Notes under the pieces: generated by a model | The model's database searches: none | Told to the model about the DNA's origin: nothing | Seen by the model: only the letters and a program-made list of their open reading frames with translations | Shown here: positions 1 to 64,000 of the stretch, one piece after another | Position numbering within the stretch: position 1 is the stretch's first letter | Layout: each line of letters starts with the position of its first letter | Program-made: the position numbers and the translations under genes | Assembly (NCBI GenBank): GCA_012718975.1 | Contig: JAAYBF010000121.1 | Location: forward strand, 26,534-90,533 | Direction of reading: 5' to 3' | From: Solirubrobacterales bacterium | GTDB lineage: Bacteria > Actinomycetota > Thermoleophilia > Solirubrobacterales > Thermoleophilaceae | Length of the DNA stretch: 64,000 nt

Positions 1-150
1 CGCGCGTCGGGCACCGTCGTCGCCGGCTCCTCGCTGCAGCTCGAGGGGCTCGACGTCCACGCCGCGGTGTTCCGCTGGCGGGTCGGCGACCGCGAGGGCG
101 CCGGCGCCTACGAGCTGATGGCCCGCAGCGAGGACCGGGCGGCGGCATGA
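1..150 (+). CDS. 3' end of an unidentified protein (partial)
   Basis: Open frame from base 1 to TGA at 148-150 (RASGTVVAGSSLQLEGLDVHAAVFRWRVGDREGAGAYELMARSEDRAAA*); overlaps the next start by 4 nt. Confidence 0.6.
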   Translation, partial: RASGTVVAGSSLQLEGLDVHAAVFRWRVGDREGAGAYELMARSEDRAAA

Positions 151-782
151 GCGCGCCGAAGGCCCTCGTCAGCGACTTCGGCGGCGTCCTCACCACGCCG
201 CTCGGCAACGCGTTCGCCGCCTGGTCGCAGGAGAGCGGCGTGCCGCTCGAGACGCTCGGCCAGGCGCTCGTGGCCTCCGCCGACCGCCACGGCGAGCACC
301 CGCTGTTCGTGCTCGAGCGCGGCGAGATCCCCGAGGCCGAGTTCATCGCCCGGATCGAGGCCGAGCTCGACGGCCACGTCCTCGACGGCATGACCGACGC
401 GCTGCTCGGCAACCTCGACCGCAACCAGCCGATGATCGACTTCGTCGCGACGCTGCCCGGCCGCGGCCTGCGGACGGCGCTGCTGACCAACAACGTGCGC
501 GAGTGGGAGGCGCAGTGGCGGGGCATGCTGCCCGAGCTCGACGAGATCTTCGAGGTCGTCGTCGACTCGGCGTTCGTCGGCATGCGCAAGCCCGAGCACG
601 ACATCTACCACCTCACCGTCGAGCGGCTCGGCGGCGGCCTCCGGCCCGAGGACTGCGTCTTCGTCGACGACATCGCGATCAACTGCGACGCCGCGCGCGA
701 GGTCGGGATGACCGCCGTCGTGTTCGAGACCACCGAGCAGGCGGTCGCCGAGATCGAGGCCGCGCTCGCCGGCGGCGGCTGA
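147..782 (+). CDS. HAD superfamily hydrolase
   Basis: SDFGGVLT motif I, LLTNN motif II, MRKPEHDIY and FVDDIAINCDAAREVGM motifs. Confidence 0.9.
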   Translation: MSAPKALVSDFGGVLTTPLGNAFAAWSQESGVPLETLGQALVASADRHGEHPLFVLERGEIPEAEFIARIEAELDGHVLDGMTDALLGNLDRNQPMIDFVATLPGRGLRTALLTNNVREWEAQWRGMLPELDEIFEVVVDSAFVGMRKPEHDIYHLTVERLGGGLRPEDCVFVDDIAINCDAAREVGMTAVVFETTEQAVAEIEAALAGGG

Positions 783-797
783 CGGCCGGGGCCGCTC

Positions 798-2933
798 CTA
801 CGGCGCGAGCGGGTAGGTCTCGTTGCCTGCGTAGCGGAGGTTGGTCGGGTAGCTGACGCCACCGCTCTCGTACGGGCAGACCGAGAAGTAGCCCTCCGGC
901 GAGTACGGGACCAGCCCACCGGCGCTGATCAGCGCGTACTCGATGTTCGCGAGCGCCATCTGGACCGCCATCGGGGGCTGCTGCCAGCGGTTGTCGACGT
1001 AGGAGATGTCGCCGTAGGTCACGCAGCCGCCGCTGTCGGAGCCGTAGGGCAGGCCGTCGCCGAGGCTCGGCGCCGCCGGATAGGGCAGCGGGTCGCCGGC
1101 GCGCGGCGGCGGACCGAAGTCGGTCGCGCCGATCGGGTTCGAGTAGGAGGAGTTGCCGCTGACGGTCACGTAGCGGCTCCCGCCGTCGGTGTAGAAGGTG
1201 TTGCCGCCCGCGCCCGGCCGCTTGCCGTAGGCGGTGTTGCCGACGATCCGCAGGCCGTCGTCGGCGCTGGTTCCCTGGGCGCCGGTGGTGTAGATCGCGC
1301 CGCCGTCCCAGAGCTGGCCCAGGAAGCGGCGGATCGTGTTGCGGGCGATCAGGCCGCCCCCGCTCTCGGTCGGGGTCGTCCAGTCGCCCCACATGCCGGG
1401 CGTCGCCCCCGGCAGGCCCGGGAAGCCGCCCGGGTCGAGCAGCCCCCACCCCCAGCCGACGGCGATCCCGCTCCAGGGAACGTCCTGGATCGTGTTGGCG
1501 ATCACCCGCGTCCCGCTCGAGAAGCCGACGAAGATGCCCGCCGCGTCCGGGTAGCCGCGGCCGGCGCGCGCGACGAGGTTGCCCGCGATGCGGTTGGCGA
1601 CCGAGCGCTGGCCCGGTAGCCGCGGATGGTGGTCGGCCGTCGCGATCCCGCTCAGCGTGATCGCCGCCGAGCCGACGTCGACGAACGAGTTGGCGCGCAC
1701 GACGTTGCGCTGACTGCCGGTCCCGAGCGCCAGCCCGACCGCTCCGAGCTGGCGGAAGCGGTTGCCGACGAAGCGCACGTCGCGGCCGAAGCGGACCGAG
1801 ACGTTGCCGGGGGTCGCGGTGGGCTCGCGGACGTGGCCGATCACGTTCGGCTCGTTGCCGGAGCCGACGAGGCGGAAGCCCGACTGGTCGGCGACGTAGC
1901 CGTCGGACCCGCTCGGCGCCAGCCAGGTCGCGTGGCGGAACGTCAGCCCCCGGAAGTCGACGTGGCGCAGCGGTCGCCGCGCCGTCCCGCCGCCGCGCAC
2001 GAGCGCCTCGAGCACCGGCAGCTCGACCCGCGCCGCGCGCATCCGCTCCCACGGCCGCGGCATGTAGTAGAGCCAGCCGCTACCGCGATCCACGTACCAC
2101 TCCCCGGGCTCGTCGAGGAACTCGAGCGCGTTCTCGAGCCGCGTCACCTGCCAGAAGCTCCAGATGCCCGGCTCGCCGTCGGCGTCGCGGAAGAGGTTCG
2201 CGTTCGTCCACGCCGGCTCCACCATCCGCAGCAGGCCAGGCGCCGAGCCTGCCGGCGGCGTCACCGACTCGACCGGCACGGTCATCATCTTCCACTGGGT
2301 GAGGATCACCGCCTCGACGTCGGCCGGGCGGCGCCAGGCGGCAGGATCGCCCCATGCCGCCGGATTCAGGCCCTCCGGCGCGACCGTCGGCAGGTACTCG
2401 ATCCCGCTCGCGTCGCCGCCGCCGTTCCAGGCCGGGCGGAAGCCGGCCGGGTAGTCGCCGGTCGCCGCCCGCACCGCGCGCCGGCCGTTGACGTAGAGCT
2501 CGCGCGTCGCCACGTCGCCGACGCGGGCGCGCCAGATCCCGGCGCGGAACGGCCGCCACGACGAGCCGGGCACGGCGGCCGCGCCGGAGATCACCGGTCG
2601 CTCGCCAGGCTGAGCGCGGTAGACCGTCCGCGCTCCGGGCCGGCCCGAGTCGGCGGCGGTCAGCCGCAGCGGCGCGCCGAGCCGGTGGACGCCGCCGCGC
2701 AGGATCACCTGGACCCCCGCCGCGGGCCGTGAGCGCAGCGCCCGCCTGGCGCGGCGCTGCGCCTCGTGGAGGGTCGCCAGCGGCCGCGCCTTGGTGCCGG
2801 GTCCCGCGTCGGCCCCGCGCGGCGCGACCCAGATCCGCTCCGGCACGGCGCCGGCCGCGGCGGGCGCGACGGCGAGCGCCGCCGCCACGGCGGCGGCAGA
2901 CAGGAGCGCCGGCAGCGGGGAGAGTCGGCTCAA
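798..2933 (-). CDS. secreted right-handed parallel beta-helix repeat protein
   Basis: Signal peptide; IWVAPRGADAGPGTKARPLATLHEAQ start; repeated N-x-I-x-x beta-helix pattern. Confidence 0.85.
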   Translation of the reverse strand: MSRLSPLPALLSAAAVAAALAVAPAAAGAVPERIWVAPRGADAGPGTKARPLATLHEAQRRARRALRSRPAAGVQVILRGGVHRLGAPLRLTAADSGRPGARTVYRAQPGERPVISGAAAVPGSSWRPFRAGIWRARVGDVATRELYVNGRRAVRAATGDYPAGFRPAWNGGGDASGIEYLPTVAPEGLNPAAWGDPAAWRRPADVEAVILTQWKMMTVPVESVTPPAGSAPGLLRMVEPAWTNANLFRDADGEPGIWSFWQVTRLENALEFLDEPGEWYVDRGSGWLYYMPRPWERMRAARVELPVLEALVRGGGTARRPLRHVDFRGLTFRHATWLAPSGSDGYVADQSGFRLVGSGNEPNVIGHVREPTATPGNVSVRFGRDVRFVGNRFRQLGAVGLALGTGSQRNVVRANSFVDVGSAAITLSGIATADHHPRLPGQRSVANRIAGNLVARAGRGYPDAAGIFVGFSSGTRVIANTIQDVPWSGIAVGWGWGLLDPGGFPGLPGATPGMWGDWTTPTESGGGLIARNTIRRFLGQLWDGGAIYTTGAQGTSADDGLRIVGNTAYGKRPGAGGNTFYTDGGSRYVTVSGNSSYSNPIGATDFGPPPRAGDPLPYPAAPSLGDGLPYGSDSGGCVTYGDISYVDNRWQQPPMAVQMALANIEYALISAGGLVPYSPEGYFSVCPYESGGVSYPTNLRYAGNETYPLAP

Positions 2934-3091
2934 GGGGGCGGCACGCTATCCCGCCGCTCGGCCAGATCCCCTCCGGGCCACGCGAGGACGGAGAGTCTGG
3001 ACCACGCGAAGCGGGCCAGCCCGCGACATTCTGACGCCGGCTGGCCCCGGACCCTGGCGGCGGGCCCGGATCTGACGTACCCTCGCCAGAG

Positions 3092-4525
3092 GTGAGGAGT
3101 GCTCTGGAGACCCCGGGGCGGGCCCTGGTCGCAGCGTTCGTGGCCGTAGCGGCGTGCCTAGCCTGGGCGGCCGCGCCGGCCGCGGCTGAGGTGAGAACCG
3201 AGACCTTCCGCTACGGACCGATCGAGATCGGGCCCTACCAGGTGCTGCAGAAGGACCTCCAGCTCGGGATCCCCAAGCCGCAGGTCGACGGCTACGTCAC
3301 CGACATGGAGGTCGACGTCGTCGACGCCGACGGCGTCCAGGTGCCGATCAGCCGGCTGATGCTCCACCACATCGTCTTCGCCAACCTCGGCGACCGGATC
3401 GGCGCCAAGCACGACGGCACCTGCAACTCGTTCACCGCGTTCGACTACCGCACCCAGATCCCGGCGCTCGGCGAGCGGTTCTACGCCGCCGGCGAGGAGC
3501 GCGCCAAGCTCAAGCTCCCCGACGGCTACGGCTACCCGATGAAGGGCGCCGACCAGTGGGCGATGACCCTGATGGTGATGAACCACCGGGCCGTCCGCGA
3601 CAGCGCCTTCGTCCAGTACACCGTCACCTACGACACCGAGCCGCGGACCCCCGTGACCCCCTACTGGCTCGACGTGCGCGACTGCCTCGCCGACCCCGTC
3701 TACGACGTCCCCGGCAACGGGCGCCGCGGCTCCACCCACACCGAGTCCAAGGCCTGGACCGTGCCGGCCAGCGGACGGCTGGTCGCCGCCGCCGGCCACG
3801 TCCACGGCGGCGCGCGCAACCTCACCCTCAACCGCGGCGACTGCCAGCTCTACGCCTCGCGGCCCACCTGGGGCGGCCGCGGACACCCCTTCTACCGCGT
3901 CAAGCCGATCCTCCACGAGCCCGGCCCGGTCCACATGACCGGCTTCACCAGCGAGGCCGGCTTCCCCGTCCGCGCCGGCGAGCGGCTGCGGCTCGACTCC
4001 AACTACGACAACAGCCGCCTCCACACCCGCGTCATGGGGATCATGATCGTCTTCCTCGCCGCCGACCCCGCCGCGCCGCCCCCGTCGGGCTGCGCCCCGC
4101 CGGCCGACCTCGTCGACCACCGCTCCGAGATCCCCGGCCGCAGGGTCGCGCCCCGCTTCGCAGTGCCGCTCACCGGGATCGGCCGCCGCGGCCGGGCCGT
4201 CAAGATCGCCAAGCCGCCCGGCCGGCGCGTCAAGGTGCGCAGCGGCGCGCGGATCGTCGTCGGCGACCGGTTCTTCTCCAAGCCGAACGTCACCCTCCCC
4301 CGCGGCGGCGTGCTGCGCTGGATCTTCAACTCGCGCGAGCTGCACAACGTCACCGTCGCCAACGGGCCGCGCGGATTCTCCTCACCCAACCTCGACGGCC
4401 GGCGCGCCTACAAGACCCGCCTGCGCGTCCCGGGCACCTACAAGCTCTTCTGCGGCCTCCATCCGGTCTCGATGACCCAGACGATCAAGGTTGTGGGGAA
4501 GAAGAAGTCGGGGCGTCGGCGTTGA
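3092..4525 (+). CDS. secreted protein with PHM-like N-terminal region and C-terminal cupredoxin (plastocyanin-like) domain
   Basis: Signal peptide; MLHHIVF and HVHGGARNL motifs; C-terminal ELHNVTV...LFCGLHPVSM type-1 copper-like ligand set; leaderless-type GTG start. Confidence 0.75.
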   Translation: MRSALETPGRALVAAFVAVAACLAWAAAPAAAEVRTETFRYGPIEIGPYQVLQKDLQLGIPKPQVDGYVTDMEVDVVDADGVQVPISRLMLHHIVFANLGDRIGAKHDGTCNSFTAFDYRTQIPALGERFYAAGEERAKLKLPDGYGYPMKGADQWAMTLMVMNHRAVRDSAFVQYTVTYDTEPRTPVTPYWLDVRDCLADPVYDVPGNGRRGSTHTESKAWTVPASGRLVAAAGHVHGGARNLTLNRGDCQLYASRPTWGGRGHPFYRVKPILHEPGPVHMTGFTSEAGFPVRAGERLRLDSNYDNSRLHTRVMGIMIVFLAADPAAPPPSGCAPPADLVDHRSEIPGRRVAPRFAVPLTGIGRRGRAVKIAKPPGRRVKVRSGARIVVGDRFFSKPNVTLPRGGVLRWIFNSRELHNVTVANGPRGFSSPNLDGRRAYKTRLRVPGTYKLFCGLHPVSMTQTIKVVGKKKSGRRR

Positions 4526-4549
4526 CGTCCTAGGGTCGTGCCGCGTTTC

Positions 4550-5038
4550 CCCGCGGGTCCTGTCTCCGGTGTGGGTACTGACGCTAGCTACTGAGACGGA
4601 CGGCCTTCGGCCGAGAACCCGTGCTCGGCTTCGCTTAGCGCTCTCCCGATGATGGTGGTGCCGGCTGTCCGTGTGAGGGGTCTTCGGGAGTAGCTCCGCG
4701 CTTCGCCTGCGCGCGAAGGTCGACACCGTCGCCACCCGCGGAGGCCAACGCTTCAGGGCGCTACGCGCCGGCCGTTCCTTGGGTGGGAGAGCGGGAACCT
4801 GGAATGTGGGTCGTCCTAGGGCTTCAGGTCCGGCGTTTCCCCGTCCTCCGTAGGCCGATCCGATGTTCTCCGGCCCTGCCCGTCCGACGTTTCCCGGCCC
4901 GCGTGGCGCCGACCCGACCTTCTCTGGGCCCCCCTCCGCCGACCCGACGTTTCCCCCACTATGCGCGGCAAACGATGGACGGACAGAGGAATAGCCGGGA
5001 AATGATGGACCGACTCTGAAACGGCCGGGAAACAGCGG
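4550..5038 (+). repeat. dispersed ~490 bp repeat, copy 1 (inverted relative to 14399-14892)
   Basis: Aligns by eye over most of its length with the reverse complement of 14399-14892; includes the identical block GTAGCTCCGCGCTTCGCCTGCGCGCGAAGGTCG. Confidence 0.85.
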
Positions 5039-5074
5039 GCCGCCGGACCCGGGTCCGGCTACTGACGTGACTGC

Positions 5075-5151
5075 GGGGCCGGCTGACAAGGACGCAGGGA
5101 GGCCATAGGCCGGTAGGCCATGGCCGACCGAGGACGCCGTCAGGCGGTTCC
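5075..5151 (-). ncRNA. composite hairpin element, copy 1 (candidate structured 3'UTR RNA/terminator)
   Basis: Minus strand GGAACCGCCTGACGGCGTCCTCGG...CTGCGTCCTTGTCAGCCGGCCCC; homologous to 22678-22757; begins 8 nt after the stop codon at 5160. Confidence 0.6.
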
Positions 5152-5159
5152 GCAGGCCG

Positions 5160-5615
5160 TCAGTTGTCGGACCCTAAGCGGTCCCAGCAGTAGATCTCGA
5201 TCGCCTCCGCGGCCAGCTCGGCCATCCGCTCCTGGGAGAGGAATGGGAGGACGGTGTCGATCGCCTGCTCCTCGCTGACGCCGGACTCGAAGGCGTCCTC
5301 GCCGCGGAAGCCGGCGGCGATGCGCAGAGCCTCGCGGCGGTGCTCGCCGAGGTGGCCGAACGCCTTGAGGAGGAAGTCCTTGTTGGCGATCGGCTGGCCG
5401 ACCTCGAGCGACGCGTGCCAGGCGGCGAGCATCGAGAGGTCGTCGTCGTCGAGGACCTCGACGGCCTTGGCGTAGTGGACGGCGAGCTCGTCCTCGGGGA
5501 TCTCGTCGACCCATGCGCGGACGACTTCGCCGAGCAGCTGCCGGCGCGCCTCGCGCCCGACGGCGTCGGCTACGACCCGGATGGCCTCCTGCGGCTCGAT
5601 GAAGCACAAGGGCAT
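5160..5615 (-). CDS. conserved hypothetical protein (~151 aa)
   Basis: MPLCFIEPQEAIRVVADAVGREARRQLLGEVVRAWVDE...WDRLGSDN; TACCTT-N6-ATG upstream. Confidence 0.75.
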   Translation of the reverse strand: MPLCFIEPQEAIRVVADAVGREARRQLLGEVVRAWVDEIPEDELAVHYAKAVEVLDDDDLSMLAAWHASLEVGQPIANKDFLLKAFGHLGEHRREALRIAAGFRGEDAFESGVSEEQAIDTVLPFLSQERMAELAAEAIEIYCWDRLGSDN

Positions 5616-5653
5616 GCCGAGAAGGTAGGGATGGGCCTGGACGGAACCGGCGG

Positions 5654-8600
5654 TCAAGCGGGCGGCTCGGGCGCGAGGGTGCGCTCGGGGGGCCAGGAGC
5701 AGAGGCCGCCCTGGCCGGGGCAGTCGGCGCAGAGGCCGTGCCAGGGGCGGTCGGAGGGCTGGAAGCGGCCGTCGGCGAGTGGGCGGACGCGGTCGCGGAG
5801 GCGGTCGGCGAGGGCGGGCTGGTCGGTGGCGGCGTAGGTGGCCGAGACCGGCTCGGCGGGCCGGTCGAGGAAGAGGTAGGCGACCTCGACGGCGGGGGCG
5901 CCGGACTGCAGCGCCGCGAGCGCGTAGACGAGCCGCTGGGTCGCGTAGTGGGCGTCGACGAGCTCGGCGGGGTCCTGGCCGTCGAGCAGGCGGTCGGTCT
6001 TGTAGTCGACGATCAGCACCCGGCCGGGCTCGCTGGCGTGGACGTCGACGACGCCGTTGATCAGGGTTCCGCGCCCGCCCGGCCGCTCCGACGGGAGCTG
6101 GAAGACGAACGGCAGCTCGGTGCGGACGCGGTCGGCGGCGGCGAGCCGGGCGCGCAGCGGCGAGTCGGCGAACGCCTGGACGAGCGCGGCGACGTCGGCG
6201 ACCTCGTGGTCGCGGACGGGCTCGCCGGCGCGTTCGATCAACGCCGTGATCGCGTCCGCGGCCGGCACGGCGGGATCGGACAGGTCGATCTCCTCCAGGA
6301 GCTGGTGGACGAGCGAGCCGCGCAGCGTCGGTGCCATCGCCTCCGGCTCGGGCGCGACGGGCATCCCGGGGACCTGGGCGCCGACGGCCGGCGCCGCGGT
6401 CGCCTCGCCGCCCGCGGCTCCGGCTGGCGCGCCCCCGTCCGGCGCGGCCTCGGCGAGCCCCGCGGCAACGGCCCGCCTCGGCGAGCGCGGCAGCCGCAGC
6501 ACCCGCTCGAGATAGAAGCGGTAGCCGCAGGCGGCGTGGCGCGCGAGGCCGGAGTAGCTGGTGCGGCTGACCGGGAGCGCGGGCGGCGGTGGCACGGCCG
6601 CGAGCGCTGGGGCGTCGAGCGCCTCGAGCCCGGCGGGCGGCGGCTCGGCCCGTTCGGGCGCGCGGTCGGCGGCCGGCAGGACGGCGTCGACGGTGTCGGG
6701 GCGCAGGACGGTCACCCCGATCGGCACGGATCGGCCGTCGAGGTCGCGGACGACCGTCGCGGCGGTCTCGATCTCGGGCAGCTCGGGGGCGAGCGCGCGC
6801 CAGACCCAGCGCATCGGCTCCTCGAGCGGCTCCTCCTCGCGGAGCTTGTCGAGGTCGGTGCCGCCACTGAGGATCAGGTGGCGCTCGGCGCGGGTGGCCG
6901 CGACGTAGAAGACGCGCTTCTCCTCCTCCTCGTCGGCGAGCTTCTGGCGCTCGCGGATGTCGCGCAGGCGGCTGCTGGCGACGCTGCCGCCGCCGAGCTG
7001 GGCGAGGCTGATGCCGACCGCGCCGTCGTCGGAGATCTGCAGCGACGAGCGGTCCTCGCGGCCCGGCTTGCCGAGGTCGGCGACGCAGACGACGGGGAAC
7101 TCGAGCCCCTTGGCGCGGTGGACGGTCATCAGCCGCACCGCCTGGACGTCCTCGGGCTCGAGCGGCGCCTCGCCCTGGCGGTCGCCGAGCTCGTCGCGCT
7201 CGGCGACGTAGTCGATGAACCCGCGCAGGTCGCGCCCCTCCTCGGCCTCGTACTCGCGCGCCAGCCGCATCAGCTTGCGGACGTTGGCCATCCGCCGCCG
7301 GCCCTGCTCCTGGGCGAGCAGGTGGAGGTCGTAGCCGCTCTCGGTGACGGCGCGGTCGATCAGCGCCTCCAGCGACCGCCGCGGCGCCCCGGCGCGCTCG
7401 CCGGCGAGCAGGGCGGCGAAGCGGGCGATCCGCTCGGCGTCGCGGGCGCCGAGCCGGTCTGCGAGCGACGCGTCGAGGTCGGCGACGACCGTCCACGGCT
7501 CGCGGCCCCGCCGCCGCGCCTCGTCGGCGACGACGACGAGCGCGTCGAGCGACACCCCGCCGAGCGGCGAGGCGAGCGCGGTGTAGAGCGCGAGGTCGTC
7601 GAGCGGGTTGGCGAGCGCGCCGAGGTAGGCGCGCAGGTCGCCGACCTGCTGGGCCGACCAGTACCCCCGTCCGCCCATGACGTAGGTCGGGATGCCGCGG
7701 TCCTCGAGCGCCCGCTCGAAGGCGGCGAGGTGGGTGGTCGCGCGCACCAGCACGACGACGTCGCCGGCGGCGCACTCCCCCGCCGCGATCAGCTGGTCGA
7801 TCCGCTTGGCGAGCATCCGCGCCTCGGCCGCGCGGTGCGGGACCACCTCGCGCAGCGACTCGCCGAAGGCCAGCTCAGGGTCGGGGCCGGCTCCGGCCGC
7901 GGCGTCGGCATCGAATCGCTCGCGCCAGCGCGAGCCGTTGTGGGGCCGATCGGCGACGAGCAGCTCGACGGCCGGCCCGTCGCCGAGCGGCGTCGCCGCC
8001 CCGCCCGCCCGCAGGCGCGGGAACCGCGCGCCCCAGACCGCGCCGAACAGCAGGTCGATCGCGCCGAGGACGGCGGGCGCGCTGCGGAAGTTCGCCGTCA
8101 GCGCCTCGAAGCGGCCGGCGCCGCGCGCCCGCTCGGCCTGGTCGCGGAAGACCGACACGTCGGCGTGGCGGAAGCGGTAGATCGACTGGAACTCGTCGCC
8201 GACGCGGAACATCCGCTCGCCGGCGATCCGCTCGAGCAGCTCGTTCTGGAGCGGGTTGGTGTCCTGGAACTCGTCCACGAGCACGTGGCGGAAGCGGCCG
8301 GCCCAGCGGCCGCGGACGACCTCGTCGCCGGCCAGCAGCCGGTTGGCGACCAGCTCGAGGTCGTCGAAGTCGAGCCCGGAGCGGTCGCGCTTGAGCGCCG
8401 CGTAGCGGTCCCCGTAGGCGCGCAGCAGGACGCGCAGCAGCGCGTGGTCGCGCAGCTCGTGGAGGTGGGTGACATGGCCGTGCAGCGCCTCGAGCGCCTC
8501 GCGGTAGGCGTCGCAGGCCTCGGTCTTCAGCGCGCCCGCGGCGCGACTCAAGGTCAGCTTCGCGAGCGCCGCCGGGTCGAGCGCCCCCACGGCGTCGCCG

Positions 8601-9301
8601 TGGCCGGCGTCCGCGAGCAGCAGCAAGCACCGTTCGAGCCGTTCGCGGCCCTCCGACACGCGCACCCCGTCCCCGGCGCCCTCGAGCTCGGCGAGCGCCG
8701 CCCGCGCGGTCGCGACCACCCGCTCCGGCTCGCCGCCGCCGGCCGGCGGCTCGATCTCCGGCAGCTCCGGCGCCTCCTGGCCGCGGCTGCGCAGGTGGCC
8801 GTATGCGGTGCGGGTCATCGCCGCGAGACGGTCGGGCGTGTAGGCGGCGACGAGCCGCAGCCGGTCGGCGCCGGCGCCGTCGTGGAGGAACTCGGCGAGC
8901 GCGCCGTCGAAGGCCTCGCCACCGAGCCGGTCGGACTCGAGCTGGTCGAGCACGCGGAACTCGGGGTCGATCCCGGCCGCGAGCGCGTGGGCGCGCAGCA
9001 GCTGGGCGCAGAAGCCGTGGATCGTCGAGATGAACGCCCCCTCGGCGGCGCGCGCGTCGGCGTGTCGACCGGCGGCGGCGAACCGCTCGCGCACGCGCGC
9101 CTTCAGCTCGGCGGCGGCCTTCTCGGTGAAGGTGATCGCGAGGATCTCGTCGATCGCGCAGCCGTCGTCGATCACTGCGGCGGCGATCCGCTCGACGAGC
9201 ACCGAGGTCTTGCCCGAGCCGGCCCCGGCGGCGACCAGCAGGCCGCCGTCGCGGCGGTCGATCGCCCGCCGCTGCTCGTCGGTGAAGGCGCGCGCGCTCA
9301 C
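5654..9301 (-). CDS. UvrD/AddA-like helicase with C-terminal PD-(D/E)XK nuclease domain
   Basis: VAAGAGSGKTSVLVERI Walker A; VDEFQDTNPLQ; VMTVHRAKGLEFPVV-type motif; VLIVDYKTD nuclease motif; GTG start overlaps upstream stop (GTGA). Confidence 0.9.
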   Translation of the reverse strand: MSARAFTDEQRRAIDRRDGGLLVAAGAGSGKTSVLVERIAAAVIDDGCAIDEILAITFTEKAAAELKARVRERFAAAGRHADARAAEGAFISTIHGFCAQLLRAHALAAGIDPEFRVLDQLESDRLGGEAFDGALAEFLHDGAGADRLRLVAAYTPDRLAAMTRTAYGHLRSRGQEAPELPEIEPPAGGGEPERVVATARAALAELEGAGDGVRVSEGRERLERCLLLLADAGHGDAVGALDPAALAKLTLSRAAGALKTEACDAYREALEALHGHVTHLHELRDHALLRVLLRAYGDRYAALKRDRSGLDFDDLELVANRLLAGDEVVRGRWAGRFRHVLVDEFQDTNPLQNELLERIAGERMFRVGDEFQSIYRFRHADVSVFRDQAERARGAGRFEALTANFRSAPAVLGAIDLLFGAVWGARFPRLRAGGAATPLGDGPAVELLVADRPHNGSRWRERFDADAAAGAGPDPELAFGESLREVVPHRAAEARMLAKRIDQLIAAGECAAGDVVVLVRATTHLAAFERALEDRGIPTYVMGGRGYWSAQQVGDLRAYLGALANPLDDLALYTALASPLGGVSLDALVVVADEARRRGREPWTVVADLDASLADRLGARDAERIARFAALLAGERAGAPRRSLEALIDRAVTESGYDLHLLAQEQGRRRMANVRKLMRLAREYEAEEGRDLRGFIDYVAERDELGDRQGEAPLEPEDVQAVRLMTVHRAKGLEFPVVCVADLGKPGREDRSSLQISDDGAVGISLAQLGGGSVASSRLRDIRERQKLADEEEEKRVFYVAATRAERHLILSGGTDLDKLREEEPLEEPMRWVWRALAPELPEIETAATVVRDLDGRSVPIGVTVLRPDTVDAVLPAADRAPERAEPPPAGLEALDAPALAAVPPPPALPVSRTSYSGLARHAACGYRFYLERVLRLPRSPRRAVAAGLAEAAPDGGAPAGAAGGEATAAPAVGAQVPGMPVAPEPEAMAPTLRGSLVHQLLEEIDLSDPAVPAADAITALIERAGEPVRDHEVADVAALVQAFADSPLRARLAAADRVRTELPFVFQLPSERPGGRGTLINGVVDVHASEPGRVLIVDYKTDRLLDGQDPAELVDAHYATQRLVYALAALQSGAPAVEVAYLFLDRPAEPVSATYAATDQPALADRLRDRVRPLADGRFQPSDRPWHGLCADCPGQGGLCSWPPERTLAPEPPA

Positions 9302-12261
9302 TGCTCGATCCGGCAGATCGACGGGTGCGAGCAGCCGCCGCGGTAGGCGCAGGAGCCGGGGCACGAGCGGAGCCTGCCCTCCCCCATCTCGGCGGCGGCG
9401 GTCGCGATCGCGCCGCGCGCCCAGTCGCGCAGCTCCGCCAGCGCGGCGGGCTCGAGCACGTCGCCGCCGACGAAGTCGCCGCCGAGCGCGGCGGCGTGGT
9501 CGGCGTCGACGGCGCCGCGCGGGCGGCGGTCGTCGCCGGAGAGCGGCACGTAGAGGCCGGCGACCGCCTCGACGCCGAGCAGCCGCTCGGCGACCAGCAT
9601 GTAGAGCGCCGCCTGGAGGCGGCCCTTCGGCTCCCACTTCTCGGCGCTGTAGTCGTTGACGCGGCCGCTCTTGTAGTCGAGCACGGCGACCGCGTCGCCG
9701 CGGCGGTCGACGCGGTCGATCTTGCCGCGCACGCGCAGCCCGTCGCCGAGGTCGACCTCGGGGTGGTCGGCGTCGGGCAGGCCGAACGCCAGCTCGAGCG
9801 CCGCCGGCTCGAACTCGGACTCGACACGGGCCTCGTGGTCGAGGTGGCGCAGCAGCTGGAACTCGAGCCGCCGCAGCGCGGCGCGCATCCGCGGCGCGCG
9901 CAGCGTCGCGCCGCGCCGCTCGGCCTCCTCGGCGAGCGCCTCGAGCAGGATCTCCTCGGCGCGCGGCAGGTTGGCGGGCGTGGGCCGGCGGTCTCCGGTG
10001 CGCTCGTGCAGGCGGCGGTAGGTGAGCTCGAGCACCGTGTGCGCGAAGGCGCCCTGGACGAGCCGCTCGGGGTCGGGCTCGAGCGCGACGGGCCGCAGCA
10101 CGTCCTCGACGAGCCAGTTGACCGGGCAGCCGGCGAACCGCTCGATCGCCCCGGCGGAGACGGCGCCACGCGCGCCCAGCGCGGCGAGCGCGGCCTCGAG
10201 CGCGACCGGCCCGATCGGCGCGGGGGGCGGGTCGCGGCGGCCGGCGGCGACGGCCCGCTCCCACTCGGCCGGCGTCGGGGCGTCGTCGGGAGTCCAGGTG
10301 ACGTCGGCGAGCGACCGCCGCCGCGCCCGCTCGCGCAGGCCGGGCAGCACCCGCTCGACGTCGGCGAGGAAGAACGACGGCCGCTCGGACTCCCCCTCCT
10401 CGCCGGAGGTGCGGGCGCTGAGCACCAGCAGCCGCTCGGCGCGCGAGGCGCAGACGTAGAGGAGGTAGCGCTCGCGGTCGAGCTGGGACTCGCGCAGCGG
10501 CAGCGCGAGCCCGGACGCGGCGGCGATCTCGCGCCGGTCGGCGTCGGAGAGGAACGGGTCGGCGCCGCCCCCGGCGGGGAACTCGCCCTCCTGCAGGCCG
10601 CAGACGAAGACCGCCTGGTAGCGGCGGGCGCGGATCTCGGTCGGCGCGGCGACCGCGACGCGGCCCGGCTGGGGCTCCTCGCCGACGCGCAGCTCCTGGG
10701 CGGCGAGGGTGTCCGCGACGGTCGCGAGGTCGACGGCGATCCCGCCGCCGCGGGCGAGGCCGCGCAGGTCCGCGAGCGCGGCGCCGACGGCCGCGACGGC
10801 GCGCGCGTCGTCGACCTCCGCCCCGGCGAGGACGTGCGCGGCGCGCAGGTGCGGCGCGGCGAGCAGCGCGTCGGCGCGGCGGCGGACCTCGTCGAGGAGG
10901 TCGTCGCCGCGCGCCGCCGCGAGGCGGTCGAGCTCGCGCAGCGGGAACGGGCCGATGCCCCTGGTCGCGTCGTCGCCCTCCCACAGCTCGCGGGCGCGGG
11001 CGGCGCTGGCCGCGCCGTCGCGGCGGACGGCGACCTCGAGCCGGTCGGCGTAGACCGGCTCGCGCAGCCGGCCCGGGGTGCGCAGGTAGGCGAGCAGGTC
11101 GTCGGCGGTCCCGGTCCCGGCGGCGCAGCGCAGCAGCGCGAGCAGGCCGCGGCCGAGGGCGGTGTGTCCAAGCGCCAGCCGGCGGTCGATCGAGTACGGG
11201 ATGCCGTAGGCGCCGAAGACCTGCTCGATCGTCGTCGCGTAGGCGCGCGGGTCGCGCAGCACGACAGCGACCTCGCCGGCCGGCGTGCCGGCGCGCAGCA
11301 GCGCCAGCACCTCGGCGGCGCACAGCTCGACCTCGGCGCGGCGGCCGCCGGCGAGGTGGAGCCGGACCGTTCCCCCGGGGTCGGCGACCGTCGGCGGCGC
11401 GTCCTCGAAGAGCCCGCGCTCGAGCGCCGACAGGACGGCGCGCGAGTCTTCGTCGTAGTAGTCGTCGAGCGGCGCCAGCTCGGTCTCCTCGGCGCCGGCG
11501 TCGAGCAGCCGGCGGCGGGCGTGGGCGGTCGCCTCGAAGGCGGTCCGGCCGTGCTCGTAGGGCAGCGAGACGCAGACGTCGGCACCGGCGTCGCCGGCGA
11601 GCGCGGAGAGCGCGGCCAGCTCGAGCGGGGTGAAGTCGTCGAAGCCGTAGACGAAGACGGGCGTGGAGCCCCAGCTCGCCGGCCGTTGACGCAGCGCGGC
11701 GACGGCGTTCCAGGCGTACAGCTCGTCGTCGAGCAGGCCGGCGGCGTCGAGGCGCTCGCGGTAGCGGCGGTAGATCGCGGCGACCTCGTCGGCGTAGCGG
11801 CGGCGCGGGCCGTCGCCGGCCCAGGCGCGCAGCGCGGCGGTCAGGCGGGCCGGCTCGACGAGCGCGGGGCCGGCGGCGGTGCGCTCGGCCAGCGACCGCT
11901 CGACCTCGGCGACGAACCGTGTGGCAGCCCGGGCGAACCCGGGCCGCGCCGCCGACTCGGCGAGCGCCTCGAGCCCGGCCGACGCGGCCGCCTCGGCGAC
12001 GATCAGCTCGCGCTGGAGCCGGGTCGCGACGCGGCCGCCGGCGCCGGCGCGGCGGGCGATCTCGACGAACAGCCGCTTGAAGCGCAGCACCCCGACGCCG
12101 AACACCGCCCCGCGCTCGGCCAGCTCGCGCTGGTTGTGCTCGACGTCCTCGAAGGCGGGCACGACGAGCAGCGGCTGCTCGTCGACGCGGGCGCGCAGGC
12201 CGCCGAGGACCGCGCCGGCCTTGGCGGCGTTCGCGGGACCGGTTACGAGCTTCAGCGGCAC
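9298..12261 (-). CDS. AddB-like ATP-dependent helicase/PD-(D/E)XK nuclease subunit
   Basis: VAVLDYKSGR nuclease motif; IERFAGCPVNWLVEDVLRP ... CPGSCAYRGGC Fe-S type cysteines; partner of the AddA-like gene. Confidence 0.85.
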   Translation of the reverse strand: MPLKLVTGPANAAKAGAVLGGLRARVDEQPLLVVPAFEDVEHNQRELAERGAVFGVGVLRFKRLFVEIARRAGAGGRVATRLQRELIVAEAAASAGLEALAESAARPGFARAATRFVAEVERSLAERTAAGPALVEPARLTAALRAWAGDGPRRRYADEVAAIYRRYRERLDAAGLLDDELYAWNAVAALRQRPASWGSTPVFVYGFDDFTPLELAALSALAGDAGADVCVSLPYEHGRTAFEATAHARRRLLDAGAEETELAPLDDYYDEDSRAVLSALERGLFEDAPPTVADPGGTVRLHLAGGRRAEVELCAAEVLALLRAGTPAGEVAVVLRDPRAYATTIEQVFGAYGIPYSIDRRLALGHTALGRGLLALLRCAAGTGTADDLLAYLRTPGRLREPVYADRLEVAVRRDGAASAARARELWEGDDATRGIGPFPLRELDRLAAARGDDLLDEVRRRADALLAAPHLRAAHVLAGAEVDDARAVAAVGAALADLRGLARGGGIAVDLATVADTLAAQELRVGEEPQPGRVAVAAPTEIRARRYQAVFVCGLQEGEFPAGGGADPFLSDADRREIAAASGLALPLRESQLDRERYLLYVCASRAERLLVLSARTSGEEGESERPSFFLADVERVLPGLRERARRRSLADVTWTPDDAPTPAEWERAVAAGRRDPPPAPIGPVALEAALAALGARGAVSAGAIERFAGCPVNWLVEDVLRPVALEPDPERLVQGAFAHTVLELTYRRLHERTGDRRPTPANLPRAEEILLEALAEEAERRGATLRAPRMRAALRRLEFQLLRHLDHEARVESEFEPAALELAFGLPDADHPEVDLGDGLRVRGKIDRVDRRGDAVAVLDYKSGRVNDYSAEKWEPKGRLQAALYMLVAERLLGVEAVAGLYVPLSGDDRRPRGAVDADHAAALGGDFVGGDVLEPAALAELRDWARGAIATAAAEMGEGRLRSCPGSCAYRGGCSHPSICRIEQ

Positions 12262-12285
12262 GGGGCCGTCAGGTATACGGCCAGC

Positions 12286-12930
12286 TCAGGACGGCTGACG
12301 GTCGCCGGCGGCGAGCGCGCCGCGGCGCAGCGCGTCGGCGAGCGCCTCGGCGTAGCGCTGGGCGGGCAGCATCGGCGGGGCGTCCTGCAGCTCCCAGCCG
12401 ACCGCGGGGCGCTGGACCCAGCGGGCGACGCGAACGGCGCCGTCATCTAGCGGCTCGACGCGCAGCTCCTCCTTGAAGTCGCCGCTGCGGCCGCGGCTGA
12501 CCCCGGAGCCGCCGTCGCCGCCGTCGGCGGGCTCGGTCTGCAGCGCGCCGGTCAGCTTGGCGGCGTCGCGCGCCTGGAGGGCCTCGCCGCTGCGCTCGAC
12601 CAGGTCGAGCAGCTCGCCGGCGGCGAGGACGGGCGCCTCGGGGACGAGCGCCGAGCCGCGCCAGCGGCCGAGCCGGACACCGCCGGGGACCCGCTCGAGC
12701 CGGACGAGCGAGCGCATGCCCTCGTCGTCGACGTGGACCGGCGTGGCGACGTGCGGGCCGCTGAAGGCGGGCGCCGCGGGAGCCTTCTCGCCGCTGGCTC
12801 TGCGCCGGGCCGACTGGCCCGATCCGCCGCTGCGCCGCCGCGTGGCGGAGCGGTCCGGGTCGAGCACCGTGCCCTTGGAGCAGATCTGGCAGTCGGCGGT
12901 GAACCGGTTGTGGCGGCAGAACAGCGACAC
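12286..12930 (-). CDS. hypothetical protein with N-terminal CxxHxxxxxxCxxC-type cluster
   Basis: MSLFCRHNRFTADCQICSKG; same strand as and directly upstream of AddAB-like genes; TATCCT-N9-GTG. Confidence 0.7.
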   Translation of the reverse strand: MSLFCRHNRFTADCQICSKGTVLDPDRSATRRRSGGSGQSARRRASGEKAPAAPAFSGPHVATPVHVDDEGMRSLVRLERVPGGVRLGRWRGSALVPEAPVLAAGELLDLVERSGEALQARDAAKLTGALQTEPADGGDGGSGVSRGRSGDFKEELRVEPLDDGAVRVARWVQRPAVGWELQDAPPMLPAQRYAEALADALRRGALAAGDRQPS

Positions 12931-12965
12931 GGCTGTCGCAGGATAGTGGGCGCGGGCCTGCCAAG

Positions 12966-14087
12966 ATGCGCGCGGTGGCTACGGCGATCGTGTCCGACCT
13001 GCACCTCGGGACCGTCTCGGGCGCCGACCTGGCGCGCGGCGGACCGGCGCTCGACCGGCTGCTCGACGTGCTGGCGGGCGCGGAGCGGATCGTGCTCCTC
13101 GGCGACCTGCTCGAGCTGCGCGAGCGTCCGGCGGCGGCGGTGCTCGAGGACGTCGCGCCGGCGCTGCGGCGGATCGGCGAGGCGGCCGCCGGCAAGCGGC
13201 TGACGGTCGTGCCGGGCAACCACGACCACCAGCTCGTGGCGCCGGCGCTCGAGCGGGCGCGGCTGGCCGGCGGGACGCTCGCGATCGCAGCGGAGCATCC
13301 GCCCGAGCCGGGCGAGCTGGCGGCGCGGGTGGCGGAGCTGATGCCGGCGACCGACGTCGCGTTCTCCTACCCGGGCGTCTGGCTGCGCGACGACGTGTTC
13401 GCCACCCACGGCCACTACCTCGACGCCCATCTGACGGTGCCGCGCGTCGAGTGCCTGATCGCGGCGGCGGTCGAGCGGTTCGCGACGGGCGTCGGCCCGG
13501 AGGGGCCGCAGGCGGCGGCCGACTACGAGGCGATCCTCGCCCCGATCTACGCGCTCTCGCACGCGGTCGCCCAGAACGCCCGCGCGCATCCGCCGGCGCG
13601 CCGCAACAACCTCTCGCGCGACGTCTGGCGGATCGCCGCGACCGACGGCGACGGCCGGCTGCCTGACCGGCTGCGCCGCCGCTTCGTCGGCCAGCTCGCG
13701 ATCCCGGCGGCGGTTGCGGCCGTCAACGCGGTCGGCCTCGGTCCCTTCAGCGCCGAGCTGACGCCGACCGAGCTGCGCGCCGCGGGCCTGCGCGCAATCG
13801 CGACGGTCGCCGACCGCCTCGGCATCGCCGACGCCCACGTCGTCTTCGGCCACACCCACCGCGCCGGCCCGCTGCCCGCCGACGACGCCTCCACCTGGAC
13901 GCTTCCCGGCGGCGGAACCCTCACCAACACCGGCAGCTGGGTCGACGAGGCCCACTTCACCGCCTCCGACGGCCCCTCCAACCCCTACTGGCCCGGCCGC
14001 ATCGCCTGGGTACACGCCGGCGGCGGCCCACCCAGCCTCGAGACGGTCATCGAGCCGACCGAGCGCTCCGCAGCGCGCCGGGGCTAG
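12966..14087 (+). CDS. metallophosphoesterase
   Basis: IVSDLHLG, LLGDLLEL, VVPGNHDHQ, FGHTHRAG motifs. Confidence 0.9.
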   Translation: MRAVATAIVSDLHLGTVSGADLARGGPALDRLLDVLAGAERIVLLGDLLELRERPAAAVLEDVAPALRRIGEAAAGKRLTVVPGNHDHQLVAPALERARLAGGTLAIAAEHPPEPGELAARVAELMPATDVAFSYPGVWLRDDVFATHGHYLDAHLTVPRVECLIAAAVERFATGVGPEGPQAAADYEAILAPIYALSHAVAQNARAHPPARRNNLSRDVWRIAATDGDGRLPDRLRRRFVGQLAIPAAVAAVNAVGLGPFSAELTPTELRAAGLRAIATVADRLGIADAHVVFGHTHRAGPLPADDASTWTLPGGGTLTNTGSWVDEAHFTASDGPSNPYWPGRIAWVHAGGGPPSLETVIEPTERSAARRG

Positions 14088-14103
14088 CCGCGCCCGATCA
14101 GCG

Positions 14104-14144
14104 CGGTGAGAGTTACGGCCAATATTTGGCCGTAACTCTCACCG
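14104..14144. repeat. palindromic element family 1, copy 1
   Basis: CGGTGAGAGTTACGGCCAA-TAT-TTGGCCGTAACTCTCACCG, perfect 19-bp arms. Confidence 0.9.
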
Positions 14145-14308
14145 GGCATCTTGGGCGGGGTGGCGTTCCGCTCGGGGCGGACGGGCGAGGGCTGGGACGG
14201 GGCCCGGTTGGCTGGGTAGGGAGGGGAGCGGTCCGGAACGGGTCTGATTTGACCGTTTCGCTCCCGGGTTCGGGCGCCGCCCGCTGTTTCCCGGCCTCCG
14301 AAAGCTCG

Positions 14309-14347
14309 GGTGAGAGTTACGGCCAGTATTTGGCCGAAACTCTCACC
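14309..14347. repeat. palindromic element family 1, copy 2 (imperfect)
   Basis: GGTGAGAGTTACGGCCAGTATTTGGCCGAAACTCTCACC. Confidence 0.85.
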
Positions 14348-14398
14348 GCGCTCCTGAGCGGAGGCCATTGGGCCTCGGCGCCGAGCCCACCTTCACCG

Positions 14399-14892
14399 CC
14401 CCGCCGTTTCCCGGCCGTCTTCAGGGTCCATCCATCATCTCCCGGCTATCTCTCAGCCCATCCATCGTTTGCCGCGCATAGACCGGCAAACGCCGGACCG
14501 GCGCCGGGAGGGCCTGAAAACACCGGGTTGGCATGCGGAAGGCCAGCAAACGTCGGACCGGCGCGGGGAGGCCGGAAAGGTCGGGGCGGGTGTCGAACGA
14601 TCGGCAAACGCCGGACCCGAAGCCCAAGGACACACCCACGCCTGGACCTCCGCTCCCACCCAAAAAAGGGCCGGCGCGTAGCGCCCCTCCACCGTTGGCC
14701 TCCGCGGGTGGCGACGGTGACGACCTTCGCGCGCAGGCGAAGCGCGGAGCTACTCCCCAGCCAACGCCCCACGGACCGCCGGCACCACGCTCGTGGAGAG
14801 CGCTAAGCGCAGCCGAGCACGGGACCTCGGCCGCAGGCCGTCCGTCTCAGTAGCGAAGCGTCAGTCCCAACACCGGAGACAGGACCCGCGGG
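14399..14892 (-). repeat. dispersed ~490 bp repeat, copy 2
   Basis: Reverse complement aligns with 4550-5038. Confidence 0.85.
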
Positions 14893-14932
14893 CAGAGCGG
14901 CCAGACCCTCGGCCGCGACGACCACCGACCTC

Positions 14933-17203
14933 CTACGCCGCCGGCTCCTCGATCGCCGGCTGGTCCGCCGCCACCTTGTCCTCGGCCGCGGCCGCCGCCT
15001 CCTCGCGCTCCTTCATCGGCCGGTTGGCCCACTCCTCGTCGAACTCGACCTTCCAGCGGCCGGGGGCGTCGTCGCGCGGCTCGATCTTGAGCTTGGCGCG
15101 GAACGAGCGGCCGGAGCGGCCGCGGAACCCGGTGACCTGCTTGGCGGTGCGGCCGATCGGCGGCTCGTCGCCGCGGTCGATCGACTCCTTGAGGCTGGCC
15201 ATCAGCTCCTTGGCGACGGTGACGGGCAGGTTCTTGCGCGCCTTCTGCTTCCAGATGACGAAGCCGCAGCCGGGGTCGTCGCGCGACCAGCAGGAGTAGC
15301 CCTTGCGGTTCTCGGTGACCTCGCGGCCGCAGACGGGGCAGGGGCCGAGCTTGGCGCGCTCGATCTTGACGCCCTTGAGCTTGTCGAGCTCCTCGACGGT
15401 GGAGCCGATGAACTTGGCGATGTCGCGCATGAACGCGGGCCGGGAGTCCTCGCCCTTCTCGATCAGGGCGAGCCGGCGCTCCCAGTCGCCGGTGAGCTCG
15501 GCGGAGGTGAGGGCGTGCTGGCCGAGCAGGCGGATGACCTGGACGCCCTTCTCGGTGGCGTGGAGGGCGCGGCCCTCGCGCTCGATGTAGCCGACGTCGA
15601 TCAGCCGCTCGATGATCGAGGCGCGGGTGGCGGGGGTGCCGATCCCGGAGTCCTTCATCGCCTCGCGCAGCTCGGCGTCCTCGATCTCCTTGCCGGCGGT
15701 CTCCATGGCGGCGAGCAGGGATGCCTCGGTGAAGCGCCTGGGCGGCTGGGTCTCCTTGCGTAGCGACTCGACCTTCAGGGTGGCGACGGTCTCGCCCTGC
15801 TCGAGCTTGGGCAGGAGCTGGTCGCCGCCGGAGTCGTCGTCGCCCTTGCCCTCGCCCTGGGCCTCCTCGCCGTAGACGGCGCGCCAGCCGGGGACGACGA
15901 GGACCCGGCCGCTGGTGCGGAAGACGTTGTCCTCGACGGTGGTCTCGACGCGGGTGCGCTCGAACTCGGCGTCGGGGTGGAAGACGGCGAGGAACCGCTT
16001 GGCGACGAGGTCGTAGATCTTGAGCTCGTCGGCGCCCATCTTGGAGAGGTTGTGCTCGGACTTGGTCGGGATGATCGCGTGGTGGTCCTCGACCTTGGCG
16101 TCGTTGACGACGCGGCCGAGCGGCAGCTCGGCGAGCGACTGGACGTACTCGGAGGCCTTGCGGTAGGCGGGGTTGTGGCCGACGAGGCCGGCGATCGGCC
16201 GGATGTCGGGGACCATGTCGCCGGTCAGGAAGCGGGAGTTGGTGCGCGGGTAGGTGAGCGCCTTGTGCTCCTCGTAGAGGCGCTGGGCGGCGGCGAGGGT
16301 GCGGCGGGCGGAGAAGCCGTGGAGGGTGTTGGCGTGGCGCTGCAGCGACGTGAGGTCGTAGAGCAGTTGCGCCCGCTCGGTCTCCTTCTTCTTCTCGAGC
16401 TTGGTGATCGCGCCGTCGCGCTCGAGGCAGGCGGCGACGATCTTCTTCGCCTCGTCCTCGGGGAGCCGCTTGCCGCCCATGTAGCGGCCGGCGTAGCGGC
16501 GGTCGCCCTCGGCGGCGAAGCGTGCCTCGACGAGCCAGTAGGGCTCGGGCTTGAAGGCGCGGATCTCCTCCTCGCGGCGGGCGACGAGCGCGAGCGTGGG
16601 CGTCTGGACGCGGCCGAGCGACACGGCGCCGTCGAAGGCGGCGCGGAGGCGGATCGACGCGGCGCGGGTGGCGTTCATGCCGACGATCCAGTCGGCCTCC
16701 GAGCGTGAGCGGGCGGCGGCCTCCAGCGACTCCATCTCCTCGCCGGGGCGCAGCGAGGCGAAGGCCTGCTCGATCGCGGTGCGGGTCATCGACGACAGCC
16801 AGAGCCGCTTGACGGGCGGCTTGATCTTGGCGGTGTCGTAGACGTAGGCGAAGATCAGCTCGCCCTCGCGGCCGGCGTCGCAGGCGTTGATGACGTCGTC
16901 GACGTCGTCGCGGGCCATCAGCCGGTGGATGACCTTGAGCTGCTTGCCGGAGCGCTCGTCGTTGGGGACGAGCTTGAACTCGTCGGGGACGATCGGCAGG
17001 TCGGCGAAGCGCCACTTCTTGAGCTTGGGGTCGTAGGCGTCGGGCTCGGCGAGGCCGACGAGGTGGCCGACGGCCCAGGTGATGACGTAGTCGTCGCCCT
17101 CGAGGAACGCCTTGTCCTTGCCCTGCTTGAACGATCCGGGCAGCGCGGACGCGAGGTCACGCGCGACGGACGGCTTCTCTGCGACTACGAGTGTCTTGCC
17201 CAT
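14933..17203 (-). CDS. topB: DNA topoisomerase III-like type IA topoisomerase
   Basis: MGKTLVVAEKPSVARDLASAL; DAGREGELIF; YPRTNSRFLT active-site region; C-terminal CPVCGREV zinc finger. Confidence 0.92.
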   Translation of the reverse strand: MGKTLVVAEKPSVARDLASALPGSFKQGKDKAFLEGDDYVITWAVGHLVGLAEPDAYDPKLKKWRFADLPIVPDEFKLVPNDERSGKQLKVIHRLMARDDVDDVINACDAGREGELIFAYVYDTAKIKPPVKRLWLSSMTRTAIEQAFASLRPGEEMESLEAAARSRSEADWIVGMNATRAASIRLRAAFDGAVSLGRVQTPTLALVARREEEIRAFKPEPYWLVEARFAAEGDRRYAGRYMGGKRLPEDEAKKIVAACLERDGAITKLEKKKETERAQLLYDLTSLQRHANTLHGFSARRTLAAAQRLYEEHKALTYPRTNSRFLTGDMVPDIRPIAGLVGHNPAYRKASEYVQSLAELPLGRVVNDAKVEDHHAIIPTKSEHNLSKMGADELKIYDLVAKRFLAVFHPDAEFERTRVETTVEDNVFRTSGRVLVVPGWRAVYGEEAQGEGKGDDDSGGDQLLPKLEQGETVATLKVESLRKETQPPRRFTEASLLAAMETAGKEIEDAELREAMKDSGIGTPATRASIIERLIDVGYIEREGRALHATEKGVQVIRLLGQHALTSAELTGDWERRLALIEKGEDSRPAFMRDIAKFIGSTVEELDKLKGVKIERAKLGPCPVCGREVTENRKGYSCWSRDDPGCGFVIWKQKARKNLPVTVAKELMASLKESIDRGDEPPIGRTAKQVTGFRGRSGRSFRAKLKIEPRDDAPGRWKVEFDEEWANRPMKEREEAAAAAEDKVAADQPAIEEPAA

Positions 17204-17392
17204 GAGGAGTTCCCCACCTTATGCGGGTTCGGGGTCCGCGAGGGTAGACGACGCGGCGTAATTCCGGCGCCGGATGCCCGTTGGAGGGGTGCGATGCCGC
17301 TCTCCGAGTCGATCCTCCCGCCGCCTCTCGCCCTCGCCGGCGCGGGTGGCGGGCGCTGGAACGTCGCGCCCCGGCGCGCTACCTTGCGGAGG

Positions 17393-18874
17393 ATGTCGGC
17401 GGCGGCAGCATCCGGGGAGGCGCCCGAGCCGGACCTGGTCGCGGACGAGGCGCGCCTGGCGCGCGCGGCGGCGGGTGGCGACGGCGGTGCGTTCGCGACC
17501 CTGTACGAGCGCTACGAGCGGCGCGCCTACAACCTCGCCTACCGGGTCTCGGGCTCCGAGGACGACGCGGCCGACGCGGTCCAGGACGCGTTCGTGAGCG
17601 TGTTGCGGCGGCTGCCCTCGTTGGAGGGCCGCGAGCTGGCGTTCGGCTCCTACCTGTTCACCGCGACCCGCAACGCCTGCTACGACCTGATGGCCAAGCG
17701 CAAGCGGGCGGAGCCGAGCGACGCGATCCCCGAGAGCGCGGCCCCGATCGGCGCGGCGGCCGGCGGCGGCTTCGGCCTCGATCCGGGCGACCCCGACGAG
17801 GATCCCGATCGCCGGCTGCTGCTGGAGAGCCAGCAGGAGGAGATCCGGGCGGCGAACGCGCGGCTGCCGGAGCGCCAGCGCGAGGTGCTGGCGCTGCGCG
17901 AGCTGGAGGAGCTCTCCTACGACGAGATCGCCGAGATCATGGGGATGAACCGCAACTCGGTCGCCCAGCTGATCTCGCGTGCCCGGATCAAGCTGCGCGA
18001 CGAGTTGCGCGGCACGGCGCTGGCGTCGGTCGCGGCCTCCTCGCCGGACTGCGAGCGGGCGCTGCCGCTGATCGCCCTGCGCGACGACGGCCAGCTCGCC
18101 GAGGGCGGCGAGGACGCCGCCTGGCTCGACGCCCACATGGGCGGCTGCCACACCTGCCGGCTGGGGATGGAGGCGATGCAGGAGGCGGGTACCTCCTACC
18201 GTGCCTGGGTCCCGCTGGCGGCGGCTCCGTTCCTGTTCCGCGACACGCTCGCCAAGGCGGCGGAGCTGACCGGCGCGGATTGGAGCGAGACGATCGCCGA
18301 GCGCGCCCCGCGTCACGATCCGACGGCCTTCCACCCGGGCATGCCGCCGCTGTACCGGACGGCGACGGCGGCGGCCGGCCGGCGGCGCCGGCGCGGGCTC
18401 TGGGTCGCGGGCGGCCTGGGGACCGCGGCGCTGCTGGCGCTGGTGGTCGGCATCGCGGCGGGTGGCGACTCCCCCACTCCCCGCCCGGCGGCCGAGACGG
18501 TCGACGCGCCGGCGCAGCAGCAGCCACCGCCGACGACCGCCGAGAAGCCCGACGAGCCGCGCAAGCGCGCCAAGCGGCGCAAGCCCGCCGCCGACCCCGA
18601 GCCCGCCCCGGCGGCCGCCGCGCCGACGCCGGAGCCGGAGCCTTCGGCCGCCGCGCCGGCGCCCGCCGCGCCGGGTCCGGCCCCCGAGCCGGCCCCCGCC
18701 CCCACGCCGAAGCCGACGCCGCGGCCGCAGAGCCCGCCGGCGCGAACGCCGCCGCCCCCCGCCCCCGACCCTGAGCCGCCGCCGGTGGTCGAGGAGCCGC
18801 CGGTGGTCGAGGAGCCGCCGCCGGCGCCGGAGCCGCCGCCGCGATCGCCGAACGACCCGCCGACGATCGACTGA
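17393..18874 (+). CDS. sigma-70 (ECF-type) factor fused to HxxxCxxC zinc-finger-like segment, TM helix and Pro-rich tail
   Basis: Sigma2 YERRAYNLAYRVSGSEDDAADAVQDAFVSVLRRL; sigma4 LPERQREVLALRELEELSYDEIAEIMGMNRNSVAQLISRARIKLR; HMGGCHTC; TM GLWVAGGLGTAALLALVVGIAAG; PPVVEEPPVVEEPP tail. Confidence 0.85.
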   Translation: MSAAAASGEAPEPDLVADEARLARAAAGGDGGAFATLYERYERRAYNLAYRVSGSEDDAADAVQDAFVSVLRRLPSLEGRELAFGSYLFTATRNACYDLMAKRKRAEPSDAIPESAAPIGAAAGGGFGLDPGDPDEDPDRRLLLESQQEEIRAANARLPERQREVLALRELEELSYDEIAEIMGMNRNSVAQLISRARIKLRDELRGTALASVAASSPDCERALPLIALRDDGQLAEGGEDAAWLDAHMGGCHTCRLGMEAMQEAGTSYRAWVPLAAAPFLFRDTLAKAAELTGADWSETIAERAPRHDPTAFHPGMPPLYRTATAAAGRRRRRGLWVAGGLGTAALLALVVGIAAGGDSPTPRPAAETVDAPAQQQPPPTTAEKPDEPRKRAKRRKPAADPEPAPAAAAPTPEPEPSAAAPAPAAPGPAPEPAPAPTPKPTPRPQSPPARTPPPPAPDPEPPPVVEEPPVVEEPPPAPEPPPRSPNDPPTID

Positions 18875-18877
18875 GCC

Positions 18878-19753
18878 TCAGTAGGCGATCGGGTCGAAGC
18901 CGCCCCAGCCGGACGGGTCGGCGGGCTTGCGCCCGGGACAGCGCTGGATGCCGGTCTCAAACGGCAGCCGGACCATCACCGACCCGGTGTTGTTGCGCTC
19001 GTTGGACTCGTAGATCCCGTCGCGCGGGTCGGCGGTGTGGACGAGGTCGAAGCAGCCGCGCAGGCCGGTCACGTCGATCCACTGCTCGTGGTAGCCGGGC
19101 GGGTAGACGTCCGACCAGCCGACCGAGGTCCCGAGCACGACCCGCTGCCGTGACGGCGACTGGTTGCAGGCCGGGTAGACGAACCGCCGCGGCGAGCGCG
19201 GCAGCCGCGGCCGGCTGTGGTCGAGGTCGCGCAGGCAGTAGCTGACCTTCGGCCCGCGGCGGACCCTCTTGCGCCGCTCGCCGCGACGGTCGAGCCGCCA
19301 GAGCTCGAAGCGCGCCGCCCACTGGAACTTCCAGTAGGCGCCCTGGCCGGGGATCGCCTTGAACAGCAGCCGCGCGCCGGTGTCGATCCAGAGCCGCCCG
19401 CCGCCGCGGCGGTGGATCCGCTGGCGGGCGCGCATCCCGCGCGGGCGGTCGCGCACGCCGAGCAGCTCGGCGGGCCCGCGGCCGATGCTGTCGATCGAGT
19501 TGCCGGCGCGCAGCACCACTCGGCCGGGGCGCACGAACGGGTCGGTCACCAGGCCGAACGGGGGCTTCATCCGCAGGTCCGGACAGAGCAGCTTGGCCCG
19601 CTGCTCGCGGTCGAGGCACGGGTTGGGCGGCTTGCCGGCCCGCTCGCGGCGGTCCTGCGCGGAGGCGGCGGGGGCGGCGAGCGCCGCGGCGGCCGCGACG
19701 GCGACCAGCAGCAGCGCGGCCACCGTCCGGGGTGCGGGGAGGAAACGGGGCAA
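18878..19753 (-). CDS. lysyl oxidase family secreted protein
   Basis: GTSVGWSDVYPPGYHEQWIDVTGL..CFDLVHTADP...IYESNERNNTGSV signature. Confidence 0.8.
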   Translation of the reverse strand: MPRFLPAPRTVAALLLVAVAAAAALAAPAASAQDRRERAGKPPNPCLDREQRAKLLCPDLRMKPPFGLVTDPFVRPGRVVLRAGNSIDSIGRGPAELLGVRDRPRGMRARQRIHRRGGGRLWIDTGARLLFKAIPGQGAYWKFQWAARFELWRLDRRGERRKRVRRGPKVSYCLRDLDHSRPRLPRSPRRFVYPACNQSPSRQRVVLGTSVGWSDVYPPGYHEQWIDVTGLRGCFDLVHTADPRDGIYESNERNNTGSVMVRLPFETGIQRCPGRKPADPSGWGGFDPIAY

Positions 19754-19792
19754 GACGTCTGTTGTAGCGGACCGCGCCGCCGGAGCGTCCGG

Positions 19793-20941
19793 TCAGCGGA
19801 CGCAGGGGCCCGTGTCGACGGGGCCGGACGCCCGCTGCAGCGCCGCGGCGACGACCGCGTTGGGGACCCCGAACCCGGAGGGGCGCGCGCTCTCGCTCGC
19901 CGAGGCGAAGACGGTCGCCAGCACCCGCCCGTCGCCGTCGACGACCGGCCCGCCGGAGTTGCCGGAGCGCACCAGCGCGCGGAAGGAGACGATCTCCCGC
20001 TCGACCGGCCCGCGGCCGTAGGCGTCCTGGCTGATGGCGGAGCGGGTCGCGCCGATCCGCGCGGGGCGGACGTCGAAGGGACCGTTCTCGGGGAAGCCGA
20101 GCACCGCCCCGGCGGTGCCCGAGCCGGGGTCGGCGACCAGCTCGAGCGCCGCGACGCCGCGCGCGTCGGGTACGGCGAGCAGCGCGAGGTCGTTGCCGAC
20201 GTCGAACCAGACCGCCTCGGCGTCCAGCTCGCCGCCGTCGCCGCCGACGTCGACGGTCGTGTCGTCCTGCCCGGCGACGACGTGCGCGTTGGTGACGACG
20301 ATCCCGTCGGCGACGACCCAACCGGTGCCCTGGACGCCGAGGCCGCAGGCGGTGCCGAGCACCCGCACGACGCTCTCGCCGGCGCGGCGGACCTCGGGGT
20401 CCCGGGCGACGGCCGAGTCGGGCGGGGCGACGTCGGCGCCGGGACCGTCGATCCGCGGGAACGGGTCGAAGCGGGCGAGCGTCCGCAGCAGCGGCCCCGA
20501 CGGCGGCAGGACCGCGTTGAGCTCGCGCAGGATCAGCGAGCGCTGGATCGGCTCGCGCAGCTCGCGCGCGCCGGGGGTGTGCAGCGCGACGGCGCCGACG
20601 ATCCAGGCGAGGCCGAGCGCGAGCGCCGCCGCGAGCAGCGCCCCGCCGATCCCGTCGATGACCCCGAGCGTCTCGCCGAACCGGCGCCGCAGCCGCCAGC
20701 CGAGCACCTCCGCGAGCGAGGCGACAAGCGCCCCCAGGAACAGCGCGGCGATCAACGCGACCAGCGGCGCCCAGGGCGATTGCGACCCCTCCGAGAGCAG
20801 CGTCGGAGCAAGACGCGCGCCGGCGAAGGCCCCCGCCGCGAAGCCCGCCAGGGTGAGCGCGCCGACGACGAGTCCGCGCCGGAAGCCGATCGCGAGCGCG
20901 ATGCCGGCGACGGCGACGATCACCCAGTCGAGCGGAGTCAT
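19793..20941 (-). CDS. MarP-type membrane serine protease (CvpA-like TM domain + trypsin-like domain)
   Basis: MTPLDWVIVAVAGIALAIGFRRGLVVGAL; NAHVVAG; NDLALLAV; GNSGGPVV catalytic motifs. Confidence 0.88.
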   Translation of the reverse strand: MTPLDWVIVAVAGIALAIGFRRGLVVGALTLAGFAAGAFAGARLAPTLLSEGSQSPWAPLVALIAALFLGALVASLAEVLGWRLRRRFGETLGVIDGIGGALLAAALALGLAWIVGAVALHTPGARELREPIQRSLILRELNAVLPPSGPLLRTLARFDPFPRIDGPGADVAPPDSAVARDPEVRRAGESVVRVLGTACGLGVQGTGWVVADGIVVTNAHVVAGQDDTTVDVGGDGGELDAEAVWFDVGNDLALLAVPDARGVAALELVADPGSGTAGAVLGFPENGPFDVRPARIGATRSAISQDAYGRGPVEREIVSFRALVRSGNSGGPVVDGDGRVLATVFASASESARPSGFGVPNAVVAAALQRASGPVDTGPCVR

Positions 20942-20970
20942 GGGCGCTTGACGGTAGCCTCCCCTCTACG

Positions 20971-22668
20971 GTGGCGCGTGAGATGACCCTGGAGCGGAGG
21001 CGGCGCCTGACGCGCCGCGCCCTGCCCGCCGCCGGGGCGGTCGCCGCCGTCGCGTTCTTCGCCGGCCTGGCGGTCGGCGGCGGCGGCGAGTCCGAGGCGG
21101 CGCGCGTCGCGCGCGACTTCTCCGCCGCCTGGGTCCGCGGCGACTACGGCGCGATGCACGGGATGCTGACCCCGCAGACGCGTGCGGCCGTCACCGCGGA
21201 GCAGTTCGCCGACAGCTATCGCGGCGCGGCCGAGACGGCCACCCAGCGGCGGATGGCGGTCGCGGCGCCCCAGACCGACGGCGACCGTGCGCTGATCGCG
21301 GTCGACGTCGAGACGGCGGTCTTCGGGCCGGTCGCGGGCCAGGTCGCCTTCGCGGTGCTGGAGGACGGCATCGACTGGCGCCCGCATCTCGTCTTCCCCG
21401 GGCTGCGTCCCGGCGAGTCGCTCGACCGCCGGACCGAGGCCCCGGAGCGCGCGCCGCTGCTCGCGGCCGACGGCCAGACGATCGCCGAGGGCCCGGCCGA
21501 CGCGCGCGTCCAGCCGCTGACCGCGACCGCGTCGATCGCCGGCACGCTCGCCGCGAGCGACGACGCGGCGGTCCGCGAGTCGCTCTACGCGCGTGGCTTC
21601 CCGGAGGACACGCCGGTCGGGTCCAACGGTCTGGAGCGGGTCTTCGAGGAGCAGCTCGCGGGCCGGCCGGGCGGCGAGCTGCTCGCGGGGTCGCGCGTGC
21701 TGGCCTCGAGCGAGCCGCGGCCGGCGGCGCCGGTGGAGACGACGATCGTGCCGTCGGTGCAGGAGGCGGCCGATGTCGGCCTCGCCGGCCGGCTCGGCGG
21801 GGTCGCGGCGATGGACCCGCGCAGCGGCGAGATCCTCGCGCTGGCGGGGATCGCCTTCTCCGCCCCCCAGCCGCCCGGCTCGACGTTCAAGATCGTGACG
21901 ACCGCCGCCGCGCTCGAGGACGGCAAGGTGAAGATGTCCGACGAGTACCCGATCGAGACGGCGGCGACGATCGACGGGGTCGAGCTCGAGAACGCCAACG
22001 GCGAGTACTGCGGCGGCACGCTCGCCGAGGCGTTCGCGCACTCCTGCAACTCGGTGTTCGCCCCGATGGGGGTCGAGGTCGGGGCCGAGCGGCTGGTCGA
22101 GGAGGCCGAGCAGTTCGGCTGGAACGCCGATCCGGGGATCCCCGGCGCCGCCGAGAGCACGATCCCGCCGGCGAGCGAGATCACCTCGCCGCTGGAGGTG
22201 GGCTCGACCGCGATCGGCCAGTACAAGACGCTCGCGACGACGCTGGAGATGGCGACGGTCGCCCAGACGATCGCCAACGGCGGCGTGCGGCTGCCGGCGA
22301 CGCTCGCCCCGCGCCGGGGCCGCGGTGACGGGGTCCGGGCGGTATCGCCGAAGGTCGCCCGCCAGATCACCGAGCTGATGACCGGCGTCGTCGCCTACGG
22401 CACCGGCACCCTGGCCGCCGTCGAGGGCGTCGAGGTGGCGGGCAAGACCGGCACCGCCGAGCTGGGCGACACCCGCGGCGACGACCCCGAGGCCGCCGCC
22501 CGCGACGGCGACCCGTCGAACACCGACGCCTGGTTCACAGCCTTCGCCCCCGCCGACGACCCGCGCGTCGTGGTCAGCGTGATGCTCGTCCGCAACGGCT
22601 CCGGCGGCGCGACCGCCGCCCCAGCCGCCCAGGGCGTCCTCGTCGCCGGGCTCAAGCGCGAGAGCTGA
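20971..22668 (+). CDS. penicillin-binding protein (transpeptidase) with NTF2-like N-terminal domain
   Basis: GSTFKIVT (SxxK), SCNS (SxN), AGKTGTAEL (KTG); start could be ATG 20983. Confidence 0.85.
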   Translation: MAREMTLERRRRLTRRALPAAGAVAAVAFFAGLAVGGGGESEAARVARDFSAAWVRGDYGAMHGMLTPQTRAAVTAEQFADSYRGAAETATQRRMAVAAPQTDGDRALIAVDVETAVFGPVAGQVAFAVLEDGIDWRPHLVFPGLRPGESLDRRTEAPERAPLLAADGQTIAEGPADARVQPLTATASIAGTLAASDDAAVRESLYARGFPEDTPVGSNGLERVFEEQLAGRPGGELLAGSRVLASSEPRPAAPVETTIVPSVQEAADVGLAGRLGGVAAMDPRSGEILALAGIAFSAPQPPGSTFKIVTTAAALEDGKVKMSDEYPIETAATIDGVELENANGEYCGGTLAEAFAHSCNSVFAPMGVEVGAERLVEEAEQFGWNADPGIPGAAESTIPPASEITSPLEVGSTAIGQYKTLATTLEMATVAQTIANGGVRLPATLAPRRGRGDGVRAVSPKVARQITELMTGVVAYGTGTLAAVEGVEVAGKTGTAELGDTRGDDPEAAARDGDPSNTDAWFTAFAPADDPRVVVSVMLVRNGSGGATAAPAAQGVLVAGLKRES

Positions 22669-22677
22669 GGCGCGCTA

Positions 22678-22757
22678 GGGGCCGCCTGGCGGCGTCCTCG
22701 GCCCCCTCACGTGCCAGAGGCACGCCACGGGGGCCTGCGTCCTTGCCAGCCGGCCCC
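22678..22757 (+). ncRNA. composite hairpin element, copy 2 (candidate structured 3'UTR RNA/terminator)
   Basis: 12-bp outer stem with single C.C mismatch, internal loop with GCGTCCT on both strands, 7-bp middle and 6-bp apical stems; begins 9 nt after the PBP stop. Confidence 0.65.
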
Positions 22758-22789
22758 TTTCGCACCTCAGGGACTGGGCGGCAAGTGGA

Positions 22790-23362
22790 CTACAAGTCCA
22801 GGAAGAAGGACTTCGTCTCAGCCGGATGGTCGTCCGTGCCGGGGCTCGTGACCTCGAGGACCAGCGGGCGGTTCTCGGTGTTCTCGAGCGGGAAGTCGAA
22901 GAGCAGCATCGAGCCGGCGGTCGGGCCCTGCTGGGCGACGCTGCCGTCCTGGGGGATGCACTCGCCGGGGGTCAGCTCGCGCTGGTTGTAGGCGAAGGCG
23001 TTCTCCTCGGGGAGCTCGATCGGCTCGAACTCCTCGCCCTGGTTGTCGGTGACGACGAAGTCGGCGGCGCTGAGGATGGTCTCGTCCTCGGTCGGGTTGC
23101 AGACCAGGATGAAGACGCCGTAGAGCGTGTTGCCCGGCTCGGCGGGCGGACCCTCGTAGTAGGCCTTGTCGGGCGTGATCGCGAGGTTGAGCTGGCGGGT
23201 GATGAAGACGTTGTAGTTGAGGCCGCCGATCTCGATCGAGAGTCCCTCGCGGGCTGGCTCCTCGACGCCGAGGTCGTGGTGGTCGGAGCCGCAGGCGGTG
23301 AGAGTCGCGGCGAGGGTGAGCGCGAGCGCGCAGGCGGCGAGTGTGCGGTTGCGGAGGGCCAT
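22790..23362 (-). CDS. lipoprotein, hypothetical
   Basis: MALRNRTLAACALALTLAATLTACGSDH lipobox; DUF4352-like beta-rich body. Confidence 0.8.
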   Translation of the reverse strand: MALRNRTLAACALALTLAATLTACGSDHHDLGVEEPAREGLSIEIGGLNYNVFITRQLNLAITPDKAYYEGPPAEPGNTLYGVFILVCNPTEDETILSAADFVVTDNQGEEFEPIELPEENAFAYNQRELTPGECIPQDGSVAQQGPTAGSMLLFDFPLENTENRPLVLEVTSPGTDDHPAETKSFFLDL

Positions 23363-23376
23363 GAGCGGCGGGCAGT

Positions 23377-23937
23377 CTACCGGTCGGCGACCGCGAGGCT
23401 GTCTCGCGGCTCGATGTGAGCTCCGAAGCGTGGTGCCTTGCCGGGGTCGTAGCCGGCGACGGTGGCGCCCTGGACGTCGGCGGCGCGGCCCTCCTCGAAG
23501 AGGTCGCGCAGCCGTCGCAGCGCCTTGGCGGAGCGGCGGCGGATCGAGCCGCTGGCGCCGAAGTGCTTGATCTTGTCGACGAAGTGGCGCTGCTCGGCGT
23601 AGACGGTCAGCTCGACGCGGGTGGTGCCGGCGGCCTCGGGGACGAAGTCGTAGACGGCGACCAGGCGCGAGCGGCCGAGGCGGCCGATCGGCCCCTCCTC
23701 GACGATCCTGCGCGGGCGGTCGCAGACGCGGATGTCGATCTCGGCCCACTCCCTGGCCAGCGGCAGCCGCAGCTGGAAGCGGGCGGCGGCGCCGAGCCCG
23801 ACCGGGTTGGCGCGCGCGAGCCGGTAGTGGCGCTGGTAGTGGTCGCAGTAGGAGGGCCGCTTCGAGAGGTCGGCGACGAAGTCGAAGATCTCCTCGCGCG
23901 GGGCGGATATCACCGTCTTGACCGTGACCTGGCGCAT
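23377..23937 (-). CDS. SRPBCC/START-like cyclase family protein
   Basis: MRQVTVKTVISAPREEIFDFVADLSKRPSYCDHY. Confidence 0.8.
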   Translation of the reverse strand: MRQVTVKTVISAPREEIFDFVADLSKRPSYCDHYQRHYRLARANPVGLGAAARFQLRLPLAREWAEIDIRVCDRPRRIVEEGPIGRLGRSRLVAVYDFVPEAAGTTRVELTVYAEQRHFVDKIKHFGASGSIRRRSAKALRRLRDLFEEGRAADVQGATVAGYDPGKAPRFGAHIEPRDSLAVADR

Positions 23938-23950
23938 CGGGAGCTGGAGT

Positions 23951-24577
23951 CTACGGGCAAGCGGCGCCGGAGCGCCCGGCGGGGCCGGGGGCGGCGGCGC
24001 CGAACAGGCGCGGCACGCTGACGGCGAGCTGGCGCCCCGCGTCGGGCCGGGCGAGCCGGCCGGCCGCCACCTCGTCGGCGGCGGCGTGCATGAGGCCGAC
24101 GAAGGCGGCGGCGAGCCAGCCGGGGGCGCTGTCGGCGGCGAACGCGCCGCTGTCCTGGCCGCGCCGCGCCAGCGCTTCGATCCGGGCTCGTATGGGCGCA
24201 TGGAGGGCATGGACGTCGCCGCGGTCGGGGTAGGCGGCCGCGAGCGCGCCGAGCACCTCGGCGTGGCGGACGACGGCGGACCACCACGCGTCGGTGAGGC
24301 GCGCGAGCGCCTCGGCGGGCGGGCCGCGCTCGGGGTCGGACCCGTCGATCGCGGCGAGGGTCTCGGCGAGGGCGCGTTCGGCGACCGCCTCGAGCAGCGC
24401 CTCGCGCGAGGCGAAGTGGCCGTAGACGGTCTGGCGCGAGACCCCGGCGGCCGCGGCTACCTGCGACATGCTGGCGTCGGGCCGGGAGGCGAGCAGGTCG
24501 ATCGCGGCGTCGAGGATGCGCGCCACGTTGCGCTCTGCGTCGGCGCGGCGGCGCGGTCTCGCGGTCGGGCTCGACAT
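23951..24577 (-). CDS. TetR family transcriptional regulator
   Basis: ILDAAIDLLASRPDASMSQVAAAAGVSRQTVYGHFASREALLEAV HTH. Confidence 0.92.
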   Translation of the reverse strand: MSSPTARPRRRADAERNVARILDAAIDLLASRPDASMSQVAAAAGVSRQTVYGHFASREALLEAVAERALAETLAAIDGSDPERGPPAEALARLTDAWWSAVVRHAEVLGALAAAYPDRGDVHALHAPIRARIEALARRGQDSGAFAADSAPGWLAAAFVGLMHAAADEVAAGRLARPDAGRQLAVSVPRLFGAAAPGPAGRSGAACP

Positions 24578-24603
24578 CGTCGGCAAGCTAGCTGGCGGAG
24601 CGG

Positions 24604-26040
24604 TCAGTGGTGCGCCATGGCGGGGGCGGTGCCGGGTGCGACGTCGCCGCTGCGCAGCGCCACCAGCGCCAGCGCGGCGGCGCCGAAGGCGATCGCGGCG
24701 GCGGCCGTGAACGCGTCGCCGAAGGCCGCCGTCGCGACGGCGGGATCGAGCGCGCTCGCGGTGTCCAGGGTCGCCGCGCCGATGCCGGCGACGGCGATCG
24801 TCGAGAGCACGGGCAGGACGATCGCCGCCCCGAGCTCGTGCGCGGTCGTGACGAGGCCCGAGACGAGGCCGGCCTCCCGCTCGCCGACGCCGGCGAGCGC
24901 GGTGATGAAGATGCCCGCGGCGGCGAGGCCGATGCCGGCGTCGAGCACGAGCAGGCCGGGCAGCACGTCGGACAGGTAGGCCCCGTCGGCGTCGATGCGG
25001 CTGAGCAGCAGCGCACCGGTCCCGCCGAGCGCCATGCCGGCCACGAGCACGGGCTTGGCGCCGTGGCGGCCGACGAGGTGGCCGCCGGCGTGCGCGGTGG
25101 CGACGAGGACCAGTGCGCCGGGCAGGAACTGGAGTCCGGTCTCGAGCGCCGTGTGGCCGAGGACCTGCTGGAGGTAGAGGGTGAGGAAGAAGAAGGCCGA
25201 GAGCACGGTTCCCATCCCGGCGACCATCAGCACGACCGCGACGACCGTCGGCCGGCGGCGGAACACGCCGAGCTGGACGAGCGGGCGCGCGACGTTGGCC
25301 TCGACGGCGACGAAGGCGGCCAGGCCGGCGCCGGCCGCCACGAGGAGGCCTACGGTCTGGGTCGACCCCCAGCCGGCCGCGGGCGCCTCGACGAGCGCGT
25401 AGATCAGCGTCGCGAGGCTGGCGGTGACGAGTGCCGCGCCGGCGAGGTCGACCCCGCGCTCGCGCGTCGTGGGGCGGGCGGCGGGCAGCAGTCGCGGGGC
25501 GGCGAGCGCCGCGGCGATCCCGACCGGGACGTTGATCAGGAAGACCGCGGGCCAGTCGAGGGTCTCGGTGATCACGCCGCCGGCCAGCACGCCGAACGCC
25601 CCGCCGCTGGCGGCGACGGCTGCCCAGGCGGCGAGCGCGCGGCGGCGGTCCGGGCCGTCGGGGAAGATCGTCGTGACGAGGGAGAGCGCGGCCGGCGAAA
25701 GCAGAGCCGCCCCGACCCCCTGGGCCGCGCGGGCGGCGAGCAGGGTCGTGCTCGACTCGGCGAGCGCAGCCGCGAGCGAGGCGGCGGTGAAGACGGCTAG
25801 GCCGGCCAGGAAGACGCTGCGGCGGCCGAGCAGGTCGGCGGCCCGACCGCCGAGCAGCAGCAGGCCGCCGAAGGCGACGGTGTAGGCGGTGATGACCCAT
25901 TGCAGGTCCTCGACGGCGATCCCGAGGTCGGCCTGGATCGTGGGGAGCGCGACGTTGACGACGGTGATGTCCAGGATCACCATGAACTGGGCGGTGCAGA
26001 GCAGGATCAGAGCGGGCATCAGGGCCTCCGCGGACGACAA
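24604..26040 (-). CDS. MFS transporter, DHA2-like drug efflux
   Basis: FMVILDITVVNVALPTIQADLG; ~14 TM; LGRRSVFLAG motif. Confidence 0.92.
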   Translation of the reverse strand: MSSAEALMPALILLCTAQFMVILDITVVNVALPTIQADLGIAVEDLQWVITAYTVAFGGLLLLGGRAADLLGRRSVFLAGLAVFTAASLAAALAESSTTLLAARAAQGVGAALLSPAALSLVTTIFPDGPDRRRALAAWAAVAASGGAFGVLAGGVITETLDWPAVFLINVPVGIAAALAAPRLLPAARPTTRERGVDLAGAALVTASLATLIYALVEAPAAGWGSTQTVGLLVAAGAGLAAFVAVEANVARPLVQLGVFRRRPTVVAVVLMVAGMGTVLSAFFFLTLYLQQVLGHTALETGLQFLPGALVLVATAHAGGHLVGRHGAKPVLVAGMALGGTGALLLSRIDADGAYLSDVLPGLLVLDAGIGLAAAGIFITALAGVGEREAGLVSGLVTTAHELGAAIVLPVLSTIAVAGIGAATLDTASALDPAVATAAFGDAFTAAAAIAFGAAALALVALRSGDVAPGTAPAMAHH

Positions 26041-26057
26041 CCTTTACAAGTCAGTCC

Positions 26058-26086
26058 ACCTTACTCAAGGTTGACATGCCTGTCAA
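26058..26086 (-). promoter_or_regulatory. MFS promoter with overlapping TetR-type operator
   Basis: Minus strand TTGACA-N17-TAAGGT; inverted repeat TTGACA-TGCC-TGTCAA at 26071-26086 covers the -35. Confidence 0.65.
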
Positions 26087-26185
26087 GTTTGTTCGGACAC
26101 GGCCGTCGCGCCCCGCGCGCCGAGGCATCCTCGACCTCCGGGTCGTAGACCGCCGTCGGGGGCGACACCTACCTAGAGGCGGCGA

Positions 26186-26590
26186 CTAGCTGGGAGCGGT
26201 GGCGAGCTGACCGGTGAGGCCGAGCATGTCCACCTCGTCCCAGGCGGCGGCGATCTCGCCGCCGGCGATCCGCAGGATCGCGGTCGAGGTGAACTCGACG
26301 CGGCGCCCGGTCGGCTCGAAGCCGGCGAAGGGTCCGTCGTGGGTGCCGGTCCAGCGCTGGTGGGCGGCGACGAGGTCGTCCTCGGCGAGGATCGTCAGTA
26401 CCTCGTTGCGCAGGTCGGAGAAGCCGGCGAGGAACGCCTCGACAGCGGCGCGCTGACCGGCGCGGCCGCGCGGCTCGTCGTCGTGGGTGAAGTCCTCGGC
26501 GAGCAGCCGGTCGACGGCGCCGAGGTCGCGCGCGTTGATCGCCTCGGCGTAGAAGCGCCGAACGAGGTCCTTGTTGGCCTGAAGCGTCAA
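26186..26590 (-). CDS. SnoaL-like ester cyclase/nuclear transport factor 2-like protein
   Basis: NKDLVRRFYAEAINARDLGAVDRLLAEDFTHDD; TTG start overlaps upstream stop (TTGA). Confidence 0.75.
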   Translation of the reverse strand: MTLQANKDLVRRFYAEAINARDLGAVDRLLAEDFTHDDEPRGRAGQRAAVEAFLAGFSDLRNEVLTILAEDDLVAAHQRWTGTHDGPFAGFEPTGRRVEFTSTAILRIAGGEIAAAWDEVDMLGLTGQLATAPS

Positions 26591-26898
26591 GCCGCGGCGC
26601 GGCGCTCGACCGCGAGGTGCCGCTCGGAGGCGTGCATCCGCCGGACGCTCACGACGTGGCGGTCGGCGGGCAGGTCGAGCACGCACAGCTCGCAGAGCTG
26701 GCGGCCCCCGTCGGTCTCGTGCAGCCGCTCGCCGACCAGCGGCGTGCGGTGGCACTTCGAGCAGCAGGCCCGCTCCTTGGAGAGATTGCCGACGCAGCGG
26801 CGGACGATGATCGAGGCCATGTCGGGCATGTCCCCCCACTTCGGCATCGGACCACCTGTCCCTGCGCGCTGCAACCGATCGCCCCCACCGTCCCGCAA
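26587..26898 (-). CDS. small protein with Cys4 zinc-ribbon-like motif
   Basis: ERACCSKCHRTPLVGERLHETDGGRQLCELC; start may be at an internal Met (MPKWGDMPDM/MASIIV). Confidence 0.65.
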   Translation of the reverse strand: MRDGGGDRLQRAGTGGPMPKWGDMPDMASIIVRRCVGNLSKERACCSKCHRTPLVGERLHETDGGRQLCELCVLDLPADRHVVSVRRMHASERHLAVERRAAA

Positions 26899-26907
26899 GC
26901 CCCGGCC

Positions 26908-27049
26908 GGGGCCTGTGGTGAGAAACGTCCGTCATATGGACGCAAACGCACACACCCCGATCGAACGCGTGGCCGACGGGGGCCTGTGGTGAGAAACGTC
27001 CACCATGCGGACGGAAGTGCGCACACCCCGACCGGCCAGGCACCTGAGA
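26908..27049. repeat. tandem 71-bp repeat (2 units), hairpin forming
   Basis: GGGGCCTGTGGTGAGAAACGTCC-N7-GGACGSAARYGCRCACACCCCGAYCG starting at 26908 and 26979. Confidence 0.85.
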
Positions 27050-27055
27050 GGGGGT

Positions 27056-27076
27056 CCGGGGGCGCGAGACCCCCGG
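27056..27076 (-). terminator. terminator-like hairpin after gltD
   Basis: CCGGGGG-N7-CCCCCGG just beyond the gltD stop. Confidence 0.45.
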
Positions 27077-27078
27077 TT

Positions 27079-28640
<1,562 letters not shown>

Positions 28641-28641
<1 letters not shown>

Positions 28642-31600
28642 CAGGCCGGCGCTCCCAGCTCGTTGGACTCGGCGGCGGCCAGCTCGGCCAGCGCCCGCTT
28701 GTAGTCGCGCGGCATCACCTTCACGAACCTCCCGGACTCGCGCTCCCAGGCCGCCAGCAGCCCGCCCGCGACCGGCGAGCCGGTCCGCTCGGCGTGCTCT
28801 GCGAGCAGCTCGCGGACCTCTTCGAGGTCGTCGGCGTCGGGCTCCTCGAGCTCGACCAGCTCCATGTTGCAGCGGCGGGCGAAGCCGCCGTCGACGTCGA
28901 GCACGTAGGCGACGCCGCCGCTCATGCCGGCGGCGAAGTTCAGCCCGGTCGGTCCGATCACGACAACGCGGCCGCCGGTCATGTACTCGCAGCCGTGGTC
29001 GCCGACGCCCTCGACGACGGTCGCCGCGCCGGAGTTGCGGACCGCGAAGCGCTCGCCGGCGAGGCCGCGGAAGAACGCCTTGCCGCCGGTCGCGCCGTAG
29101 AGCACGGTGTTGCCGACGATCACGTTCGACTCGGCGGCGAAGGTTGCCTCGGGCGCGGGCCGGACGACGACGGTGCCGCCGGCGAGGCCCTTGCCGACGT
29201 AGTCGTTGGCGTCGCCGTCGAGGGTGAGCGTGACGCCGGGTGCCAGCCAGGCGCCGAAGCTCTGTCCGGCCGAGCCGCGCAGGGCGACCTCGATCGCGCC
29301 GTCGGGCAGACCGGCGGCGCCGTGGACGCGCGCGATCGCGTTGGAGAGCAGCCCGCCGACGGTGCGGTTCTTGTTCTCGACCGTTCGCCGCACGGTGACG
29401 CGCTCGCCGCCGTGGATCGCCGGCTCGCACTCGGCGATCAGCTCGTGGTCGAGCGCGTCGTCGAGCACCGGCGGCGGCGGGTCGGTGTTGCGCCGGGCGC
29501 GGCCGTCGGCGGCCTCCTCGGGCACCGTCAGCAGCGCGCGCAGGTCGATCCCGCGCGCCTTCCAGTGGTCGACCTTGTCGTCGGGGACGAGCAGGTCGGT
29601 GCGGCCGATCGCCTCGTTCATGCTGCGCAGGCCGAGCGAGGCGAGGATCTCGCGCGCCTCCTCGGCGACCATCACCAGGTAGTTGACGACGTGGTCGGGC
29701 TCGCCGGCGAAGCGGGCGCGCAGCGCCGGGTCCTGGGTCGCGACGCCGACCGGGCAGGTGTTGAGGTGGCAGACGCGCATCATCACGCAGCCGAGCGCGA
29801 TCAGCGGGGCGGTCGAGAAGCCGTACTCGTCGGCGCCGAGCAGCGCGGCGACGACGACGTCGCGGCCGGTGCGCATCTGGCCGTCGGTCTCGACGACGAT
29901 CCGCGAGCGCAGGTCGTTGCGCAGCAGCGTCTGCTGGGTCTCGGCGAGGCCGATCTCCCACGGGATGCCGGCGTGCTGGATCGACGACTGCGGCGAGGCG
30001 CCGGTGCCGCCGTCGTGGCCGGCGATCACGACGTGGTCGGCGTTGGCCTTGGCGACGCCGGCGGCGACGGTGCCGACACCGACCTCGGAGACCAGCTTGA
30101 CCGAGATCCGCGCCTTCGGGTTGGCGCAGCGCAGGTCGTAGATGAGCTGCTTGAGGTCCTCGATCGAGTAGATGTCGTGGTGCGGCGGCGGCGAGATCAG
30201 CGTCACGCCCGGCGTCGAGTGACGCAGGCCGGCGATGTAGCCGTCGACCTTGTGGCCGGGCAGCTGGCCGCCCTCGCCGGGCTTGGCGCCCTGGGCGACC
30301 TTGATCTGGATCTCGTCGGCGTTGACGAGGTACTCGATCGTCACGCCGAAGCGGCCGGAGGCGACCTGCTTGATCGACGAGCGGCGCTCGTCGGCGAACC
30401 GCGACGGGTCCTCCCCGCCCTCGCCGGTGTTCGACTTGCCGCCGAGGCGGTTCATCGCGACCGCGAGCCCCTCGTGGGCCTCGGGCGAGAGCGCGCCGAG
30501 GCTCATGCCGCCGCTCTTGAACCGCTTGACGATCTCGGACGCCGGCTCGACCTCGTCGAGCGGGACCGGCTCGGCGTCCGGCTCGAAGCCGAGCAGCCCG
30601 CGCAGCGTCGAGCTCTTGACCGCGACGTCGTTGACGTAGTGGCGGAACCGCTCGTAGGAGGTCGGCTCCTCGCCGCGCGCGGCGTGCTGGAGGTTGGCGA
30701 TCGTCTCGGGGTTCCAGCCGTGGAACTCGCCGTCGCGGCGCCAGGCGTAGATGCCGCCGACCGGCAGCCGCTCCGACGCGGCGGCCGGGTAGGCGCGGCG
30801 GTGGCGGTCGAGCGCCTCGGCGGCGAGCACGTCGAAGCCGACGCCGCCGATCCTCGACGCGGTGCCGGTGAAGTGGCGCTCGACCATCTCGGCGTCGAGG
30901 CCGATCGCCTCGAAGATCTGCGCGCCGGTGTAGGAGCGCATCGTCGAGATGCCCATCTTCGAGAGCACCTTCAGCAGGCCCTTGCCGATCGCCTTGACGA
31001 CGTTGCGCTCGGTCTCCTCGATGCTGAGGTCCTCGCCGAGCTCGCCGCCGGCGCGGAGGTTGCCGAGCGACTCGAACATCAGGTAAGGGTTGACGGCGGC
31101 CGCGCCGTAGCCGGTGAGGCAGGCGATGTGGTGGACCTCGCGCGCCTCGCCGGTCTCGACGACCAGGCCGCAGCGCAGGCGGGTGGCCTCGCGCACGAGG
31201 TGGTGGTGGACGGCGGCGGTCGCCAGCAGCGACGGGATCGGCGCACGGTCCTTGCCGACGTTGCGGTCGGAGAGGATCAGGATCGTCATCCCCTCGGCGA
31301 CCAGCTCGGAGGCCTGCGCGCAGATCTCCTCGATGCGGCGCTCCATGCCGCGCACGCCGTCGCGCACCGGCCAGGTGATGTCGATCGTCCGCGCCTCGAA
31401 GACCTCGTGGTCGACCTGGCGCAGCTTCTCCAGCTCGGAGTTGCTCAGGATCGGCTGCGCCATGACCAGCTGGTGGCAGTGGTCGGGCGTCTCGCCGAGC
31501 AGGTTGATCTCCGGGCCGACGCAGGCCTGCAGGCTCATCACGATCGACTCGCGGATCGGGTCGATCGCCGGGTTGGTGACCTGGGCGAACAGCTGCTTGA

Positions 31601-33155
31601 AGTAGGAGAACAGCGGCGGCCGCTTGTCGGAGAGCACCGCGAGCGCGGTGTCGTTGCCCATCGAGCCGGTCGGCTCGACACCGTCGCGGGCCATCGGCGC
31701 GAGCAGGACGCGCAGGTCCTCCTGGCTCCAGCCGAAGGCGAGCTGGCGGGCGCGCAGCGGCTCGACGCGCGGCACCCGCGGCGTCTTCTCCGGCAGGTCC
31801 TCGATCCGCACGACCCGCTCGGCCATCCACTCGCCGTAGGGCTGGCGGGCGGCGAGCTCGCGCTTGAGCTCGGAGTCGGGGATCACCCGCTCGCGCTCGA
31901 GGTCGACGAGGAACAGCTTGCCGGGGTGCAGGCGGCCCTTGCCGACGATCTCCTCCTCCGGGAACGGCAGCACGCCGGTCTCCGAGGCGAAGACGACCCA
32001 GCCGTCGTGGGTGTGCAGCCAGCGGCCGGGCCGCAGGCCGTTGCGGTCGAGCGTGGCGCCGATCGCGCGGCCGTCGGTGAACGCGACCGCCGCCGGACCG
32101 TCCCACGGCTCGATCAGCGAGTCGTGGTAGGCGAAGAAGTCGTTGACCGGCTGGGGCAGCTCGCCGCGGCCCTGGTAGGCCTCGGGGATCAGCATCGAGA
32201 CCGCGTGCGCGAGCGAGCGCCCACCCAGCGTGAGCAGCTCGAAGGCCGCGTCGAGCGACGCGGAGTCCGACATCTCGTCGTGCAGCAGCGGGTCGAGGTC
32301 GGCCAGCGAGTCGCCGAACAGCGGCGAGGAGATCTGCGCCTCGCGGGCGCGCATCCAGTTGCGGTTGCCGCGCACGGTGTTGATCTCGCCGTTGTGGGCG
32401 AGCATCCGGTAGGGGTGCGCGAGCTCCCAGCTCGGGAAGGTGTTGGTCGAGAAGCGCGAGTGGACCAGCGCCAGCCGGCTGACGACGCGCTCGTCCTGGA
32501 GGTCGGGGAAGTAGCGCGGCAGCTGCGGCGCGATCAGCATCCCCTTGTAGACCACGGTGCGCGACGAGCAGCTCGGGACCGCGAAGCCGGCGATCCGCTC
32601 GCGCTCGGCGGCACGCCGCACGACGTAGAGCCGGCGCTCGAGCGCGTCCTGGTCGGAGACGCCTTCGGGCGCGCCGACGAACAGCTGGGCGATGTGCGGC
32701 GCGGCCGCGGCGGCGGTGCGGCCGCAGGCGTCCTGGTCGACGGGGACCTCGCGCCAGCCCAGCGACCACAGCCCCTGCGCCTCGACAGCGGCCTCGAGCG
32801 CGGCGACGGCCCGCTCACGGTCGGCCTCCGCGCGCGGCAGGAAGCACATCGCGACGCCGTAGCGGCCGGGGGGCGGCAGCTCGAAGCCGACCTCGGCGCG
32901 CAGGAACGCGTCGGGGAGCTGGATCAGGATCCCGGCGCCGTCGCCGGTCTCGGGATCGGCGCCCTCCGCCCCGCGGTGCTCCATGCGGTCGAGCACGTCG
33001 AGCGCCCGTACGACGACCTCGTGCGAGGCCGGCGCGTGCAGGCGCGCGACGAAGCCGACGCCACAGGCGTCGTGCTCGTACCTTTGGTCATGTAGCCCGC
33101 TGACAGCCAAGGGCGCCGGTGCCCTGCCGCCCGGCGGGTAGACGGGATGTGGCAA
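28641..33155 (-). CDS. gltB: glutamate synthase large subunit
   Basis: [13 protein letters not shown]-terminal catalytic Cys after a short propeptide; [15 protein letters not shown] start at 33153-33155 with GGAGG 7 nt upstream. Confidence 0.93.
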
Positions 33156-33333
33156 TGTCCTTCCTCCGGGTCGCGCGGTGCGCCGAGCGGGCACGCGTGA
33201 GCAAGGGAGCGCGCAATCTTAGCGTCGCGGCGGCCGCCTGCGGGGCCAAGGGGCCGTGAACCGCCGCGTATCCCGCTCCAGAGCGGACGGGGCGCGGCGT
33301 CGGTCCGCGGCCGTCTCTGTATCTTCGGCGCGC

Positions 33334-34119
33334 ATGGCAACGACGATCACCGTGCTGTCGCAGAAGGGCGGGACCGGCAAGACCACGACGACGCGGACGC
33401 TCGTCGACGTCTTCCGCCGCGTCGGGCTGCGCGTGCTGGCGGTCGACATGGACCCGCAGGGCAACCTGACCGACTACTTCGCCGTCGGCGACGACCTCGA
33501 CCCGACGCTCGCCGACGTCCTGGCCGGCAGGGCCGACGCGGCCGCGGCGATCCACGAGGACGTCCTGCCGGCGAGCATCCACCTGGCCGAGGCCGAGCTG
33601 CTGCTGAGCGGCAAGATCGGCCGCGAGCTGACGCTGCGCCGCGCGCTCGGCGAGGTCGCCGGCGACTACGACCTGATCCTGGTGGACTGCCCGCCCGCGC
33701 TCGGGCTGCTGACCGTCAACGCGCTCGTCGCCGCCGATGCCGCGCTGATCTCGACCGAGGCCGAGTACTTCTCGCTCCAGGGCGTCGAGCAGGCGCTCGA
33801 GGTCGTCGAGGCGGCGCGCGCGCTGAGCCCGGACCTCACCTGGATCGGCGCGGTGCTCAACATCGCCGACATGCGCACCGTCCACGCGCGCGAGGCGCTC
33901 GAGCAGCTGCGCGAGGGCTTCGGGGCGAAGATCTTCGAGACGCCGATCCGCCGGTCGGTGGCCTACGCCGAGTCGGCCGAGCGGGCGGTGTCGATCGTCG
34001 ACTACCGGCCCGACCTCGGCGCCGACTACCTCGCGCTCGCCGACGAGGTGCTCGACCGCCTCGGCCGCCAGGGCGACCGCGAGGCCCTGGCGCAGCTGCG
34101 CGCCGACCTCGGCGTCTGA
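33334..34119 (+). CDS. ParA/Soj-family ATPase
   Basis: VLSQKGGTGKTTTTRTL deviant Walker A; VDMDPQGNLTDYF; TATCTT-N8-ATG. Confidence 0.9.
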   Translation: MATTITVLSQKGGTGKTTTTRTLVDVFRRVGLRVLAVDMDPQGNLTDYFAVGDDLDPTLADVLAGRADAAAAIHEDVLPASIHLAEAELLLSGKIGRELTLRRALGEVAGDYDLILVDCPPALGLLTVNALVAADAALISTEAEYFSLQGVEQALEVVEAARALSPDLTWIGAVLNIADMRTVHAREALEQLREGFGAKIFETPIRRSVAYAESAERAVSIVDYRPDLGADYLALADEVLDRLGRQGDREALAQLRADLGV

Positions 34120-34143
34120 CCGTCGCCGTATAGGGTCGGCGGC

Positions 34144-35580
34144 ATGGGAGACGACCTGCTGAGAAGGTCCGCGAGTGAGCTGGCGGGGATGGTCCGGACG
34201 GGCGAGCTGTCGGCGCGGGAGCTGGCCGAGGCGTCGCTGGCGCGGATCGAGGCGACCGCGGACCTCAACCACTGGACGCTGGTCGACGCCGACGGGGCGC
34301 TCGCCGCCGCCGACGCGGTCGCGCCCGGCGACGCGCGGCCGTTCGCGGGCGTGCCGATCGCGATCAAGGACCTCTTCGCGCCGGTCGCGGGGCTGCGCAT
34401 GGCCCAGGGCTCGGAGCTGCTCGGCGAGTTCACGCCCGACTACGACTACGCCCAGGTCCGGCGGCTCAAGGAGGCCGGCTTCGTGATCGTCGGCAAGACC
34501 CAGACGCCCGAGTTCGGCATCACCCCGGTGACCAACCCGCGCCGCTTCGGCCCGGCGCGCAACCCCTGGGACCCCGAGCGCACGACCGGCGGCTCCAGCG
34601 GCGGCTCGGCCGGCGCCGTGGCGGCCGGCGCGGTGCCGATCGCCCACGCCTCCGACGGCGGCGGCTCGATCCGCATCCCGGCCGCCTGCTGCGGCCTGCT
34701 CGGGCTCAAGCCCGCCCGCGGCCGCGTCTCGCGCGCGCCCGACCTCGGCGACCACTTCCTCTCCACCGACGGCGTGCTCGCGCGCACCGTCGAGGACGTC
34801 GCGGCGCTGCTCGACCTGATGTCCGGGCCCGAGCTGGGCGACGCGACCTGGGCGCCGCCGCCGGAGGCTCCGTTCGCCGAGCTGGCCCGGCGGGACCCCG
34901 GCCGGCTGCGCGTCGGCCTGGTGACCGAGCTGCCGCTCGCCGGTGCCGAGCTCGACCCCGAGTGCGAGCGCGGCGCGCGCGAGGCGGCTGCGCTGCTCGA
35001 GGGCCTCGGCCACGACGTCGAGGAGATCCCGTCGCCGATCCCCTCCGACGAGACGCTGGTCGGCGTCTTCACCGCGCTCTGGGCCGGCAACGTCGCCGCC
35101 AGCATGCTCCACGGCCAGATGGTCACCGGCCGCGAGCCGAGCGCCGAGAACGTCGAGCCGCTGTCGCTGTGGCTCTGGGAGATGGGCCAGTCGATCCCCT
35201 CCCCCACCTACATCGGCGCGCTCGCGACCGGTCAGGCGATCGCGCGCGGGATGATCGCGACGATGTCCGCCTACGACGTCGTCGTGACGCCGGCGCTCGC
35301 CCAGCGGCCGGTCCGCCACGCGGAGATCGACCCATGCGCCGACGACCCGGCGGCCACGTTCCGCCGCGCCGCGGAGTTCACCCCCTACACCCCGCCGATC
35401 AACCTGACCGGCCAGCCGGCCGTCTCGGTGCCGGTCGCCCAAGGCGACGACGGCCTGCCGACCGCCGCCCAGCTGATCGGCCGCCCGGCCCGCGAGGACG
35501 TCCTGCTCCAGCTCAGCCGCCAGCTCGAGCAGGCGGCGCCGTGGGCCGACCGCTTCCCCGCCGACCAGGCCGCCGCCTGA
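34144..35580 (+). CDS. amidase (amidase signature family)
   Basis: AIKDLF; RTTGGSSGGSAGAVAAGAVPIAHASDGGGSIRIPAACCGLLGLKP. Confidence 0.93.
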   Translation: MGDDLLRRSASELAGMVRTGELSARELAEASLARIEATADLNHWTLVDADGALAAADAVAPGDARPFAGVPIAIKDLFAPVAGLRMAQGSELLGEFTPDYDYAQVRRLKEAGFVIVGKTQTPEFGITPVTNPRRFGPARNPWDPERTTGGSSGGSAGAVAAGAVPIAHASDGGGSIRIPAACCGLLGLKPARGRVSRAPDLGDHFLSTDGVLARTVEDVAALLDLMSGPELGDATWAPPPEAPFAELARRDPGRLRVGLVTELPLAGAELDPECERGAREAAALLEGLGHDVEEIPSPIPSDETLVGVFTALWAGNVAASMLHGQMVTGREPSAENVEPLSLWLWEMGQSIPSPTYIGALATGQAIARGMIATMSAYDVVVTPALAQRPVRHAEIDPCADDPAATFRRAAEFTPYTPPINLTGQPAVSVPVAQGDDGLPTAAQLIGRPAREDVLLQLSRQLEQAAPWADRFPADQAAA

Positions 35581-35696
35581 CCGATCGCCTCCCGACATGG
35601 GCCGCATGACCCACGCCGGGGGCGCTCGTTGGCGAGCTGCGCCGACGGCTTCTAGGGTCGCTCGCGGGACTAGCGACCAGGGAAGGTGAGGCAGCT

Positions 35697-36422
35697 TTGA
35701 AGCGGAGCATCCTGCTCGCGATCGTCGCGGCGGTCGCGCTCGCCGTCGGCATGAGCACGGCGGCCAGCGCCGGGCCCGCCGGCGGCGCCGAGGCGGCGGC
35801 GAAGAAGAAGGCCGGCAAGGGCGGCAAGTGCAAGGCCGACCGCAAGGCGCAGCGCCGCGCGCAGCGCCGCGCGCAGCGCCGCAACGCCCGCGCCAAGGCC
35901 AGGGGCCGGGCCCGGGAGCGCTCGCGCTCCCAGCGGCGCGCCCGCGGCGCCGGCGCCGAGGCGGCCGCGAAGCGCAAGGCCAAGCGCCGCGCGGCGGCCC
36001 GCTGCAAGCAGGGCAAGGCCAGGGGCCGCGGCAAGGCCAAGGGCAAGGGCAAGCGCAACGCCAAGGGCAAGGGCAAGGGCAAGGCCGGCGGGGCCTTCGC
36101 CGACGGCAGCTACCGCGACGAGAGCTCGGCGGTCAGCGTCGAGATCATGGGCGGCGGCACGCGGGTCGAGGTCTACCTCAAGCCCGTGGAGTGCTCGGGC
36201 CGCGTCGCGATCCCCGTCAAGAGCGACCTCGCCGTGTCGGGCGGGACGGGAAGCGCGGGCAACCCGAGCCAGTCGGTCTTCAGCGGCGCCGGGACCGTCG
36301 GCTGGTCGCTGACCCTGGAGGCCGACCTCCGCTACACGCTGACGGCCGACTGGGACGTCACGTTCCCCGGCATGTCGCCGTGCCGCGAGCGCTCGGAGAC
36401 GCGCGGCCGGCTCACGAAGTAG
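35697..36422 (+). CDS. secreted, extremely basic (Lys/Arg-rich) low-complexity protein with a C-terminal beta-like domain
   Basis: TTG start with upstream GGAAGGTGAG; signal peptide; AAKKKAGKGGKCKADRKAQRRAQRRAQRR...KGKGKRNAKGKGKGKAGG. Confidence 0.75.
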   Translation: MKRSILLAIVAAVALAVGMSTAASAGPAGGAEAAAKKKAGKGGKCKADRKAQRRAQRRAQRRNARAKARGRARERSRSQRRARGAGAEAAAKRKAKRRAAARCKQGKARGRGKAKGKGKRNAKGKGKGKAGGAFADGSYRDESSAVSVEIMGGGTRVEVYLKPVECSGRVAIPVKSDLAVSGGTGSAGNPSQSVFSGAGTVGWSLTLEADLRYTLTADWDVTFPGMSPCRERSETRGRLTK

Positions 36423-36441
36423 TCCCGAACGCCTGCCTCCT

Positions 36442-36470
36442 GGCTCCGGGGCGCAAGCCGCCCCGGAGCC
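36442..36470. terminator. bidirectional terminator-like hairpin between convergent genes
   Basis: GGCTCCGGGGCG-CAAGC-CGCCCCGGAGCC, perfect 12-bp stem. Confidence 0.75.
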
Positions 36471-36477
36471 GCGCTGC

Positions 36478-36876
36478 TCAGATCGAGCGCAGCAGCTCGC
36501 GGTCGCGCTCGTAGGTGAGCAGCTCCGCGGCGTCCGCGGCGGGCAGCCAGCGCAGCTCGTCGCACTCGTCGTTGGGCTCGAAGCCCGGATCGGAGACGAC
36601 CCGCATCAGCCAGTAGCGGACGACCTTCGGCCGGCCCTCCTGGTCGCTGTAGCGGGCCGAGGCCAGCTCGGCGCCGAGGGCGCACACCAGGCCGGTCTCC
36701 TCGTGGACCTCGCGCAGCGCCGCGTCCTCGGAGGTCTCGCCCGGATCGAGCTTGCCCTTCGGGAAGCTCCAATCGCCGTAGCGCGGACGGTGCACGACGC
36801 ATACCTCCGGCCCGGCGTCGGCCTCGCGGACGACGACCCCACCGGCCGCGCGGACCTCCTCCCCCGCCCCGGTCAC
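36478..36876 (-). CDS. NUDIX hydrolase
   Basis: GKLDPGETSEDAALREVHEETGL NUDIX box; GTGA overlap with thrB. Confidence 0.92.
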   Translation of the reverse strand: MTGAGEEVRAAGGVVVREADAGPEVCVVHRPRYGDWSFPKGKLDPGETSEDAALREVHEETGLVCALGAELASARYSDQEGRPKVVRYWLMRVVSDPGFEPNDECDELRWLPAADAAELLTYERDRELLRSI

Positions 36877-37727
36877 GCGATCGCCTCGACGTCGGCGCCG
36901 GCGGCCGCGAACTGGACCCGCCGCACGTCCCACTCCGGCGCCGCGTCGCGCAGCCCGTCGACGACCGTGCCCGTCTGCTCCCAGTTGCACCAGAACAGCA
37001 CCGTCGGGCCGGCGCCGGAGATCGTCGCGCCGAGCGCGCCGAGCTGCGGGGCGTGGTCGATCAGCTCGATCGAGCGCGGGTACAGGTGGGCGCGGCGGCC
37101 CTGGTGGAGGCGGTCGGAGAGGCCGCGCGCGACGATGCCGAGGTCGCCGCGGGCCAGCCCGACGGCGAGCAGCGCCCCGTGGGCGACGTTGTGGACGGCG
37201 TCGAAGAGCGGCACGTCGGCGGGCAGCGCGGCGCGCGCGTCGGCGGTCGAGACGGGCCGCGACGGGGTGGCGACGACGCCCTCCAGGCCGGTCGGCGGAT
37301 CGAGCCGGACCGGGTCGCCGCCGGCGCAGATCACGAAGCCGCCGAGCAGCGCGGCGGCGACGTTGTCGGGGTGGCCCTCGAGCGCGACCGCGTGGTCGAG
37401 CAGCGGCGCGTCGAGCTCGAAGAGGTGGTCGGCGGCGGTGAGACCGGCGACGATCGCCGCCGCGCTCGACCCGAGGCCGGCCGCCGCCGGGATCGCCGAG
37501 CGGATCCGGAACGCGAGCCCGTCGGCGGGGTGGAGCCGCTCGAAGGCCCGCACGCAGAGGTTGTCGCGGTCGAGCGGCACGCCCGCCACGTCGCACTCGA
37601 CCGAGAACGCGCCGGTCTCCTCCACCTCCAGCTCGAGCGACAGCGACAGCGCGGCCGCCATGACGTCGTAGCCGGGGCCGAGGTTCGCCGACGACGCCGG
37701 CACGCGCACGGTCCGGCGGCGGTTCAC
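36873..37727 (-). CDS. thrB: homoserine kinase
   Basis: [44 protein letters not shown]. Confidence 0.93.
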
Positions 37728-38722
37728 TCGCCCCCCAGGACCGCCGCCTCGACGCTGGCGATGTCCGGCTCGCACGGTACGACCGAGGCCGCGCGATCCA
37801 TCGCGGTCTGCGGGTCCTTGAGGCCGTTGCCGGTCAGCACGCAGACGACGCGGCCCTCCGCCCCGTGGGCGAGCAGGCCGGCGACCGAGGCCGCCGACGC
37901 CGGCTCGCAGAAGACCCCCTCGCGGGCGGCGAGCAGCTTGTAGGCGTCGAGGATCTGCTCGTCGCTGACGGCGCGCACCGCACCGCGTGACGCCGTGAAG
38001 GCGCCCATCGCGTCCTCCCAGCGGGCCGGGTTGCCGATCCGGATCGCCGAGGCGACCGTCTCCGGCGCGGCGACCGGGGCGCCCTCGACCAGCGGCGCGG
38101 CGCCCGCCGCCTGGTAGCCGTGCAGCTTCGGCGCCGCGTCGTACTCGCCGAACCCGCGCCACCAGGCGGTCACGTTGCCGGCGTTGCCGACCGGGATGCA
38201 GAGCACGTCGGGCGCCTCGCCGAGCTGGTCGCAGACCTCGAAGGCGCCCGTCTTCTGGCCCTCGATGCGGTACTCGTTGACGGAGTTGACGAGCGCGATC
38301 GGATGGCGGTCGCAGAGCTCGCGGACGAGCTTCAGCGCCTCGTCGAAGTTGCCGCGCAGCGCGACCACGCGCGCGCCGTGCATCAGTGCCTGGGCGAGCT
38401 TGCCGGTCGCGATCTTGCCCTCCGGGACGATCACCGCGCCGCGCAGGCCGGCGCGCGCCGCGTAGGCGGCGGCGCTCGCGGCGGTGTTGCCCGTCGACGC
38501 GCAGACGACCGCCTGCGCCCCCTCGGCGATCGCCGCCGATACCGCGACGGTCATGCCGCGGTCCTTGAACGAGCCGGTCGGGTTGGCACCCTCGACCTTG
38601 AGGTAGACCTCGCAGCCGGTGCGCTCCGACAGCCACGGGGCCGGCACCAGCGGCGTGTCCCCCTCCTCCAGCGTGACCAGCGGCTCGACCGGCAGCCGGT
38701 CGCGGTAGCGCCAGAGGCTCAC
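37724..38722 (-). CDS. thrC: threonine synthase
   Basis: [62 protein letters not shown]. Confidence 0.94.
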
Positions 38723-38807
38723 AGCGAGCGGAGGGTCGCAGACGGACCGGTCCCACGACCCCGATCGCGCCCTAGCTGGAGCGAGGTCCGGCGAGCACCG
38801 CAGCAGG

Positions 38808-40067
38808 TCACTCGAAGACCTCGTCGATCACGTGGATCGCGCGCGGGCGGGCGCGGACGTAGTCGAGTCGCTCGATCATGTCCACGGCGGCGCGGAAGCG
38901 CGACTCGAGCACGGGGTGCATCACCATCACCAGGCGGGCGTCGTCGCCGATGCCGCGCTGGACGACCGACTTGATCGAGACGCCCTGCAGGCCGAGGATC
39001 TCGGCGACCTGGGCGAGCACGCCCGGCTGGTCGGCGACCTCGACGTGGAGGTAGAAGGCGGAGGCGACGTCGGGGACGACCGGCAGGTCGATCGCGGGCG
39101 GCAGCTGGCCGGCCGGCGGCGTGATCGCCGAGACGACGTCGCCGAGCACCGCCGAGGCGGTCTGGCTGCCGCCCGCCCCCGGCCCCGAGAGCGTGATCTC
39201 GGTGATCGCCGGAGACTCGACGGTGACGGCGTTGAAGGACCCCGACACCGAGGCGAGCGGGTGGCCGCCGTAGAGGAACGCGGGGTAGACGCGCACGGCG
39301 ATCCCGCCGTCGATCCGCTCGGCGCTGCCGATCAGCTTCAGCGACAGGCCGAGCTCGCGGGCGTAGGCGATGTCGTCGGCGGTGACGTGCTCGATCCCCT
39401 CGTAGGGGACGTCGTCGAGCGAGACGGCGGCGCCGAAGGCGAGCCGGGCGAGGATCGCCATCTTGGCGGCGGCGTCCTTGCCGGTGACGTCCTCGGTCGG
39501 GTCGGCCTCGGCGAAGCCGAGCCGCTGGGCCTCGGCGAGCGCCTCGTCGTAGCCGGCGCCGGTCCGCGCCATCGCGGTCAGGATGAAGTTGGTGGTGCCG
39601 TTGACGATCCCGTGGACCCGCTCGATGTGGGCGGCGGCGAGCGACTCGCGGATCACCCGGATCGCCGGCACGACGCCCGCGACGGCGGCCTCGAAGCCGA
39701 GCTGGACGTCGGCGGCGGCCGCGGCCGCGTAGAGCCGCTCGCCGTGCTGGGAGAGCAGCTGCTTGTTGGCGGTCACCACGTGCCGGCCGGCCTCGAGCGC
39801 GCGCAGCACGTAGTCGTCGGTCGGGTCGATGCCGCCCATCACCTCGACGATCAGGTCGCTGCCGGCGAGGATCTCGTCGAAGTCGCCCTCGTCGCGGCGC
39901 AGCACGCCGGAGATCTCGGGCCGGCGGCCGGTGGCGGCGGCGATCGCCTCGGCGCGCTCGCCGAGCAGGTCGTAGAAGGCGCCGCCGACGGTCCCCCGGC
40001 CGAGCAGGCCGACACGGAACGGCGCGCCCTCGCGGCCGCGGCTCTCGCCCGGGCTAGTCGAGCTCAC
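38808..40067 (-). CDS. hom: homoserine dehydrogenase
   Basis: [37 protein letters not shown]-terminal ACT domain. Confidence 0.95.
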
Positions 40068-41382
40068 GCGCCGTCAGGTCGTCGTAGGTCTCGCGCCGCA
40101 CGACGACGCGCGCGTCGCCGTCGCGGCAGAAGATCACCGGCGGGCGCGGCACCGCGTTGTAGTTGCTGGCCATCGCGTGACCATATGCGCCGGTGGCCGG
40201 CATCACCACCACGTCCCCCACGCGCGGCTGCGCGAGCGCCGCCTCCTTGACGAGCACGTCGCCGGACTCGCAGTGCATCCCGACCAGCCGGCACGGCGTC
40301 GTGTCGCCGAAGCGGTCGGCGATCTCGGCCTCGTAGACGGCGTCGTAGAGCATCGGACGGATGTTGTCGGCCATGCCGCCGTCGACGGCGACGTAGGTCC
40401 GCACGCCCGGGATCTCCTTGACGGTGCCGACGGTGTAGAGCGTCACGCCGGCGTTGGCGACCAGCGACCGGCCGGGCTCGCAGAGCACCTTCACGCCGGC
40501 GGGCAGCCGCTCGACCATCTTCTCGGCGAACTCGGCCGCGGTCGGGGGACGCTGGTCGCGCGTGTAGGCGCAGGCGAAGCCGCCGCCCATGTTGACGACC
40601 GGGAACTCGCCGGCGGCGGCGAGCACCTCGCCGAGCGTGTCGTAGACGTCGAGCTCGAAGACCTGGGAGCCGATGTGGGCGTGCAGGCCGCGGACCTCGA
40701 GGCCGGCGCCGGTCGCGCGGTCGAGCGCGGCGGGCAGCTGCGCCAGCGCCAGCCCGAACTTCGAGTCCTCCTGGCCGGTGGCGATCTTGTGGTGGGTGTC
40801 GGGCCGGATGCCCGGGGTGACGCGCAGCAGGACGCGCTGGCGGCGGCCGGCGGCGGCGGCGATCGGCCCGAGCCGGTCGATCTCGTCGAAGGAGTCGACG
40901 ATCACGTGCCCGACGCCGGCGGCGACCGCCTGCTCGAGCTCGCACGCGGTCTTGTTGTTGCCGTGCAGGTAGATCCGCTCGGGGTCGAAGCCGGCGCGCA
41001 GCGCGAGGTGCAGCTCGCCGCCGGAGGCGACGTCGACCGACAGCCCCTCCTCGGCGAAGATCCGCAGCGCCGCGGTGCAGGGGAACGACTTGCTGGCGAA
41101 GAGCACCTCGGAGTCGGCCGCGCGCTCGGCGAACGCGGCGCGGGTGGCGCGCGCCCGCCGGCGCAGGTCGTCCTCGGCGTAGACGTAGGCGGGCGTGCCG
41201 TGCTCGCGCGCCAGCTCGATCACGTCGCAGCCGCCGACCTCGAGCCGGCCGGCCGCGTTGATCCGCGATCCGAGCGGATAGAGATGCCCGACGCCGCCGG
41301 GCAGCGCGTCCGCCTGCCCGGGGTCCGCCACGGCCTGGTCCCCTTCGTCTGCCATCCAGCCGCCGATTATGCCCGACCCCAC
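40054..41382 (-). CDS. lysA: diaminopimelate decarboxylase
   Basis: GTPAYVYAEDDLRRRARATR; FASKSFPC; HGNNKT; CEPGRSLVANAG; CESGDVL. Confidence 0.94.
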   Translation of the reverse strand: MGSGIIGGWMADEGDQAVADPGQADALPGGVGHLYPLGSRINAAGRLEVGGCDVIELAREHGTPAYVYAEDDLRRRARATRAAFAERAADSEVLFASKSFPCTAALRIFAEEGLSVDVASGGELHLALRAGFDPERIYLHGNNKTACELEQAVAAGVGHVIVDSFDEIDRLGPIAAAAGRRQRVLLRVTPGIRPDTHHKIATGQEDSKFGLALAQLPAALDRATGAGLEVRGLHAHIGSQVFELDVYDTLGEVLAAAGEFPVVNMGGGFACAYTRDQRPPTAAEFAEKMVERLPAGVKVLCEPGRSLVANAGVTLYTVGTVKEIPGVRTYVAVDGGMADNIRPMLYDAVYEAEIADRFGDTTPCRLVGMHCESGDVLVKEAALAQPRVGDVVVMPATGAYGHAMASNYNAVPRPPVIFCRDGDARVVVRRETYDDLTARELD

Positions 41383-41511
41383 CTTGCGGGGCCGGTCGGT
41401 GGGCCGGCCCTCCCGGCCGTCCCCGGCTCGACCTCGCCGATGCGGCCGCGTGCCGTCCCCGGCGTCGAGCTCGCGTGGCGCGAGGCGGTGGGCGGCGGCC
41501 GTCGCCGCGCT

Positions 41512-41537
41512 AAACGAGAACGATTCCCGTTTACAGT
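41512..41537 (+). promoter_or_regulatory. Zur-like operator overlapping a leaderless-type promoter
   Basis: AAACGAGAACGATTCCCGTTT imperfect palindrome (41512-41532) followed by TACAGT (41532-41537), 6 nt before the GTG start. Confidence 0.65.
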
Positions 41538-41543
41538 CTGTCC

Positions 41544-42401
41544 GTGGACCCCGCCGCCCTGCCAGCCCCGACCGACCTCGTCGAGCTGCGGTTCATGCGC
41601 ACGGCGCTGGTCGAGCTGGCGCTGCTCGGCGTCGCGGGCGGGCTGCTGGGCGCCTGGATCGTGCTGCGCCGGCTCGCCTTCTTCGCCCACGCGACCGGGA
41701 CCGCCACCTTCCCCGGCCTGGTCGTCGCCGACGCGACCGGCTTCAGCGCGACGCTCGCCGCGCTCGCGGTCGCGCTCGGCTACGCCGGCGGCGTCGAGCG
41801 GGCCGGCCGCGCCGGCCGCGACCCCGGCGACGTCGCGACGGCGCTGCTGCTGGTCGTCGCGCTCGCCGGCGGCGTCGTGCTGGCCAGCGACGTCTTCGAG
41901 TCCGGCGCCGCCGTCGACCGGCTGCTGTTCGGCACCGCGCTCGGCCTCGGCGCCGGCGACCTCTGGATCGCCGCGGGCGCCGCCGCGGCGGCGCTGGCCG
42001 CGACGCTCCTGCTCGGCCGCGCCTGGACGGCGGTCGGCTTCGACGGGGCGGGCGGCGAGGCGCTCGGCGTGCCCGTCCGGACCGCCGACCGGCTGCTGCT
42101 CGGGCTGGTGGCGGTGGCCGCGGTCGCCGCGCTGCCGGCGGTCGGGGCGCTGCTGGTCGCGTCGCTGTTCGTCGTCCCGGCGGCGACGGCGCGGCTGCTG
42201 ACGCGCTCGGTCGGCGGGCTGCTCGCGGCCGCCGTCGCGGTCGCGGTCGTCCAGGGCGCCGCCGGCCTCTACGTCTCGCTCTGGCTCGACGCCCCGCCCG
42301 GCCCGGCGGTCGCCGTCGTCGGCTCCCTCCTCTACGTCGCAGCCGCGCTGGCCACCGCCGCCCGTGCCACCGCCCGCCCCGCCCCGCTGGAGGCCGCGTG
42401 A
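41544..42401 (+). CDS. metal (zinc-type) ABC transporter permease
   Basis: MRTALVELALLGVAGGLLGAWIVLRRLAFFAHATG; ABC-3 family pattern. Confidence 0.88.
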   Translation: MDPAALPAPTDLVELRFMRTALVELALLGVAGGLLGAWIVLRRLAFFAHATGTATFPGLVVADATGFSATLAALAVALGYAGGVERAGRAGRDPGDVATALLLVVALAGGVVLASDVFESGAAVDRLLFGTALGLGAGDLWIAAGAAAAALAATLLLGRAWTAVGFDGAGGEALGVPVRTADRLLLGLVAVAAVAALPAVGALLVASLFVVPAATARLLTRSVGGLLAAAVAVAVVQGAAGLYVSLWLDAPPGPAVAVVGSLLYVAAALATAARATARPAPLEAA

Positions 42402-42414
42402 CCGCCGCACACGC

Positions 42415-42463
42415 ATCGATGTCGACGTTGCGGCGAAATATTCGCCGCAACGTCGACATCGAT
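42415..42463. repeat. palindromic element family 2, copy A
   Basis: ATCGATGTCGACGTTGCGGCGAA-ATA-TTCGCCGCAACGTCGACATCGAT, perfect 23-bp arms. Confidence 0.95.
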
Positions 42464-42477
42464 CAGGAGGCTCGGCG

Positions 42478-43242
42478 GTGACCGCGGCGGTCGCGGCTTC
42501 GGGCCTCGCGGTCGCCTACGGCGGCGGCCGGCCGGCGCTCGAGCGCGTCGAGTTCGAGCTGGCGGCCGGCAGCTCGCTCTGCGTGCTCGGCCCCAACGGC
42601 GGTGGCAAGACGACCCTCTTCCGCGCCCTGACCGGCGAGCTCGCGCCGCTGCGCGGGACCGTGTCGGTCGCCGGCGGCCGACCCGCCTACCTCGCCCAGA
42701 CCGAGCGGACGCGGCTCGACTTCCCGGTCAGCGCGCTCGACGTCGCGCTGATGGGCTCGCTCGCCAACGGCCGCTGGTGGCTGCCGGCGCGCCGCTCCGA
42801 CCGCGCCACCGCACGGGCGGCACTCGACCGCGTCGGGCTCGCCGACCGCGCCGGCGACCGCTTCGGCGAGCTGTCCGGCGGTCAGCGCCAGCGGGTGCTG
42901 CTTGCCCGCGCGATCGTCCAGGACGCGCGCGTGCTGCTGCTCGACGAGCCGCTGGCCGGCGTCGACCCGGCCAGCGCCGAGCGGATCGAGCGGCTCTTCG
43001 GCGAGCTGCGCGACGAGGGACGGGCGCTGCTGGTCTCCACCCACGACGTCGACAGCGCCCGCGCCTTCGACCGCGTGCTCTGCGTCAACCACGACCAGAT
43101 CGCCTTCGGCGCGCCCGCCGACGTGCTGAGCCGCGAGGTGCTCGAGCGGACCTACGGCGCCGAGATCGTCGTCCTCGACGAGCCCGGCCCCGACGGCACG
43201 GTCCGCGCCGTCACCGTCCAGCACCACCACCACGACCACTGA
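42478..43242 (+). CDS. metal (zinc-type) ABC transporter ATP-binding protein
   Basis: VLGPNGGGKTTLFRAL; LSGGQRQRVLLARAIVQDARVLLLDEPLAGVD; His-rich C terminus QHHHHDH. Confidence 0.92.
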   Translation: MTAAVAASGLAVAYGGGRPALERVEFELAAGSSLCVLGPNGGGKTTLFRALTGELAPLRGTVSVAGGRPAYLAQTERTRLDFPVSALDVALMGSLANGRWWLPARRSDRATARAALDRVGLADRAGDRFGELSGGQRQRVLLARAIVQDARVLLLDEPLAGVDPASAERIERLFGELRDEGRALLVSTHDVDSARAFDRVLCVNHDQIAFGAPADVLSREVLERTYGAEIVVLDEPGPDGTVRAVTVQHHHHDH

Positions 43243-44075
43243 TGGACCTGCTCGAGCCGCTCCAGTCGGGGATCGAGCGCCGCGCGCTCGCCGAGGTGGT
43301 GCTGCTCGGCGCGTTCTGCGGCGCCTTCGGCTGCTGGGTGACGACGTTCCGGCTCAGCTATCCCGCCGAGTCGCTCGCGCACGGGCTGCTGCCCGGTCTC
43401 GTCGTTGCGGCGCTGGCCGGCATTCCGCTGCTGCTCGGCGGTGTCGCCGGCGTCGCGGTCGCGGCGCTGGCGGTCGCGGTCGCCGGCCGCGACGCGCGTG
43501 TGGGATCGGACACCGCCACCGCGGTCGCGGTCACCGGCCTGCTCGGACTCGGCAGCCTGCTCGCGCTGACCCCGGACGCCCCGGCGAGGCTCGAGGAGCT
43601 GCTGTTCGGCGACCCGCTCGGGGTGACCGACGGCGACCTCGCCGCCGCGGCCGCGCTGGCGCTCGCGGGGGGCCTCGCCCTGGTGGCGCTGCACCGGCCG
43701 CTGGCGGCGGTCGCCCTCGACGCGGGTGGCGCGCGCTCGCTGGGGATCAGCGCGACGGCCGTCCGCTTCGCCCTGCTGGCGCTGCTTGCGGCGGCGCTCG
43801 CAGTCGCCGTCCAGGGTCTCGGCTCGCTGCTCGTCCTCGCGGTGCTGATCGGCCCCGCGGTCGCCGTCCGCGGCCACTTCTCGACTCCGGGCCGGTCGAT
43901 GGCCGCGGCGGCCGTCGTCGCCGCGCTCGCCGGCGTCGCCGGCATCTACGCCTCCGCATGGCTGGGCACCGCCGCCGGCGCCTCGGTCGCGCTCGCGCTC
44001 TGTGCCGCGGCCGCGCTCGGCGCGCTGGTGCGCGGGGTCGCCGGCCGCCGCGCCGCCGCCTCGCCGTCGCCCTGA
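43242..44075 (+). CDS. second metal ABC transporter permease
   Basis: LLGAFCGAFGCWVTTFRLSYPAESLAHGLLPGLVVA; ABC-3 family pattern; 1-nt overlap with the ATPase stop. Confidence 0.88.
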   Translation: MDLLEPLQSGIERRALAEVVLLGAFCGAFGCWVTTFRLSYPAESLAHGLLPGLVVAALAGIPLLLGGVAGVAVAALAVAVAGRDARVGSDTATAVAVTGLLGLGSLLALTPDAPARLEELLFGDPLGVTDGDLAAAAALALAGGLALVALHRPLAAVALDAGGARSLGISATAVRFALLALLAAALAVAVQGLGSLLVLAVLIGPAVAVRGHFSTPGRSMAAAAVVAALAGVAGIYASAWLGTAAGASVALALCAAAALGALVRGVAGRRAAASPSP

Positions 44076-44180
44076 CCGACGGAACCCGACCGTCCCAGCG
44101 CCCGCCCGACGAATGCCGCACCATGCGCGGGTTTCGGCGGGTCGGTCGCCGTGGCGCCGGTGAACGACGGACGCGGCTGT

Positions 44181-44945
44181 CTAGGCCGGCCGCAGGCCCG
44201 AGCCGGGGCCCGAGCCGCCGCGCAGGCGGGCGAGCCAGATCGCGCCGGCGCCGATCATCACGACGCTGATCAGCTGGGCCTGGCTGAGCCCGATCAGGAC
44301 CGCGTCGTTGCGGCGGATGATCTCGACCAGCAGCCGCTCGAAGCCGGCGAGCACGAGGTAGAGCGCGAACAGCGCGCCGGGCCGGACCCGGTCGCGCAGC
44401 TGCCAGAGCGCGAGCGCGATCAGCCCCATCGCGAGCGTCTCGAAGATCGGCGTCGGGTGGACCTCCTCGGTGGTGGGGACGGTCCCCTCCGGGTAGGCCA
44501 TCCCCCAGGGCATCGACGTCGCGACGCCGTAGTCGCCGTCGCCGGAGAGCTGGCAGCCGACGCGGCCGATCGCGTTGCCGAGCGCCAGCGCCGGCGCGCA
44601 CATGTCGAGCAACGCGAGCTGGAGGAAGCCGCGCCAGCGCGCCCACAGGAGGACCGCGAGCGCCCCGCCGATCACCCCGCCGAGCCAGACCAGGCCGGTG
44701 CCGCCGAACAGCGTGCCGAGCAGGTCGTCGGAGGCGCGGTCCCAGTTCTGCAGGACGTAGTCGATCCGGGCGCCGACGAGGCCGCCGACGAGCGCCGCGA
44801 AGACCATCTCGTAGGCCCAGTCGCGCGGCTTGCCGATCTCCACCAGCCGCCGCGCCACGAGCGCGCCGGACGCGAGGAAGCCGAGCGCGAAGCAGATCCC
44901 GAACGTCTGGAGGGTGATCGGGCCGAGGCTGATCTCCGGCAGCAC
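44181..44945 (-). CDS. lgt: prolipoprotein diacylglyceryl transferase
   Basis: GGLVGARIDYVLQNWD; GNAIGRVGCQLSGDGDYG. Confidence 0.92.
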   Translation of the reverse strand: MLPEISLGPITLQTFGICFALGFLASGALVARRLVEIGKPRDWAYEMVFAALVGGLVGARIDYVLQNWDRASDDLLGTLFGGTGLVWLGGVIGGALAVLLWARWRGFLQLALLDMCAPALALGNAIGRVGCQLSGDGDYGVATSMPWGMAYPEGTVPTTEEVHPTPIFETLAMGLIALALWQLRDRVRPGALFALYLVLAGFERLLVEIIRRNDAVLIGLSQAQLISVVMIGAGAIWLARLRGGSGPGSGLRPA

Positions 44946-45010
44946 GCGGTCACCCTAGCGACCGCCGTCCGGTCACAACTTCGCCGCTGCGGCAAGTAAC
45001 AGGACAGGGG

Positions 45011-45568
45011 ATGGACTACGGGAGGCTGACCGACGACGAGCTGCTCGGCGCGACGCGTGACGATCCGGACGCCTTCGGGGCGTTCTACGAGCGTCACTGC
45101 CGCGGCGTGCTGGCGTTCCTCGCGCGCCGCTGTGGCGACCACGAGACGGCGCTCGACCTGACCGCAGAGGTGTTCGCATCGGCGCTGGCGGCGAGCGGCC
45201 GCTACCGGCCGGGCGAGGCGCCGGCGCGCGTCTGGCTGCTCGGAATCGCCCAGAACAAGCTGGCGGAGCTGCGCCGCGGCCGGGCGCGCGCCGACGCGGC
45301 TCGCCGCCGGCTCGGGATGCCGCGCCTGACCTTCGGCGACGCGGCGCTCGAGCGGGTCGAGGAGGTCCTCGACGCGGCCGGCTCGGGCTACCTCGACGGG
45401 CTCGGCGACCTCCCGCCGGACGAGCGAGCGGCGGTCACCGCGCGGGTGATCGACGAGCGCGGCTACACGGAGGCGGCACAGGAGGCGGGGACAACCGAGG
45501 CGACGCTGCGCAAGAGGGTCAGTCGCGGCCTCGCCAAGCTCGCCCAGCGAGGAGGAGAGACCCAGTGA
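45011..45568 (+). CDS. ECF-type RNA polymerase sigma factor
   Basis: DPDAFGAFYERHCRGVLAFLARRCGDHETALDLTAEVFASAL; C-terminal HTH. Confidence 0.85.
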   Translation: MDYGRLTDDELLGATRDDPDAFGAFYERHCRGVLAFLARRCGDHETALDLTAEVFASALAASGRYRPGEAPARVWLLGIAQNKLAELRRGRARADAARRRLGMPRLTFGDAALERVEEVLDAAGSGYLDGLGDLPPDERAAVTARVIDERGYTEAAQEAGTTEATLRKRVSRGLAKLAQRGGETQ

Positions 45569-46359
45569 ACCGCAGCGACTTCGCACGACAGGACGACCCG
45601 CTGGCCGCGATCGGCGCCTCGCTGACCGCCGCCGCCCACCGCCGCAGCGCCCGCCTGCGCCGCCGCCGCCACGGCCTGTTCGCCGCGGTCGCGACCACCG
45701 CCACGCTCGCGGTGGCGGGTGGCGCGTTCGCCGTGACCGGTACCTCGACCGGCGTTCCCGCCTTGGACCGAGCGATCGGCAACTATGCGGCGGACGACCC
45801 ATGGGAGGGACACGAGGGACCCGGCGGCCCACGGGTACCCGTCGACCGCCGCCCGTACGGTGGCCTGAGCCCGACGATCGACATCCCCCTGCCGGACGGA
45901 CAGCGGGTCGCCGCCGCTGCGTACGAGACCCGGGACGGAATGATCTGCAGCACGATCGTCGACCCCAAGGACACCACGGCGAATCCCAGAGGCGGCTTCG
46001 GGTGCACGAACATCAGGATCCTGAAGAAGTGGCTGCAGGGCGACGGCCCCGCGCACATTCAGGGAGGCGGAGGCTCGCCAGTATCGCCCGAGCGATGGGG
46101 CATTCACGGCGGGATCGCTCGCGGGGACGTCGTCGGCGTGACCGTCGGCGTCGAGGGCGGTCCGCCGATCGACGCTGTCGTCTCGGGCGCGTGGCAGCCC
46201 CCGAGTTGGAACGGCACGCCGCTGCGTGTCTTCTTCGCGGTCCTGCCGAGTCCGCCGCGGGGGGCGATCCGAGCCGAGCGGGACTTCCACCGCTGGTTCC
46301 CGACCGTGCGCAGCGCCCGTCTCGCCGACGGCACGGTCATCGAGACCCCCACGCGCTGA
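45565..46359 (+). CDS. hypothetical single-TM protein, possible anti-sigma/sensor partner
   Basis: 4-nt overlap with sigma gene; TM LFAAVATTATLAVAGGAFAV. Confidence 0.65.
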   Translation: MNRSDFARQDDPLAAIGASLTAAAHRRSARLRRRRHGLFAAVATTATLAVAGGAFAVTGTSTGVPALDRAIGNYAADDPWEGHEGPGGPRVPVDRRPYGGLSPTIDIPLPDGQRVAAAAYETRDGMICSTIVDPKDTTANPRGGFGCTNIRILKKWLQGDGPAHIQGGGGSPVSPERWGIHGGIARGDVVGVTVGVEGGPPIDAVVSGAWQPPSWNGTPLRVFFAVLPSPPRGAIRAERDFHRWFPTVRSARLADGTVIETPTR

Positions 46360-46371
46360 CGAAGCGAGAGT

Positions 46372-46391
46372 TGTGGTGGCTCACCACCACA
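46372..46391. terminator. hairpin between convergent genes
   Basis: TGTGGTGG-CTCA-CCACCACA. Confidence 0.5.
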
Positions 46392-46428
46392 CGGAACGCG
46401 CCTCGGCGGCGCGCCCGCGAGCAGCGGC

Positions 46429-47598
46429 CTAGAGGTAGCCCATCGGGTCCACCGGAGCCCCGCCGACGCGGGTCTCGAAGTGGAGGTGGTCGCCGTAGCA
46501 GTGGCCGGTGCAGCCGATGTAGCCGATCACCTGGCCCTGCTGGACCGAGGCGCCCTGCGAGGTGGCGAAGCTCGACTGGTGGGCGTAGCAGGTGGAGAGC
46601 GAGCCGGTGTGCTGGATGCAGGTGTAGTTGCCGTAGCCGCCGACCCAGCCGAGCAGCACGACGGTGCCGCCGTCGGCCGCGCGGATCGGCGTGCCGGCGG
46701 GCACGGCGATGTCGACGCCGGCGTGCAGGCGGCCCCAACGCTGGCCGAACGGCGAGACCAGCGGGCCGTTGACGGGCCAGATCAGCTGGCCGGTGCCGTG
46801 CTTGATCGGGCCGGCGGGGGTCGAGCCCTGGAGCTGCCCGGTCACGCGCGCGGCGGCCGCCTCGAGCTCCTGGAGATCGCCCTCGAGCTTGGACCGGCTC
46901 GAGCGGACGGCGGCGAGGGTCGTCGAGCGCTCGTTGCGCGCCATCCGCAGCTCGCCCTGCGTGGAGGCGAGCCGGTCGCGCGCGGCGGCGATCTCGTCGC
47001 GCTGCTCGAGCACGGCGACCGCGATCGCCTCCTTGCGCTCCTCGAGCGCGGCGAGCGTCCGCTCCTGCTCGGTCAGCCGCTCCTTGAGCCGCTGGACGTA
47101 GGCGACGACCTTGCGGTCCTGGTCGGAGATCCGCTCGAGGAACTCGGTCCGGTCGAGCAGGTCGGAGAAGCCGTCGGCCTCGAGCACGACGGTGAGCGCG
47201 TCGGGCCGGTCAGCCTTGTAGAGCTCGACGAGCCGCTCGGCGAGCGCGACGCGACCCTCGGCGAGCCGCTTGCGGGCGCGGGCGAGCTTGTCGCGCGCGA
47301 CCTCGAGATCGTCGCGGACCGCGAGCAGCTCGGCGCGTCGCTGGTCGAGCTCGCTCTGCACCGCCCCGAGCCGCTGCTCGGTGCTGTCGATCTGGCCCTC
47401 GAGGCCGCCGATGCGGTCGTTGAGGCCGGAGATCGTCTCGGTGAGCACGCCCTCCTGCTGCTTCTTGTCCTCGACCTGGGCGCGCTTGGCCTCGATCCGC
47501 TCCGACAGCGGCGCCGACTGCCCGGGCAGCGGCGCGAGGACGTATGCCGCGTAGGCGGCCACGCCGAGGACGATCGCGATCGGGAGGTACTTGCGCAT
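46429..47598 (-). CDS. M23 family metallopeptidase with N-terminal coiled coil (murein hydrolase activator-like)
   Basis: RLHAGVDIAVPAGTPIRAADGGTVVLLGWVGGYGNYTCIQHTG; GHCYGDHLHFETR. Confidence 0.93.
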   Translation of the reverse strand: MRKYLPIAIVLGVAAYAAYVLAPLPGQSAPLSERIEAKRAQVEDKKQQEGVLTETISGLNDRIGGLEGQIDSTEQRLGAVQSELDQRRAELLAVRDDLEVARDKLARARKRLAEGRVALAERLVELYKADRPDALTVVLEADGFSDLLDRTEFLERISDQDRKVVAYVQRLKERLTEQERTLAALEERKEAIAVAVLEQRDEIAAARDRLASTQGELRMARNERSTTLAAVRSSRSKLEGDLQELEAAAARVTGQLQGSTPAGPIKHGTGQLIWPVNGPLVSPFGQRWGRLHAGVDIAVPAGTPIRAADGGTVVLLGWVGGYGNYTCIQHTGSLSTCYAHQSSFATSQGASVQQGQVIGYIGCTGHCYGDHLHFETRVGGAPVDPMGYL

Positions 47599-47703
47599 TC
47601 GGAAAGGGGGCCAGCGTCCCGCCGCCTGCGTCGATTGCCGCCGTGTGCAGGCAAATCGACTGGCGGGCCGTCGTCAAGCTAACACGCGTCCCTGCCTGGC
47701 GGC

Positions 47704-47740
47704 GGGGGGTGCAATGGATCGTGCACCCCCCTACTAGACT
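47704..47740 (+). promoter_or_regulatory. inverted repeat plus -10 upstream of htpX
   Basis: GGGGGGTGCA-N8-TGCACCCCCC (47704-47731), TAGACT 47735-47740, ATG 47748. Confidence 0.6.
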
Positions 47741-47747
47741 CAAGGGC

Positions 47748-48656
47748 ATGGCGACTCAGAAGACCTCGTTCGGCCGCGACACGGGCCTCCAGATCCGGAT
47801 GCTGACGACGATGTTCCTGCTGGGTCTGCTGTACGTCGCCTTCGTCGGGGTGCTGTTCGCCGCCGGCGCCAGTGCCGTGCTGATGCTCGTCGTGGTCGGC
47901 GCGCTGACGCTGTCGCAGCTGTTCCTCTCCGACAAGCTGGCGATGGCCTCGATGGGTGCCAAGGAGGTCTCGCCGGAGGAGGCGCCGGGCCTGCACGCGA
48001 TGATCGAGCGCCTCTGCATCCAGGCGGACCTGCCGAAGCCGCGGATCGCCGTCGCCGACACCGACGTCCCGAACGCGTTCGCGATGGGCCGCTCCCAGAA
48101 GAGCGCCACGGTGTGCGCGACGACGGGGGTCATGCGCCGCCTCTCCCCCGCCGAGCTCGAGGGCGTGATGGCCCACGAGCTCGCCCACGTCAAGAACCGC
48201 GACGTGATGATCATGACGATCGCCAGCTTCTTCGCCTCGGTCGCCGCGATGATCATGCAGTTCGCCTTCTTCTTCGGCGGCGACGACGACGAGGGCGGCG
48301 CGCCGGTGCTGCTGATCCTCGCCGCCTCGTTCGCCGTCTACGCGATCTCCTTCTTCCTGATGCTGGCGCTGTCGCGCTACCGCGAGTTCACCGCCGACCG
48401 CGGCGCCGCGCTGATCACCGGCCGGCCGAGCGCGCTCAGCTCGGCGCTGATGAAGATCTCCGGCGCGATGGAGTCGATCCCGCAGCGTGACCTGCGCGCC
48501 GCCGAGGAGATGAACGCCTTCTTCATCGTGCCGGCGCGCGCGAAGGGGGCCCTGCAGGCGCTGTTCGCGACCCACCCGCCGATGGAGCAGCGGATCGAGC
48601 GGCTCAACCAGCTCGAGATCGAGCTGCAGGCGTCGGGCCGGGCGCTCGCCGCCTGA
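47748..48656 (+). CDS. htpX: HtpX-like M48 membrane zinc metalloprotease
   Basis: VMAHELAHVKNRD HExxH; FTADRGAALITG; N-terminal TMs. Confidence 0.93.
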   Translation: MATQKTSFGRDTGLQIRMLTTMFLLGLLYVAFVGVLFAAGASAVLMLVVVGALTLSQLFLSDKLAMASMGAKEVSPEEAPGLHAMIERLCIQADLPKPRIAVADTDVPNAFAMGRSQKSATVCATTGVMRRLSPAELEGVMAHELAHVKNRDVMIMTIASFFASVAAMIMQFAFFFGGDDDEGGAPVLLILAASFAVYAISFFLMLALSRYREFTADRGAALITGRPSALSSALMKISGAMESIPQRDLRAAEEMNAFFIVPARAKGALQALFATHPPMEQRIERLNQLEIELQASGRALAA

Positions 48657-49228
48657 TGGGCTTCCTCGACGCGATACTCGGCGGCAAGAAGAAGCTGCAG
48701 GGCGTCGCGCCCGACCGGCTGTTCGCGATGTCGACGGCCTACATCACGCTCGAGACGGCGCTCGACATCCACAGCGCCGGCGCGGCCGGGATCGTCTTCC
48801 AGCCGCTTGCGACCGGCGACTTCGCCCAGATCCTCAAGGACGCCGAGGAGCTGCTGCAGAGCACCGCGGCCGAGCAGGGGTCGAAGCTGGAGAGCAGCGA
48901 CGACGAGTTCGGCTACCGCTGGCTGATCCTGCGCGACAACGACTTCGAGGACCTCGTCGTCTCGCTGAACACGATCTCGACCGAGCTGCAGGCCGGCGGC
49001 TACGGCGACCGGCTGCTCGCCGCGGTGTTCGCCTTCGAGGAGCAGGGCCGGCGGCTGTACCTGATCTACAACTTCAAGCGCGGCGCGTTCTACCCGTTCG
49101 TCCCGGCGCCGGGCGAGCGTCAGCGCGACAACGAGCGTGAGATGCGGCTCAAGGCCCAGCTCGGCGACGAGGTGCCGTTCGAGCCGGAGATGACACGCTG
49201 GTTCCCGCTGTGGGAGATCCCGCTCTAA
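48656..49228 (+). CDS. PspAB-like PspA-associated protein
   Basis: MGFLDAILGGKKKLQGVAPDRLFAMSTAYITLE; directly downstream of htpX. Confidence 0.75.
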   Translation: MGFLDAILGGKKKLQGVAPDRLFAMSTAYITLETALDIHSAGAAGIVFQPLATGDFAQILKDAEELLQSTAAEQGSKLESSDDEFGYRWLILRDNDFEDLVVSLNTISTELQAGGYGDRLLAAVFAFEEQGRRLYLIYNFKRGAFYPFVPAPGERQRDNEREMRLKAQLGDEVPFEPEMTRWFPLWEIPL

Positions 49229-49244
49229 CGCCGAACGGGTAGCG

Positions 49245-50249
49245 ATGAGCTACCCGAAGATCGAGCTGCACGTCCACCTCGAGGGGGCGGTGTCGGCGGA
49301 GGCGCTGATCGCGGCGGCCGCGCGCAACGGCTTCGAGCTCCCGGCGACCACGCCGGCCGAGCTGGCCGAGTTCATGCGCTTCCGCGACTTCGCCCACTTC
49401 ATGAAGGCCTGGTTCGCGACGACCCCGGCGCTGAAGACCGAGCGCGACTACCGCGAGCTGGTCGTCGACTACGCCCGCCGCGCCGCCGCCCACGGAGCGG
49501 TCTACGTCGAGGGGATCTTCTCCCCGACCGACAAGGTCTCGCAGGGGGTCGCGCAGGAGACTGTCTTCGAGGGGTTCTGCGACGGCGCCACCCAGGCGCG
49601 CGAGGAGACGGGCGTCGAGGTCTTCCTGACGCCGGACATCACGCGCAGCGTGCCGCTCGAGCTGGCGGTCGAGACGGCCGAGCTTGCGGTCCGCTACCGC
49701 GACCGCGGCGTCGTCGGCCTCGGGCTCGGCGGGCCGGAGGCGGAGTGGCCGCCGGAGCCCTACCGGGCGGCGTTCGACGTCGCTCGCGACGGCGGGATCG
49801 GCTCGGTGCCCCACGCCGGCGAGACCGCCGGGCCCGACTCGATCCGCGGCGCGCTCGACGCGCTCGGCGCCGACCGCATCCGCCACGGCGTCCGCGCGGT
49901 CGAGGACCCCGACCTGCTCGCCGAGCTGGCCGAGCGCCAGATCGTCTGCGACGTCTGCGTGCTGTCCAACATCCGGCTCGGCGTCGCTCCCTCGGTCGAG
50001 GAGCACCCGCTGCCCCAGCTGCTCGCGGCCGGCGTCCCGTGCACGGTCAACACCGACGACCCGACCTTCTTCGACTGCGACCTGGAGTCCGAGCACGCCG
50101 CCGCCCGCTCGATCGGCGCCGACCCGCGCGCCGCCTTCGACGCCGGCGTCGCCGGCGCGCTCTGCGACGCCGCCGTCAAGGCCCGCCTGCGCGAGATCGC
50201 CGCCGAGCACGACTGGGACGCCGACACCGCCGCCCCGGCCGCGGGCTGA
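49245..50249 (+). CDS. add: adenosine deaminase family protein
   Basis: PKIELHVHLEGA; HAGETAGPDSIRGALDALGADRIRHGVRA; NTDDPTFF. Confidence 0.93.
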   Translation: MSYPKIELHVHLEGAVSAEALIAAAARNGFELPATTPAELAEFMRFRDFAHFMKAWFATTPALKTERDYRELVVDYARRAAAHGAVYVEGIFSPTDKVSQGVAQETVFEGFCDGATQAREETGVEVFLTPDITRSVPLELAVETAELAVRYRDRGVVGLGLGGPEAEWPPEPYRAAFDVARDGGIGSVPHAGETAGPDSIRGALDALGADRIRHGVRAVEDPDLLAELAERQIVCDVCVLSNIRLGVAPSVEEHPLPQLLAAGVPCTVNTDDPTFFDCDLESEHAAARSIGADPRAAFDAGVAGALCDAAVKARLREIAAEHDWDADTAAPAAG

Positions 50250-50261
50250 GGCGGTACGCGG

Positions 50262-51035
50262 TCAGTCGGCGCTGCTCGGCTTCGCGATCGCGACGGTCGC
50301 GACGTCCTTGCGGCGCAGCCGCAGGTCGACCTCGTCCGAGCCGCAGACCCCGGCGGCGACCTCGACCGGCACGAAGGCATCGCCGAGGTCGCCTGGGTCG
50401 AGCCTGCCCCGCACCGCGCGCCGGGTCTCGTCGCAGCTCGCCGCGAAGGCGGCGGCCCCGTCGGCGGTCAGCGTGACGGTCGCGGCCCGCTTGGGGTCGG
50501 GGCTGTCCTGAAGCAGGATGCCGCCGACGGTCAGCAGCGTCAGCGCCATCGCGACGCCGACTGCCCCCGTCGCGATCGCGAGCCACCGCTCGACGGCGGC
50601 CCGCTCCTGCTTGGCGTCGCCCATCACGTCGCGAACGAAGGCGAGCGCGCCGACGTTCTCCTGCGGGCTGGTGGGGTCCTCGTCCTCCTGCGGGGTGGGA
50701 CGGCGGCGCGACACCGCGACCATGAAGCCGAGCGCGGCGGCCAGCCAGCCGAGGAGCGCCGCGAAGCCGAGGCCCTGCACGACCGCCGGAAGCTCGGCGA
50801 AGTCGGCGAAGATCCCGGCGGCGACCAGCGCCGCCGCGACAGCGCTGGCGATCGTGTAGCCGGCCTGGGCGCGCGTGCGCGCATGGTCGGCCGCGGCGAC
50901 CGCCAGCGGGTAGTACGCCTTGGCGACCTCGGTCACCATCGTCTCCGCGGCCTTGGGTGCCTCGACCGGCGCCGGTCGACCGTCGTCGCGCCGGCGGCAT
51001 CGGCGGGTCACCGACCGCCTCCCTCGAGCCCCCAC
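50262..51035 (-). CDS. hypothetical membrane protein
   Basis: Two hydrophobic hairpin regions; start uncertain (MVTEVAKAYYPLAVAAADHAR is a likely internal start). Confidence 0.6.
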   Translation of the reverse strand: MGARGRRSVTRRCRRRDDGRPAPVEAPKAAETMVTEVAKAYYPLAVAAADHARTRAQAGYTIASAVAAALVAAGIFADFAELPAVVQGLGFAALLGWLAAALGFMVAVSRRRPTPQEDEDPTSPQENVGALAFVRDVMGDAKQERAAVERWLAIATGAVGVAMALTLLTVGGILLQDSPDPKRAATVTLTADGAAAFAASCDETRRAVRGRLDPGDLGDAFVPVEVAAGVCGSDEVDLRLRRKDVATVAIAKPSSAD

Positions 51036-51379
51036 TCGACCGCCGAGTCGCTGGTGAGCTTGACCTCGGCGGTTGCGCCCGCGCCACGCGCCTGGCCCTC
51101 TCGCTGCGCGCGCTGGAGAAAGCGCCGCTCGTCGAAGACCAGCGCTCCACCCGGGAGGTCGCTGGTGTCGAGAACGACGTGGAACGGGTCGATTCCCAGC
51201 GTGATCCAGATGTCACGGTCGTCGTCGCTGTCGCCCGGCGGTCCTCCCGATCGCTGGCCGGGCGTCACGACCGTTGCCGGCGCATCACCCGACTTGAGCA
51301 TTATCAGTGAACGGTCACGGCTCGCATCGACCAGCGAGATAGTGCCTCCACTGCCCTTATGGACGACCCTGATCGACAT
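51008..51379 (-). CDS. hypothetical protein
   Basis: ORF with plausible composition upstream of and overlapping the membrane-protein gene. Confidence 0.5.
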   Translation of the reverse strand: MSIRVVHKGSGGTISLVDASRDRSLIMLKSGDAPATVVTPGQRSGGPPGDSDDDRDIWITLGIDPFHVVLDTSDLPGGALVFDERRFLQRAQREGQARGAGATAEVKLTSDSAVEWGLEGGGR

Positions 51380-51496
51380 CCCACCCCTACCGTCGGATTC
51401 GCGATAGTCAACATCATCAAGTCCTGTTACGCAAATCTTCGAGTGGCATCCTGCCAGCTGTCAGTCAAGCTCCAGGCAGGCTCCGCGAGGTTAATG

Positions 51497-52570
51497 TCAG
51501 CCCGCCGCGCGGATCGCCGCCCGGCAGCGGCGGTCGAGGTAGTTGACCATCAGCCAGAAGTGGCGGAAGGCCGGGTTGCGGGTCTGGCGGTGGTGGTAGC
51601 GGTAGTAGATCTGCTGGAGGATCGTCGCGAGGCGGAAGAGGCCGAAGACCTCGTAGAAGGCCCAGTCGCCGATCTCGATCCCGGTCCGCTCGCGGTAGCG
51701 GGCGACGATCTCCGCGCGGGTGAGCATCCCGGGGGCGTCGCTGGGCTGGCGGCCCATCGCCCGCAGGAAGCGCCCGTCGCCGGCCTCGATCCAGTAGGAG
51801 AGGGCGCCGCCGAGGTCCATCAGCGGGTCGCCGACCGTCGCCATCTCCCAGTCGAGCACCGCGACGATCCGGCGCGGATCGTCCGGCGCGAGGACGAGGT
51901 TGTCGAGCCGGTAGTCGTTGTGGATCACGCACGCGCCGACATCGGGTGGCTGCTCGCGGTCGAGCCAGCGCATCACCCGCTCGAACGACGGCACGTTCCA
52001 GGTCTTCGCCGCCCGGTAGCGGCGCGACCAGCCCTCGACCTGGCGGCCGACGTAGCCGGGGCCGCGGCCGAGCCGCTCGAGGCCGGCCGCCGCCGGGTCG
52101 ACGGCGTGCAGCTCGGCGAGGCGGTCGACCGCCGCCTCGCAGAGCGCCCGCGTGCCGGCCGCGTCGAGCCCCAGCTCGGGCGGGATCGAGCGGCGCAGGA
52201 TCGTGCCCTCGACGCGCTCCATCACGTAGAAGTCGCTGCCGATCACCGCCTCGTCCTGGCAGAGCGCGACCATCGCCGGCACGTACGGGAAGACCGGCGC
52301 CAGCGCCGCCTGGACGTCGTGCTCGCGGCGCATGTCGTGCGCCGATGCGGCCTTCGTGCCGGCCGGCGGGCGGCGCAGGATCAGGTCGCGCTCGGGGTAG
52401 CGCAGCAGGTAGGTGAGGTTCGACGCCCCGCCCGCGAACTGACGCACCGCGGGCGGCCCGGTCAGGCCGTCGACGCGTCCGCGCAGCCAGGCGTCGACGG
52501 CGGCGACGTCGAAGGCGTCCTCGTCGCGGACCGCCCGCGCGCCGGCCGGGTCGGCCGGGACCGCGCTCAC
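51497..52570 (-). CDS. phosphotransferase family (APH-like, acyl-CoA dehydrogenase-associated)
   Basis: CVIHNDYRLDNLVLAPDDPRRIVAVLDWEMATVGDPLMDLGG. Confidence 0.92.
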   Translation of the reverse strand: MSAVPADPAGARAVRDEDAFDVAAVDAWLRGRVDGLTGPPAVRQFAGGASNLTYLLRYPERDLILRRPPAGTKAASAHDMRREHDVQAALAPVFPYVPAMVALCQDEAVIGSDFYVMERVEGTILRRSIPPELGLDAAGTRALCEAAVDRLAELHAVDPAAAGLERLGRGPGYVGRQVEGWSRRYRAAKTWNVPSFERVMRWLDREQPPDVGACVIHNDYRLDNLVLAPDDPRRIVAVLDWEMATVGDPLMDLGGALSYWIEAGDGRFLRAMGRQPSDAPGMLTRAEIVARYRERTGIEIGDWAFYEVFGLFRLATILQQIYYRYHHRQTRNPAFRHFWLMVNYLDRRCRAAIRAAG

Positions 52571-52610
52571 CGGACCGGGTCCGCCGGCGCGCCGGCGACG
52601 GCCGGGACGG

Positions 52611-53831
<1,221 letters not shown>

Positions 53832-53886
53832 GCCGAGACCCTAACCCGACCCCGCCCCCCGCGGCGAGCGTCAACCGCCACCACGA

Positions 53887-53937
53887 GATCGATGTCGACA
53901 TTGCGGCGAAATATTCGCCGCAATGTCGACATCGATC
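53887..53937. repeat. palindromic element family 2, copy B
   Basis: GATCGATGTCGACATTGCGGCGAA-ATA-TTCGCCGCAATGTCGACATCGATC, perfect 24-bp arms with a symmetric substitution versus copy A. Confidence 0.95.
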
Positions 53938-53971
53938 GCCGCGCGCGCTGACCGGGAGGGCTGGGCGCGGC

Positions 53972-54250
53972 TCAGTCGGGGATCAGGCCGTCGCCGGTGA
54001 ACTCGGCGGCGGCCTCGGCGAAGCTGACGTCGCGCGGCGGCAGGATCACGTCCGAGACGACGAGCTCGTCGTCGGCGATCGCGTCGCCGTCGGCCTCGAC
54101 GAGCGCGAGCATCTGCCCCCAGAGGTCGGCGAAGCCGTCGTGGTCGCCGGCCTCGACCGCCGCCACGGCCCGGTTGTCGAGATCGTTGAGGCGCTCCGCG
54201 TCGGCGTCCGGAAGGCGGTACTGGCCCTCGCCCGAGATCCGGACGATCAC
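53972..54250 (-). CDS. PspAA-like PspA-associated protein
   Basis: MIVRISGEGQYRLPDADAERLNDLDNRAVAAVE; overlaps pspA by 4 nt. Confidence 0.75.
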   Translation of the reverse strand: MIVRISGEGQYRLPDADAERLNDLDNRAVAAVEAGDHDGFADLWGQMLALVEADGDAIADDELVVSDVILPPRDVSFAEAAAEFTGDGLIPD

Positions 54251-55011
54251 TTGCCGTCCTCCCCGTCGCCGAGCTGCTGGGGCGCGTCGCCGCCCTCGCC
54301 GGAGCCGAGCTCGGCCTTCATCGCCGCCAGCTCGTCCTCGACCTGGGAGTCGGCGCCGAGCTGGGCGAGCTCGCGCTCGATGTCGTCCTGACCGCCGCCG
54401 AGCTGGGTGAGGTCATCGAAGGTGCCGGCCGCCTCGAGCTCCTCGACCGCCGACGCGCGCGCCCGCATCTGCTCGGTCTTGTCCTCGGCGCGCTGGATCG
54501 CGAGGCCGAGATCGGCCATCTCCTCGCCGACGCCGTTGGCCGCCTCGGAGATCTGGACCTGCGCCTCGGCCGCCGAGTACTGCGCCTTGATGACCTCCTT
54601 CTTGGTCCGGAAGGCCTCGATCTTCGCGCGCAGCTTGCGCTCGTTCTCGGCGAGCTGCTCCTGCTGGCTCTCGAGCTCGGTGACCTGGGCGTCGAGCGAC
54701 TGCAGCTCGGTCTGGGCGACGGTCTTGCGCTCGAGCGCGACGCGGGCGAGGTCCTCGCGGCCCTGCGACAGCGCCTGGCGGGCCTGGGTGTCGAGCTTGA
54801 CGACCTGCTGCTCGATCTTCTGCGACTGCATCTGCAGGCGCTTCTTCGACGTGGTGACGTCGGCGATGCCCTTCTTGACGTTCTGCAGCAGCTCGATCTG
54901 CTTCTGGTAGCCGTAGTCGAGCGTCTCGGCCGGGTCCTCCGCGCGGTCGAGCAACTTCGAGATCTTGGCCTTCACGACCGTTGACATCCGTCCGCCGAGG
55001 CCTGCCATCAC
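54247..55011 (-). CDS. pspA: PspA/IM30 family protein
   Basis: KISKLLDRAEDPAETLDYGYQKQIELLQNVKKGIADVTTSKKRL; long coiled coil. Confidence 0.92.
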   Translation of the reverse strand: MMAGLGGRMSTVVKAKISKLLDRAEDPAETLDYGYQKQIELLQNVKKGIADVTTSKKRLQMQSQKIEQQVVKLDTQARQALSQGREDLARVALERKTVAQTELQSLDAQVTELESQQEQLAENERKLRAKIEAFRTKKEVIKAQYSAAEAQVQISEAANGVGEEMADLGLAIQRAEDKTEQMRARASAVEELEAAGTFDDLTQLGGGQDDIERELAQLGADSQVEDELAAMKAELGSGEGGDAPQQLGDGEDGK

Positions 55012-55055
55012 GTATCTCCTTTGGCGCGCAAGTCGAGAATGAGCACGAGTCCGTC

Positions 55056-55877
55056 CTACCCTAGACGCTCGGGCAGCGCCGCGGACCTCGCTCGCGCCGC
55101 CTCACGGTCGTGGTCCTCGGCCGAGCGGTAGAAGAAGAAGCCGGTCGCGAAGAGCATCACGAGCAGGTCGAGGCCGAGCATCATCGCGCCCGCGACCTGC
55201 TGGTCGGTGATCGGCGATATCCCGTGCGCGGCGGCGTTGAGCGCGTACTGCTCGTAGGCGGGCGAGCGCATGATGATGAACGCCATCCCGAGGAACATCC
55301 CGGCGAGCCGGGCGCCGAGCAGGTAGGGCACCTTCCACAGCCCGCCCGGCACGCGCCGCTTCTTCGGCTCGATCACCGACCACCACACAAGCAGCGAGGC
55401 GGCGACGAACGACCAGTGCTGCAGCGCGTGGACGGCCCCGCTCTCGAGCGCGCCCTCGAACATGAAGCCGATGTGCCAGCCGTAGAGCGTCACGATCCAG
55501 ACGGGGATCGCGACGACCGGCTGGCGCAGCCAGCGGAAGATCGCCCGCAGCCGCCGGCGCCGGGCGACGGCGACCATCGCCGGGCGCGGCAGCAGGAAGG
55601 CGTAGACCGGCGAGCGCAGGCCGATCAGCAGCAGCGGCGCGGCGATGTCGGCGATCAGCAGGTGCTGGCCCATGTGGGCGATCAGCAGGTCCTCGGCGAG
55701 CGGGTCGACCGGTCCCATCAGGCCGATCGCGACGCAGACCACGGCGGTGTGCCAGGACACCTGCTGCCAGAACGGGACCTCGTAGCCGCGGCCGCCGAGG
55801 ATCCGCACGGCGCGCAGGTAGAGGACCTCCGCGAGGAGGATCCAGATGATCGGCCCGGGGGCGAGCGCCAGCTCCAC
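55056..55877 (-). CDS. cytochrome c oxidase assembly protein (CtaG-like, caa3 type)
   Basis: WHTAVVCVAIGLMGPVDPLAEDLLIAHMGQHLLIADIAAPLLLIG. Confidence 0.85.
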   Translation of the reverse strand: MELALAPGPIIWILLAEVLYLRAVRILGGRGYEVPFWQQVSWHTAVVCVAIGLMGPVDPLAEDLLIAHMGQHLLIADIAAPLLLIGLRSPVYAFLLPRPAMVAVARRRRLRAIFRWLRQPVVAIPVWIVTLYGWHIGFMFEGALESGAVHALQHWSFVAASLLVWWSVIEPKKRRVPGGLWKVPYLLGARLAGMFLGMAFIIMRSPAYEQYALNAAAHGISPITDQQVAGAMMLGLDLLVMLFATGFFFYRSAEDHDREAARARSAALPERLG

Positions 55878-56011
55878 TGCCCCGATTGTCGCTCGCGAGC
55901 GCGCCGCTGGCTACCCGCACCGCCACATGCGTCCGCCCGGCCGCCCAACTCGAAGTGGAATCCCGGCGGGCCAGTGGCCCCCCGCCGCGATTCCACTCTG
56001 GCGGGAGAGCG

Positions 56012-57253
56012 CTACGCGGAGGCGGCGGCGAGCTGCTCGGAGGCGGCCTTCAGGCGCTCCTGGTACTCGCGCCGCTGCATCCGCGAGATCACCAGCCGCT
56101 GGACCTGGGCGGTGCCCTCGAAGAGCTGGTAGATCTTCGCGTCGCGGAAGAACTTCTCGAGCGGGCAGTCGGTCGACTGCGCCTCCTCGCCGACGAGGTC
56201 CATCAGCGTGGTGGTCGCCCACATCGCGACGTCGCCGCCCTTGAGCTTGGACATCGAGCCCTGGCCGCCGGTCATCGGCACGCCGTTGCGGCCCATCCAG
56301 GCCGCGCGCCAGACCAGCAGCCGCGCCGCCTCGATCTCGGTCGCGACGTCGGCGAGCGTCTGCTGGATCCGCTGCTGCTCGAGCAGCGGGCCGTCGGCGT
56401 CGGAGCGCTGCTCGAGGTGCTCGAGCGTCCACTCGTAGGCGGCCTGGGCGATCCCGAGCGCCGACGCGCCGACCAGCGGCCGCGTGATCTCGAAGGTCGC
56501 GAGCGCGTTCGACGAGCCGGCGTGCTGGCCGTTGCGGGCCCGCTCGAGCTTGCGCTCCAGCTTGTCCATCCCGCCGAGCAGGTAGTCGACCGGGATCCGG
56601 CAGTCCTCGAAGACGACCTCGGCGGTGTGCGAGGCGCGGATGCCGATCTTGTCCTCCTTCTTGCCCTGACTCATGCCGGGGGTGTCCTTGGGGACGACGA
56701 AGGACGCCTGGCCGCGGTGCCCGAGCTCGGGCGCGACGTTGGCGACCACGACGGTGACGTCGGCGATGCCGCCGTTGGTGATGAAGACCTTGGTGCCGTC
56801 GAGTACCCACTCGTCGCCGTCGAGCTTGGCGGTGGTGCGCAGCGACTTGACGTCGGAGCCGGCCTGGGCCTCGGTGACCGCGTAGGCGCCGAGCTTGATC
56901 TCGTCGCCCTCGCCGTAGCACTCCATCGCCCAGCGGCCGACCTGCTCGGGGGTGCCGGACGCGGCGATGCCGGCGGCGGCGAGGCCCGATCCGGCGATCG
57001 CCAGCGCGATCCCGGCGCAGCCCCAGTGCAGCTCCTCGCCGTAGATCACGCCCATGATCCCCTCGGGGTCGGAGCCGAGCCGCTCGAGCTGGGGCGCCCC
57101 GTGCAGGCCCCACTCGCGCGCCTGGCGGATGACCTCCCACGGCACCGACTGCTCGCGGTCGTGCTCGGCGGCGACGGGACGGATGACCTCGCGCGCGAAG
57201 CGGCGGCAGTAGCGCTGGAACTCGAGCTGGTCGTCGTTGAGCCGGAAATCCAC
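56012..57253 (-). CDS. acyl-CoA dehydrogenase
   Basis: AVTEAQAGSDVKSLRTTAKLDGDEWVLDGTKVFITNGG; KFFRDAKIYQLFEGTAQVQRLVISR. Confidence 0.95.
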   Translation of the reverse strand: MDFRLNDDQLEFQRYCRRFAREVIRPVAAEHDREQSVPWEVIRQAREWGLHGAPQLERLGSDPEGIMGVIYGEELHWGCAGIALAIAGSGLAAAGIAASGTPEQVGRWAMECYGEGDEIKLGAYAVTEAQAGSDVKSLRTTAKLDGDEWVLDGTKVFITNGGIADVTVVVANVAPELGHRGQASFVVPKDTPGMSQGKKEDKIGIRASHTAEVVFEDCRIPVDYLLGGMDKLERKLERARNGQHAGSSNALATFEITRPLVGASALGIAQAAYEWTLEHLEQRSDADGPLLEQQRIQQTLADVATEIEAARLLVWRAAWMGRNGVPMTGGQGSMSKLKGGDVAMWATTTLMDLVGEEAQSTDCPLEKFFRDAKIYQLFEGTAQVQRLVISRMQRREYQERLKAASEQLAAASA

Positions 57254-57292
57254 GTGGTCCTCCTGGTCGCGTCGGGACGGCCTGCGCGGCCG

Positions 57293-57331
57293 TTGACTGG
57301 TCAGTCAACCAAGTATTGACTGACCAGTCAA
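57293..57331. promoter_or_regulatory. paired TetR-type operators
   Basis: TTGACTGGTCAGTCAA (57293-57308) and its reverse complement TTGACTGACCAGTCAA (57316-57331) upstream of the acyl-CoA dehydrogenase. Confidence 0.75.
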
Positions 57332-57376
57332 CCAACATAGCGACCGGCTCGGTTCGGCCCCGCCAGCGCGCCGGAC

Positions 57377-57427
57377 GATCGATGTCGACGTTGCGGCGAA
57401 ATATTCGCCGGAACGTCGACATCGATC
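57377..57427. repeat. palindromic element family 2, copy C
   Basis: GATCGATGTCGACGTTGCGGCGAAATATTCGCCGGAACGTCGACATCGATC; one arm mismatch. Confidence 0.93.
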
Positions 57428-57470
57428 CGGACGGCGCGCGCCGACGGGCGCGGCGGCTACGCTCCCCGGC

Positions 57471-58652
57471 GTGCGCGGGAAGGCAACGATCGCGGTGCTG
57501 GCCGCCGCGGGGGCGGCGCTGCTGGCCGCCGGCTGCGGCGGGATCGGCGACGACTCCTCCAGCCGGCCGCCCCAGCTCGGTCCGCCCTCCGACGCCGACG
57601 ACGCCGTCGTCGACCTCGGCTTCCCGTCCAGCGCGACCCGCAACACCGTCCGCGTCGGGGGCTCCGACGCCGCCGGCGACGCCGCCGGCGTCGCCAACGC
57701 CGCCTTCCCCGCCACCACCCGCGTCAATCGGCCCAACGCCGTCGTGCTCGTCGACGCCGACGACTGGCAGGGCGCGGTCAGCGCCGCCGTGCTCGCCGGC
57801 CGGCCGATCGGCGCGCCGCTGCTGATCTCAGACGACGGCGACCTGCCGGCCGTCACCGCCGACACCCTCGAGCGGCTCGAGCCGCGCGGCTCCGACCTCT
57901 CCGAGGACGCCCAGGTGATCCGCATCGGCGACGAGCCCGCCCAGCCCGACGGCTACCGCACCGCCCGCATCGAGGGCCCCGACCCCTACGAGCGCGCCGC
58001 GGCGATCGACCGCTTCGTGTCGGCCGTCCGCGGCGGGCCGTCGCGCAACGTCGTCGTCGTCTCCGGCGAGCACCCCGAGCACGCGATGCCCGCCGCCGCC
58101 TGGGCCGCCCGCTCCGGCGACTCGGTCCTGCTCACCCAGCCGAAGCGGCTGCCAGCCGCCACCCGCAAGGCGATCGCCACCCACGACCGGCCGAACATCT
58201 ACGTCCTCGGGCCCCCGTCGACCGTGTCGGCGGCGGTCGTCACCGAGCTGCGCAAGCTCGGCCCGGTCCAGCGGATCGGCGCGCGCGACCCGGTCGCCAA
58301 CGCGATCGCCTTCGCCCGCTACGAGGACGGCGAGTTCGGTTGGGGGGCCACCGTGCCCGGCTACAACTTCACCGTCGCCAACGTCGGCCGCCCGCTCGAC
58401 GCCGCCCCCGCCGCCACGCTCGCCACGCGCGGCGTGTTCGCGCCGCTCCTGCTCACCGACGACGCCGCCGAGCTGCCGGCCGCCCTCGAGCGCTACTTCC
58501 TCAGCGTCCAGCCCGGCTACGAGGACGACCCCGGCCAGGCGGTCTACAACCGCGTCTGGATCCTCGGCGACGACGGGGAGGTCTCGATCGACGAGCAGGC
58601 ACAGATCGACGCCGTCACCGAGCTGATCCCGGTCCAGGCCAACGCCCCTTGA
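57471..58652 (+). CDS. cell wall-binding repeat 2-like lipoprotein
   Basis: LLAAGCGG lipobox; VRVGGSDAAGDAAGVANAAFP...VVLVDADDWQGAVSAAVLAGRPIGAPLLIS. Confidence 0.8.
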   Translation: MRGKATIAVLAAAGAALLAAGCGGIGDDSSSRPPQLGPPSDADDAVVDLGFPSSATRNTVRVGGSDAAGDAAGVANAAFPATTRVNRPNAVVLVDADDWQGAVSAAVLAGRPIGAPLLISDDGDLPAVTADTLERLEPRGSDLSEDAQVIRIGDEPAQPDGYRTARIEGPDPYERAAAIDRFVSAVRGGPSRNVVVVSGEHPEHAMPAAAWAARSGDSVLLTQPKRLPAATRKAIATHDRPNIYVLGPPSTVSAAVVTELRKLGPVQRIGARDPVANAIAFARYEDGEFGWGATVPGYNFTVANVGRPLDAAPAATLATRGVFAPLLLTDDAAELPAALERYFLSVQPGYEDDPGQAVYNRVWILGDDGEVSIDEQAQIDAVTELIPVQANAP

Positions 58653-58700
58653 CCTCTCCCGTACGGCCGCTCGGCCGGCCGGCCGCCTAGAATCGCGGCC

Positions 58701-58976
58701 GTGAGCGAGTACGAGCAGCCCAACCGCGTCGGGCGCGAGCCGACGATGGAGGACCTCCACCAGCTGATGGGCGCCTCCACCCCCCACTTCGCGCTCCAGC
58801 TGCGCAACCGCATCCGCTCGCTGATCTCGACGCTGCCGGCCGACCACCCGGTCCGCCGCACCGGCGAGCGCGAGATCGCGCGCCTCGAGCAGATCGCCGT
58901 CGGCTCCGAGCGGCGCGGCGAGCCCGGCCAGGGCGAGCCGGCGATGCCGTCGCTGGCCGGCCGCGACGCCATCTGA
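58701..58976 (+). CDS. small conserved hypothetical protein (91 aa)
   Basis: TAGAAT-N7-GTG; MEDLHQLMGASTPHFALQLRNRIRSLI. Confidence 0.7.
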   Translation: MSEYEQPNRVGREPTMEDLHQLMGASTPHFALQLRNRIRSLISTLPADHPVRRTGEREIARLEQIAVGSERRGEPGQGEPAMPSLAGRDAI

Positions 58977-59071
58977 CCACCGCCGCGCGAAAGCCGGCTA
59001 CGGCGGTGAGAGACACCATCGTACGCCTGGCGTGAAAGGATTCCGCGCGCGGGAGGCGGCGCGCTCGAGGC

Positions 59072-59115
59072 GTGCCACTCCAGTCACCCTGGCCCTCTAA
59101 CGAATGGAGTGACAC
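59072..59115 (+). promoter_or_regulatory. 5' leader hairpin sequestering the SD of the Liv SBP gene
   Basis: GTGCCACTCCA (59072-59082) pairs with TGGAGTGACAC (59105-59115); GGAG SD lies in the 3' arm, ATG at 59120. Confidence 0.5.
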
Positions 59116-59119
59116 CCCC

Positions 59120-60373
59120 ATGAGTTCCCTCAGACCGCCGCGCCTGCTCGGCGCGGCACTGGCGTGCGCGGTGGCGCTCGGCCTCGCCGCCTGCGGCAGC
59201 GACGACGACAGCCCGTCGACGGCAGGCGCGTCCGGCGGCGAGACCGTCAAGGTCGGCGCGATCGTCTCGGCCTCCGGCCCGCGCGCATATGGCGCCGAGG
59301 CCTCGCAGGGCGCGCGCGCCTTCTTCGAGGCCGCGAACGCCGACGGCGGCATCGCCGGCCACCAGATCGAGTACATCGTCGAGGACGACGGCGCCGACCC
59401 GGCCCGCGCGGCCGCCGCGGCGCGCAAGCTGCTCCAGGAGGACGTCGTCGCGATCGTCGGCGGGGCGAGCCTCGTGGAGTGCCAGGCCAACGACCGCCTC
59501 TACCAGCAGCGCGACATCACCGACCTCATCGCGCTGCCGTCGAACCCCGTCTGCTTCCAGTCGCCGAACATCGTCCCGATCATCTCCGGGCCGATCCAGA
59601 CGACGGTGTCGAACATCAACTACGCGATCGACGAGCTGGGCGCGAAGAAGATCCAGTTCGTGGCCGTCGACGCCCCGACCGGGCACAGCGTCGATCCGAT
59701 CATCCAGGGCTACCTGGACAAGAAGGGCGTCTCGGCCGGGCCGACGGAGTTCCTCGCCCCGGACCAGGACCCGACCCCGGCGCTGGTGCGGATCAAGCGC
59801 CGCAATCCCGACGCGCTCGTCCAGGTGATCCCGCCGCAGCAGGCGATCGGCCTCCTGCGCGCGTCCGCCGAGCAGGGCATCGGCCCCGCCGACGTCCCGA
59901 CCCTCGCCGGCGGCGTCGTCTACGACGACCAGTTCGTCGACGCGGTCGGCAAGGACGCCGACGGCCTCTACGCCTCGATCGACTACCGCCCGCTGCAGGC
60001 CAAGCCGCAGCCGGAGTCGATGCGCAACTGGCTCGCCGCGATGGACGAGCACATCCCGGCCGAGGACACCAACCTGTTCCTCTCGCAGGCCGGCTGGATC
60101 TCGGCCGAGATCTTCGCGGAGGCGCTGAGCAGCATCGACGGCGAGGTCACCGCGGCGAGCGTCACCGAGGCGATCCGCGCGATCACCGACTTCGACAACG
60201 GGATGAACGGCAACGTGTTCGACCTGTCGCCGAAGGATCCGCCGCAGGCGCCGAACCGGTCGCAGTTCATCGTCCAGGTCGTCGACGGGGAGTGGACCCA
60301 CATCGCCGACTACGACGTGCCGGAGTTCCCGCCGGCCGACTTCGAGCCGCCCGCGCCGAGCGGCGACGAGTAG
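59120..60373 (+). CDS. ABC transporter substrate-binding lipoprotein (branched-chain amino-acid type)
   Basis: ALGLAACGSDDDS lipobox; KVGAIVSASGPRAYGAEASQGARAFFEAANADGGIAGHQIEYIVEDD. Confidence 0.92.
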   Translation: MSSLRPPRLLGAALACAVALGLAACGSDDDSPSTAGASGGETVKVGAIVSASGPRAYGAEASQGARAFFEAANADGGIAGHQIEYIVEDDGADPARAAAAARKLLQEDVVAIVGGASLVECQANDRLYQQRDITDLIALPSNPVCFQSPNIVPIISGPIQTTVSNINYAIDELGAKKIQFVAVDAPTGHSVDPIIQGYLDKKGVSAGPTEFLAPDQDPTPALVRIKRRNPDALVQVIPPQQAIGLLRASAEQGIGPADVPTLAGGVVYDDQFVDAVGKDADGLYASIDYRPLQAKPQPESMRNWLAAMDEHIPAEDTNLFLSQAGWISAEIFAEALSSIDGEVTAASVTEAIRAITDFDNGMNGNVFDLSPKDPPQAPNRSQFIVQVVDGEWTHIADYDVPEFPPADFEPPAPSGDE

Positions 60374-60386
60374 GCAGCCGCGCCGT

Positions 60387-60412
60387 GCCGTCCCGGGCCC
60401 GCCCCGGGACGG

Positions 60413-60413
<1 letters not shown>
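60387..60413. terminator. bidirectional terminator-like hairpin
   Basis: GCCGTCCCGGG-CCCGC-CCCGGGACGGC, 11-bp stem between convergent genes. Confidence 0.7.
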
Positions 60414-61149
<736 letters not shown>

Positions 61150-61150
<1 letters not shown>

Positions 61151-61872
61151 CAGGCCGCCTCCCAGTCGGTGCCGAGGTAGGCGTCGATGACCAGCTGGGA
61201 GCTGCGGACCTCCTCCGGCGTCCCGGCGAAGATCCGCTTGCCGAAGTCGAGCACGTGGACGGTGTCGCTGGCTTGCAGCACCAGATCCATGTCGTGGTCG
61301 ATCAGCAGCACCGCCAGCTCCAGCTCGGCGGTCAGACGGCCGATCGCAACGCGCAGCTCGGCGACCTCGGTCGGCACCAGGCCGGCCGCGGGCTCGTCGA
61401 GCAGCAGCAGCCGCGGCCGCTGGACGAGCGCACGGGCGATCTCGGCGAGCGTCTGCTCGTGGGCGCTCAGCTCCCGGCAGGGCGCGTCCAGCGGCGCGGC
61501 GAGGCCGACCGCCTCGACCGCGCCAGCCGGCGCGAGCGCGTCGCCGGGCGCGTGGTCGGCCGCGACCCGCAGGTGGTCGAGCAGCGTCTGGTCGCCGAAC
61601 ATGCGCGGCTGCTGGAAGGTTCGCGCGATCCCCAGGCGCGCCCGCGCCACGGGCGACCGGTCGAGCAGCTCGCGGCCGTCGAACGCGATCGAGCCCGCCG
61701 CACGCACGAACCCGGAGATGGCGTTGAGCAGCGTCGTCTTGCCGGCGCCGTTGGGACCGATCAGGCCGATCGTCCCGCGGGCCGGGACGTCGAAGCCGAC
61801 CGCGTCGACGGCCGTGACCGCGCCGAAGGCGACGGTCAGGTCCTCGATCCGCAGCAGCGGGCCGTCAGCCAT
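61150..61872 (-). CDS. livG: ABC transporter ATP-binding protein (LivG-like)
   Basis: LIGPNGAGKTTLLNAISGF; IARTFQQPRMFGDQTLLDHL; LLLLDEPAAGL. Confidence 0.93.
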
Positions 61873-62875
61873 CGGCCCCACCGCCCTCGACCGCGGGCCG
61901 CGGCGGCCCGCCGATCCCGCGCCCGCCGCGCCGGCCGGCGCGCGCACGCAGTGCGCTGGCGGCGTGACGGACGCCTCCGACGATGCCGTCGTGGCCCTTG
62001 AGCGAGGTGAGCACCCCGAACGCGAACAGCAGCGGCACGACCTTGCCGGTGATCGCGAGCTCGATCAGCAGCTCCGGCAGCGCGGCGAGCAGCAGGCCGG
62101 CGAGCACCGCCCCGGCGACGCTGCGGGTGCCGGCGGTCATCGCGGCGGCGAAGATCAGCAGCGACGCGAACGTGGTGAACGACTCGACGTTCGCCTGGCC
62201 CTGCACGGTGATGAACAGCGCGCCGGCGACGCCGCCGACGGCGCCCGAGAGCGCGGCCGCCCAGATCCGGTAGAGGCCGACCCGCGCGCCGAGCGTCATC
62301 GCCGCGACCTCGTCGTCGCGAATCGCGCGCCACGTCCGGCCCGGCCGCGCCCGCTCGTGCAGCGCGACGACGGCCCAGGTTACGACCGCGACCGCGAGCA
62401 CCAGGTAGTAGACGCTCACGTCGTCGATGAAATCGACCCCGAGCAGGACCGGCCGGTCGAGGGTCGCGCCGAACGCCGGGTCGATCCCGAGGAAGCCGTG
62501 CCGGAAGGCGACCGCCTCCATCGCGAGCGCGAAGGCGAGTGTCACGATGCCGAACGCCATCCCGCGCAGGCGGGTCCCGGTGACGCCGACGACGGCGCCG
62601 ACGGCGAGGCAGACCGCGGCGGCGGCCAGCACGGCGAGCACCCAGCTGCCCGTCTCGCCGGCGACGATCGCCGCGAAGTATGCGCCGAGGCCGACAAACG
62701 CGGCCGGGAAGAGCCCGACCATGCCCGCCTGGCCGAGCAGGACGTTGACGCTCAGCGCGGCGACCATGTAGGCGACCGCGGTCGCGAGCACGAAGACCCA
62801 GAACGGGCTGGCGAGTTGTGGCACCAGCGCCAGCGCGGCGAGCAGCGCGAGCCCGCCGACCAGCCGCCCGGTCAC
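61865..62875 (-). CDS. livM: branched-chain amino-acid ABC transporter permease (LivM-like)
   Basis: ALSVNVLLGQAGMVGLFPAAFVGLGAYFAAI; TWRAIRDDEVAAMTLG; GTGA overlap. Confidence 0.9.
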   Translation of the reverse strand: MTGRLVGGLALLAALALVPQLASPFWVFVLATAVAYMVAALSVNVLLGQAGMVGLFPAAFVGLGAYFAAIVAGETGSWVLAVLAAAAVCLAVGAVVGVTGTRLRGMAFGIVTLAFALAMEAVAFRHGFLGIDPAFGATLDRPVLLGVDFIDDVSVYYLVLAVAVVTWAVVALHERARPGRTWRAIRDDEVAAMTLGARVGLYRIWAAALSGAVGGVAGALFITVQGQANVESFTTFASLLIFAAAMTAGTRSVAGAVLAGLLLAALPELLIELAITGKVVPLLFAFGVLTSLKGHDGIVGGVRHAASALRARAGRRGGRGIGGPPRPAVEGGGADG

Positions 62876-63756
62876 GCCCGCCCCCCGCTCTCCTCGAGCG
62901 CCGGCACGAGCACGTTGCGCTGACGCCAGAGCAGCACCACCAGCAGCACGACGAACGGGACCGCGAGCGCGTTCTCGGCCGCCTTCGCCCAGAGGCCGGT
63001 CTCCGCCTCCACTACTCCGAGCACCAGCCCGCCGGCGACGACGCCCGCCGGGCTGCGCAGGTTGCCGATCACCGCCGCCGCCAGCCCCGGGATGACGAGC
63101 AGCCCGAGCGTCGCGGCGTCCGGGCCGCGCGACGGTGCGACGAGCACCAGCGCGAGCGCCGCGATCGACGCGCTGAGGCCCCAGATCAGCGGCGTCAGGC
63201 GGCCGATCGGGATGCCGACGAGCGCCGCGGTGCCGCGGTCGCCGGCCATCGCGCGCAGCGCCACGCCCGTCCGCGTGTGGGTGAACAGGTACCAGAGCAC
63301 GGCCAGCACCACGGCGACGACGCCGAGGACGATCAGCCGGTCCGACGGGAGCACCGCGCCGCTCACCTCGATGTTCCAGTCGGGCAGCCACTGGGGGATG
63401 CTGCGCAGGCCGCCGCCCCAGATCAGGCCGACCACCCCGATCATGCCGATCAGCAGCCCGATCGTCGCCACCGCCTTGGTCGTCTGGTCCTCGTCGCGGA
63501 AGCGGCGCATGATCAGCAGGTCGAGCAGCATCCCGAACGGGAACGCGGCGACCACCACGCCCACGAACGCGAGGCCGGCGGGGACACCGGCATCGACCAG
63601 GCTGGCGAAGGAGTAGACGGCGAGCACGCCGATCGCTCCGAACGCGAAGTTGAGCACGCCGGTCGCGCGGTACAGCGTCATGATGCCCAGGCCGAGCAGC
63701 CCGTAGACCGCCCCCAGGCCCAGGCCGGCCACGAGGAATGCGACAGCGTCTCCCAC
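62872..63756 (-). CDS. livH: branched-chain amino-acid ABC transporter permease (LivH-like)
   Basis: GLGLGAVYGLLGLGIMTLYRATGVLNFAFGAIGVLA. Confidence 0.93.
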   Translation of the reverse strand: MGDAVAFLVAGLGLGAVYGLLGLGIMTLYRATGVLNFAFGAIGVLAVYSFASLVDAGVPAGLAFVGVVVAAFPFGMLLDLLIMRRFRDEDQTTKAVATIGLLIGMIGVVGLIWGGGLRSIPQWLPDWNIEVSGAVLPSDRLIVLGVVAVVLAVLWYLFTHTRTGVALRAMAGDRGTAALVGIPIGRLTPLIWGLSASIAALALVLVAPSRGPDAATLGLLVIPGLAAAVIGNLRSPAGVVAGGLVLGVVEAETGLWAKAAENALAVPFVVLLVVLLWRQRNVLVPALEESGGRA

Positions 63757-63867
63757 CCGAGACGCGAGATTACAGTCGCGCGCGGCGCGACGTCGTCATG
63801 GTGCGGGCCGACCGCCCCACCGAGCCGATCCGCCGAGATCCGGCGGCGCCCTCGCGACGCGCTGGCG

Positions 63868-64000
63868 CTAGACGCCGGAGAGCGCGGCGACGCGCTCGCG
63901 GTGCTCGGCCGCGGAGCCGAAGAGGGCGCCGTCGACCTTGGCCCGCTTGAGCAGGAAGTGGAGGTCGTGCTCCCAGGTGAAGCCGATCCCGCCGTGGACC
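63868..64000 (-). CDS. acyl-CoA dehydrogenase, C-terminal end (partial)
   Basis: VHGGIGFTWEHDLHFLLKRAKVDGALFGSAAEHRERVAALSGV*. Confidence 0.88.
   Translation of the reverse strand, partial: VHGGIGFTWEHDLHFLLKRAKVDGALFGSAAEHRERVAALSGV

What the first reader, a model, noticed from the sequence alone, without database searches (positions are those of the whole stretch)
5075..22757. Candidate novel structured RNA: composite hairpin 8-9 nt after stop codons with covariation and duplicated GCGTCCT internal loop
Seen directly: 22678-22757 (+) and 5151-5075 (-) share CCGCCTGRCGGCGTCCTCGG...CTGCGTCCTTGYCAGCCGGCCCC. The outer stem GGGGCCG-C-CTGGC / GCCAG-C-CGGCCCC keeps a C.C mismatch in both copies. 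One pair covaries (G-C in copy 2, A-T in copy 1). Both strands of the next internal loop carry GCGTCCT in both copies. The distal hairpin differs completely in sequence yet still folds (GGCCCCC/GGGGGCC + CGTGCC-AGA-GGCACG versus GGCCATGGCC-TACC-GGCC-T-ATGGCC). Each copy starts 8-9 nt after a stop codon in the sense orientation of the gene. It may be a terminator class, a 3'UTR-derived sRNA, or a protein/anti-SD target loop; only one covarying pair is available here, so this is a lead.
Basis: partly seen in the sequence, partly recalled or inferred. Interest (0 to 1): 0.75.

Follow-up and report, generated by a model that had tools for sequence, protein, structure and literature searches.

The report
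Mobile DNA palindromes at gene ends
The two hairpins are copies of a previously uncatalogued, dispersed palindromic DNA element of Thermoleophilia and other Actinomycetota that sits right at the 3' ends of genes (rpoB, groEL, glnA, ribosomal-protein and tRNA genes); it has all the covariation of a structured RNA, but the evidence points to a mobile piece of DNA.

Summary
The host genome has 34 copies (E<=1.3e-9; the next hit is 0.0035). 52 of 61 related genomes have it (up to 45 copies), and more distant families of the phylum do too. Rfam has no match. Covariation is overwhelming, and one pair inside the 'duplicated GCGTCCT loop' covaries C-G/A-U/G-C. Copies abut gene 3' ends (150 sense vs 14 antisense upstream genes); stems often include the stop codon or tRNA end.

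The RNA reading is not supported. (1) Sites are patchy: an element fills rpoB/rpoC and L14/L24/L5 junctions that are 0-15 nt in relatives, including a same-genus genome. (2) Class-mate genome G392 has over 40 near-identical ~183-bp copies with terminal inverted repeats and 3-bp TWA target duplications (14/20 exact). (3) On the gene-sense strand A.C mismatches outnumber G.U 189:39; wobble and G.A pairs are tolerated on the opposite strand whichever way neighbouring genes run, so the conserved fold belongs to one DNA strand. (4) No U-tract.

Best reading: a MITE-like palindromic mobile element with a conserved core and covarying arms. RAYT (Y1) transposase and a true integron integrase were not detected in the host. 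The transposase and any host function remain unknown.

The parts
22665..22770 (+). copy 1, whole palindrome: CTGAGGCGCG..CGCACCTCAG, stop codon TGA 22666-22668 inside the outer arm
22691..22699 (+). copy 1, 5' conserved box GGCGTCCTC
22735..22745 (+). copy 1, 3' conserved box CTGCGTCCTTG
22671..22764 (+). copy 1, covariance-model match (79.5 bits, E 9.6e-18); G000:C64:49204-49297
20983..22668 (+). upstream gene: penicillin-binding protein transpeptidase (PF00905), ends at the element
22790..23362 (-). convergent downstream gene (gene call; no Pfam hit for the longer ORF 22790-23749)
5051..5174 (-). copy 2, whole palindrome: GGGTCCG-aca-ACTGACGG..CGTCAGT-agc-CGGACCC; includes the last codons and the TGA (5162-5160) of the upstream gene
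5130..5138 (-). copy 2, 5' conserved box GGCGTCCTC
5087..5097 (-). copy 2, 3' conserved box CTGCGTCCTTG
5068..5158 (-). copy 2, covariance-model match (65 bits, E 9.0e-14); G000:C64:31601-31691
5160..5615 (-). upstream gene of copy 2 (conserved C-terminus ..RLGSDN*); orthologues in relatives with or without an element

Best explanation
The two hairpins belong to a dispersed, non-coding, MITE-like palindromic DNA element: about 105-125 bp in the host family, about 165-190 bp in distant families. Its conserved part is a core of two boxes (GGCGT[C][N]TC .. CTGC[N']TCCTT) around a small hairpin; all stems and outer arms vary but stay paired. It spreads by insertion (shown from filled and empty sites and from a recent burst in one genome) and nearly always settles exactly at a gene's 3' end, with the gene reading into it. 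The preserved fold is that of one DNA strand, the strand antisense to the adjoining gene, which carries G.T wobbles and G.A pairs; I infer that this single-strand hairpin is what the mobilising enzyme or a host factor recognises. After insertion the arms keep matching the local sequence (stop codon, last codons, tRNA end or next gene's ribosome-binding site), most simply by template switching between the arms (inferred). Effects on the host, such as 3'-end protection, termination or translational coupling, are possible by-products and untested.
For: Multi-copy: 34 in the own genome, up to 45 in relatives, patchy in the phylum. Insertion: rpoB-rpoC spacer 163 nt with the element against 0-15 nt in 10 other genomes of the family, and an 86-88-nt internally deleted relic in two; L14/L24 and L24/L5 filled in G031 but 3 nt and 0 nt in same-genus G054, and mostly close-packed in other genomes of the family; patchy at orthologues of sigma, SufB, prs and the window's own gene. 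Recent activity: over 40 copies 88-100% identical in G392 with TIR GAATCTATCTCAAAAGGC and exact 3-bp TTA or TAA duplications in 14 of 20, mixed in 1. Placement: 150 sense vs 14 antisense; stop usage like background; directly after several tRNA genes. DNA strand: G.U 39 vs A.C 189 after dropping conserved columns, 32 of 35 positions in the same direction, same in tandem, convergent and reversed contexts; Py.Py 461 vs Pu.Pu 68; antisense strand more stable in 169 of 177 with DNA parameters. Arms copy local sequence: 12/122 mirror >=11 of the last 12 CDS nt against 0.2% permuted; orthologous copies in G003 and G002 changed TGA..TCA to TAG..CTA together.
Against: No transposase identified; target duplications are clear only in G392, and in the host family the ends are inverted (CTGAG..CTCAG), not directly repeated. 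Insertion precisely at gene ends in one orientation is also what a functional 3'-end element would show. A single-strand fold and a direct target duplication are not usually features of the same transposition chemistry. The mirror effect deep into coding sequence is seen in only about 10% of copies. Only two Pfam transposase families and the integron integrase were tested.
Confidence: 0.75

Rival explanations
1. A class of transcription terminators or 3'-end protecting mRNA hairpins: the sense-strand RNA folds after the stop codon or tRNA end, stops RNA polymerase or blocks 3' exonucleases, and spread because it is useful.
For: Sense orientation 150:14 and near-zero distance to stop codons; present after tRNAs, groEL, glnA, ftsZ and other housekeeping genes; very stable hairpins.
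Against: No U-tract: 4 of 174 copies have >=5 T in 9 nt and none at window copy 1. G.U avoided on this strand. Copies inside rpoB-rpoC and ribosomal-protein operons, and several own-genome copies lie 10-40 nt before the next co-directional gene. Most orthologues lack it.
Confidence: 0.13
2. An attC-like recombination site: a hairpin of the bottom strand at the 3' end of genes, used by a tyrosine recombinase of the integron kind.
For: Same placement and same folded strand as attC sites (bottom strand, gene upstream), arms covary without sequence conservation, conserved unpaired bases.
Against: Integron integrase above cut-off in 1 of 61 relatives and not in the host; flanking genes are housekeeping genes in fixed order, not cassettes; multiplied copies with 3-bp target duplications. 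The attC core sites (RYYYAAC/GTTRRRY, from memory) were not seen on reading the copies.
Confidence: 0.05
3. A REP/RAYT system: short palindromes mobilised by an IS200/IS605-like Y1 transposase.
For: Dispersed palindromes downstream of genes; the boxes contain CGTC, the tag of one REP superfamily (PMC3733652).
Against: Y1 transposase (PF01797) not found in the host or in copy-rich G016, G047, G051; element is 105-190 bp rather than 20-40; target duplications in G392, which Y1 enzymes are not known to make (own knowledge).
Confidence: 0.05

Closest known systems
MITEs of the ERIC/RUP/Correia kind (palindromic small mobile sequences; PMC2229807 reviews such elements, abstract seen; family details from memory)
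   Same: Non-coding, 100-200 bp, imperfect palindromes, dispersed between genes; in G392 with TIRs and short target duplications.
   Different: Conserved part is the core, not the terminal repeats; arms are locus-specific and covary; near-exclusive placement at gene 3' ends in one orientation; no parent transposon identified.
REP elements, CGTC-tagged superfamily (PMC3733652)
   Same: Palindromes, mostly downstream of coding regions, no dedicated transposase known, CGTC motif in the boxes.
   Different: Three to nine times longer, CGTC on both arms as a direct repeat, multi-loop structure, base pairing extends through the stop codon.
attC sites of integrons (own knowledge)
   Same: Folded bottom strand at the 3' end of a gene; structure conserved more than sequence.
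   Different: No integrase in the host, no cassettes, no RYYYAAC/GTTRRRY boxes seen.
Intrinsic terminators (own knowledge)
   Same: GC-rich hairpin after the stop codon.
   Different: No U-tract, internal conserved boxes, strand signature on the other strand, also inside operons.

Membership tests
MITE | many non-coding copies of a short element, patchy between relatives | tested here: met
MITE | terminal inverted repeats shared by copies | tested here: inconclusive
   met in G392; in the host genome the arms are paired but differ between copies
MITE | direct target-site duplication | tested here: inconclusive
   3-bp TTA/TAA in 14 of 20 G392 copies; not seen in the host family
MITE | derivation from an identifiable autonomous transposon | tested here: inconclusive
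   one DDE_Tnp_1 gene in G392 has none of the element's TIR or boxes nearby; other transposase families not searched
REP/RAYT | Y1 (RAYT) transposase in the genome | tested here: not met
   PF01797 absent from the host and copy-rich relatives
REP/RAYT | 20-40-bp palindrome with GTAG or CGTC foot | tested here: not met
   105-190 bp; CGTC inside both boxes, not as a terminal foot
integron attC | integron integrase in the genome | tested here: not met
   TIGR02249 above cut-off in 1 of 61 relatives, not the host
integron attC | R box RYYYAAC..GTTRRRY | not tested
   no systematic scan; not seen on reading the aligned copies
intrinsic terminator | U-tract after the hairpin | tested here: not met
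intrinsic terminator | ends transcription | not testable with these tools
   needs Term-seq or reporter
structured RNA family in Rfam | match to a family | tested here: not met
   no match at gathering threshold in the window or at E<=1 in four loci
structured RNA | covariation with G.U tolerated on the transcribed strand | tested here: not met
   G.U 39 vs A.C 189 on the sense strand; G.U 6.8% of pairs in tRNAs of the same loci

The most novel reading that the evidence does not exclude
A new class of strand-specific, single-strand-hairpin mobile element that targets gene 3' ends and rebuilds its outer arms from the target (mirroring the stop codon, tRNA end or ribosome-binding site), so that insertion in essential operons is harmless; its mobilising enzyme would recognise the folded core rather than terminal repeats.
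Probability: 0.25. Interest if true: 0.85.

Novelty: new variant of a known kind. Interest (0 to 1): 0.62.

Why it matters
It is a clear case where textbook covariation, normally taken as proof of a functional RNA, is found in what looks like mobile DNA; the G.U against A.C strand test separates the two readings and could be applied to other 'novel RNA' candidates. It also describes a large uncatalogued repeat family in Thermoleophilia and related Actinomycetota that inserts between essential co-transcribed genes such as rpoB/rpoC without apparent disruption, which raises a testable question about how it finds gene ends and what moves it.

Tried and rejected
TA-dinucleotide or stop-codon targeting: rejected, stop usage next to elements (TGA 91, TAG 39, TAA 10) is close to background (443, 253, 61). 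RAYT mobilisation: rejected for the host. Integron: rejected for the host. Integron-like cassette array in G031: rejected, it is a ribosomal-protein operon. DDE_Tnp_1 gene of G392 as the autonomous parent: no element ends around it. Element-like boxes near a transposase in G006: chance, they lie 314 nt apart with no matching fold. Copies on plasmids or phages: none. First gene-calling model locked on the wrong frame and was replaced by a GC-position-seeded one. Literature searches found no description in these organisms.

Full report
Observation. Both hairpins are present as described and fold far better than dinucleotide shuffles, the antisense strand even better than the sense strand. Rfam has no match.

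Family. A blastn search of the own genome gave 20 places. An alignment of 16 copies shows two nearly invariant boxes, GGCGTC[C/A]TC and CTGC[G/T]TCCTTG, and variable stems. Pair counts on a hand-written structure beat all 500 shuffles and all slid controls. A covariance model finds 34 copies in the own genome with a clean gap to noise, copies in 52 of 61 relatives, 31 of 36 genera, and with a broader model in 29 of 397 genomes spread over the phylum. Named hosts of the commonest form are Solirubrobacterales, Solirubrobacteraceae (Conexibacter), Thermoleophilaceae and unnamed Actinomycetota MAGs. On 86 distinct copies the covariation score is 0.492 against 0.115 shuffled, and the pair hidden inside the 'internal loop' exists as C-G (59), A-U (23) and G-C (2).

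Position. In the own genome 30 of 31 distinct copies follow a gene in sense orientation, most within 10 nt of its stop codon; two follow tRNA-Ser genes, and in relatives copies follow tRNA-His, -Arg, -Lys and -Val genes. Over 178 copies 150 have the upstream gene in sense and 14 in antisense, and most of the 14 abut the 3' end of the gene on their other side. Upstream genes include homologues of groEL, glnA, ftsZ, a sigma factor, sufB, prs, rpsG and rpmB (named by me from the protein sequences, not by a family search). In distant families the element fills the whole space between stop and start codons inside ribosomal-protein operons (L22/S3, L5/S14, L14/L24/L5) and between rpoB and rpoC, its 3' arm then often carrying the ribosome-binding site (GGAGG or similar).

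Insertion, not a fixed feature. Of 13 genomes of that family, rpoB and rpoC are 0-15 nt apart in ten, 163 nt apart with the element in one, and 86-88 nt apart with an internally deleted relic in two. In G031 the L14/L24 and L24/L5 junctions hold elements; same-genus G054 has 3 nt and 0 nt there, and other genomes of the family mostly a few nucleotides (some larger L14/L24 figures in that output come from a misplaced L14 stop). In the host family, orthologues of the sigma factor, SufB, prs and the window's own gene are patchily occupied; one sigma site (G010) keeps only the outer arms. In G392 over 40 copies are 88-100% identical over about 183 bp; of 20 examined, 6 are flanked by TTA/TTA, 8 by TAA/TAA and only one by TTA/TAA, a true 3-bp target duplication.

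DNA, not RNA. If the mRNA hairpin were selected, G.U pairs should be tolerated on the sense strand. They are not: core stems have 19 G.U, 32 A.C and 2642 Watson-Crick cells, against 6.8% G.U in tRNAs of the same loci (ARAGORN cannot report A.C, so that control is one-sided). In the arms, after removing conserved wobble columns, there are 39 G.U and 189 A.C, 32 positions one way and 3 the other. Mismatches are pyrimidine-pyrimidine on the sense strand (461 against 68), that is G.A on the other strand, and the antisense strand is the more stable in 160 of 177 copies with RNA parameters and 169 of 177 with DNA parameters. The bias is the same in tandem, convergent and reversed contexts (76:17, 40:13, 15:3), so it belongs to the element and not to the transcripts of its neighbours. 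These counts come from related sequences, so exact probabilities should not be read into them.

Arms that follow the target. In 12 of 122 copies at least 11 of the last 12 CDS nucleotides (stop included) are mirrored in the 3' arm, against 0.2% when arms are permuted among copies. For the window's own gene, the host (GGGTCCGACAACTGA) and G007 (GGGAAGCGACAACTGA) differ at a serine codon and each 3' arm matches its own version; orthologous sigma copies read TGA..TCA in G003 and TAG..CTA in G002. I infer template switching between the arms as the cause; the strand bias in wobble pairs needs selection on the bottom-strand fold in addition.

What it is not. No U-tract; no Y1 transposase in the host; no integron integrase above cut-off in the host; no plasmid or phage copies. 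The mobilising enzyme is unknown: the one DDE_Tnp_1 gene in G392 is not bounded by element ends.

Comparison. It works like a palindromic MITE; membership is met for copy number and patchiness, inconclusive for TIRs, target duplication and parent transposon. It differs from REP elements in size, tag position and lack of RAYT, and resembles attC sites in placement and folded strand without the integron machinery. Shown: family, covariation, placement, insertion, strand signature. Inferred: mobilisation through the folded bottom strand, arm rebuilding by template switching, and any host effect. The REP literature reports that palindromes within 15 nt of a stop codon can lower translation (PMC12306157), so an effect on the upstream gene is worth testing.

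Noticed in passing
G392 loci L362-L398: Class-mate genome of only 1.8 Mb carries more than 40 near-identical copies of the element, a recent burst.
   Followed up: partly
L007/L041/L043 (G000:C132:7314-7505): Two tandem copies of the element, 100 bp apart, after one gene.
   Followed up: no
L105 (G031:C26:1-2400): Three elements within one ribosomal-protein operon, each with a stop codon at the 5' end and a GGAG(G) ribosome-binding site at the 3' end; suggests translational coupling by a ribosome opening the outer stem.
   Followed up: partly
L278, L279: 86-88-nt relics between rpoB and rpoC with the core deleted but the outer GTG..CAC arms kept.
   Followed up: partly
L283, L310 (G001): Runs of N just after genes that carry an element in the host; long palindromes may break assemblies, so copy numbers in drafts are probably underestimates.
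   Followed up: no
window 6170-6253 (+): ARAGORN reports a tRNA of unknown type inside a coding region; probably a false positive.
   Followed up: no
L358 (G039:C12:36631-37569): A full-length integron integrase in one relative of the same order.
   Followed up: no
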